The notes under the pieces: generated by a model
The model's database searches: none
The model's input: only the letters and a program-made list of their open reading frames with translations
Told to the model about the DNA's origin: nothing
From: Halochromatium roseum
Lineage (GTDB): Bacteria > Pseudomonadota > Gammaproteobacteria > Chromatiales > Chromatiaceae
Reading direction: 5' to 3'
DNA length: 34,330 nucleotides
NCBI RefSeq assembly: GCF_016653315.1
Contig: NZ_NHSH01000077.1
Span: forward strand, 1 to 34,330
Translations under genes and position numbers: made by a program
Shown: positions 1 through 34,330 of the stretch, in pieces
Layout: each line of letters begins with the position of its first letter
Numbering within the stretch: the first letter of the stretch is position 1

Positions 1-557
1 GGATTCAACGCCTCGCCAAGAAGCTTCAGGCCGACATTGCGTTTGAAGACGAAGCGGGCATCGGCTTGCGCACGCATGCGGGCAAGACGTGGGGCGCTGT
101 TGGGACAACCCCTCAGGTGCGAGCTAGCGAGCAACGCACTGGCTTGAACCTGTTGTCGAGCGTGACGGCTGCTGGTGCGCTGGAGTTTTCGATTGAAGAC
201 GCGAAGATCGACTCCGAACGTTACATCGCCTTTTTGGAAAAGCTGATTGCCAAGCGCGACCACCCGTTAATTATCATTGTCGACGGTGCACCGTTCCACC
301 ATTCCAAAAAGACGCGCCAATTTGTGCGTTCGCATCGCCATCAAATTCGGGTGTACTTTCTCCCGACGTATTCTCCAGAGCTGAACCCCGATGAGCAAGT
401 CTGGAACACTGTAAAGAATAAGCGGGTCGGTCGACAAGCGATTAAAACGAAAGATGACCTGAAGCACTCCGTGCAATCAGCATTGCGGTCACTGAAAGAA
501 GAAACCGAGCTGATCAAGTCGTTCTTCAGGCTTCCGTATACTCAGTATGCGCAATGA
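1..557 (+). CDS. IS630-family transposase, C-terminal part (5' end outside window)
   Basis: This is the catalytic part of a DDE transposase that moves an IS630-type element by cut-and-paste. The frame is already open at base 3, so the gene starts before the window. All three catalytic segments of the family are visible: the first Asp in FEDEAGIGL, the second in IIIVDGAPFHHSK, and the final Glu region LPTYSPELNPDEQVW. The protein ends with a TGA at 555-557, which is normal for the C-terminus. The element's right end should lie shortly after the stop, near 560-580, but with only one end in view I cannot define the inverted repeat. The family call is firm. Activity cannot be judged without the 5' half. 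Confidence 0.9.
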   Translation, partial: IQRLAKKLQADIAFEDEAGIGLRTHAGKTWGAVGTTPQVRASEQRTGLNLLSSVTAAGALEFSIEDAKIDSERYIAFLEKLIAKRDHPLIIIVDGAPFHHSKKTRQFVRSHRHQIRVYFLPTYSPELNPDEQVWNTVKNKRVGRQAIKTKDDLKHSVQSALRSLKEETELIKSFFRLPYTQYAQ

Positions 558-723
558 AAGTGTCCGGATAATTGTTAACTGGTCAATACGAGATCGGTCG
601 CAAATTCCCGACACTGTTCGCGATGTCACAAACCAATTCGCTCATCATGATGACCTTTTTGGGAAGTACAGCTATGTGATCAATGTCAATGGCTTCGCTT
701 TATGTGGTGTTTTATTTTTTTAA
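547..723 (+). other. Possible truncated coding remnant after the IS630 end
   Basis: A 58-codon open frame starts inside the last codons of the transposase and ends at a TAA at 721-723, 18 bases before the FkbM start. Only its later part (DDLFGKYSYVINVNGF) looks protein-like. The KYSYVINVNG string resembles the K-Y-x-Y-x-x-N-x-D-G type segment of family 90 glycosyltransferases, but the match is too short to name. It may be the tail of a glycan gene cut by the IS630 insertion. It could also be chance. Confidence 0.2.
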
Positions 724-741
724 CACGTAGAGATTATAAGT

Positions 742-1545
742 ATGCCTGCTAATGATCAAACCACACCTTTTCCTTCAAAAAGAAATTGCATTTTTCGGCT
801 GCTAAAAAGAGGCTTTCGCTACTCATGTGTGCTTGATGTTGGGGTTAATTATGCCACTCCAGAGTTAATAAACCTTTTTCCGAATTTGATGCACTATCTG
901 ATTGAGCCTGTTCCTTTTTATAATCCCGAAATACAAGCTCACTATAACAAAATAAATCATCAGATCATAAATTGTGCGATAGGAAAAGCAAACGGCAGTT
1001 GTGAAATTCAGACCTATGCAGTAGATGGAGGAAAAAAACCGACTCACGCAAAAGTTACGGAAATCTATCACGAAGTTGCGCCGGATGCAGGCCAGCTTAA
1101 GGCTTATAAAGAAAGCAATGGAGCAACACAACTTTTCGAGGTGCCCATTTACACGCTTGACTCGCTTATTGAAAATTACATTTTTCCCTCGGGTGTGCAT
1201 GAAAACATACTGTTAAAAATCGATGTGGATAGTATCGAGCTAGATATACTTCAGTCGCTGTCTAATCACTCATCTGCGGTTTCAGCATTAGTAATTGAAG
1301 CACACTTAGAAAATTGTTGCGATTTGATAAAATGTGCACAATCGAAGAACTATGTTCTAGAGGAAATAACGGATTTCTGTTTTAAGAAAGGCAAGATGAC
1401 TCAGTTTGACCTGGTTTTTGTAAGTCAAACAAACCAACTACAGAAGAGCACGATGGATAACGATGTGCCTGAATTAATCTGGAAAAACTGGTTTCAGCTA
1501 AGCTCGATTGATCCTAATCCATGGAATATCCTTCCACCAGATTAG
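742..1545 (+). CDS. FkbM-family SAM-dependent methyltransferase
   Basis: This 267-residue protein shows the FkbM layout. A SAM-binding motif I (CVLDVGVNY) lies near residue 28, an acidic strand end (YLIEPVP) follows, then the family signature TLDSLIENY and the LLKIDVDSIELDIL strand near residue 157. In the family these Asp/Glu-rich segments flank the SAM and substrate pocket. FkbM proteins typically O-methylate sugars or polyketides, so in this setting a glycan sugar is the likely acceptor. The start at 742 has no strong Shine-Dalgarno sequence, only AGAG a few bases upstream. The gene is AT-rich like its right-hand neighbours and lies between an IS630 end and an IS1380 remnant. It is intact, but its exact substrate is unknown. 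Confidence 0.85.
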   Translation: MPANDQTTPFPSKRNCIFRLLKRGFRYSCVLDVGVNYATPELINLFPNLMHYLIEPVPFYNPEIQAHYNKINHQIINCAIGKANGSCEIQTYAVDGGKKPTHAKVTEIYHEVAPDAGQLKAYKESNGATQLFEVPIYTLDSLIENYIFPSGVHENILLKIDVDSIELDILQSLSNHSSAVSALVIEAHLENCCDLIKCAQSKNYVLEEITDFCFKKGKMTQFDLVFVSQTNQLQKSTMDNDVPELIWKNWFQLSSIDPNPWNILPPD

Positions 1546-1686
1546 TGCTACGTAAATCTGTGAATTGAATAAACAAAATTGGCATTTTTCATCGAATCGC
1601 ATGCACTCCGATCAATAACGAGTCGACATGAATGACAACAGCGTCAGAATTCGGCATCATTCCGTCAAACGGCACTGCGCAGGCAC

Positions 1687-2395
1687 CTATGTTAGTGGCT
1701 GCGGAGCGAAGTGTGCAGCATTGCCGCCCGCCGCCCGCCGCTCCCTCGGGTCGCTCCACTCAGCCCCGCCGTCCGTGCTGCCACCTGGCTGCGATCGGCT
1801 TAAGTCACCGCCAACTGCGATAAAGCCGCCGTTAGATCGCCACGGCCTGACAGTGTACGCTAAACACCAGCTTCCAGCACTGGCCGGTCTCACCAAGCGA
1901 GCCCCCAGGACCATGAACTCCCGCATCACTGTGCGCAAACGCCTGCGTTTCGCCTTGAGCTGCGGCGGGGTATCGGCATCGAGCAGCCTCTGCTGATTGA
2001 GCCAACGCAACAGGTTGTAGGCTGGTTGTGCACAGGTCGGTACCAGGGCATTGGTGGCCAACTTTATCGAAGGGAAGCGCTCGCGATCCAAGTAGGCCTT
2101 AAATTCGCTGTGGAACTGCTAGATAGTGCCATAATCGGCATAGAGACGGATGATCATTGCTTCATCGTGCCAAAAACTGGTCCACCAGCCTTAGAGCGTA
2201 AACTCGGGGACCTTGCAAGGCTTGGCCCGTGTGGTCGATGGTGTGCTCGCTGAGCCGCATCCCCCGGCGCAGCGGATAGGCGTACTCGGAATCGACCCGG
2301 TCCTCAAGCACGCTAAACAGTGTCACGCGCTTGCCCGAATGAATTGGCGCACGGGATCGCTTGGTGGGCGAAGAGAAAAACAAGTTCATATACAC
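1687..2395 (-). pseudogene. IS1380-family transposase remnant
   Basis: Read on the minus strand, the C-terminal part is clear: QFHSEFKAYLDRERFPS, then KLATNALVPTCAQPAYNLLRWLNQ and KAKRRRLRTVMREFM. These match the conserved tail of IS1380 transposases (QFHSE-K-D-LERLPSGKFATNAL...AYN-LRW). A TAG at 2119-2121 replaces the codon just before QFHSE, where the family usually has Glu. Farther upstream the homology continues in another minus-strand frame (2162-2395, including TIDHTGQAL), so there is also at least one frameshift. The C-terminus beyond about 1860 no longer looks like transposase. The element is dead. Its terminal repeats were not identified. Confidence 0.7.
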
Positions 2396-2666
2396 TCTCG
2401 ACTTTGGCCATTTTGGTAGTCTCCCCAGGCGCTAACTGACTGAAAAATCGTGAGGAGAAAAATTTAGAGTGGGTCAGCAAGGCTGGACTCCAAAAGTAGA
2501 CCCCTCGCTAATTTTTTCCTGAATCATAAGCCTCTGAAAGTAAAAGTATTGCGGGCAGGGAAAAATGGCCTAAGTCGAGATCCACTATCCTATTTTTTAT
2601 TGAGCATTTCCGCTATTGCAGGCTTGTTCTTCTTCATGAAACCAGCGAACATAACAAATTAGTGCT

Positions 2667-5123
2667 ATGCAGAGTCTTAAGATATTGCTGATCTCACACG
2701 CAGAACTGTACGAAAATTCGGGGATGCACGTTTATCAAATCGCGGAAGAACTTGTTAATCGAGGTCACCAGTGTACAGTTTCGTCGCCAATTGCTAAGCA
2801 ATGGCAACTGAAAGATAAAATGTTATTCAAGCATATTTCATACCAAGCGCTTAAAGCCTTAGATGAGAGTTTTAACATTATTCACGCCTGGACCGCACGT
2901 TCTCACGTTATTGAAGCGTTAGATGGCATCAAAAGTGCAAATGCAGATGCGAAGATTATTTTGCATCAGGAAGATAACGAATGGGAGATCGTAAAAAAAG
3001 AGTATCCTATAACCTACGACGGTCGTGTCTTGCTGAGCGGTCGCTATAGCAAACAGATATTAGAAAAATTCCGCTATAGAACAATTTTTGCAGATTATCA
3101 GCGGACTTTAAGCGGAGCTTCGGCGCAGACCTTCTTAATCGACGAGATGAGTGAGATCTATCCCAGTGCGCTACCAGTGGCGACATTACGACCTGGCTCC
3201 GTATTTGAATCACTTGGAAATAAAGATATTGGAGATATCGAAGATGGAAATCCCCTAAGAGATAAGCTCGTTCGTCGTGAGAATGTCTTGGTAATAGGTT
3301 ACGTCGGTACGGTTCATGATCACACGAAGGATGGATTTATAGATCTGGTCGCGGCAGTAAAATCACTACGCGCACATGGATACGACATCGTCATCTATAA
3401 AACAGGTGGTATTAGCGATGCTGGCCTAGCGCAGGAAATACAAATGGAGAATTATGTCGTAAATTTTGGATTTCTTGATCTTAAGCAGCTAGGGAAAATA
3501 ATGAGACTTTGCTCGCTATTTGTCTTGCCCTGGGGTGACAAAAATTTTGATCGCTATCGGTTTCCATCTAAAATTCCTGATTTTCTCTTCTTTGAAAAAC
3601 CTTTTCTGATAGCGAGGATTAATGTAGGGTTAAAGTTCTCTCATCTTTTTAACAATTTTCTGATAGATCAGCCTGGATTTAGCGAGCTTAAAGAAAAATT
3701 AGAAAAAATAGCCCTTCTTCATCTGGAAGGGACTCTTAGCTTATCACAAGAACAAATCCATGAAATTTCCTTAATCAGAGCTACTTATAACTGGAAAAAC
3801 ACGGGTAAAATAGTAGAAGATCTTTACTTGAGCCTGCTTGAGCAAAGCACACCCTCGATCCCGGCGGCCGTTTCAAATACCGACGATCTTAGTGGCAAAA
3901 ACCAATGCGGAAACCCGCATAGTCTCTTCCGCGTCCTGGCATTCTATTTACCTCAATTTCATCCAATTCCTGAAAACGACGAGTGGTGGGGAAAGGGCTT
4001 TACTGAATGGACTGGCGTATCACTGGCAAAGCCACAATTCGAGAAACATCAGCAACCACGTATTCCCAGTGAACTAGGATTTTATGATTTGCGCCTAGAA
4101 GAAGCGCTTTTAACTCAAGTAAACTACGCACATCGGGCAGGTGTATTCGGGTTCTGCTTTTACTATTACTGGTTTGGTGGAAAACGACTTTTAGAGCGTC
4201 CACTGGATATCTTTGTCAATTCGCCTAACTTAAAAGCAACCCCTTTTTGCATTTGCTGGGCAAATGAGCCATGGAGCCGCAAGTATGACGGATCGGGGGA
4301 CTCGCTGCTAATCGAGCAAAATTACCAGGAAGCTGATGTGCTACCCTTGGCGAACGATATAGCAAAGTATATTAAATGCGAAAACTACATCCGTATTGAT
4401 TCAGAGCCAGTGATTTTTATTTATAGGGCAAATCATATCCCATTCTCCCCTATGTTTTTGGGTTTGTTAAAGGAAACCATTTCGCTAATTACCGGATTTA
4501 AGGTGAAATTTGTATGCATTCAGTCGTTCGATGTGTCATTTCCATTTGCTTATAGTTGTGATTACGGTGCTGAGTTTACTCCGTACCACTATGATAGGAG
4601 TCTCGTGGACGTAAGTTACTATAACTGCGAGAATCATTTTAGCGGTTATTTAGAAGATTTTCTGGCGTCTTATGCGAAGATGCTGTCGCACCAGCCTCTT
4701 GTCGGTACGAATATGAGATGCTTGTTTCCGCAATGGGATAATACCCCTAGAAGAGGGCGGAAAGCACATATACTAGTCAATTCTTCTCCGTTTTTGTATG
4801 CTCTGTCACTGTTCGAATATTATCGCCACTTGCAACAAGATACGGATACTCAGGGCTTCATCCTACTAAATGCCCTAAACGAATGGGGGGAGGGCGCAAT
4901 TATTGAACCAGATATGCTGACAGGGCCTCTTTATGGTAACTTAACTCGAATTGCCCAAGAAAGGGCTTACGCATTTGCTGTTACTGGAGACCTTGCGGAG
5001 TTTAAGATATTTATCCAGCAATGCTTAAAAAATATGATTAAATTTGATGGCAGATTATCTGAGGCGCAACGCAATGCGTATCAGGATATCTTAAACAAGA
5101 CAGGCAAAACCAATGATATATGA
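2667..5123 (+). CDS. Two-domain glycan protein: GT4-like glycosyltransferase fused to WbsX (GH99-like) domain
   Basis: The product is 818 residues with two modules. Residues ~1-395 resemble a GT-B glycosyltransferase: an N-terminal LLISHAELYENSGMHVYQIAEEL strand-helix (positions 2685-2753) and, near residue 210, a second Rossmann-like start VLVIGYVGTVHDHTKDG. From about residue 421 the protein switches to a WbsX domain, the GH99-like fold found in O-antigen and capsule clusters. It shows FYLPQFHPIPENDEWWGKG, FTEW, FCICWANEPW and NEWGEGAIIEPD near residue 735. WbsX domains are usually read as polysaccharide-processing or transferase modules. The start codon at 2667 lacks an obvious ribosome site. 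The end overlaps the next methyltransferase by 11 bases, which suggests co-translation. The gene is intact. Confidence 0.85.
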   Translation: MQSLKILLISHAELYENSGMHVYQIAEELVNRGHQCTVSSPIAKQWQLKDKMLFKHISYQALKALDESFNIIHAWTARSHVIEALDGIKSANADAKIILHQEDNEWEIVKKEYPITYDGRVLLSGRYSKQILEKFRYRTIFADYQRTLSGASAQTFLIDEMSEIYPSALPVATLRPGSVFESLGNKDIGDIEDGNPLRDKLVRRENVLVIGYVGTVHDHTKDGFIDLVAAVKSLRAHGYDIVIYKTGGISDAGLAQEIQMENYVVNFGFLDLKQLGKIMRLCSLFVLPWGDKNFDRYRFPSKIPDFLFFEKPFLIARINVGLKFSHLFNNFLIDQPGFSELKEKLEKIALLHLEGTLSLSQEQIHEISLIRATYNWKNTGKIVEDLYLSLLEQSTPSIPAAVSNTDDLSGKNQCGNPHSLFRVLAFYLPQFHPIPENDEWWGKGFTEWTGVSLAKPQFEKHQQPRIPSELGFYDLRLEEALLTQVNYAHRAGVFGFCFYYYWFGGKRLLERPLDIFVNSPNLKATPFCICWANEPWSRKYDGSGDSLLIEQNYQEADVLPLANDIAKYIKCENYIRIDSEPVIFIYRANHIPFSPMFLGLLKETISLITGFKVKFVCIQSFDVSFPFAYSCDYGAEFTPYHYDRSLVDVSYYNCENHFSGYLEDFLASYAKMLSHQPLVGTNMRCLFPQWDNTPRRGRKAHILVNSSPFLYALSLFEYYRHLQQDTDTQGFILLNALNEWGEGAIIEPDMLTGPLYGNLTRIAQERAYAFAVTGDLAEFKIFIQQCLKNMIKFDGRLSEAQRNAYQDILNKTGKTNDI

Positions 5124-6000
5124 CAATAAAGAAAACCTTATGACTAGCGAGTTTTTGGATAGAGGGCTTCCTCCTTATTTCTGGGCACGAAACTTGCCTG
5201 ACAACGACTGGGCTCAAGCACTTGTGAACGGATATGGTCCTTCGGGGGAAACGCTTCCTCAACTTCCAGATGAGCCAGTACAGCGAAAGTTCGTAGGTGG
5301 AATCGGCTTCGAGTCTATGCAAAGGGCTATGCGTTTTGTTAGGCGCCTAAAGAATTCTTCATCGCAGCACATTGGTAGAGATATCGGTTCTTTAAGAAAT
5401 ATTCTCGATGTGGGTGTCGGATTTGGGCGTATTTATCGTATTCTCATGCGGGACTTGCATCCAAGACATTTACTCGGCGTTGACGTGGATCCAGCGGCGA
5501 TTGAGCTAACTCGGTCTGCTATGCCGTATTGCAACGTTGAGCTGCTTGCGGGCACTCCACCGTATAGTAACCTGGCAGAAGACCAATTTGAACTGGCGTA
5601 CTTACATAGCGTTTTTTCGCATTTATCTGAAGCAGCTTTTCTGAGGCTATTAGTAGAATTGAAACGTGTTTTAACAAAAAGTGCGATTTTGGTATTTACG
5701 ACTTTAAAGACTGAACATGTTGACAGGTGGGATGCGCAACGTAACTTGCAGTTTATGGGGGCTGCTCTAGCAAAAGTGGAATTTGACGCAATTGCCTGGA
5801 GGCGGTTGGCGCAAGGTGACTCATTTTTATATGTGCCAACTGGAGGTGGCGACCCTTCTCGTCCACATAGTGAGTACGGAGAAGCGATTGTTTCCAAGGG
5901 ATACTTGGTCAAAACAGTTCCGGACCTTGGTTTTGAGTTGCTAGAATATGATTCGTCACCAGGCTTGCCGCAGGCGTACTGTGTTCTTGGTAAGAAATAG
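5113..6000 (+). CDS. Class I SAM-dependent methyltransferase
   Basis: This protein has up to 295 residues. Motif I (ILDVGVGFGRIYRI) lies near residue 96, an acidic adenosyl-ribose binding end (LLGVDVDPAAIEL) follows, then motif II/III (FELAYLHSVFSHLSEAAFLRLLVELKRVL), the usual Methyltransf_25-like order. It probably methylates a sugar or lipid intermediate of the same pathway as the overlapping GT4/WbsX gene. Two starts are possible: ATG 5113 overlaps the upstream stop by 11 bases, while ATG 5140 gives a 286-residue protein. I kept the longer form because the overlap fits translational coupling. The N-terminal ~80 residues are not part of the core fold. The substrate is unknown. Confidence 0.85.
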   Translation: MIYDNKENLMTSEFLDRGLPPYFWARNLPDNDWAQALVNGYGPSGETLPQLPDEPVQRKFVGGIGFESMQRAMRFVRRLKNSSSQHIGRDIGSLRNILDVGVGFGRIYRILMRDLHPRHLLGVDVDPAAIELTRSAMPYCNVELLAGTPPYSNLAEDQFELAYLHSVFSHLSEAAFLRLLVELKRVLTKSAILVFTTLKTEHVDRWDAQRNLQFMGAALAKVEFDAIAWRRLAQGDSFLYVPTGGGDPSRPHSEYGEAIVSKGYLVKTVPDLGFELLEYDSSPGLPQAYCVLGKK

Positions 6001-6198
6001 GAATGTAGTTTCAATATCTGGTTTTTAAGGCTAGATGCCAAGTGGTTTAATTGGGAGCGAAGCTAAACAGCTTTCTAATAAATAAACCAGGTAATCCCCC
6101 GCCTCTGCCGGGATGACAGTAGCAGTTCGACATTTACTGGAGTCCATCAGGGACACCCCGATCGTGAGCCGCCAAGCACACAATGTTGGAGAGTCCCG

Positions 6199-6629
6199 AA
6201 GGACAATATTGAGGGCCTAAGTCACTCCAAATGGGAGTGCAAATATCACATTGTTTTAATTACAAAATGCCGCCGTCGTACGCTGTACGGTCAGCTAAGG
6301 CAGCATCAGGGAGAGGTGTTCCACGAACTGGCCCGCCACAAAGACAGCCGCATTGAGGAGGGGCACCTAATGGCTGACCACGTCCACATGCTGATCTCGA
6401 TCCCACCGAAGCACGCGGTCTCTCAGGTGGTGGGCTACATCAAAGGGAAAAGTGCCATCCACGTTCCAGGATCTACGGTAAGCGCAAACGCCACTTAGGA
6501 GGGCAGCATTTTTGGCCGCATGGCTACTTTGTCACCACGGTTGGCTGAGATGAAGCGGTCATCCTCGCGTACATTCGCCACCAAGAGAAAAAGGATCAAC
6601 GCCTTGATCAACTCCAGTTTTGGAGCTGA
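6199..6629 (+). pseudogene. tnpA: TnpA (Y1 HUH transposase) of the IS200-like element, frameshifted
   Basis: The reading frame runs from the SHSKWECKYHIVLITKCRRR segment (from 6220) through GQLRQHQGEVFHELARHKD to EEGHLMADHVHMLISIPPK, which carries the His-x-His metal motif of Y1 transposases, and on to VGYIKGKSAIH. A one-base loss near 6465 then shifts the frame. The homology continues in the next frame as RIYGKRKRHLGGQHFWPHGYF, is broken by a TGA at 6546-6548 (family: VGRDE), and ends with the AYIRHQE tyrosine helix and a stop at 6627-6629. No good start codon is left in frame. It cannot make a functional transposase. Confidence 0.85.
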
Positions 6630-6715
6630 AAGGCTGCCTTTAGTTAGACGGTCGAAAATCCGTGGGGCCGCGTTAGCGCCCCTTTGCCGCTTTGAGCGGC
6701 TCACGCATTTAAAGC

Positions 6716-6732
6716 CCCCGGATTTGCCGGGG
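6716..6732 (+). repeat. Right-end hairpin of the IS200-like element
   Basis: The sequence CCCCGG, loop ATTTG, then CCGGGG forms a perfect 6-bp stem. It sits ~85 bases after the TnpA stop, where IS200/IS605 elements keep the hairpin recognised by TnpA. Confidence 0.55.
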
Positions 6733-6766
6733 ATGGTTACTTTTTGCTTCGCGAGACAAGCCAGCA

Positions 6767-8716
6767 ATGCTAATTCCTTTTCTTGATCGCTTCTGGATAC
6801 AGCACCAATTAAAAAAGCTGGGTGTTGCTTGCGAAATAGAGCAAGCATTGAAGAAGTTTCAAAAAAAAGAGTATCCTGTCAATCCCCACCTTTTATACAA
6901 TGGGGATTTCGTTGCCTCCCAAGTAGCTCAGTATAAGCATGCAGCAGAAAGCCACTTTATTCACTATTTTGATTACGTCAATGATCTTAGATACTTAGAC
7001 CCACATCCACTGATCTCGCTGCAATTCTTAAAATATCTTGGATATAAACCGCAGGATGAAGACGTTTTTTCCTTCCTCTATAATAATCCTGCGTTTCAGG
7101 AATTGATAAGCCCTTTCTTTATCTCTGCCTATTTGGATGTTGGTCGTGAAGCAGCCGGAATAGATAGAGTTATTAGCTATCTACACAGCGGTGCGGTAAA
7201 TAATTTTCCGGCAAATTTTCGCGCAGCTGGACTGATACCTGGACACCAACAGTTATCTGGGGCTTCATTGAGTGTTTTTTTTAATTCAAGGCAATATGTC
7301 AACACGACAGAATTTTCTGCACCAGACAAACCTTTAGTATCTGTAGTTGTCCCTCTATACAATACCGGTAATAGATACCTAAACGAATTGATTGGGTCCG
7401 TTTGCTCGCAAAGTTACAGGAACTGGGAACTTATTCTGTATGATGACAGATCACCGAATGACGAACATTGCCAGATCGCCAGACAGTATTCGGAAAAAGA
7501 TAATAGAATCTTTTTCTTCCGAGCAAAGGCCAATTTAGGGATCTCAAGAGCAACCAATGCAGCCGTAACACGCTGCCACGGAAAATATTTACTTTTTTTA
7601 GATCATGATGATTTTCTTCATCCAGACTGCCTAAAATCTCTTGTTGAAGTTGCCCAAAATGAATCTGCCCGCGCGGTTTATGGAGATCAAGCTTTGGTTG
7701 ATGATCAAGGTCGACTTTTGCGAGAGCATGTGAAGTCTAGTTGGGATCCTGTACTAGGTCTGCAGGTAATGTATATTGGTCACCCGTTAATGGTGGAACG
7801 TAAGTTGTTTGTTGAAGTAGGTCGTTTTGATCAAAAATATAATCGAATTCAAGACTATGAGTTTTTTCTTAGGGTTGCGCAATCTGGTGCAAAAATAGCT
7901 AATGTCAGTAAGGTTCTATATTATTGGCGTGCTGCACCAACAAGTTTTGCTTCATCTTCTGTTGCAAAGGGAAAGATTGAACACCTTCAACAATCGGCGT
8001 CCGAGGCTTTTCTCAGTCATTTAGGCTGGACGGGAGTGATTATGCGGGAGCGCAATGGTTTCAGCCACCGAATGGAGATTGCCATTACAGGAGACGCAAC
8101 GGATATAGACGCTTTCATAAAGAACGCGCTGCCGCGTGTAGTGCCGCGGTCACCTCAACATCTTGAGTTTAAGCAGGCTTTAGCGAACCAGGAGTTTGAA
8201 GATGGGCAGTGTTATTATCTAGATGACTGGATCTTCTTTTCCAAAAGTAAGGAGGTGGGTTTGAGGAGTCTGGTTAATGGGTACTTCATGTTTAAAGGCT
8301 GGGATCGAGCAGTGATCATCTCTTTGGCTGCTTTAAAGGATGATCGTTCGATCATTGCTCATGGATATTCAATTAATGGCAAGGTGATTGCTCCAAATCT
8401 TGAGGGAAGGCGGGCAGGAATTGACGATGGCAGCGGGGAAACGATTGCTCATAAAAGTGTCTCTATAGCAAATCCTGGTGATTTTGCCATTCGGCTGTCT
8501 GCCCTTGGGGTTTTGTCGCAAGATGTTCAGCTGATGACCTCTCTTTTTGGCCGTGTTGCGCGCATGAGTCTAAATGCGTCGGCTGCGGGATATTCAGTTA
8601 TCTCTTTCTTGCCCCAGGATCTCCAGATGCAGGCTTCTGACATTAAGCCCATAAAAATGTCAGCTATAGACGAACGTTTATTATCTTCGGATATTAATGC
8701 TACTTCAATTGACTAG
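6767..8716 (+). CDS. Family 2 glycosyltransferase with extra N- and C-terminal regions
   Basis: The 649-residue product carries a GT2 domain at about residues 187-400. It begins with KPLVSVVVPLYNTG, then WELILYDDRSPNDEH, the DxD-like metal site LLFLDHDDFLHPDC near residue 277, and the acceptor-side IQDYEFFLRVAQSG. The first ~185 residues contain NPHLLYNGDFVASQ and DPHPLISLQFLKYLG segments resembling the 'dpdyYl...nPl.HYL' modules that precede GT2 domains in polysaccharide synthesis proteins. The last ~230 residues are unassigned. It should transfer a sugar from a nucleotide sugar to a growing cytoplasmic glycan. The ATG lies only ~26 bases after the IS200-like element and the frame stays open upstream into the element, so the native N-terminus may have been altered. 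Confidence 0.85.
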   Translation: MLIPFLDRFWIQHQLKKLGVACEIEQALKKFQKKEYPVNPHLLYNGDFVASQVAQYKHAAESHFIHYFDYVNDLRYLDPHPLISLQFLKYLGYKPQDEDVFSFLYNNPAFQELISPFFISAYLDVGREAAGIDRVISYLHSGAVNNFPANFRAAGLIPGHQQLSGASLSVFFNSRQYVNTTEFSAPDKPLVSVVVPLYNTGNRYLNELIGSVCSQSYRNWELILYDDRSPNDEHCQIARQYSEKDNRIFFFRAKANLGISRATNAAVTRCHGKYLLFLDHDDFLHPDCLKSLVEVAQNESARAVYGDQALVDDQGRLLREHVKSSWDPVLGLQVMYIGHPLMVERKLFVEVGRFDQKYNRIQDYEFFLRVAQSGAKIANVSKVLYYWRAAPTSFASSSVAKGKIEHLQQSASEAFLSHLGWTGVIMRERNGFSHRMEIAITGDATDIDAFIKNALPRVVPRSPQHLEFKQALANQEFEDGQCYYLDDWIFFSKSKEVGLRSLVNGYFMFKGWDRAVIISLAALKDDRSIIAHGYSINGKVIAPNLEGRRAGIDDGSGETIAHKSVSIANPGDFAIRLSALGVLSQDVQLMTSLFGRVARMSLNASAAGYSVISFLPQDLQMQASDIKPIKMSAIDERLLSSDINATSID

Positions 8717-9362
8717 TTCCGAGCTTCCAGCTCAACAAGTATCGGACGCGCTATCAGGAACATTCCCCCTGTAATAACGTCCAACGTCTTTACGTCGTTG
8801 TTGATGCTGGATTTTTGTCTGTGCGATGCGCCGATAAACCGCGTCAGGATCATTGAGGAGCATGGCGATGATGAGCAAACGTATGTTTCGCGCGCTCAAC
8901 GGTAGAAAGGACGATTTCTACTTAATGCGCCCCTTCACCAAGAACGATAAGGACTGCATTACCATCGCCATATGATGGTGGCATGCCGTTTACTTTCTGG
9001 CTTGCTAATCGGACACCGGCAGGTCAGAGAGCACGGTAGTGCTCATCGATGACGGTCAAGGATCGCATGGAGCGCTTCGGCATGTGCTGGACCGTAACCG
9101 GCGCACACGTCATACTGCAGCTGACCAGCGTCGGGCGCAGCGAGCTGTGGGGGCTGTTATTGTTCGCAGCCACATCAAACCGAAGCGCCTTGACGGCGAT
9201 CAGGCCAGAAACGATACTCAGTAAGCGGTAACTCAGCGGCGTTTTTCCCGGGAGCGCAAGTCGACTGGACAATGGCGCGACCGTTCATCGCCCCTGAGGA
9301 AGTTGGCTGTATGGCATTAGCTCGGTATACTGACAGCCTTATTAGCTATAAGCAATTTCTAG
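8717..9362. other. Gene-free stretch with decayed transposase-like sequence
   Basis: This 646-bp stretch between the glycosyltransferase and the sulfotransferase has no convincing intact gene. The part at 9028-9160 looks like the end of a decayed transposase and is listed separately. Around 8860-8980 the plus strand reads SKRMFRALNGRKDDFYLMRP and then NDKDCITIAIW before a stop. This is protein-like but I do not recognise it. The rest holds nothing I can assign. Confidence 0.4.
9028..9160 (+). pseudogene. Possible ISKra4-type transposase C-terminal scrap
   Basis: Two plus-strand frames together read ESTVVLIDD and then DRMERFGMCWTVTGAHVILQL. This pattern resembles the 'S.V...KdRMK..GMrW...GAqaiLqLR' tail of ISKra4-like transposases. 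A frameshift separates the two parts and no other domain survives. The assignment rests on a short pattern and is tentative. Confidence 0.35.
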
Positions 9363-10082
9363 ATGAGTACGGCTTTGATTATACATATTCACGTTGGAAA
9401 ATGTGCTGGCGGCTCAATAAATGAAACTCTTGGGCGTCAAAACCTATCATATATTGAGCTTCACTGTGGGGATGCGCCGCGAAGACTATTAGATCTGCTG
9501 AAATTGGATGAAGGTGAAAACCTGTATATAATTGGCGTTCGGGACCCGGTTAAAAGATTCGTCTCAGCATTTAATTGGGACAAATATGAGAAGTTTATTT
9601 GTCACAGGAATATTGGTAAGCAACTCCCGCTGCTTTGGGCAGAAATATTTAATGAGTTTAATTCAGTTAATGAATTGGTTGAGAGTCTCTTGGCTAGGCA
9701 GAGTCGTCGACGTACTTTAGCCTGGAAAGCTATAACAGAAAGCAAGCTGCATGTGCAGCTGGGTTTAGCTTGGTATTTACCGGCTGAGGTGTTGGAGATT
9801 CTACCGATGGATAGAGTAAGCATCGTGAGACAGGAATACTTTGATAAGGATCTCGGTTTTTTTTTGAATAATATCGGCCGCAAATATCAGCCAAAGGAGC
9901 TGGTGCGTGATAAAAGTGACCAAGCCTTTTTAGGTGAGCTTGGCGTGAGGGATCCAAAAGCCTTGTCTGAAACAGCGAAGTTTCTACTTGACCATCTTTT
10001 ACAGGATGAGTACGACATCCTAGATCTTTTTTTTCGTAGAGGCCTATTTAAAGAAAGGTATGAAAGGTTCAAGAGGGGTTGA
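9363..10082 (+). CDS. Small sulfotransferase-family protein
   Basis: The 239-residue product has the two PAPS-binding signatures of Sulfotransfer_2-like enzymes in the right order. The 5'-phosphosulfate loop is HIHVGKCAGGSINETL at residue ~7, equivalent to the HIPKTGGTS loop. The 3'-phosphate element is IGVRDPVKRFVSAFNW near residue 58, where Arg and the distal Ser bind the 3'-phosphate. Such enzymes move a sulfuryl group from PAPS to a hydroxyl on a glycan or other acceptor. The gene is AT-rich and intact, and it is the last gene before the composition shift at ~10.2 kb, directly upstream of a CysH-like fragment. The acceptor is unknown. Confidence 0.75.
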   Translation: MSTALIIHIHVGKCAGGSINETLGRQNLSYIELHCGDAPRRLLDLLKLDEGENLYIIGVRDPVKRFVSAFNWDKYEKFICHRNIGKQLPLLWAEIFNEFNSVNELVESLLARQSRRRTLAWKAITESKLHVQLGLAWYLPAEVLEILPMDRVSIVRQEYFDKDLGFFLNNIGRKYQPKELVRDKSDQAFLGELGVRDPKALSETAKFLLDHLLQDEYDILDLFFRRGLFKERYERFKRG

Positions 10083-10218
10083 GATTCGTTGAATAAGTAA
10101 TAAATATAAATAATAACTAATTTAGTGAGCCAAATAAGCAAGAGAGTGCATGAAAATAATGTAGAGCACCTTGATTAGTTTTATTATAAGCAGAAGTGTA
10201 TGCCTCTACTTTGGCTAG

Positions 10219-10641
10219 TCTGGACTCCCACATCCAGCCCTGACCCCCGGCGACATCGAGCGCCACGACTCGGGATGGCGCGATCCAGCTTCGCCCCACT
10301 TCTCCCTGGTGGTGCGCAAGATCAAGCACGAGCCGCTCAACCGTGCCTTCGCGGAGCTAAAGCCCAACCGGTGGCTGCGCGGCATCATGCGCCACGAGAC
10401 CCCGGAGCGCCAACTCGCCGCGCCGGTGCAATTCAAGAACGGGCTCTACCAGGTGCATCCCATCCTCGACTGGAGCAAGGCGCAAGCGTTGGCCTACCTG
10501 CACCGCCACGGCCTGCCGATCAACGCCGACCATTGGGACCCGACCAAGGGCCGCGATCAGCGCGGGGAATGTCTCATCGGCGATTATTGCGGATTGCACC
10601 AGCGTGCGAACCCCTTACCAACACAGGAACAAGCCGCATGA
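10219..10641 (+). pseudogene. CysH-like (PAPS reductase family) C-terminal half, copy A
   Basis: The frame is open from 10219 (after a TAG at 10216) but has no ATG; the first possible start is GTG 10309. It contains LVVRKIKHEPLNRA, NRWLRGIMRHETPERQ, YQVHPILDWSKAQALAYLHRHGLP and finally ECLIGDYCGLH. These match the C-terminal half of PAPS/APS reductases: the R-K..PL..A helix, the W-x-x-G-x-R-x-x-x-x-x-R loop, the VHPI-DW segment and a tail Cys in a CGLH motif like the catalytic ECGLH. The N-terminal PP-loop half is absent, so it should not reduce PAPS by itself. It ends with ATGA overlapping the Nudix-like gene. Homology to copy B begins at ~10240. Confidence 0.7.
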
Positions 10642-11159
10642 GCGACTGACAACGCCTACGTGAAATCGTGCGCCTCGACTCAGAGTGGGTCACGCTGATC
10701 GCCGAGCGCTGGCTGTGCGACAAGGGTCAGGAACTGGACTACTGGCGGGTGGAGAAGGTCGATTCGGTCATCGTCCTGCCGCTTTACCGCCAGCAACTCC
10801 TCTGCGTGCGCCCCAGCTTCCGCCCCGGCATCCAACGCGCCACCTTCGACTTTCCCGGCGGGCGTTTACCGGCCGGCCAACAACCGCTCGAACTGGCGCC
10901 CTTACTGCTCGAGCGCGAACTGGGCGTGCCGCCAACAGCCATCCAGCGCACCGAACTGCTCAACCAAGTCCCCTGGGTGATCAACAGCGCCTTCTCCAAC
11001 CAAGGGCTCTGGGGCCCCGTCGCCGAGATCGATCCCAATACCGTGCTCCCTGAGGATCAAGTCGGTCTGATGGCGCCGGCGACCCATGCCGGCGTGCAGC
11101 AGCTACTCCAAGCGCTTGACTGCCTGCAATGCCGCGCGGTGCTGATGGAGTGGGCGCGC
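10240..11159 (+). repeat. 920-bp CysH-like/Nudix-like cassette, copy A
   Basis: It aligns with 17801-18720 at a constant offset of 7561 bases, with no indel that I could find and only scattered substitutions. Homology starts at CTGACCCCCGG, a few bases after a shared CAGC, and stops at GGGCGCGC. Flanks on both sides differ between copies. It is therefore a clean segmental duplication of both cassette genes, already lacking the CysH N-terminal half. Confidence 0.9.
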
Positions 11160-11171
11160 CACCGAGCTTAA
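10638..11171 (+). pseudogene. Nudix-like protein, copy A, with stop at codon 4
   Basis: The start ATG at 10638 overlaps the stop of the CysH-like frame (ATGA), as in copy B. The fourth codon is TGA (10647-10649), where copy B has TGG (MSDW). An in-frame GTG at 10668 could restart translation and would give 167 residues, so function may not be wholly lost. The body shows a Nudix fold pattern: VIVLPLYRQQLLCVRP, then DFPGGRLPAGQQPLELAP and LLLERELGV. Compared with the Nudix box (G-x5-E-x7-R-E-U-x-E-E-x-G-U) most catalytic Glu positions are missing, so hydrolysis is doubtful even in the intact form. Confidence 0.65.
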
Positions 11172-11384
11172 ATTCCGCCCCTGGAGATTACAGCGTATGC
11201 GGAGTTTCGTTGGACGCTGTGAGCTGTACGGGCGGATACTGCGGGATTATTGGGTGATCGGGTGCCGGCTGTCGGGTGTGGCCCGAGCGGCCGGGGCATC
11301 GGTGTCTTCGGTGGCTGTTCATGCGCAGCACGCTTGGCGGCGCGTCAATGCTGGGATGGTGAGTTTTGGTGAGGGGGTCGGTTG

Positions 11385-12833
11385 ATGACAGGTGCTACGG
11401 GTGTCCGGATGCAGACAGCGACGGCGAGCCATCGGTCGGAGCACGCCAGAGCCCACGCCAGAGCCGTAGCACAGACCTGGCGCAACCTGACTGGAATTAG
11501 TGCGCTGGGTCAAGGGCCAGCCGATGCACGAGCCTACGCCCAACTGTGCCGGACCTGGGTGAGCCCCGCCTGGCAGGCGCAACACTGGAGAACGCTGTCT
11601 GGGACGGCGGCGGCACGGGTTGCTGATGCCCCTGTGGTGGCGCAGCAGGACGCGACCAGCGTGCAGAGACCGGGCTCGGCATCGGCGGCCTGGCTCCTCT
11701 TAGCGCATGTGGCGCAAGGGGGGCTGGCGCCGGCTGCCGAGCTGCTGCAAACGCACCTCTCGACGATGCAGCAGGAGCATGGCCAAGCCGTGGTTGATCC
11801 GCAGCTGCGCATCCTGCAGACCGAGCTTGAGTTGTTACTCAGTGAGCTGCGGCTTGCGCAGGGCCGCGGGCAGTTGCAGCAACGGGCTGAGGGTGTGCGT
11901 GCCATCAGACCCTTTCTGAGGGTGGTCTCGTGCCTCGCCGCCAGCCCAGGCTCGGCACCCGCTGCCGAAGCCAACCGACGCGGCCTGACCGCGGCGGTAC
12001 AGACCCTGCGCGCGGAGCTGGCGCTATTGCATCAGGAGCTGTCGCTGCGACAGCGCAGTGGAGTCAGCCGCCTGCCGCGGCCGGTGCGGGATGTGACAGA
12101 CTCACGAGTGGACGCCGGAACGGCTGAGGGCGCTGATGCCGCCGGGGGCGGCGCGGCAGAGGCTGCCATCCGCTCAGGGCGCGACGCGGACGGTCCGCTC
12201 GAGCGCCAGGCCTTGGCGGCGCTAGCGATGTCGCAGCTCGGGCAAGACCTCTGGGTACTGGAGCGCACCGGCGGCAAGCGCGGCGGCTTTTTCGTGGAGT
12301 TCGGCGCCACCGATGGCGTGCTGCTCAGCAACACCTGGCTGCTGGAGCAGCGCTTCGGCTGGCGCGGCCTCTGTGCTGAGCCCAACCCCGGGTTCTACCG
12401 GCAGCTGCAAGCCAATCGCCACTGCACCGTCTCCGCAGCCTGCATCGGCGCCCACACCGGCGATCAGGTCGCGTTCGTCCTCTCCGATGCCTATGGCGGC
12501 AGCCTGGCCTATGCCCACGACGACCAACACGGCCCCAAGCGCGATGCCTACCGCGACGCCGGTCAGGTGGTGACCCTGGAGACGATCTCCCTCGACGATT
12601 TCCTCAAGCAGCACCAAGCCCCACGCGAGATCGACTACATCAGCATCGACACCGAAGGCAGCGAGTACGAGATTCTCAGCGCTTTCCCGTTCGACGACTG
12701 GCAGGTACAGCTGTTCACCATCGAGCACAACTTTACCGAACGCCGGCAAGACATCCGCCGCCTGATGGAGGAGCATGGCTATGTCTGCACCGAGGCGCAG
12801 TGGGATGATTGGTATGAGCGCAAAGCCGACTAA
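11385..12833 (+). CDS. FkbM-family methyltransferase with ~290-residue N-terminal extension
   Basis: The C-terminal ~190 residues are a typical FkbM domain: GGFFVEFGATDGVLLSNTWL near residue 298, GLCAEPNPGFY, TISLDDFLKQH, then DYISIDTEGSEYEIL near residue 416 and FTIEHNF. The first ~290 residues are rich in Ala, Gln, Leu and Arg and probably alpha-helical (repeated LQTELELLLSELRLAQ and LRAELALLHQELSLRQ segments look coiled-coil like). I know no family for them. They may anchor or scaffold the enzyme on a glycan assembly complex. The start could be TTG 11382 or ATG 11385; ATG is preferred. The end overlaps the next FkbM gene by 20 bases, so the two are probably co-translated. Confidence 0.85.
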   Translation: MTGATGVRMQTATASHRSEHARAHARAVAQTWRNLTGISALGQGPADARAYAQLCRTWVSPAWQAQHWRTLSGTAAARVADAPVVAQQDATSVQRPGSASAAWLLLAHVAQGGLAPAAELLQTHLSTMQQEHGQAVVDPQLRILQTELELLLSELRLAQGRGQLQQRAEGVRAIRPFLRVVSCLAASPGSAPAAEANRRGLTAAVQTLRAELALLHQELSLRQRSGVSRLPRPVRDVTDSRVDAGTAEGADAAGGGAAEAAIRSGRDADGPLERQALAALAMSQLGQDLWVLERTGGKRGGFFVEFGATDGVLLSNTWLLEQRFGWRGLCAEPNPGFYRQLQANRHCTVSAACIGAHTGDQVAFVLSDAYGGSLAYAHDDQHGPKRDAYRDAGQVVTLETISLDDFLKQHQAPREIDYISIDTEGSEYEILSAFPFDDWQVQLFTIEHNFTERRQDIRRLMEEHGYVCTEAQWDDWYERKAD

Positions 12834-13536
12834 CCCACCCGCAGCCGGACTGAAACCGCTCACCGCGCAGCAGAGCGGCCAACGCCAACGGCTCATCGCG
12901 CGCTATCAGACCCAAGCCACTGGCATCCTGCACCTGGGCGCGCACGTAGGGCAGGAGCGGGAGCGGTACGACAGACTGGATAAGCCAGTGCTCTGGGTCG
13001 AAGGCCACCCGGCTATCTTCCAGCAGTTGCAGCAGCACCTGGAACCGTATCCGAAGCAGCGCGCCCTCTGCGCGGTCTTAGCCGAGGTCGACGGTCGGCT
13101 CGCGACCTTCTACCGCTCCAATAACGCCGACGGAGTCAGCTCCTCGCTGTTCCCTTTCGGCGCCTATGCCGACGGCGAACACTCGCTCTGGCCGCAGTTG
13201 CAGCTGCGCATGATCGAGCAGCTCAGCCTGCCGACCCTGCGATTGGATACCTTGTTGGCCGGCAACGCCATCGAGGCAAAGGATTATTCGTTCTGGGTCG
13301 TCGACCTGCAAGGCGCCGAAGCGCTGGCGCTGGCCGGCGCAGAGCGCAGCCTGGCCGCCTGTCAAGCCATGCTGATCGAGGTCAGCACGGTGGAGGTGTA
13401 CCGCGGCGGCGTGACCTGGCAGCCCCTGCGCGAGCAATTGAGTGCCGCCGGGTTTGTGCCGCTGTTTGAGCCCGCGCGCGCCCATGACGATGTCTTGTTC
13501 GTGCGCCGCCCCGCAGCCGCTGGGGCGTCGCTTTGA
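12814..13536 (+). CDS. FkbM-family methyltransferase
   Basis: The 240-residue product has the family motifs: TGILHLGAHVGQERERYD near residue 36 (SAM motif I), VLWVEGHPAIFQQL, then LPTLRLDTLL and FWVVDLQGAEALALAGAE near residue 162, followed by MLIEVSTVEVYRGG. I chose ATG 12814 (MSAKPTN), which overlaps the preceding FkbM gene by 20 bases; the longer start at 12775 adds residues encoded inside that gene's conserved C-terminus. Its motif set (HLGAHVGQE, DLQGAE) is closer to the gene at 19123 than to its neighbour. It probably O-methylates a sugar of the same polymer. Confidence 0.85.
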   Translation: MSAKPTNPPAAGLKPLTAQQSGQRQRLIARYQTQATGILHLGAHVGQERERYDRLDKPVLWVEGHPAIFQQLQQHLEPYPKQRALCAVLAEVDGRLATFYRSNNADGVSSSLFPFGAYADGEHSLWPQLQLRMIEQLSLPTLRLDTLLAGNAIEAKDYSFWVVDLQGAEALALAGAERSLAACQAMLIEVSTVEVYRGGVTWQPLREQLSAAGFVPLFEPARAHDDVLFVRRPAAAGASL

Positions 13537-13570
13537 ACTGGTGCACTGCTATGGGTTGCTCTACTACCTG

Positions 13571-13602
13571 GAGGGTTCCGGTGACAGAGGGTTCCGGTGA
13601 CA
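13571..13602 (+). repeat. Tandem duplication of a 16-bp unit
   Basis: GAGGGTTCCGGTGACA occurs twice back to back. The second unit runs into the 122-bp dispersed repeat that begins GTTCCGGTGACAGG, so the duplication sits exactly at that repeat's left edge. Confidence 0.85.
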
Positions 13603-13712
13603 GGATACTGAATTCCGTACGGTGATCCGCACGGTTCGCCGCTACGCCGGAGCGCACCTGCGGGGATGTGATGCGGTTTTCGGCTGCTGCTACTGCGATC
13701 CGCTGAATCCGC
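13591..13712 (+). repeat. 122-bp dispersed direct repeat, copy 1
   Basis: This copy aligns base for base, with scattered substitutions and no gap, to 24713-24834. It runs from GTTCCGGTGACAGG to GCTGAATCCGC and contains CCGTACGGTGATCCGCACGG. It has no coding frame. Here its right edge merges into the upstream region of an Rpn copy. The second copy is followed by a different short repeat. I do not recognise the family. Confidence 0.85.
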
Positions 13713-13724
13713 TACACTCCCGGC

Positions 13725-14206
13725 ATGCCAGCCGATCGCGAAAAGCAAGCTGCCGAGCGTCGGGCGCCGACAGGCGATGATGCCAGACCGAGGCGCGACG
13801 ACGACAGCAGTTCAGCAGCGCACTCTGGGACTGCCGCGTTGACTTCCGCTTTCCGATGGTCAAACTGCTGGACTATGCCGCGCCCGAGCGCTGGGCCGAG
13901 CTGGAAGCCAGCGACAACGTCTTCGCCCTGGTAGTGATGGCGCAGATCCGCGCCAAGGTCACTGAGGATGCCGAGACGCTCAAGGGCTGGAAGTTCCGGC
14001 TGATTCGGCTGATGTACGAGCGCGGCTATGAGCAAGCACGGATTCTCGAGCTGTTCCGGCTCATCGACTGGATGATCCGCCTACCCAAGGCGCTCGAGGC
14101 TGGCTTTCGCCAGCTCGCGCGCTGCGGGCAGGTGAGAAAAGGGGACATCCTGCTGATCACCGACGCCTTCTGTTGTGGGGTTGGGGTACTGTGGCACTAT
14201 GACTGA
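13725..14206 (+). pseudogene. Rpn-family nuclease-like gene, copy 1, internally deleted and 3'-truncated
   Basis: The start (ATGCCAGCCGATCG...) matches the beginning of the full copy at 30467. Shortly after RRDDDS the sequence jumps to the segment that encodes QFSSALWDCRVDFRFP. About 352 bp of the full copy (30522 to 30874) are missing, and the joint shares only 2 bases. The frame shifts at the joint; the remaining body (MVKLLDYAAPERW through ELFRLIDWMIRLPKALEAGFRQ) continues in another frame. At ~14115 homology ends and an unrelated tail runs to a stop at 14206. The nuclease core is gone. Confidence 0.85.
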
Positions 14207-14258
14207 TCCGCTTGATGACCCTCACCCGACACGACGAGCGGATTAAGGAGGTTTTTTA

Positions 14259-14483
14259 ATGAACGCTGTTTTCCAGCTTCCCGATGATATCGACCTCACT
14301 CCGGCTGAGCTCGCCCTGACCCTGGCGGCCCGGTTATACGAGCAGGGTCGCCTGTCGGCGGGTCAGGCTGCGCTGTTGGCCGGCCTCTCAAAACGCGGAT
14401 TTGTTGAGCTGCTTGGCCGTCAGGAGGTGGCGCTGTTCAACTTCCCGGTCGAGGAACTGGCCCAGGATGTCGAACGTGCCTGA
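14259..14483 (+). CDS. UPF0175-family antitoxin-like protein
   Basis: The 74-residue product shows the UPF0175 pattern: an N-terminal strand, LTPAELALTLAARLYEQGRLSAGQAALLAGLSKRGF (14296-14403), and FVELLGRQEVALFNF. The helix-turn-helix-like middle is typical of these small proteins, which pair with DUF3368 PIN-like proteins as presumed antitoxins. A strong Shine-Dalgarno sequence, AAGGAGG (14246-14252), precedes the ATG with suitable spacing. The stop lies 17 bases inside the next gene, an overlap usual for toxin-antitoxin pairs. The pair looks intact. Confidence 0.85.
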   Translation: MNAVFQLPDDIDLTPAELALTLAARLYEQGRLSAGQAALLAGLSKRGFVELLGRQEVALFNFPVEELAQDVERA

Positions 14484-14931
14484 GACCATCTGCAACACCA
14501 GCCCCCTGATCGCGTTGGATAACATCGGGTTGTTGGCGTTGCTGGAAGGCGTCTATGGCCGCATCCTCGTTGCCGAGGAGGTTCGCGACGAGTTTGGCGC
14601 CACACTGCCTGGATGGATCGATGTGGTGCCGGTTAAGAACCGGAATCTCATTCGCGCCTTGCAACTTTCAATCGACCTTGGGGAGTCGGCGACCCTGGCT
14701 CTGGCAATGGAGCGCCCGGGTGCGCGGGTGATTTTGGACGATCTGAAGGGACGTAAGGTCGCTCAGCGGCTCGGTTTGCTTTATACAGGACTCGTTGGCG
14801 TGGCGATTAAGGGCAAAACCATGGGTGTGATCGAGTCCGTGGGCAGCGTGTTGAACCGTCTGAAGCAGGCCGGGTTTCGTCTGTCAACAGCGATGGAACA
14901 AGAGGCCTTGCGGTTGGCCGGTGAGAATTGA
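14467..14931 (+). CDS. DUF3368 (PIN-like) toxin candidate
   Basis: From ATG 14467 this gives 154 residues beginning MSNVPETICNTSPLIALDNIG. The NTSPLI... segment is the PIN-like first motif (with Asn/Thr in place of the usual VDTS), followed by VAEEVRDEF, the acidic second motif, then LGESATLALAM and ARVILDDLKGRKVA with the later acidic residues. DUF3368 proteins are predicted PIN-domain RNases. The start overlaps the UPF0175 gene by 17 bases; a longer in-frame start at 14401 lies wholly inside that gene and is unlikely. This is the only PIN-like gene in the window without a premature stop. Confidence 0.85.
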   Translation: MSNVPETICNTSPLIALDNIGLLALLEGVYGRILVAEEVRDEFGATLPGWIDVVPVKNRNLIRALQLSIDLGESATLALAMERPGARVILDDLKGRKVAQRLGLLYTGLVGVAIKGKTMGVIESVGSVLNRLKQAGFRLSTAMEQEALRLAGEN

Positions 14932-15039
14932 AACGGCACAAAAGCCCTGGCTTTAGCGTTTGAAGGAGCCGCAGTCGATCCCGCCCTTTTTGCGCAATAG
15001 CCTGGATCTTGGCGAGGCGGCGGTGATTCAAGCCGGTTA

Positions 15040-15576
15040 TACGACAAGCCGATGGATCGACTATCTACTCAGCACCCTGATGCTGGCCGGCATCCGCGAG
15101 ATCCTGATCATCACCACCCCGCAAGACAGCGCCGCCTACCAGGCGCTGCTCGGCGATGGCCAGCAGTGGGGCATCCAGCTCGCCGATGCCGTGCAGCCAT
15201 CATCGGACGGACTCGCGCAGGCGTTCCTTTGCGGCCGCGACTTCATCGGCCAAGATGCCTGTGCCCTGGTGTTGTGGCTCGCGGCGAGCTGGAGATCACC
15301 GAGGTCAACGCCCGCTACCTGGCCGAGGGCCAACTGCATATGGAGCGCGTAGGCCGCGGCGACGCCTGGTTTGACACCGGCACCCACGACAGCCTGGTCG
15401 AGACCGCCGCTTACATCCAGACCATCGAGAAGCGTCAAGGCCAGCGCATCGCCGTGCCCGAGGAGATCGCCTTCGAGCACGGCTGGATCGACCGCGACGC
15501 CTTGCGTGAGCAGGGGCAGGCGCTGCATAAGAGGCTATGGCAGTATCTGTTGCGCTTGGCGGAGGAGGGGCTGTGA
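15040..15576 (+). pseudogene. rfbA: rfbA (glucose-1-phosphate thymidylyltransferase) deletion remnant
   Basis: Homology begins in the middle of the conserved [16 protein letters not shown] segment, here reading [20 protein letters not shown], and continues through [17 protein letters not shown] and [13 protein letters not shown] to GQDACALVL. The catalytic N-terminal GGSGTRL loop is missing. After ALVL roughly 100 codons are absent and the frame changes. The next recognisable part is [19 protein letters not shown], then DTGTHDSLVETA and the C-terminus LRLAEEGL ending at 15574-15576. RfbA makes dTDP-glucose for rhamnose synthesis; this copy cannot. Its stop overlaps an rfbB start (TGATG), preserving the original operon junction. 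Confidence 0.85.
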
Positions 15577-15614
15577 TGGCAAAGACGCTCCTTGTCACTG
15601 GTGGTGCCGGCTAG
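15576..15614 (+). pseudogene. rfbB: rfbB (dTDP-glucose 4,6-dehydratase) 5' scrap
   Basis: The first 12 codons read MAKTLLVTGGAG, the NAD-binding Rossmann start of RfbB, and then hit TAG at 15612-15614 where the sequence jumps to unrelated DNA just ahead of rfbD. A second copy of the same start at 24970 continues two codons farther. Confidence 0.8.
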
Positions 15615-15652
15615 GCGTCTCTGTCGAACATTCATTGAGGGAGCACACCGCC

Positions 15653-15850
15653 ATGAAGATCCTCGTGACCGGCAAGAACGGTCAAGTCGGCTTTGAGCTG
15701 AAACGCGCGCTGAGCGTGCTGGGCAACCCTTGAGCCCGAGCGCGGATGCGATCGAGGCCATCTCCACCGCTGAGTATCCAACGCCGGCCCAGCGCCCCGT
15801 CAACTCTCGGCTGGAGACCACCCAGCTGCGCGAGCGCTTTGGTCTGCGTC
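15653..15850 (+). pseudogene. rfbD: rfbD (dTDP-4-dehydrorhamnose reductase) deletion remnant
   Basis: The beginning MKILVTGKNGQVGFELKRAL is the RfbD Rossmann motif and runs to GNP, followed by a stop at 15731-15733. Downstream, in another frame, AISTAEYPTPAQRPVNSRL and RERFGLRP match the conserved RfbD C-terminus (I-T-DYPTPA-RP-NSRL...FGL). About 200 codons between them are missing. The last residues run straight into Rpn copy 2 at CGCGACGATGACAGC, so an Rpn sequence lies directly at the right joint. Confidence 0.8.
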
Positions 15851-16691
15851 CGCGACGATGACAGCCCCTGGAAGGAGGCCCTTGAGCGCTTCTTTCCGGA
15901 GTTCCTCGCGTTGCTGTTCCCTGCCGTGCATGCCGAGATCGACTGGTCCAAAGGCGTGCAATTCCTCGACAAGGAATTCCAACAGCTGGTGCAAGAGGCC
16001 AAGACCAGCCGGCGCCCTGTGGACAATGTGGGCCGACAAGCTGGTCGGCGTCACCTTGCGCGATGGCACGCCGGTCTGGGTGCTGATCCATGTCGAGGTG
16101 CAAGGCGAAGTAGAAACCGCCTTTGCCGAGCGCATGTATACCTAATCACTACAAGATCCGCGACCGCTACCAAGTGCCAGTGGCAAGCCTCGCGGTCTTG
16201 GCCGATACCGATCTGCGCTTTCGCCCACAACAGTTCAGCAGCGCACTTTGGGACTGCCGCGTTGACTTCCGCTTTCCGATGGTCAAACTGCTGGACTATG
16301 CCGCGCCCGAGCGCTGGGCTGAGCTCGAAGCCAGCGACAATGTCTTCGCGCTGGTGGTCATGGCGCAGATCCGCGCCAAGGTCACTGAGGATGCCGAGAC
16401 GCTCAAGGGCTGGAAGTTCCGCCTGATTCGGCTGATGTACGAGCGCGGTTATGAGCAAGCACGGATTTTGGAACTGTTCCGGCTCATCGACTGGATGATC
16501 CGCCTGCCCAAGGCGCTTGAGGCCGACTTTCGCCAAACACTCTATGCCTATGAGGAGCAACAGCGTATGCCGTATGTGACGACAGCGCCGAGGCCTACCG
16601 CGAGCGCATTACCACCGCCGAGCCTGAGCAACTGCTGCAATGGTCCAAACGCATCCTCAGCGCCGAGACGCCGGAGACGATTTTCCACTGA
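15851..16691 (+). pseudogene. Rpn-family nuclease-like gene, copy 2, multiply frameshifted
   Basis: Homology to the full copy begins at codon ~16 (RDDDSPWKEALERFFPEF), fused to the rfbD tail. Three lesions are clear against 30467-31411. A ~15-base insertion near 16018-16032 breaks the EAKT-RR / ADKLVGV region. A one-base insertion near 16144 makes MYT followed by a stop, where the full copy has MYTYHYKIRD. A 76-base deletion near 16584 has end points on ACGAC direct repeats and shifts the C-terminus out of frame. The TGA in the original frame is at 16689-16691. It is not functional. Confidence 0.85.
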
Positions 16692-16748
16692 GGCGCGGGT
16701 GGAGGCGCTGTTAGGCCGTATGACAACCTAAGCCAGGGGGCAACGCCC

Positions 16749-17024
16749 ATGCATATTGAAGCCGAACTCGACGAAGCTCATGCCCAACGCCTGCAAGCGA
16801 TCCAGCGCCAGTTGCAACAGTCGCTACCCGATGTCCTGGCGACGCTGATCGACTTGGGGCAGCGGCACATCGGCACACCGCCCATGGAGGCCGCCGAACC
16901 CGCACCGCTCTATGCGGCACTCGAACAGATCGGTTTTGTCGGCTGTCTCGATGCGGACGCCACCTTGGCGGCCAACTACAAAGACCAGCTCGATTACTCC
17001 GCGAAAGACGGACACCCGCAGTGA
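16749..17024 (+). CDS. Small antitoxin-like protein upstream of a PIN gene
   Basis: The 91-residue product begins MHIEAELDEAHAQRLQAIQRQ, a strand followed by a long helix typical of small ribbon-helix-helix antitoxins, then continues LPDVLATLIDLGQRH. I do not recognise a named family. Its role is inferred from position: its TGA overlaps the GTG start of a PIN-domain gene (GTGA at 17021-17024), the usual VapBC-type arrangement. The frame is intact although its toxin partner is broken. Confidence 0.65.
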   Translation: MHIEAELDEAHAQRLQAIQRQLQQSLPDVLATLIDLGQRHIGTPPMEAAEPAPLYAALEQIGFVGCLDADATLAANYKDQLDYSAKDGHPQ

Positions 17025-17440
17025 TTATTGTCGATACCGGCGCCTGGGTTGGTCTGGCAAACCGGCGCGATCAATACCATGTGCCCTGTCGAACCTTCTT
17101 TAAGCACAATACGGAGCCGCTGATCACCACCTGTGCGGTCTTGGTCGAAACCACGCACTTGCTGTTCAATCGCATCGGGGTCGCGATGACCCTGGCTTGA
17201 TTGGAAACGATTCAGGCGCAGGGTGTGGTGATCGCGGCTCCCAAGCCCGAGGATTTTCCGGAGATGACGCGCTTCATGCGTCAATATGCCGACTTGCCGA
17301 TGGATTTGGCCGCTGCCTCGCTGCTGCTATTGGCCGGGCAACTGGGGCATGGGCGCATTGTTTCCACGGATCAACGGGATTTTCGCACCTGCCGTTGGAA
17401 ACAACATCATCCGTTCATTAACCTGTTGACCTTGCTTTAA
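17021..17440 (+). pseudogene. PIN-domain (VapC-like) toxin with premature TGA
   Basis: Starting from GTG 17021 the frame reads IIVDTGAWVGLANRRDQYH (first catalytic Asp), then TTCAVLVETTHLLFNRIG (the conserved Glu) and is cut by TGA at 17198-17200, codon 60. The same frame continues without further damage through LETIQAQGVV, MTRFMRQYADLPMDLAAASL and GRIVSTDQRDFRTCRW, which carries the later catalytic acids, to TAA at 17438-17440. PIN toxins of this type are tRNA/rRNA endonucleases. A single base change, probably TGG to TGA, accounts for the lesion. Confidence 0.8.
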
Positions 17441-17448
17441 TATCGCCA

Positions 17449-17790
17449 ATGATGGCCGCTGATCCTCTCCACCGGCATGAGCCCGAGGCCGACATCAACA
17501 GCGCCGTGGCCCTGCTGCGCCGCCTGGGTGCGCCCTTCGCGCTGCTGCACTGCAACTGTTTTTTGCTCCACCTATCCCACCCCCTACAAGGACGTGAACC
17601 TGAGCTAACAATCACGCTCCGTCATCGTGCAGACAATGCGCTGTGCGGGCTGTTGCTTGCCCTGCACGACAGGGGCGAGCCATCCGCGTGGCACGCGCAT
17701 AGCCTGTTGTGCGACGCGGATGCCCGACGCGCCTTTGGGGCCTATGCACTCTTTGACGCCGCTATTGAGCACGTCGGCGCTGAACATTGA
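17449..17790 (+). CDS. Hypothetical protein next to CysH-like copy B
   Basis: This is a 113-residue open frame from an ATG 8 bases after the PIN stop to 17790, just before the duplicated cassette begins at ~17801. It starts MMAADPLHRHEPEADINSAV and includes ALLRRLGAPFALLHCNC and LRHRADNALCGLLLALHD. I recognise no family. It could be real: codon-position GC looks plausible, and no better frame covers the region. It could also be the residue of a larger gene displaced by the cassette. No ribosome site stands out. Confidence 0.35.
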   Translation: MMAADPLHRHEPEADINSAVALLRRLGAPFALLHCNCFLLHLSHPLQGREPELTITLRHRADNALCGLLLALHDRGEPSAWHAHSLLCDADARRAFGAYALFDAAIEHVGAEH

Positions 17791-17793
17791 TCG

Positions 17794-18202
17794 CAGCACC
17801 CTGACCCCCGGCGACATCGAGCGCCACGACGCGGGATGGCGCGATCCGGCTTCGCCCCTCTTCTCTTTGGTGGTGCGCAAGATCAAGCACGAGCCACTCA
17901 ACCGTGCCGTCGCGGAGCTAAAGCCCAACCGCTGGCTGCGCGGCATCATGCGCCACGCGACCCCGGAGCGCCAACTCGCCGCGCCGGTGCAATTCAAGAA
18001 CGGGCTCTACCAGGTGCATCCCATCCTCGACTGGAGCAAGGCGCAGGCGTTGGCCTACCTGCACCGCCACGGCCTGCCGATCAACGCGGATCATTGGGAC
18101 CCGACCAAGGGCCGCGATCAGCGCGGGGAATGTCTCATCGGCGATTACTGCGGATTGCACCAGCGCGCGAACCCCTTACCGGTACAGGAACAAGCCTCAT
18201 GA
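17794..18202 (+). pseudogene. CysH-like (PAPS reductase family) C-terminal half, copy B
   Basis: The sequence is nearly identical to copy A: LVVRKIKHEPLNRA, NRWLRGIMRHATPERQ, YQVHPILDWSKAQALAYLHRHGLP and ECLIGDYCGLH with the tail Cys. In this copy the frame is open from a GTG at 17627, but residues before 17794 have no CysH resemblance, so the PP-loop half is missing here too. Whether the half-domain is translated as a separate protein, giving ~130 residues, is open. Conservation of the frame in both copies, with mostly silent or mild changes, argues weakly for function. It ends ATGA into the Nudix-like gene. Confidence 0.65.
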
Positions 18203-18720
18203 GCGACTGGCAACGCCTGCGTGAAATCGTGCGCATCGACTCGGACTGGGTCAGGCTGATCGCCGAGCGCTGGCTGTGCGACAAGGGTCAGGAACTGGAG
18301 TACTGGCGGGTGGAGAAGGTCGATTCGGTCATCGTCCTGCCGCTTTACCGCCAGCAACTGCTCTGCGTGCGCCCCAGCTTCCGCCCCGGCATCCAGCGCG
18401 CCACCCTCGACTTCCCCGGCGGGCGCTTGCCGGCCGGCCAACAACCGCTCGAACTGGCGCCCTTGCTGCTCGAGCGCGAACTGGGTGTGCCGCCAACGGC
18501 CCTCCAGCGCACCGAACCGCTCAACCACGCCCCCTCGGTGATCAACAGCGCCTTCTCCAACCAAGGGCTCTGGGGCATCGTCGCCGAGATCGATCCCAAC
18601 CACCCGCTCCCCGCGACCCACATCGGCCAGCGCGCCCCCGCCACCGTCACCGGCATGCGCGAGCTGCTGCAAGCGCTCGATGACCTGCAATGCCGCGCGG
18701 TGCTGCTGGAATGGGCGCGC
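17801..18720 (+). repeat. 920-bp CysH-like/Nudix-like cassette, copy B
   Basis: This is the partner of the repeat at 10240-11159, at a fixed offset of 7561 bases. Left flank (PIN toxin plus a hypothetical gene) and right flank (a fused C-terminal tail and HEPN-like scrap) differ from copy A. Confidence 0.9.
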
Positions 18721-18894
18721 GCGCAGGGGGGCGTGCCGGCGGATGGAACGCCGACCCAATCCGCGCCTGCCCAAGCCTTGGGGACATGGGTTAGACTGCG
18801 GACGTTAGGCGCGATCGGCGCGCCAGATAGCGAGGTCGGCTGTCTCATCGCGCGCCATCGGCTGCTCCATCCGGGGGAATGCCCATGCGGCTGA
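18199..18894 (+). CDS. Nudix-like protein, copy B, with fused C-terminal tail
   Basis: The ATG at 18199 overlaps the CysH-like stop (ATGA), giving MSDWQRLREIV and 231 residues in all. Residues 1-174 match copy A, including DFPGGRLPAGQQPLELAP and LLLERELGV. The Nudix box is degenerate: Gly residues and one Glu remain, but the Arg-Glu and Glu-Glu pairs that hold metal are not present, so it may be a binding rather than hydrolytic domain. After EWARAQGG at ~18720, where repeat homology ends, about 55 residues of unrelated sequence follow to the stop at 18892-18894. The tail was acquired at the duplication joint. Confidence 0.7.
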   Translation: MSDWQRLREIVRIDSDWVRLIAERWLCDKGQELEYWRVEKVDSVIVLPLYRQQLLCVRPSFRPGIQRATLDFPGGRLPAGQQPLELAPLLLERELGVPPTALQRTEPLNHAPSVINSAFSNQGLWGIVAEIDPNHPLPATHIGQRAPATVTGMRELLQALDDLQCRAVLLEWARAQGGVPADGTPTQSAPAQALGTWVRLRTLGAIGAPDSEVGCLIARHRLLHPGECPCG

Positions 18895-18973
18895 CCAAAA
18901 GGGCACGGAAAATGACAAACAAGACCATGTCAAGTAAACCGCGGACACCACAGCAATTCCCGCTGTTCCCCAT

Positions 18974-19126
18974 CGGCTCGCGCGCCGCCTGGCCAATCTG
19001 AATGCCAGCAAACCCCGGCAGGCGGATCTGAAACAGGCGGTCAGGACGGCCTATTATGCGCTGTTCCATACGCTGGCACAGGAATGTGCTGATCGCTTCA
19101 TTGGTATTGGTGCAGTACGACCATGA
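18974..19126 (+). pseudogene. HEPN-like domain 5' scrap
   Basis: The frame reads RLANLNASKPRQADLKQAV, then RTAYYALFHTLAQECADRFIG, and stops at 19124-19126. The AVRTAYYALFHTL helix is the hallmark of HEPN proteins, many of which are toxins of HEPN/MNT pairs. No start codon is in frame. The domain is cut after the first helices, where the AT-richer FkbM gene begins; its ATG overlaps the stop. Confidence 0.5.
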
Positions 19127-19764
19127 AAAAAAATTTTCTCCATTTCTTGGCTTCAATTGGCAAAAAGCCCAGAAAAATTCTGCATGTCGGCGCGAATACC
19201 GGACAAGAGGTGCGCATGTACCATGAATCGGGGCTGGAAGGGTGGCATGTTGAGGCGATACCTGCGCTTTTTCGTCAGGTTGCTGAAAAATGCGCGAATT
19301 ATCCAACGCAGCATGCCATCAATGCCTGCCTGAGCAACGTTGACGGCGTTGACATTCTGTTCAATGTTGCATCGAATGACGGTCAGTCTTCTTCAATCCT
19401 CGAGCTGGGCCGCCATGCCATTGAGTACCCAGCTATTACCTATGTTGAGAAAATTTCTCTACCAACAAAGACGATCAATCGCTTAATTCGTGATCAGACT
19501 TTGCCAAACGATATCGACTTTTTACTGCTTGATACGCAAGGCGCTGAAGGTCTGATTCTTGATGGTGCAGATTTGTTTCTCGCAAACGATTGCTTAGTTG
19601 GGTGCCAAATTGAGACGGGCGTCGTGCCACTTTACGAGCATGGATCGACTTATTTAGAGATCGCAGCCAAATTAGCGCCGTTCAACTTGCATTTGAAATC
19701 GATTGATTTTAACAGCAAGGGCTGGGCAGATGCCTTGTTTTGCAAACCATTTTGGACTCAATGA
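19123..19764 (+). CDS. FkbM-family methyltransferase
   Basis: The 213-residue product shows KILHVGANTGQEVRMYHES near residue 18, WHVEAIPALFRQV, SLPTKTINRLI, then FLLLDTQGAEGLILDGAD near residue 133 and CQIETGVVPLYEHG. This is the short FkbM form, and its motifs match those of the protein at 12814 (H-x-GA-x-GQE and D-QGAE). Base composition is visibly AT-richer than the surroundings. It begins at the joint with an HEPN-like scrap, so it was probably inserted as a block. The likely acceptor is a glycan hydroxyl. Confidence 0.85.
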   Translation: MKKNFLHFLASIGKKPRKILHVGANTGQEVRMYHESGLEGWHVEAIPALFRQVAEKCANYPTQHAINACLSNVDGVDILFNVASNDGQSSSILELGRHAIEYPAITYVEKISLPTKTINRLIRDQTLPNDIDFLLLDTQGAEGLILDGADLFLANDCLVGCQIETGVVPLYEHGSTYLEIAAKLAPFNLHLKSIDFNSKGWADALFCKPFWTQ

Positions 19765-19902
19765 TTGGCACTCAGTAACCTACAAAGTGTCAACAGCAGT
19801 GCAACGGACTGTTTGAGGGGCATCCAGGTGCTTGGTTTGGGCCCAAGAGAAGGTCGTCGCCTGGGATTGTGAAAGACACCATTTTTCGGAAGCTCAATCG
19901 GT

Positions 19903-20874
19903 ATGAACCCGTTGCGCGTCGATGACTGTTATGCACGGCTCTTCCCCTTGGAGCGCAATCTCGCCGATTGTCGTCGCGACCTCCGCCGCCAAACGGGCCG
20001 TCACGCACCAGGCATCGGCGAAGCGGGCCGAACGGCTCATGCCCTTGAACGCTCGATTGCCGCGGCCTGTCACGGCTGGGACTTTCTGCGTACGGCCCCG
20101 CTCAGCGTCCGCGACCCCGCGTTACCCAAGGCAGCGGCATCAGACTATTTCGGCCGCTTTCGTGAGGTCGTCAGCGATCCGCTCAATGCGTACATTCCAC
20201 GCCATGCGCGGGCAGGGCTGGTCGAGGATGGCTTGGTTTACTTGCACAACGGCCATCGCGTGCCGGTTGCGGGCAAGTATGCGTATTACGATGATTTCAG
20301 CAACCTGCTCGTCATCAATCGTGGCGTGCACGAGCCGCTGGAGGAGTATTGTTTTCAAGAGATCCTCAAGCGGCTACCGTCGCGCCCGTTCATGCTGGAG
20401 TTGGGTGCACTCTGGGCGCACTACTCCATGTGGTGCAAGCAACAGCGGCCCAATGCCGAAGCCTGCATGGTGGAGCCAGAGCCGGACAATCTGGAGTCGG
20501 GTCGCCTCAATTTTGCCCGCCACGGCTACAGCGGGCGCTTCATCCAGGCCAAGGTCGGGCCGGATGACTTCAAGGTGGATGCCTATATGGCGGAATCCGG
20601 CTGGGACAAGCTCGACATCCTGCACGCCGATATCCAAGGCGCCGAGCTGGCGATGCTGGACGATGCCCGCCAGGCGCTGGAGCGTCGGCAGGTCGATTAC
20701 CTGTTTCTCTCAACGCATTCACAACAACTCCATCACCAGTGTGCGGAGCGTCTGACCAAGCTCGGCTATGTTGTCGTTGTCTCCGCCGACTTCGACAATC
20801 AAACAACGTCTTACGACGGGTTCCTGCTGGCGGTGAGTCCACTGCTAGCGCCGCCCGGGTCCGCTGCGCCGTAA
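19903..20874 (+). CDS. FkbM-like methyltransferase
   Basis: This 323-residue protein has a 160-residue N-terminal region and a C-terminal methyltransferase fold. The fold shows FMLELGALWAHYSMWCKQ near residue 163 (motif I with Leu-Trp replacing the usual Gly run), AEACMVEPEPDNLESGRLN, then KLDILHADIQGAELAMLDDA near residue 236 and VDYLFLSTHS. The IQGAE box is the FkbM hallmark. Motif I GALWAHYSMW is atypical and could weaken SAM binding. No Shine-Dalgarno sequence is evident before ATG 19903. Confidence 0.75.
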   Translation: MNPLRVDDCYARLFPLERNLADCRRDLRRQTGRHAPGIGEAGRTAHALERSIAAACHGWDFLRTAPLSVRDPALPKAAASDYFGRFREVVSDPLNAYIPRHARAGLVEDGLVYLHNGHRVPVAGKYAYYDDFSNLLVINRGVHEPLEEYCFQEILKRLPSRPFMLELGALWAHYSMWCKQQRPNAEACMVEPEPDNLESGRLNFARHGYSGRFIQAKVGPDDFKVDAYMAESGWDKLDILHADIQGAELAMLDDARQALERRQVDYLFLSTHSQQLHHQCAERLTKLGYVVVVSADFDNQTTSYDGFLLAVSPLLAPPGSAAP

Positions 20875-21046
20875 GCGGTATCTGAGCGGCGTTCTTGCCA
20901 GACCCGGCATCAGGCAATCACTGTCGCGTGCTGGCAGCAAATGCGCTGGCGTCACGGCACGATCAGCGCCGGTTCGCCAGCCGAGCTGACGTCAGTCGCA
21001 GGCCCCGAGGCGATGCAAATCCGAGCGCAGCGGAGCCTCCCCGCGC

Positions 21047-21487
21047 GAAGCCAGCGACAACGTCTTCGCCCTGGTGGTGATGGCGCAGATCCGCGCCAAG
21101 GTCACTGAGGATGCCGAGACGCTCAAGGGCTGGAAATTCCGCCTGATTCGCCTGATGTACGAGCGCGGTTATGAGCAAGCACGGATTTTGGAACTGTTCC
21201 GGCTCATCGACTGGATGATCCGCCTGCCCAAGGCGCTGGAAGCCGACTTTCGCCAAACACTCTATGCCTATGAGGAGCAACAGCGTATGCCGTATGTGAC
21301 GACGGTTGAACAAGCGGGGATTCAGCAGGGCGAAGCCCTCATCCTGCTGGCTCAGTTACAGGAGAAATTCGGCCACGACAGCGCCGAGGTCTACCGCGAG
21401 CGCATCACCGCCGCCGAGCCTGAGCAACTGCTGCAATGGTCCAAACGCATCCTCAGCGCCGAGACGCCGGAGACGATTTTCCACTGA
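21047..21487 (+). pseudogene. Rpn-family nuclease-like gene, copy 3, 5'-truncated
   Basis: Homology to the full copy starts abruptly at GAAGCCAGCGACAACG (residue ~176, EASDNVFALVVMAQ) and runs intact to the shared C-terminus RILSAETPETIFH and TGA at 21485-21487. The whole N-terminal nuclease domain is missing. The next ~45 bases (CCGCGGCCCGATCCTCTGC...) are also shared with the sequence after the full copy, so copies 3 and 4 come from a common longer segment. A GTG or ATG inside could start a ~130-residue peptide, but no function is implied. Confidence 0.85.
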
Positions 21488-21597
21488 GGCGCGGGACCGC
21501 GGCCCGATCCTCTGCAGCCCGCGCGATCGGCGTGCGCTGCTGTATTGCCAAGGCCGAATAGCATGACCGGGCCGGTCGCCGGTAAGCGTCCAGCGAA

Positions 21598-21749
21598 CTA
21601 CCGGATTGACGGCTGCTGATTGAGGTCGTCCATTTTTAGATTGTGCGGCAGCAGCGCAGCGATGGCCTCGGGCGTCTTCGCAGCGGGCAGCTGTTCGAAG
21701 AGATGGTTGAGGTACGCCCAAGGCTCGAGGCCATTGGCCTTCGCGGTTT
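21598..21749 (-). pseudogene. tnpC: IS66 TnpC C-terminal scrap
   Basis: On the minus strand the frame reads TAKANGLEPWAYLNHLFEQL, then PAAKTPEAIAALLPHNL and stops at 21598-21600. This is the conserved end of IS66-family TnpC (ETAKANG-EPYAYLRH-F--LP). Only ~50 codons survive, cut at ~21750. It marks an old IS66 element between Rpn copy 3 and the recombinase remnants. Confidence 0.8.
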
Positions 21750-21763
21750 ATGCCGCGCGCCGA

Positions 21764-21830
21764 ACTATGCCGAATGCAAGGATGCTCGCCAAGCCTCGTC
21801 GAAAATGCAGTGTGACCTGTTCGGCATAGT
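21764..21830. repeat. 11-bp perfect inverted repeat upstream of the recombinase remnant
   Basis: ACTATGCCGAA at 21764-21774 is mirrored by TTCGGCATAGT at 21820-21830 with 45 bases between. It lies 36 bases ahead of the recombinase start. It could be a recombinase binding or attachment site, or the remains of an element end. Confidence 0.45.
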
Positions 21831-21866
21831 CTTGTCTCTCCGCGTTCAACACCGGAGGACAAGATC

Positions 21867-22375
21867 ATGTTGGCGGAAGAGTACTTGCGTAATAGTCGGC
21901 TGTTCCAACGTCTGAGGAACGGGCCCCACGGACCTCTGATCGTTCACTACACCACCCGCCTGGTCAAAGAGGGGCTCGCTTGCCACGGCGTCTGGCGATG
22001 TCTGAACCTCACCGATGGTCTCTTGAAGTGGCTGGCCAGCCGCCGCATGGGGCTTGCTCGACTCGATGAGCACGTGATCGCACGCTACCTGAGCCACCGA
22101 GGTCGCAAGCAGTCAATCCAGTCGAGGTTTGTCCCGCCGGCGCCAGCGATCTCGGCAAGATTGGACACGCGGATGTCATCGGCTACGTCGAGCGCCACGC
22201 TCGGGACGCAAGCGCGGCGTCTGGCAAGGCCATGTGTTGGTCCCTGCGCGCCGGTGCCACCTTGTCCCAGATCGGCCACGTGCTCGGACACGCGCACCCC
22301 GACACCACGCGCATCGATGCAAAAGTCGATCTTGAGGGGCTTCGCTCGTTGAGCCTGCCTTGGCCGGGAGGTCTG
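21867..22375 (+). pseudogene. Tyrosine recombinase remnant (phage integrase family), fused by deletion
   Basis: The N-terminus MLAEEYLRNSRLFQRLRNG continues with LIVHYTTRLVKEGLACHGVW and LDEHVIARYLSHRGRKQSIQ, an integrase SAM-like core-binding domain. After ~22122 the frame changes and another core-binding segment appears, DVIGYVERHARDASAASGKA. This joins at CTGCGC to the C-terminal end of a catalytic domain, AGATLSQIGHVLGHAHPDTT followed by RIDAKVDLEGL. The nucleophilic Tyr expected in TT-IYAKVD is Asp here (ATC GAT). The middle of the catalytic domain is gone. It cannot recombine DNA. Confidence 0.75.
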
Positions 22376-22590
22376 CAATCGCCGCTGCAGCGCGCCAAAC
22401 CCTATCTCTACAGCGATGCGGAGATCCGTGCGTTATTGACCGCCGCCTTGGCCCTGCCACCGCTCGATGCGCTGCGAAGGTGGACCGATCATTACCTGTT
22501 CGGGACGATTGCCGCGACAGGCCTGCGTTTGTCCGAATCGCTCGCGCTGCTGCGCAGCGATGTCGATCTCGGTCCTCGCACCCCTAACGG
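22376..22590 (+). pseudogene. Second tyrosine recombinase fragment
   Basis: In the same frame as the preceding C-terminus, SPLQRAKPYLYSDAEIRALL leads into ALALPPLDALRRWTDHYLFG and TIAATGLRLSESLALLRSDVDLG. This is the start of a recombinase catalytic domain including the first catalytic Arg (TGLRLSE). Both ends are cut: its core-binding domain is missing, and at ~22590 the sequence turns into the heparinase-like gene. Several recombinases in a row is the arrangement of recombinase-in-trio elements. Confidence 0.7.
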
Positions 22591-22593
22591 CTA

Positions 22594-23936
22594 CCTATCC
22601 CGTTCGCAACTTCACCGCTCGCTACCCCTGGACTATCTGGCTGCTGTGGGCCTTGGAGGATCGCATCGAAACCCTCGGCGCGGCGGTCACTTTCCTGGAC
22701 TCGGCGGCGGCGCGCACAGCGGTTGTGGCGGACCTGGCGGCACTCACGGCCTGGCCTGGCTATCGCGAAACCAACCGAGCGGATCTGGCCTTCGCGCATG
22801 CGGTGCGCATCCTCTGGGTGGCCGTCACCCACTGGGACTGGCTCGATGCGGGTCTGCAAACGCGCTTGCACGCCGCGCTGGAGCGGGCGGTGGCGGATGC
22901 CCTGCCGTTGTCGGATCGCCTGTACGCGCCCTTCCCGGATCGCGCGGCGCTGCTCGCGACCGGTGTATGTTAAGGCGCCTGCGCCCTGGCACTGGCCGCC
23001 ACGGCGGTGGCACATCCGGCGGCGGCGCGCCTGCACGAGCGGGTGTCGCTGCTCTTTGGCGCCGTACTGGAGCGGCGACAGCAGGGCTTCACCGAAGGCG
23101 TCTCTTACGATGGCTATCTGCTGAGCTTCCTGGCCGATTGGCTGACGACGCAGCCCCCGCAGGCGCGCGAGAAGCTATCCGCGCACCCGGCCTGGGCCGG
23201 GCTGCTGGCGCAACCGCTGGCCTTGGCCGCGCCGGGCGACCTCATGGCCAGCGCCCCCTTGGGCGATGTCGAGCCGGTACGGATGCCCTTTGTCTGGTCC
23301 GCCTTGGCCAAGCTGCACGCCTTGCAGCCAACCGCGACCACGGCCTGGGCCTTGGCGCGCTGTGCCCTGCCGGCCTTGCGCGCGGATGCACTGGTCGCGC
23401 TGACGCGGGCAGCGGAGACGGTGTCGCCGCAACCCCCGAGCGGAGACGCACCAATCCAGCTGAACGCCACACTGGGGCTACGCGGCGGACATGCGCCCGA
23501 GGATCTGGCATGGCGGGCGGTCTGGTTGATCGGCCGCAAGCAGCTGTTGGTCTGCGATCAGGTGCAGGGTGCGACACCTGTGCCAGTCGCCGACCACTGG
23601 CACGGCCATCCCGAGCTGTATTGGTGGATTCAGCAGGGAGCGGCGCTATTGGCCAGTGCCGAGCAGCCCGAGCGGCTGTTACGGATCAGCTCGCCCCAGT
23701 GTCCGCTAGAGCCGGCGGATCTCGACCGACTGCCCGGCTCGCGCGGGCCGTTGACGCTGTCGGTCAGCCTCAGCCCGGCGCCTGGCGAGCCGATCCTCCG
23801 CACACCGGCGTCGGCACCGCTGCAAGTCACGGCAAAGCGCGGGGGCGCGATCATGCGCGCGCAAGCGCGTCCAGACAATGAGCGGATGCGGGCCATTGCG
23901 GTGAGCTGCGAAGAATCGGCTACACTCGAATTTTGA
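22594..23936 (+). pseudogene. Heparinase II/III-like polysaccharide lyase, 5'-truncated with internal TAA
   Basis: The frame starts without a start codon at the joint with the recombinase fragment and reads RYPWTIWLLWALEDRIETLG, then an alpha-helical domain with FAHAVRILW and DALPLSDRLYAPFPDRAALL. A TAA at 22971-22973 interrupts it. The same frame continues with HPAAARLHERVSLLFGAVL, GVSYDGYLLSFLADWL and, in the C-terminal beta-sandwich, WRAVWLIGRKQLLVCDQV and VADHWHGHPELYWWI. This fits the (alpha/alpha) toroid plus beta-sandwich build of heparinase II/III-like enzymes that degrade or trim acidic polysaccharides. The family call is moderate. The gene is inactive as it stands. Confidence 0.6.
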
Positions 23937-23966
23937 GCTGCACCGAGCCAATATCCGAGACCCACC

Positions 23967-24218
23967 ATGAATGCCTACAAGACCTACGTCCGCATGGATG
24001 CTTCAAGCCGCCTTGTGCTGGAAGGCATGCCTTTCCCGGAAGGTGCCTTGTTGGAAGTGCTGGTGGTTGATCAAACGCGCCAGCCTGAGGAGCGAACCGA
24101 AAGCTGGCGTGCGCTGATGCGCCATGTGCAGCGTCTGCCCGAGTCGGCAGCGCTAACCGACGAGGACATTGCAGCCGAGATCGACGCGCAGCGGAGCGGG
24201 CGCTCATGCGGGTGGTGA
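23967..24218 (+). CDS. Antitoxin-like protein paired with a PIN toxin
   Basis: The 83-residue product starts MNAYKTYVRMDASSRLVLEG, reminiscent of AbrB/SpoVT-like or similar small antitoxin N-termini, and continues with LEVLVVDQTRQPEE. It ends inside the start of the PIN gene with a 13-base overlap. It is intact. A TACACT hexamer at 23921-23926, in a GGCTACACT context shared with the Rpn upstream regions, could serve as its -10 element. The family name is uncertain; the role is inferred from position. Confidence 0.65.
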   Translation: MNAYKTYVRMDASSRLVLEGMPFPEGALLEVLVVDQTRQPEERTESWRALMRHVQRLPESAALTDEDIAAEIDAQRSGRSCGW

Positions 24219-24634
24219 TCGACACCAATCTCCTGGTGTCAGCGGTGATTCGGGATCGTCTGCCCGAACGCGTGCTGCTGTGGTGCTTGGGGCATTCGGA
24301 TATCGAGTGGTAGGTGACACCCGAGATCATGGCCGAATACAGCGCGGTCATTCAGCGCCCGAAATTCAACTTGCCTCGTGCAACCATCAACTGGTGGTTA
24401 GAACTGCTCGCGTCCGATACGCAGCTGATCGAAGCGAGGGATAACATCGACTTCCCGCGCGACCGCAAGGATGCGCCTTTTCTGATGTGCGCGGCCTCTG
24501 GCAAAGCGGATTATTTGATCACTGGGGATGGCGATTTCAGCGAGGCGCAGGGGCTGATCGCGACACCCATTCTAAGCGTGCGCGCTTTTGCGCAGGCGGT
24601 TGCTCCGCAAACCTTGGTCGCGCCAGAAGGCTAG
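24206..24634 (+). pseudogene. PIN-family toxin with premature TAG
   Basis: From ATG 24206 the frame reads MRVVIDTNLLVSAVIRDRLP (catalytic Asp), then LLWCLGHSDIEW and a TAG at 24311-24313 (codon 36). It then continues VTPEIMAEYSAVIQRPKF (conserved Glu) and PFLMCAASGKADYLITGDGD with the later acids, ending at 24632-24634. Family members commonly carry Tyr or a similar residue at the interrupted position (TAC/TAT to TAG is one change). This is the second PIN toxin in the window silenced by a single stop beside an intact antitoxin. Confidence 0.8.
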
Positions 24635-24712
24635 CGCAAGGCTCGCAAGTCAGTCGGTCGCTATCTCGCCGCGCAGGCGGCCAGGGCGGGGCAAGATCCC
24701 GCACCTGATCCT

Positions 24713-24834
24713 GTTCCGGTGACAGGATACTGAATTCCGTACGGTGATCCGCACGGCTCGCCGCTACGCCGGAGCGCCCCTGTGGGGACGTGCTGCGGTT
24801 TTAGGCTGCCGCCACTGCCAGGCGCTGAATCCGC
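24713..24834 (+). repeat. 122-bp dispersed direct repeat, copy 2
   Basis: This is the partner of 13591-13712, matching from GTTCCGGTGACAGG to GCTGAATCCGC without gaps. The TA-module remnant ends ~80 bases before it. It is followed directly by the first AAAGGGG...CTCGATTTATTT motif. Confidence 0.85.
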
Positions 24835-24836
24835 CG

Positions 24837-24864
24837 AATCAAAGGGGCCAGGCTCGATTTATTT
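24837..24864 (+). repeat. Short AAAGGGGCCAGGCTCGATTTATTT motif, copy 1 of 3
   Basis: The motif recurs at about 25952-25988 (with a short internal duplication, GCCTCCAGGC) and 26105-26126 (shortened to AAAGGGGCTCGATTTATTT). Sequences of this type often flank REP-associated tyrosine transposase genes or their remnants. No such gene is left here. Confidence 0.5.
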
Positions 24865-24899
24865 ATCCAACTCAAAGCATCCCACGACGTCAGCGCCTA

Positions 24900-24943
24900 G
24901 GTCGCGGTAGGGGCGGCGGGTGACCGCCGTCCCTACCGCGACC
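24900..24943. repeat. 20-bp-stem hairpin with GTGA loop
   Basis: Left arm 24900-24919 and right arm 24924-24943 pair along all 20 positions, one of them a G·T (G·U in RNA). The four-base loop is GTGA, which as RNA is a GNRA tetraloop. No T-run follows, so it is not a standard intrinsic terminator. It sits between the short AAAGGGG motif and the rfbA/rfbB scar. It may be a REP/BIME-like palindromic unit or a mobile-element end. Confidence 0.8.
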
Positions 24944-24945
24944 GT

Positions 24946-25089
24946 TGCGCTTGGCGGAGGAGGGCTGTGATGGCCAAGACGCTCCTTGTCACCGGCGGTG
25001 CTGGCTTCATCGAGACCAATGTGCTCGGCACCTTTAGCCTGCTCGATAGCGCCAAGGCCTACTGGAGCGCGCTCGATGCGAGCCGGTAA
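24946..25089 (+). pseudogene. rfbB: Second rfbA-rfbB scar
   Basis: The first bases (TTGCGCTTGGCGGAGGAGGG) are the last codons of rfbA, identical in sense to 15550-15574, ending in TGATG. The rfbB start at 24970 then reads MAKTLLVTGGAGFI and jumps to ETNVLGTFSLLDSAKAYW, ending at TAA 25087-25089 after LDASR. In intact RfbB the two segments GFIG and AFIETNV lie ~80 residues apart and both carry a TTCATCG-type coding string, so the deletion fused the two repeats in frame. Dehydratase activity is lost. Confidence 0.8.
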
Positions 25090-25114
25090 TGAAGGGACGG
25101 ACTTGCGGTTGCGG

Positions 25115-25151
25115 TAGGCTCAGATGGATTGTGCTACAGATCCGGAGTTCT
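25115..25151 (+). repeat. 37-bp direct repeat, copy 1
   Basis: The sequence from TAGGCTCAG to CCGGAGTTCT recurs at 30331-30367 with two differences. In both places it lies just after a glycan-gene end and is followed by a GGTGAACGGAA-type string. It is non-coding and of unknown origin. Confidence 0.8.
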
Positions 25152-25220
25152 AAGGGTCTGGTGAACGGAACGCCGAGCACTTTCCCAGGCGTTGACGTCG
25201 ATGTCCCGCTTGCCAGCTAT

Positions 25221-25233
25221 AACCAAATAGGTT
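25221..25233. promoter_or_regulatory. MqsA operator overlapping a -10-like element
   Basis: AACCAAATAGGTT fits the published MqsA palindrome AACCT-N3-AGGTT with one mismatch. It overlaps TATAAC at 25218-25223, a -10-like hexamer, and ends 11 bases before the mqsR ATG. A TTGACG at 25192-25197 could be the -35, though the 20-base spacing is long. MqsA binding here would block transcription, giving autoregulation. Confidence 0.7.
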
Positions 25234-25244
25234 AGCTTCTGGTG

Positions 25245-25541
25245 ATGGAGAAACGCACCCCGCACTGCAAGCTGGATGCCGTGCAAGCCCTGGTCAGGGC
25301 TGGCCGGGTACGCGCCACCCGATCCGCGCGAGAAACGGCGAGTAGCCTGGGGTTTTCCTTCTCAGAGATGCTGGAGGTCTTGATGGCACTGACGCCGCAG
25401 GATTTCTACAAAAGCATGACGACCTATGCCGATCATCGGGTCTGGCAGGATGTCTATCGGCCAAACACGCGGGCTGGCGAACTCTACCTGAAATTGACGG
25501 TGATCGACGATCTTCTGATCGTGTCCTTCAAGGAGTTGTGA
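25245..25541 (+). CDS. mqsR: MqsR toxin (type II TA, mRNA interferase)
   Basis: The product from ATG 25245 is 98 residues, MEKRTPHCKLDAVQALVRAG, the normal MqsR length. The highly conserved block TPQDFYKSMTTYADHRVWQD is present, followed by VYRPNTRAGELYLKLTV and ending LLIVSFKEL. The catalytic-site residues of MqsR (Lys and Tyr in the FYKSMT-Y region) are conserved. MqsR is a RelE-fold endonuclease that cuts mRNA at GCU/GCA-type sites. The toxin precedes the antitoxin, the characteristic reversed order, and its stop is two bases before the mqsA ATG. A start at GTG 25242 would add one Met; ATG is preferred. It looks fully functional. Confidence 0.95.
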   Translation: MEKRTPHCKLDAVQALVRAGRVRATRSARETASSLGFSFSEMLEVLMALTPQDFYKSMTTYADHRVWQDVYRPNTRAGELYLKLTVIDDLLIVSFKEL

Positions 25542-25543
25542 TC

Positions 25544-25945
25544 ATGAAGTGTCCTGTTTGCGGCGCGGCGGAACTGATTCGCGACACGCGCGACATCCCC
25601 TACACCTACAAGGGCGAAACCACGCTTATTCCGTCGGTCACGGCTGATTTTTGCCCGGCGTGCGATGAATCCATCACCGATCGGGCCGAAACCGAGCGCG
25701 TCATGTGTGAGATGCAGGCATTCAACAAGCAGGTGAATGCGGCGATTGTCGACCCTGACTTTCTTGCCAAAGTGCGCAAGAAATTGCATCTTGGGCAACG
25801 CGAGGCGGCGGAGCTCTTCGGTGGAGGTGTCAATGCCTTCTCCCGCTACGAAACCGGTAAGACTAAACCGCCGCTTGCGCTTGTGAAGTTATTCAAGCTG
25901 CTTGACCGTCATCCCGATTTGCTCGACGAGCTAAAGATGGTTTGA
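25544..25945 (+). CDS. mqsA: MqsA antitoxin / transcriptional repressor
   Basis: From ATG 25544 this gives 133 residues. The N-terminal zinc module has MKCPVCGAAEL and FCPACDES (four Cys ligands), with DIPYTYKGE between them as in MqsA. The C-terminal Xre-type helix-turn-helix includes KVRKKLHLGQREAAELFGGG and VNAFSRYETGKTKPP, the DNA-recognition helix. MqsA neutralises MqsR through its N-domain and represses through its C-domain, probably at the palindrome 25221-25233. It is intact, and unlike the PIN modules both partners survive. Confidence 0.95.
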   Translation: MKCPVCGAAELIRDTRDIPYTYKGETTLIPSVTADFCPACDESITDRAETERVMCEMQAFNKQVNAAIVDPDFLAKVRKKLHLGQREAAELFGGGVNAFSRYETGKTKPPLALVKLFKLLDRHPDLLDELKMV

Positions 25946-26166
25946 GCGTTTGAATCAAAGGGGCCAGCCTCCAGGCTCGAATTTATTTCTAATGTCAAGC
26001 CGTAAAGCGCATAAAGATGGACATGAGCGGCATTGACGCAGAGCGTGAGCGGATTTGGCCAGGATGGCCGCGCGAACCAAGTCCGGCTTAGCGCCAAGTC
26101 TCCAATTAAAGGGGCTCGATTTATTTTTGATTGGCGCCGGCATTCGCCCGGATCAGCTCGGTTCGC
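25946..26166. repeat. Region with two further AAAGGGG...CTCGATTTATTT motifs
   Basis: Copies 2 and 3 of the short motif (25952-25988 and 26105-26126) lie in the same orientation and bracket ~115 bases. The bracketed piece reads on the minus strand as a protein-like string, WRLGAKPDLVRAAILAK, that I cannot place. It may be the core of a deleted element that once carried these ends. Confidence 0.4.
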
Positions 26167-27420
26167 TCATGATGATGCCGATAGCGCGTTACCTCGCTGC
26201 AGAGTTGCAGCCCACGCGCTGGCCACCCTGTCTGTGGCTGGTGACCGGCCTAGGCGCTGCCCAAGACAACCCATCAGGGTGCGTTGCCTGCAGGCGCGGT
26301 CAGGCTCCCAAGCGGCTGCTTGCTCGAGCCAGGCGTTGAGCGGCTGCCGTGCCTGCACGGCCGCCTGGGCTCCGGCGGCATAGAAGGCCAGCCGTGTGCG
26401 CTGTGGATGCGTGCGGATCTGTTCTGGCGTCAGGGCGATCAGCGGTTGCCACTGGCCCTGCAGCCAGGCGCCTTGTCGTCGCGCTAAGAGCTGAGCTGGG
26501 GTTTCCGCTGGCGGGGTAGGCTTGGCGGGAGCGGCTGGAGCCGGTGGCGGAGCGGGCGTTGCTGCCGGCGGCACCGCGGCCTGTTGTGATTGCTTCTGTT
26601 GCGCGCGGCTCGCCTCATAGCCCTGCTGGGTACGTTGTGCGCTTTCACTCAGGGGTTGCGCGGCAAGCGCCTCAAGGGTTGGCCAATCGAGTGCCCGCGC
26701 GGCCTGGTAGAGCGCCCACTGCTTGGCGTCCATGTGCTCGCTGGCCAAGGCATCGTCGCCGCGTTGGCGATGCAAGCGCGGGTCGATAAAGGCGCTGATC
26801 TCGCGGGCGGTCGGTCGCCGCAGGCCTTGCACCTCCAACGCGCTGAGCCCCTCGAACAGCGCGGTGGTGGTGGCGACCGGATTGGCCAGCATGTCCTCAT
26901 GGCGCACCGCCAAGCGCGGAAGACCGCGGCTGCTGTTCAGCGCATCGCGCAGATGGCGCTCCCAGAGCGCGATGCCGAACGCCAGCGGGAAGCCCTCGCG
27001 CTGCTGCAGCGATTGCGCGACCTGGATCGGATGGCGAAAGACGTGCAGGATGACCGGCACCTCGAGCAACGGCCGCCAGCAGGGAAAGAGCACGCACAGG
27101 CGCGGGTCTTTCAGCACCCAGGGCCGATGGGCGTCGAGATTGAGAATCAGGTTGCGCGCCTGCCGCTCAAACTCAGCGCGCGCCTCAGCGGGGATGTTGG
27201 CGGGGCAGAACCGGCTGAGCTGCCACCAACTGGCGCTGACCGAGCGGAACAGGGCGTCGTTGAACTGCATGACATCGACGCGTTCCCAGTGGCCTTTGGG
27301 GTTGGATTCGCTTGCGCGCTGGAAGCTGCCCTCGGCGCCGAGGTAAGCGCCCATCATGTTGATCATGCGTGTGACTGCTGAGGTGCCGGAGCGGTGCATG
27401 CCGAGGACGATGAGTTGCAT
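26167..27420 (-). CDS. Sulfotransferase-family protein with proline/alanine-rich linker and C-terminal domain
   Basis: The 417-residue product begins MQLIVLGMHRSGTSAVTRM, the 5'-phosphosulfate binding loop, with KDPRLCVLF at residues 104-112 and the 3'-phosphate element HVFRHPIQVAQSLQQR at ~126-141. Residues ~275-320 form a linker rich in Pro, Ala and Gln. The last ~100 residues (QPLIALTPEQIRTHPQRTRL, then AAWEPDRACRQRTLMGCLG) are a separate helical domain that also occurs as an isolated scar at 32755-33019. Transfer of sulfuryl from PAPS to a surface glycan is the likely role. It is divergent from the small sulfotransferase at 9363. Its neighbour upstream on the same strand is a glycosyltransferase. 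Confidence 0.8.
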   Translation of the reverse strand: MQLIVLGMHRSGTSAVTRMINMMGAYLGAEGSFQRASESNPKGHWERVDVMQFNDALFRSVSASWWQLSRFCPANIPAEARAEFERQARNLILNLDAHRPWVLKDPRLCVLFPCWRPLLEVPVILHVFRHPIQVAQSLQQREGFPLAFGIALWERHLRDALNSSRGLPRLAVRHEDMLANPVATTTALFEGLSALEVQGLRRPTAREISAFIDPRLHRQRGDDALASEHMDAKQWALYQAARALDWPTLEALAAQPLSESAQRTQQGYEASRAQQKQSQQAAVPPAATPAPPPAPAAPAKPTPPAETPAQLLARRQGAWLQGQWQPLIALTPEQIRTHPQRTRLAFYAAGAQAAVQARQPLNAWLEQAAAWEPDRACRQRTLMGCLGQRLGRSPATDRVASAWAATLQRGNALSASS

Positions 27421-27512
27421 GGCGGTGGTTGGGCTTGGGTTGGTTGCTGAGTTGGGGCTGCGTGCGCTTGATCGCGGTGTTTGGCGGGATTATCCGGGGT
27501 CAGCGGGGTTGG

Positions 27513-27680
27513 TCAATGTGCGTTCTGCAGCTGCGCTGTTGCTGGGGGCATCGCTGGCGGCCGCGGGTCGTTGGGGAAGGCCGCATGCAGGTCCGCGAGC
27601 AGCGCGGCGGCTTCGCGCGGATACCTACGGTGCTGCAGCAGCCAGTGGAGCGGGATCAGTGGCGCGAGCAGGTGCGGGCG
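27513..27680 (-). pseudogene. In-frame C-terminal continuation of the minus-strand glycosyltransferase after a TGA
   Basis: The frame of the glycosyltransferase stays open for 55 codons after its TGA (27681-27683) to a second TGA at 27513-27515. The extra stretch reads RPHLLAPLIPLHWLLQHRRY, then PREAAALLADLHAAFPND, which looks like genuine helical protein and directly continues AISRFRR. A one-base change (for example CGA to TGA) would explain it. The tail may have been lost recently. Confidence 0.45.
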
Positions 27681-28775
27681 TCAGCGCCTGAAGCGGCTAA
27701 TTGCATCCATCGCGGGCTCGATCTCAGCTTGCAGGATCTGCTGGCGTGCATCGAGCACAAGACGCGTAACGGTCTCCGGCGTCGCTGCTACGGGCTTGGC
27801 AAGGTGGCTAGGCTCGCCTACTGGCGTGGTCTGTGGCTGGATGGCAGCCGCCGGGGTAGCGAGTGAACCGGTGAGCGTTAGGGCTTGTTGTGCGCTCCCG
27901 TTTCTCTGGATGCTGCGCAAGGCCTGTGGTGCAACGGTCCCGACATGGCACAGGGGACGGTCGGGCCGCTGGTAAGTGCGACCGCGTAAGCGTCGATACT
28001 CCGCCTGCCAGGCAGCGCGGGGGGCGTCTGGGCGATTTGTCGCAATGCCGCCATGCATCTGGTGAAAGGTGCCCTCGCCCAACAGCAGGATGACGTCGCT
28101 GTCCGGCAGGGCACAGGCCCGCGCCCAGGTATCCAGGTTCACCAGTCCGCCTCCCGCAGACGTAAAGCCGGGATCGAAACCACCCAGTTCGGACCACAAC
28201 GCGCTTGGCAAGAACACTGCATTGCACTCCGCTGGCATGGCAAACCAGCCGCCGGCTGACGAGCCCGCGAAGACCGAGATATCAAACAGGTGATAGCCGT
28301 CCGTTTCCCAGTCGACCTCGGCGAGCAGGGCGTCTTCGGCCTGCTGATCGTAGCCCTCGCGGACGCTATCCATCTGCACCTTCGGCCCCAAATGGAATCC
28401 GAGCGTGCCGATCACAGGGCGATGATGCAGCCGTGAGGCGGTCAGGGCCTGCGCAAGGAGGCCGGGCGACGCTAAGCGGGCGCCGTCGATCATGACCCCG
28501 ATCAGATCGCCGCGAGCCAGTGCCAAGCCGGTATTGACGGCGGCAACCGGGGAGGCCGGTGCGGGAGATTGGCGATGCAGACGCAGCGTTGCGCCATGCG
28601 CTGGACACGCCTCCGCGGTCAGCGGGTTTGGGGAGCCGTTATCCACCAGGATGATTTCGTAGTCGTCGGCCTTGATCCCGCGCTGCATGAGCGGCGATAG
28701 TGAGCGAATTGTCCGCGGTATCTCGCGTGCCATGTCGTAGGCGACGACGACGATCGAGAGGCGTGGCTGCGACAT
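27681..28775 (-). CDS. Family 2 glycosyltransferase
   Basis: This 364-residue protein (MSQPRLSIVVVAYDMAREIP) has a GT-A fold start, YEIILVDNGSPNPLT with the nucleotide-binding Asp, and LARGDLIGVMIDGARLASPG where the DxD metal motif would be, here IDGAR. WFAMPAECNAVFLPSALWSE and GGFDPGFTSAGGGLVNLD follow. I chose ATG 28775 because GGAG lies 6 bases before it; an ATG 15 bases upstream has no better site. The DxD motif is degenerate. It probably acts in the same glycan pathway and may be transcribed with the sulfotransferase. Its C-terminus appears shortened by a TGA. Confidence 0.8.
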   Translation of the reverse strand: MSQPRLSIVVVAYDMAREIPRTIRSLSPLMQRGIKADDYEIILVDNGSPNPLTAEACPAHGATLRLHRQSPAPASPVAAVNTGLALARGDLIGVMIDGARLASPGLLAQALTASRLHHRPVIGTLGFHLGPKVQMDSVREGYDQQAEDALLAEVDWETDGYHLFDISVFAGSSAGGWFAMPAECNAVFLPSALWSELGGFDPGFTSAGGGLVNLDTWARACALPDSDVILLLGEGTFHQMHGGIATNRPDAPRAAWQAEYRRLRGRTYQRPDRPLCHVGTVAPQALRSIQRNGSAQQALTLTGSLATPAAAIQPQTTPVGEPSHLAKPVAATPETVTRLVLDARQQILQAEIEPAMDAISRFRR

Positions 28776-28831
28776 TACTTGCTCCGTCATGCCCGGTGGC
28801 TGTTCATTGAACCCAGACAGCGAGAAAGCGC

Positions 28832-30316
28832 ATGTCAGTGTCTCCTTACCTCGATCTGCTGAAGCGGTGCCTGCTCAACGAGATTTATCTCGATGATGAG
28901 CTACGACTGCTCTACCTGCGCCGATGTTTGGCTGGGGAGGAAGCGTTTGACTTTGCTGTTTACCATAACATTCGCACCGCCCGCGCTGAAGAGTACGCAA
29001 AACTCTGCAACGCACGCGCGATCGGGCAGTTTTACGACCGTAATATCCACAACGCTGGCTTCAGCCACACCATGATCGGGCGTCAGCGGCTGGATGGTCT
29101 GCATGACTGTCTTGATGTCATCTTGGCCGAGGGGATTCCCGGCGATCTGATGGAATGTGGGGTATGGCGCGGTGGTGCTTGTGTGTTAATGGCAGGCTTC
29201 CTGAAAGACCATGGCATTACGGATCGCAAGGTGATTCTCGCGGACAGCTTTGACGGGGTACCGCCGTCGAGCATGCAGCCTGATGCGCACCTGCGCCTTG
29301 ATAAGAGCGTCTTTCCGGAGCTGGCTGTCAGCCTGGAGGAGGTGAAAACCAATTTTGAGCTCTACGGGCTTCTCAGCCATCAAGTCCATTTCCTGAAAGG
29401 CTGGTTTAAGGAGACGCTGCAGAAGACGCCTTCAGCGCATTTGGCCCTGCTGCGTCTGGACGGGGATCTCTACGAGTCCACCATGGATGCATTGATCGCG
29501 CTGTATGATCGCGTGAGCCCGGGCGGCGTCGTGATCATTGATGATTGGGGGGTTCTTCCACCCTGCCGGCAGGCGGTTGAGGACTATTTTGCAGGCCGCG
29601 ATGAAGTTGTTCCCGAGGTTCAGGCAATGGATTGGTCTGGGGTTTGGTTCAAGAAACCGGGTAAGCCTGCCAATGTTGAACGTCGCTCCTATCAGACTGC
29701 GTTCCCGGCGCCGTTCCTGAAGGGCTACCAAGCCGGCACCCTGGGATATACCTATCGCGGAGTGCCGTGTCTCAAGAGTCCGATCGACTTGGCGCTCTAT
29801 GCCAAAGCGATCTGGGAACTCAAGCCCGCGACCCTGATCGAGATCGGCAGCAAGGCCGGTGGCAGCGCGCTCTGGTTTGCCGATCTGTTGCAAAGCTATG
29901 GTCTTGAGACGCCGGTGTACTCGATCGATCTGCAGCCGCCACAGGGCCTCGATGACCCGCGCATCCGCTTCCTGACCGGCGATGTCAATGCCTTGGCAGC
30001 GGTGTTCTCCGAACAGGGGCTGATCGAGGCACCACGGCCCTGGCTTGTGACCGAGGACAGCGCGCATACCCATCAAGCCTGCCGTGCCGCCTTGGCGCAG
30101 CTCGCCGAGCTGATGCAGACCGGGGATCTTTTGGTTATGGAAGATGGGGTACTCGATGACTTGGGACTCTCCGAGCGTTACGACGGAGGTCCGAACCGGG
30201 CGCTGCAGGCGTTCTTCAGCGAACATCCCGATGTCTTCCGCGTGGATCGCGCGCTCTGTGATCTGTTCGGCAGGAATGCGACCTATGCGCCGAATGCTTG
30301 GTTGTGGAAGAGCTGA
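28832..30316 (+). CDS. TylF-type O-methyltransferase fused to a CmcI-like domain
   Basis: The 494-residue protein has two SAM-fold modules. Residues ~75-275 are TylF/MycF-like (macrocin-type sugar O-methyltransferase): IPGDLMECGVWRGGACVLMA, ILADSFDGVPP, and the metal-site pair LRLDGDLYESTMDAL and VVIIDDWGVLPPCRQAV. Residues ~295-494 resemble CmcI (cephalosporin hydroxylase/methyltransferase family): ATLIEIGSKAGGSALWFADL, VYSIDLQPP, WLVTEDSAHTHQAC, then DLLVMEDGVLDDLG and NRALQAFFSEHPDVFRVD. Both modules may modify neighbouring sugar hydroxyls. It is divergently oriented from the glycosyltransferase, with only 56 bases between the starts, so the promoters must overlap. A scar of its CmcI end lies at 31838-32026. 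Confidence 0.85.
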   Translation: MSVSPYLDLLKRCLLNEIYLDDELRLLYLRRCLAGEEAFDFAVYHNIRTARAEEYAKLCNARAIGQFYDRNIHNAGFSHTMIGRQRLDGLHDCLDVILAEGIPGDLMECGVWRGGACVLMAGFLKDHGITDRKVILADSFDGVPPSSMQPDAHLRLDKSVFPELAVSLEEVKTNFELYGLLSHQVHFLKGWFKETLQKTPSAHLALLRLDGDLYESTMDALIALYDRVSPGGVVIIDDWGVLPPCRQAVEDYFAGRDEVVPEVQAMDWSGVWFKKPGKPANVERRSYQTAFPAPFLKGYQAGTLGYTYRGVPCLKSPIDLALYAKAIWELKPATLIEIGSKAGGSALWFADLLQSYGLETPVYSIDLQPPQGLDDPRIRFLTGDVNALAAVFSEQGLIEAPRPWLVTEDSAHTHQACRAALAQLAELMQTGDLLVMEDGVLDDLGLSERYDGGPNRALQAFFSEHPDVFRVDRALCDLFGRNATYAPNAWLWKS

Positions 30317-30330
30317 TGGGTGGTCTGGGC

Positions 30331-30367
30331 TAGGCTCAGGTGGATCGTGCTACAGATCCGGAGTTCT
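30331..30367 (+). repeat. 37-bp direct repeat, copy 2
   Basis: This is the partner of 25115-25151, lying between the TylF-CmcI gene and the full Rpn copy. Confidence 0.8.
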
Positions 30368-30446
30368 GGGGCGGATTCACGGAACGGTTGGGTGAACGGA
30401 AAATGGGGATGCACCACGGTTTCGGGTTGGTGGCACCCCAGCTGCC

Positions 30447-30466
30447 GAATCGGCTACACTCCCGGC
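30447..30466 (+). promoter_or_regulatory. Candidate promoter of the Rpn gene (-10 TACACT adjacent to ATG)
   Basis: GAATCGGCTACACTCCCGGC ends directly at the ATG. TACACT (30455-30460) is a plausible -10 and would put the transcription start at or near the ATG, giving a leaderless mRNA. The same GAATC-GCTACACTCCCGGCATG string precedes Rpn copy 1 (13705-13727). No clear -35 was found. Confidence 0.35.
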
Positions 30467-31411
30467 ATGCCAACCGACAAGCACAGCGCCGAGACCGCAT
30501 CGCCCAAGCGCGACGATGACAGCCCCTGGAAAGAGGCCCTCGAGCGCTTCTTTCCGGAGTTCCTTGCCCTCCTGTTCCCGGCCATCCATGCCGAGATCGA
30601 CTGGTCCAAAGGCGTGCAATTCCTTGACAAGGAATTCCAACAGCTGGTGCAAGAGGCCAAGACTACCCGGCGCCATGCCGACAAGCTGGTCGGCGTCACC
30701 TTGCGCGATGGCACCGCGGTCTGGGTGCTGATCCATGTCGAGGTGCAAGGCGAGCCGGAAACCGCCTTTGCCGAGCGCATGTACACCTACCACTACAAGA
30801 TCCGCGACCGCTATCAGGTGCCGGTCGCCAGCCTCGCGGTCTTGGCCGATACGGATCACCGCTTTCGCCCCCGGCAGTTCAGCAGCGCACTCTGGGACTG
30901 CCGCGTTGACTTCCGTTTTCCGATGGTCAAACTGCTGGACTATGCCGAGCCCGAGCGCTGGGCTGAGCTCGAAGCCAGCGACAATGTCTTCGCCCTGGTG
31001 GTGATGGCGCAGATCCGCGCCAAGGTCACCGAGGATGCCGAGACGCTCAAGGGCTGGAAGTTCCGCCTGATTCGCCTGATGTACGAGCGCGGCTATGAGC
31101 AAGCACGGATTTTGGAACTGTTCCGGCTCATCGACTGGATGATCCGCCTGCCCAAGGCGCTTGAGGCCGACTTTCGCCAAACACTCTATGCCTATGAGGA
31201 GCAACAGCGTATGCCGTATGTGACGACGGTTGAACAAGCGGGGATTCAGCAGGGCGAAGCCCTCATCCTGCTGACGTTGCTACAAGAAAAATTCGGCCAC
31301 GACAGCGCCGAGGCCTACCGCGAGCGCATCACCGCCGCCGAGCCTGAGCAACTGCTGCAGTGGTCCAAACGCATCCTCAGCGCCGAGACGCCGGAGACGA
31401 TTTTCCACTGA
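30467..31411 (+). CDS. Rpn-family (PD-(D/E)XK) recombination-promoting nuclease-like protein, full copy
   Basis: This is the only undamaged copy of the window's most repeated gene, with 314 residues from ATG 30467. The N-terminal half carries the nuclease-like core: SPWKEALERFFPEFLALLFP, IDWSKGVQFLDKEFQQLV, then KLVGVTLRDGTAVWVLIHVE with the E-V-Q strand end, and YTYHYKIRDRY. This is the pattern of Rpn/YhgA-like proteins, annotated as recombination-promoting nucleases or putative transposases. The C-terminal half (KGWKFRLIRLMYERGYEQAR, LFRLIDWMIRLP, then a helical tail) is shared by all copies. An earlier in-frame start at 30320 is rejected because conservation among copies begins at this ATG. 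Known Rpn proteins are DNA endonucleases that raise RecA-independent recombination. Confidence 0.85.
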   Translation: MPTDKHSAETASPKRDDDSPWKEALERFFPEFLALLFPAIHAEIDWSKGVQFLDKEFQQLVQEAKTTRRHADKLVGVTLRDGTAVWVLIHVEVQGEPETAFAERMYTYHYKIRDRYQVPVASLAVLADTDHRFRPRQFSSALWDCRVDFRFPMVKLLDYAEPERWAELEASDNVFALVVMAQIRAKVTEDAETLKGWKFRLIRLMYERGYEQARILELFRLIDWMIRLPKALEADFRQTLYAYEEQQRMPYVTTVEQAGIQQGEALILLTLLQEKFGHDSAEAYRERITAAEPEQLLQWSKRILSAETPETIFH

Positions 31412-31571
31412 GGCGCGGCGACCGCGGCCCGATCCTCTGCAGCCCGCGCGATCGGAGCGCGCCGCTGTTCGTCTCTCCTGCCGGGCATGAAGACCGACCA
31501 CCCGATCGATCTGTTTCCGCGCAGCGGCCCTGAGGCCTTTCGGGTGCTCACCGGTGGTCTGCAGCGTGAAG

Positions 31572-31841
31572 GCGGCCGAGGCGCCGCCGTATCGCGAGCC
31601 GGCCTCGCTGCGGCAGTGGATCAAGCCCGGGCGCTGGGAGACCCTGCGCTTTGCGCTGCCCAGCGCGGCGCTCAGCCGACCCCAGCCCTTGCGCCTGGAC
31701 CCGGCCAACCGCGCCTGCCGGCTGCGCATCCGCGCCTTGCGGCTGGGTGCGGCCGAGTCGAACATGACTTGGTGGTCTGCCGAAGCCGGCCAACCCAGCG
31801 CCCAAGCCTTCGCCCGCCTGCGCCTGCAGGGCGATGGATGA
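31572..31841 (+). pseudogene. Fragment of a glycan-related protein
   Basis: In one frame the region reads AEAPPYREPASLRQWIKPGR, then LRLDPANRACRLRIRALRLG and NMTWWSAEAGQPSAQAFA, ending in a stop at 31839-31841. The LRLDP-NR-C-L-I-AL-L pattern resembles the beta-sandwich segment ahead of glycosyltransferases in O-antigen loci. Upstream of ~31560 the frame is not convincing, so the 5' end is probably cut. It runs directly into the CmcI scar. I cannot name the parent gene. Confidence 0.4.
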
Positions 31842-32026
31842 GGCTGCAACCGCCACAGGGCCTCGATGAGCGAGGGCTCTCCGAGCGTTTCGACGGAGGT
31901 CCGAACCGGGCGCTGCAGGCGTTCTTCCGCGAACATCCCGATGTCTTCCGTGTGGATCGCGCGCGCTGTGATCTGTTCGGCAGGAAGGCGACCTATGCGC
32001 CGAATGCGTGGTTGTGGAAGACCTGA
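31838..32026 (+). pseudogene. CmcI-like C-terminal scar, second copy of the TylF-CmcI end
   Basis: The 62-codon frame reads MRLQPPQGLDERGLSERFDG and then NRALQAFFREHPDVFRVDRA to the end NAWLWKT, matching residues ~370-494 of the fusion at 28832 except that 204 bases are missing. In the full gene the two ends of the gap both carry CTCGATGAC (29948-29956 and 30152-30160). The scar keeps one copy (CCTCGATGAG), and the loss is in frame. The scar has a possible ATG but lacks any fold. Confidence 0.85.
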
Positions 32027-32100
32027 TGGGTGGAGGAAAGGGCGGCCGGTCAGGCTCGGCTCTTGTCTGCGGTCGTGGCGGACTGTATTGTCGAACAGTG

Positions 32101-32124
32101 CTCTTAAGCGTACTCTTAAGCGTA
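32101..32124. promoter_or_regulatory. Tandem 12-bp repeat upstream of the Phd-type antitoxin
   Basis: CTCTTAAGCGTA occurs twice in direct tandem, ending 28 bases before the antitoxin ATG at 32153. Each unit has a CTTAAG palindrome core. Direct or inverted repeats in this position are typical autoregulatory operators of Phd/YefM proteins. Confidence 0.5.
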
Positions 32125-32152
32125 TGTCTTGATGGATGCTCGAGGGGTGTCT

Positions 32153-32416
32153 ATGGCCAATCTTAACGCTAACGATCTGAAAATACGGGGTGTGACCGCC
32201 ATCGCCGAGGCGCTGTCTGAGCAAACCGAGGCGCTGGTTGCGGTGCGAGGCAGGCCAACTTACGTGGTGATGACGCTTGACCACTACCAGCATCTGCGGG
32301 AATGCGAACTGGACGTGGCGCTCGCGGAGACGCGCGCTGACCTCGCCGCCGGGCGAGTCATCAGGGAATCGGCCGAGGCGCATCTGGAGCGTCTCGATGC
32401 GATGGAGCGATCCTGA
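32153..32416 (+). CDS. Phd/YefM-type antitoxin
   Basis: From ATG 32153 this gives 87 residues beginning MANLNANDLKIRGVTAIAEA. The Phd/YefM fold pattern is visible: the N-terminal strand-helix that binds DNA, then EALVAVRGRPTYVVMTLDHY, the conserved R-G-x-P-x-x-V-M-x-x-x-x-Y box. A C-terminal acidic helix (RADLAAGRVIRESAEAHLER) follows and would wrap the toxin. The stop is 9 bases before the toxin start. The longer frame start at TTG 32129 would overlap the operator-like repeat region and is less likely. It is intact. Confidence 0.85.
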   Translation: MANLNANDLKIRGVTAIAEALSEQTEALVAVRGRPTYVVMTLDHYQHLRECELDVALAETRADLAAGRVIRESAEAHLERLDAMERS

Positions 32417-32425
32417 GCTCAACCG

Positions 32426-32704
32426 ATGTCCTTCACGCTGGTTTTCACGGACAGCTACAACCGGCGTGCCGGCAAGTGGCTGAAGCGCCATCCGGAACTC
32501 CGAGGGCAGTATCTGAAAACACTGCAACTGCTCGAAGCCAATCCCTTTCACCCGTCGTTGCGGCTGCATGCGCTGCATGGACGTCTCCAAGGCTTGCACT
32601 CGGTTTCGATCAATCTTTCCTACCGCATCACGCTCGAGCTGCTGATCACAGAGGCCGAAGTGATCCCGATTGACATCGGCAATCATGACTCGGTGTATCA
32701 GTAA
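32426..32704 (+). CDS. RelE/ParE-superfamily toxin
   Basis: The 92-residue product MSFTLVFTDSYNRRAGKWLK continues KRHPELRGQYLKTLQLLEAN, then SLRLHALHGRLQGLHSVSIN and LSYRITLELLITEAEVIPID to IGNHDSVYQ. This is the RelE/YafQ-type order: helical hairpin, L-x-x-H-x-L-x-G strand, SYRI strand, and the conserved I-G-x-H-D-x-V-Y tail. Such toxins cut ribosome-bound mRNA; ParE relatives target gyrase. The gene is intact and paired with the Phd-type antitoxin. Confidence 0.85.
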   Translation: MSFTLVFTDSYNRRAGKWLKRHPELRGQYLKTLQLLEANPFHPSLRLHALHGRLQGLHSVSINLSYRITLELLITEAEVIPIDIGNHDSVYQ

Positions 32705-32754
32705 GTCGTGCCTTCCGTGACCGTCATCTTCCTTTGCGTTGCCCAGCGAGGCGC

Positions 32755-33019
32755 TCAGCCCACTGCTGCGGTCGGTTGATCGCATTCGGCTGTTCCCGGT
32801 TCGGGTATGGCGAGTGCGTCACGCCGTTGCAGTTGTGCAGCCCAAGACGGTGCTCGGCCGACGGCGCCCAGATCGCCTTGGCGCTGCCCGAGACAACCCA
32901 TCAGGGTGCGTTGCCTGCAAGCGCGGTCAGGCTCCCAAGCGGCTGCTTGCTGGAGCCAGGCGTTGAGCGGCTGCCGCGCCTGCACGGCCGCATGGGCTCC
33001 GGCGGCATAGAAGGCCAGG
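32755..33019 (-). pseudogene. Sulfotransferase C-terminal domain scar
   Basis: On the minus strand the frame reads NLAFYAAGAHAAVQARQPLN and then LQQAAAWEPDRACRQRTLMG, nearly identical to the C-terminal domain of the sulfotransferase at 26167-27420 (LAFYAAGAQAAVQARQPLNA). The catalytic part is missing. At its 5' end the homology stops at ~33019, and the sequence upstream belongs to a DUF1778 antitoxin in a different frame. Near its 3' end the two copies also differ after LMGCLGQR. Confidence 0.8.
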
Positions 33020-33088
33020 TTTGAGTAAGGCATGTAGATCTTTGCTGATGCGGGCTTCGAGGCGAGCGGTTGAGGACACCGACGGCAT
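33020..33088 (-). pseudogene. DUF1778-type antitoxin, N-terminal 23 codons
   Basis: From ATG (complement of 33086-33088) the frame reads MPSVSSTARLEARISKDLHA followed by LLK. This is the ribbon-helix-helix start of DUF1778 (TacA-like) antitoxins. A GGGAG sequence 6 to 10 bases upstream is a good ribosome site. The gene is cut at 33020 and joined out of frame to the sulfotransferase tail. No GNAT toxin partner is present. Confidence 0.65.
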
Positions 33089-33129
33089 GATGGACTCCCG
33101 TCACGATGGATTTGAACTCAGGAGATAAT

Positions 33130-33144
33130 ACGGCAAATTGCCGT
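33130..33144. promoter_or_regulatory. Palindromic operator-like site upstream of the truncated DUF1778 gene
   Basis: ACGGCAAATTGCCGT has 7-base arms with a single central base. On the minus strand it abuts TATTAT, a -10-like hexamer, ~40 bases before the antitoxin ATG. This suits an autorepressor site that has survived without its system. Confidence 0.55.
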
Positions 33145-33325
33145 CAACTTCTGCAGCGCTAGCGGTCAAGTCGGCGAGCACGGAGGTGCTGGCCAAGGTG
33201 CCTCGGGCGGATGGGGCGACTGCTGTCGTGCGTGTGCGCACCACGGCCTTCAATCAAGCCGACGACCGGGTCTTGGAGCTAGACTCTAGTGTTGCAAAAA
33301 ATGCGCGATAGTGTACTATTGTCTC

Positions 33326-33952
33326 ATGGAAAGCACCATGAGTACAGGCAAAGCGGCGAAACGGCTGGGCGTTTCGGTCAAGACGTTGCAGCGCTGGGAG
33401 CGCGAGGGGCGGCTCATTCCGGTCGCACGCACCGACAGCAATCGCCGCCTTTACACCGAGACGCAATTGCGTGAGTTCATCGGATGGCAACAGGGACCTG
33501 AGAGACCGACGCGGCTGGTGGCTTACTGCAGGGTCTCATCAACGGCGCAGAAGCCAGACCTGGCCAATCAGCGTCGCGTGCTGGAAGAGTTTGTCGTGGC
33601 GAGAGGTTTAGCGAACGTCGAGTTCGTCGAAGAAGTGGGCGGCGGTTTGAACTTCAAGCGCAAGCGTTTTTTGGCACTCATGGATGAGATCGGGCAGCGG
33701 AGCATCAACACCCTGATCCTCGCCCACAGGGATCGGCTGACACGCTTTGGGTTCGAGTGGTTCGAGCATTATGCCAAGACGCATGGCTGCGAGATCTTGG
33801 TGCTCAACCAAGAGCTGCTATCCCCCGAACAGGAGATGGCGCAGGACTTAATGACCATCGTGCACTGCTTTTCGTCTCGGTTGTACGGATTGCGAAACGT
33901 TCGCAAAAAGCTCAACGAGGCACTGAATACGGATCAGGACAGCGCCGAATGA
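33326..33952 (+). CDS. tnpA: IS607-type serine recombinase (TnpA)
   Basis: The product is 208 residues from ATG 33326 (MESTMSTGKAAKRLGVS); ATG 33338 is an equally good start. A MerR-like helix-turn-helix comes first (KAAKRLGVSVKTLQRWEREG), then the serine-recombinase catalytic domain: RLVAYCRVSSTAQKPDLANQ with the nucleophilic Ser, LILAHRDRLTRFGFEWFEHY with the conserved Arg pair, and ELLSPEQEMAQDLMTIVHCF. N-terminal DNA binding before the catalytic domain is specific to IS607 transposases. The enzyme integrates through circular intermediates with little target preference. It is intact, and its stop overlaps the TnpB start. Confidence 0.95.
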   Translation: MESTMSTGKAAKRLGVSVKTLQRWEREGRLIPVARTDSNRRLYTETQLREFIGWQQGPERPTRLVAYCRVSSTAQKPDLANQRRVLEEFVVARGLANVEFVEEVGGGLNFKRKRFLALMDEIGQRSINTLILAHRDRLTRFGFEWFEHYAKTHGCEILVLNQELLSPEQEMAQDLMTIVHCFSSRLYGLRNVRKKLNEALNTDQDSAE

Positions 33953-34330
33953 AGGTGACGCGCATCCTGCACGCCAAGCGGCCCAACCAGGGCAAGCTCG
34001 CGGCACTGTGCGAACAGGCCAAGCGGCTCGGGCGAGTACGCTCCGAGGTCTGGCAGCGCTTTGGCTCGCTTCAAGGCGTGGGCCTGTCAGATCGCCAGAT
34101 TCGCGACTGTTGGCTTGAGCAACAGCGTGCCTTCCCGGTCTCAGCCAATGCCTGGAAGGAAACCTTGCGCGATGCCAAGGGCGACATCACCGCCAACATG
34201 GAAGCCGCCAAGGTCAAAGCACGCCGCTGCATCGGGCGTCACACCCAAGACCAGGCTGAACAGAAGCGGCTGTTCACCGCGCTGAAGATCAACGACTGGA
34301 CCCGCGATCCCTATCTGCGTCGCGTGATGC
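33949..34330 (+). CDS. tnpB: TnpB (RNA-guided nuclease, IS607-associated), N-terminal part
   Basis: The ATG at 33949 overlaps the TnpA stop (ATGA). The frame is open to the window end for 127 codons: MKVTRILHAKRPNQGKLAAL, then LGRVRSEVWQRFGSLQGVGL, SANAWKETLRDAKGDITANM and KINDWTRDPYLRRVM. This is the N-terminal recognition part of TnpB proteins, the ancestors of Cas12. The RuvC catalytic residues and zinc finger, and the omega RNA expected at the 3' end, lie beyond the window. TnpB cuts the empty donor site to keep the element in place. Confidence 0.85.
   Translation, partial: MKVTRILHAKRPNQGKLAALCEQAKRLGRVRSEVWQRFGSLQGVGLSDRQIRDCWLEQQRAFPVSANAWKETLRDAKGDITANMEAAKVKARRCIGRHTQDQAEQKRLFTALKINDWTRDPYLRRVM

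Follow-up and report, generated by a model that had tools for sequence, protein, structure and literature searches.

Broken gene copies are abundant in a junk-rich stretch of the genome of the purple sulfur bacterium Halochromatium roseum (Chromatiaceae). The window, by which we mean the whole analysed stretch of 34,330 nucleotides, carries intact and broken copies of Rpn-type, sugar-nucleotide, methyltransferase and toxin–antitoxin genes. The best reading of the interval is that it belongs to a mosaic island, in which debris of polysaccharide genes lies alongside Rpn-type copies and toxin–antitoxin genes. The density of joints is high, with at least 11 resolved joints in 34 kb. An Rfam scan of the window gave nothing that reaches the gathering score. 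The features are the following.

13806–13808, + strand: joint in Rpn copy A, 352-bp deletion, 2-bp overlap GC
14944–15850, + strand: rfbA/rfbB/rfbD-type remnants, named by eye and after the sequence-only reading
about 15035: joint within the rfb-type remnants, 991 bp, 0 bp homology
about 15276: joint within the rfb-type remnants, 250 bp, 0–1 bp homology
about 15623: joint within the rfb-type remnants, 616 bp, 2 bp homology
about 15720: joint within the rfb-type remnants, 649 bp, homology of 3 bp exact or 10 bp with one mismatch
15850: fusion of an rfb-type remnant to Rpn copy B, 0 bp homology
15851–16698, + strand: Rpn copy B, degenerate
16579–16583, + strand: joint in Rpn copy B, single ACGAC remaining, 76-bp deletion
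21043–21543, + strand: Rpn copy C, 5′-truncated and joined to the flank of an FkbM gene at 21042
23509–23510, + strand: joint of a 306-bp deletion relative to host contig C12, 1 bp
25005–25012, + strand: rfbB-type scar joint CTTCATCG, 255-bp deletion
25086–25087, + strand: rfbB-type remnant fused to the mqsRA flank, 0 bp homology
25242–25945, + strand: mqsR–mqsA toxin–antitoxin pair, intact
28832–30316, + strand: full TylF + CmcI two-domain methyltransferase gene (Pfam PF05711, PF04989), reference for the CmcI-type scar
29948–29956, + strand: left direct repeat CTCGATGAC in this gene, read from the sequence
30152–30160, + strand: right direct repeat CTCGATGAC in this gene, read from the sequence
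30464–31411, + strand: intact Rpn-type open reading frame (315 aa), reference copy
31844–32033, + strand: truncated CmcI-type (rhamnosyl O-methyltransferase-like) remnant, by sequence comparison
31862–31869, + strand: CmcI-type scar joint, single CTCGATGA copy remaining, 204-bp deletion

Intact Rpn-type open reading frames are found in the window and in host contig C55. The window protein matches TIGR01784 with E = 0.0038, under the cut-off, and a Pfam search with it gave no match to PF04754. Among 15 aligned homologues seven match PF04754 weakly (best E = 5.6e-4) and nine match DUF4351. An AlphaFold2 model of the protein has a mean pLDDT of 82.9. The fold search with this model retrieved nothing from the PDB at E ≤ 0.001; the predicted fold may weakly resemble EcoO109I, a Pyrococcus repair endonuclease and EndoMS, which appear amid many unrelated folds. 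A PDB profile search with the alignment gave no match up to E = 1. The copies vary in length at the C-terminus by 12-bp steps (four residues). At the putative internal start a methionine is present at 74 of 75 motif-found sites (window and 80 loci) and a Shine–Dalgarno-like sequence at 74 of 74, figures that are partly built in because the search motif itself demands E/Q codons. As far as the available parts of PMC5350276 and PMC10327210 describe them, the genes and arrays of the Rpn family (YhgA-like, recombination-promoting nucleases) are alike in being multicopy, in the 12-bp C-terminal length steps, in the internal start with a sequence resembling a ribosome-binding site and in the adjacent toxin–antitoxin genes. 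Unlike the Rpn genes described there, those of the window are mostly broken (three of four copies) and match the family models weakly.

The sequence-only reading had resolved three scars in which a deletion ends on short direct repeats. These scars are real and represent the best examples from a wider set. The CmcI-type remnant aligns to the full copy in two pieces (96% and 93% identity). It has indeed lost 204 bp with one repeat copy left, but the claimed 9-bp repeat had to be rejected in favour of 8 bp (CTCGATGA), the ninth base being unsupported. The scar reads CTCGATGAG at 31862–31870 and a third copy of the gene (contig C55, 1209–1116) likewise has CTCGATGAG on its right side; thus the shared tract measures 8 bp. 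Scored automatically against the full gene alone, this joint reaches just 1 because the seven bases beside the repeat differ. In Rpn copy B the deletion proposed earlier was recovered exactly: 76 bp are missing, ACGAC stands at 31223–31227 and at 31299–31303 of the intact copy, and one ACGAC is kept. This deletion removes the C-terminal length-variable region. The fourth large deletion, in Rpn copy A, also agrees with the earlier description (352 bp, 2-bp overlap GC).

The rfbB-type scar, the third of the set, is a direct-repeat deletion of 255 bp (85 codons) with one copy left at 25005–25012, as had been suspected. Of six reference pairings, three give a shared tract of 8 bp (CTTCATCG), and the other three give 4, 4 and 3 bp; with the host's own intact rfbB copy (contig C66) as reference the tract is 4 bp (ATCG). 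Because several ancestors are 5–10% diverged, homology lengths are approximate, and for rfbB they range from 3 to 8 bp by reference. An Rpn joint in contig C55 has 0 to 5 bp of homology depending on the reference. The fusion of Rpn copy C to the FkbM flank has a 16-bp shared tract and may be a second scar. A counterpart of the rfbB scar in contig C90 of the relative G002 was considered and rejected, as the spanning alignment is 67% identical over 73 bases.

We compared the homology at the joints with a randomised-breakpoint expectation. Eleven window joints have both parents resolved; three of them have at least 5 bp of homology (two, when the intact rfbB of the host serves as reference) and eight have 0–3 bp, whereas 0.05–0.12 of 11 are expected at 5 bp or more by chance. 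With a per-base match chance of 0.25–0.30 the binomial tail is 2e-5 to 2e-4 for three joints and 1e-3 to 6e-3 for two. An automated catalogue, likewise assembled without selection, also lies above expectation: 12 of 77 joints reach 5 bp against 1.68 expected. The loci retrieved from relatives have the same mix (6/39 against 0.87). Breakpoints thus coincide with short direct repeats more often than chance placement would predict, as the earlier reading held. Most joints (65/77), however, stay below 5 bp, so that short homology exceeds chance and yet accounts for a minority, and the idea that repeats of 5–9 bp are the rule in this locus is not confirmed, given the eight window joints with 0–3 bp. 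In host contigs C3, C16 and C67 none of nine joints reaches 5 bp; thus the mix is not uniform.

The two sets of window joints differ in composition. The catalogue holds 11 (11154, 13797, 15276, 15720, 15850, 16578, 21042, 23509, 25086, 31466 and 31872), and those with at least 5 bp are 11154, 16578 and 21042, so its window count does not hinge on the trio of the earlier reading. Joint 15850 has a median of 0 and a maximum of 2 bp over 11 parent pairs. The CmcI-type joint appears as 31872 with a score of 1. The spanning filter discarded the rfbB joint, owing to the weak match with contig C90 of G002. In the curated list, also of 11 joints and with values entered by hand, two joints were rescored: the right parent of the CmcI-type joint is here the C55 copy, and the parent of Rpn copy A is the intact copy. 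This list adds rfbB, 15035 and 15623 and omits 11154, 21042 and 31466, whose parents were not both identified. Joints 24943 and 31454 belong to neither set.

The earlier reading took the repeated use of such repeats within one locus as a sign of a local process. As a control we used ordinary syntenic DNA outside the island, from this genome and its sister genomes (C70 versus C7 around rpoB; C66, C21 and C5 around an intact rfb-type operon), with a single parent per event. Of 28 events three were discarded because they repeated another event or lay close to one. Among the remaining 25 indel joints, a small set of mostly undefined polarity that includes tandem-like indels, eight have at least 5 bp against 0.20 expected; among events of 40 bp or more these are 5 of 19. 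At the present sample size this share does not differ from the window (8/25 versus 3/11, Fisher p = 1.0), and a local process is not supported. Nor does it differ from the deletion-type joints of the catalogue (3/22, p = 0.18), a comparison in which polarity is likewise undefined for many catalogue joints, the BLAST drop-off settings differed and each catalogue joint was scored on the best of several parents. As ordinary genes of the same bacteria have the same pattern, a special local mechanism is unnecessary to explain the scars, and the counts supply a baseline by which similar claims about these genomes can be judged.

Scars also recur between species. The mqsR gene has an identical 201-bp gap in the relatives G002 and G009, and an identical 191-bp deletion is found in host contig C12 and in G009, where this host joint outside the window (C12 4052) sits at the same position. 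At least some scars therefore do not stem from one local episode. These recurrences also bear on whether errors of assembly, in a draft genome rich in repeats, account for some of the joints. The host draft consists of 88 contigs, the ends of C3 and C16 overlap by identical 127 bases as is typical of short-read assembly, and no window joint recurs in another genome save a weakly supported rfbB start at about 15613. The window joints, however, sit inside their contig, a place where assemblers tend to break instead of mis-joining. The C12 joint recurs in G009 and the mqsR gap is present in both G002 and G009. We therefore regard assembly errors as a very improbable source.

A strictly random decay, with no repeat preference and three scars picked from many, would fit the many joints with 0–3 bp in the window and below 5 bp in the catalogue as well as the 0/9 of C3, C16 and C67. 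In its strict form it is refuted by the 12/77 and 2–3/11 joints set against their expectations, and we give it hardly any weight. The scarcity of homology in most joints would also suit classical non-homologous end joining by Ku and LigD as the maker of the joints with 0–2 bp. A Ku match is, however, absent from all 11 Chromatiaceae genomes searched (the host and ten others, G000 to G010), while the same search did detect Ku in two members of a set of 16 genomes, neither of them Chromatiaceae, and, among 14 controls, in B. subtilis. End joining, which had been named as a candidate, is in this classical form extremely unlikely. It is further conceivable that Rpn nucleases encoded on the island cut nearby DNA that is then rejoined by microhomology, so that deletions and fusions would be generated by the island itself. 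Intact Rpn-type frames do exist in the window and in C55, and several joints lie within Rpn-type genes. The excess of joints in these genes is at least in part due to the fact that joints can be recognised only in multicopy genes. Against this, short homology is no commoner in the island than in the control regions and 65 of 77 catalogue joints are under 5 bp. Nothing in the present data requires such a process and we consider it unlikely.

Probably, the scars reflect general illegitimate recombination on multicopy DNA under presumably weak selection, and a minority of them formed via direct repeats of 5–8 bp. We suggest that this recombination, most likely independent of RecA, eroded the locus in the following way. 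A minority of deletions (2–3 of the 11 resolved window joints) would have arisen between such repeats, for which replication slippage or the annealing of short repeats would be the simplest route. In the majority, ends would have been joined with 0–3 bp of homology. The scars would have built up over time, some being inherited by or passed to other lineages, and we assume relaxed selection to be the reason for their high density. A bolder version, which we think improbable, is that Rpn-rich islands of Chromatiaceae are recombination workshops, in which Rpn breaks DNA both resident and incoming, rejoining proceeds without Ku at low or zero homology, and debris and scars spread between genera together with intact Rpn and toxin–antitoxin genes. 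If true, it would back the suggestion, apparently untested, in the available part of PMC5350276 that Rpn nucleases contribute to the assembly of genome islands.

A literature search judged on titles and abstract openings found nothing resembling the present case. Illegitimate recombination in bacteria was reportedly studied by Shimizu in 1997. In the part of PMC2884548 available to us, repeats of at least 5 bp flank 10–18% of the variable segments in three other species, compared with 12 of 77 joints here, and the short-homology illegitimate recombination described there likewise uses repeats of a few bases, below the length needed by RecA, mixed with homology-free joints. Unlike the short-homology-dependent and -independent recombination of that report, the process is deduced here from the old scars that a Chromatiaceae genome carries. 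Homology-facilitated illegitimate recombination during DNA uptake, also treated in that part of PMC2884548, would yield fused fragments and an exchange of debris between lineages.

We take the host, whose genome comprises 5.17 Mb in 88 contigs with the window as C77, for a Chromatiaceae purple sulfur bacterium, since among named genomes the best matches of the Rpn-type proteins lie in Lamprobacter modestohalophilus, Halochromatium and Thiohalocapsa. In the left part of the window lie genes for glycosyltransferases and FkbM methyltransferases. From about 10 kb onward the G+C content rises and the DNA turns into a mosaic in which fragments lie among intact genes.

Features of the mosaic part of the window
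28832-30316, TylF/CmcI two-domain methyltransferase
rfbA/B/D-type remnants, named by eye and from the sequence-only reading
four Rpn-type copies
mqsRA and further genes with toxin-antitoxin-like domains
IS607-type transposase

The rfbA piece has an NTP_transferase match. Many window pieces are present as differently scrambled copies on contig C55 of the same genome (28,972 bases; locus L035). Two FkbM-type methyltransferase genes that are both kept in the window (19123-20874) are fused in frame there (L035 3859-4944), with a difference of 579 bp, or 193 codons, and 1 bp of homology. C55 also carries repeated scrambled fragments of 94-99% identity (L035 1193-1928, 8084-8819, 12648-12927 and 16057-16364), which by eye resemble glmS. 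At 32129-32704 of the window lies a small gene pair whose second member is weakly like YafQ-type toxins (TIGR00053, below the cut-off).

The sequence-only reading had described four deletions, three of them with ends on short direct repeats and the fourth with a 2-bp overlap, and had proposed a local deletion process from the repeated use of 5-9 bp repeats. Comparison of each with reference copies confirms that all four deletions are real. The CmcI-type scar (joint 31862-31869) lacks 204 bp of the full gene, where CTCGATGAC stands at both deletion ends; since the ninth base is G in the scar and in a third copy on C55, the common repeat is 8 bp, one base shorter than claimed. Rpn copy B (16579-16583) lacks 76 bp between two ACGAC. 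The rfbB scar (25005-25012) lacks 255 bp, and the length of its common tract is in some doubt, being 8 bp (CTTCATCG) in three of six reference pairings and 4 bp when the host's own intact copy is the reference. In Rpn copy A (13806-13808), 352 bp are missing and the ends overlap by 2 bp. Together with seven others, these form the set of 11 window joints (breakpoints of deletions or fusions) for which both parents, the reference sequences on each side, are known.

Other window joints
15035, 991 bp lost, 0 bp homology
15276, 250 bp lost, 0-1 bp homology
15623, 616 bp lost, 2 bp homology
15720, 649 bp lost, 3 bp homology exact, or 10 with one mismatch
15850, fusion, 0 bp homology
23509, 306 bp lost, 1 bp homology
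25086, fusion, 0 bp homology

The CmcI-type, Rpn copy B and rfbB joints are the best cases in the window. Eight of the 11 joints have 0-3 bp and three at least 5 bp, and the chance of at least three is 2e-5 to 2e-4 at a per-base match chance of 0.25-0.30; with the host's own rfbB copy as reference, two of 11 remain (chance 1e-3 to 6e-3). We also built an automated catalogue from 272 kb of sequence, in 36 stretches from the host and its relatives; it gave 77 joints spanned by no other sequence. The expectation was obtained by shifting the breakpoints on the same parents. In this randomised comparison 12 of 77 joints have at least 5 bp against 1.68 expected: 3/11 in the window (0.25 expected), 3/18 on C55 and C12 (0.30) and 6/39 in relatives (0.87). 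The excess is absent from one small set of the own genome, contigs C3, C16 and C67 (0/9; 0.27). The use of short repeats beyond chance is real, yet it marks a minority of the joints.

A local process, in contrast, is not supported. As control we took ordinary syntenic regions (rpoB region and intact rfb-type operon region) of the host and of three other genomes, G002, G007 and G003, with indels of 20-1500 bp and a joint rule nearly the same as that of the island. Of 28 joints listed, none from G003, 25 stay once repeats are removed, and eight of these have at least 5 bp against 0.20 expected. The island share is not above that of these 25 events, neither for the window (3/11, Fisher p = 1.0) nor for the deletion-type joints of the catalogue (3/22, p = 0.18). 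Against a first, smaller control of 11 events, joints of at least 4 bp were even rarer in the whole catalogue (15/77 versus 6/11, p = 0.02), with p = 0.39 at 5 bp or more. In E. coli, S. aureus and S. pyogenes, according to a published survey, repeats of at least 5 bp flank 10-18% of variable segments, which is ascribed to slippage; for E. coli the same survey estimates the share of microdiversity loci explained by illegitimate recombination at 41-56% (PMC2884548). In view of the control regions and this survey, the mix of joint homologies here is the usual one. The finding on the deletion scars is mostly ordinary.

Slippage or annealing between short repeats would best explain the joints of 5-8 bp, and homology-independent illegitimate recombination those of 0-3 bp; in both cases we infer the enzymatic step. 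End joining, also proposed in the sequence-only reading, is unlikely in its Ku-LigD form because a search that was positive for two further genomes and for B. subtilis gave no Ku match in the host or in the ten other family members covered. A published suggestion has it that microhomology-mediated assembly of islands is fed by the action of Rpn (PMC5350276), but the joint spectrum here lends no support to such nuclease-driven recombination.

Some scars recur in more than one genome. An identical 201-bp gap in mqsR, a full gene in the window, is found in G002 (rpoB region 93% identical to the host's) and in G009, a genome of another genus. A 191-bp deletion with GCGCC is common to G009 and host contig C12. 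A third, less certain case may be the rfbB remnant starting at about 15613, where G009 runs on nearly identically for some 13 bases. The debris on G009 contig C32 is 87-96% identical, whereas identity to the host is 69.5-81.3% for the G009 rpoB region (four blocks) and 71% for its intact rfb-type region, which suggests that gene debris crossed genera. We note, however, that all three cases lie on one 5.3-kb G009 contig, so that contamination of this assembly by a nearer relative is possible. With transfer or contamination alike, these comparisons indicate that some scars are common to more than one species and do not stem from one episode in the window.

We regard the intact ORF 30464-31411 as a divergent Rpn-type protein. 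Its TIGR01784 match is weak, its homologues show a weak PF04754 match in 7/15 and a DUF4351 match in 9/15, and a fold search with its model gave no PDB match at E <= 0.001. Residues D73, E93 and Q95 are invariant in the alignment and may form a nuclease-like motif. The C-terminal region (window about 31229-31290 and relatives) varies in length between copies and species in 12-bp steps, with differences of 76, 88, 100, 112, 124, 136 and 148 bp relative to copy B. The invariant residues and these steps agree with Rpn as described in parts of PMC10327210. Rpn-related stretches also occur on both C3 (L042, 9,079 bases) and C16 (L039, 3,801 bases); as the 127-base ends of these contigs are identical, they are either circular or assembly loops.

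Near the C-terminus of the Rpn-type proteins GAGGAG precedes a Met (window 31196-31213; Met codons also at 16567 and 21287). Over the window and homologues (loci L074-L153) Met is present at 74 of the 75 sites found by the motif, in all 74 with an SD-like sequence, an agreement partly built in as the motif requires E/Q codons. Such an internal Met is as described for the intragenic antitoxin RpnS in parts of PMC10327210. The 5'-truncated Rpn copy C (window 21043-21487) keeps the internal start and the entire C-terminal part and could therefore act as a stand-alone RpnS-like antitoxin.
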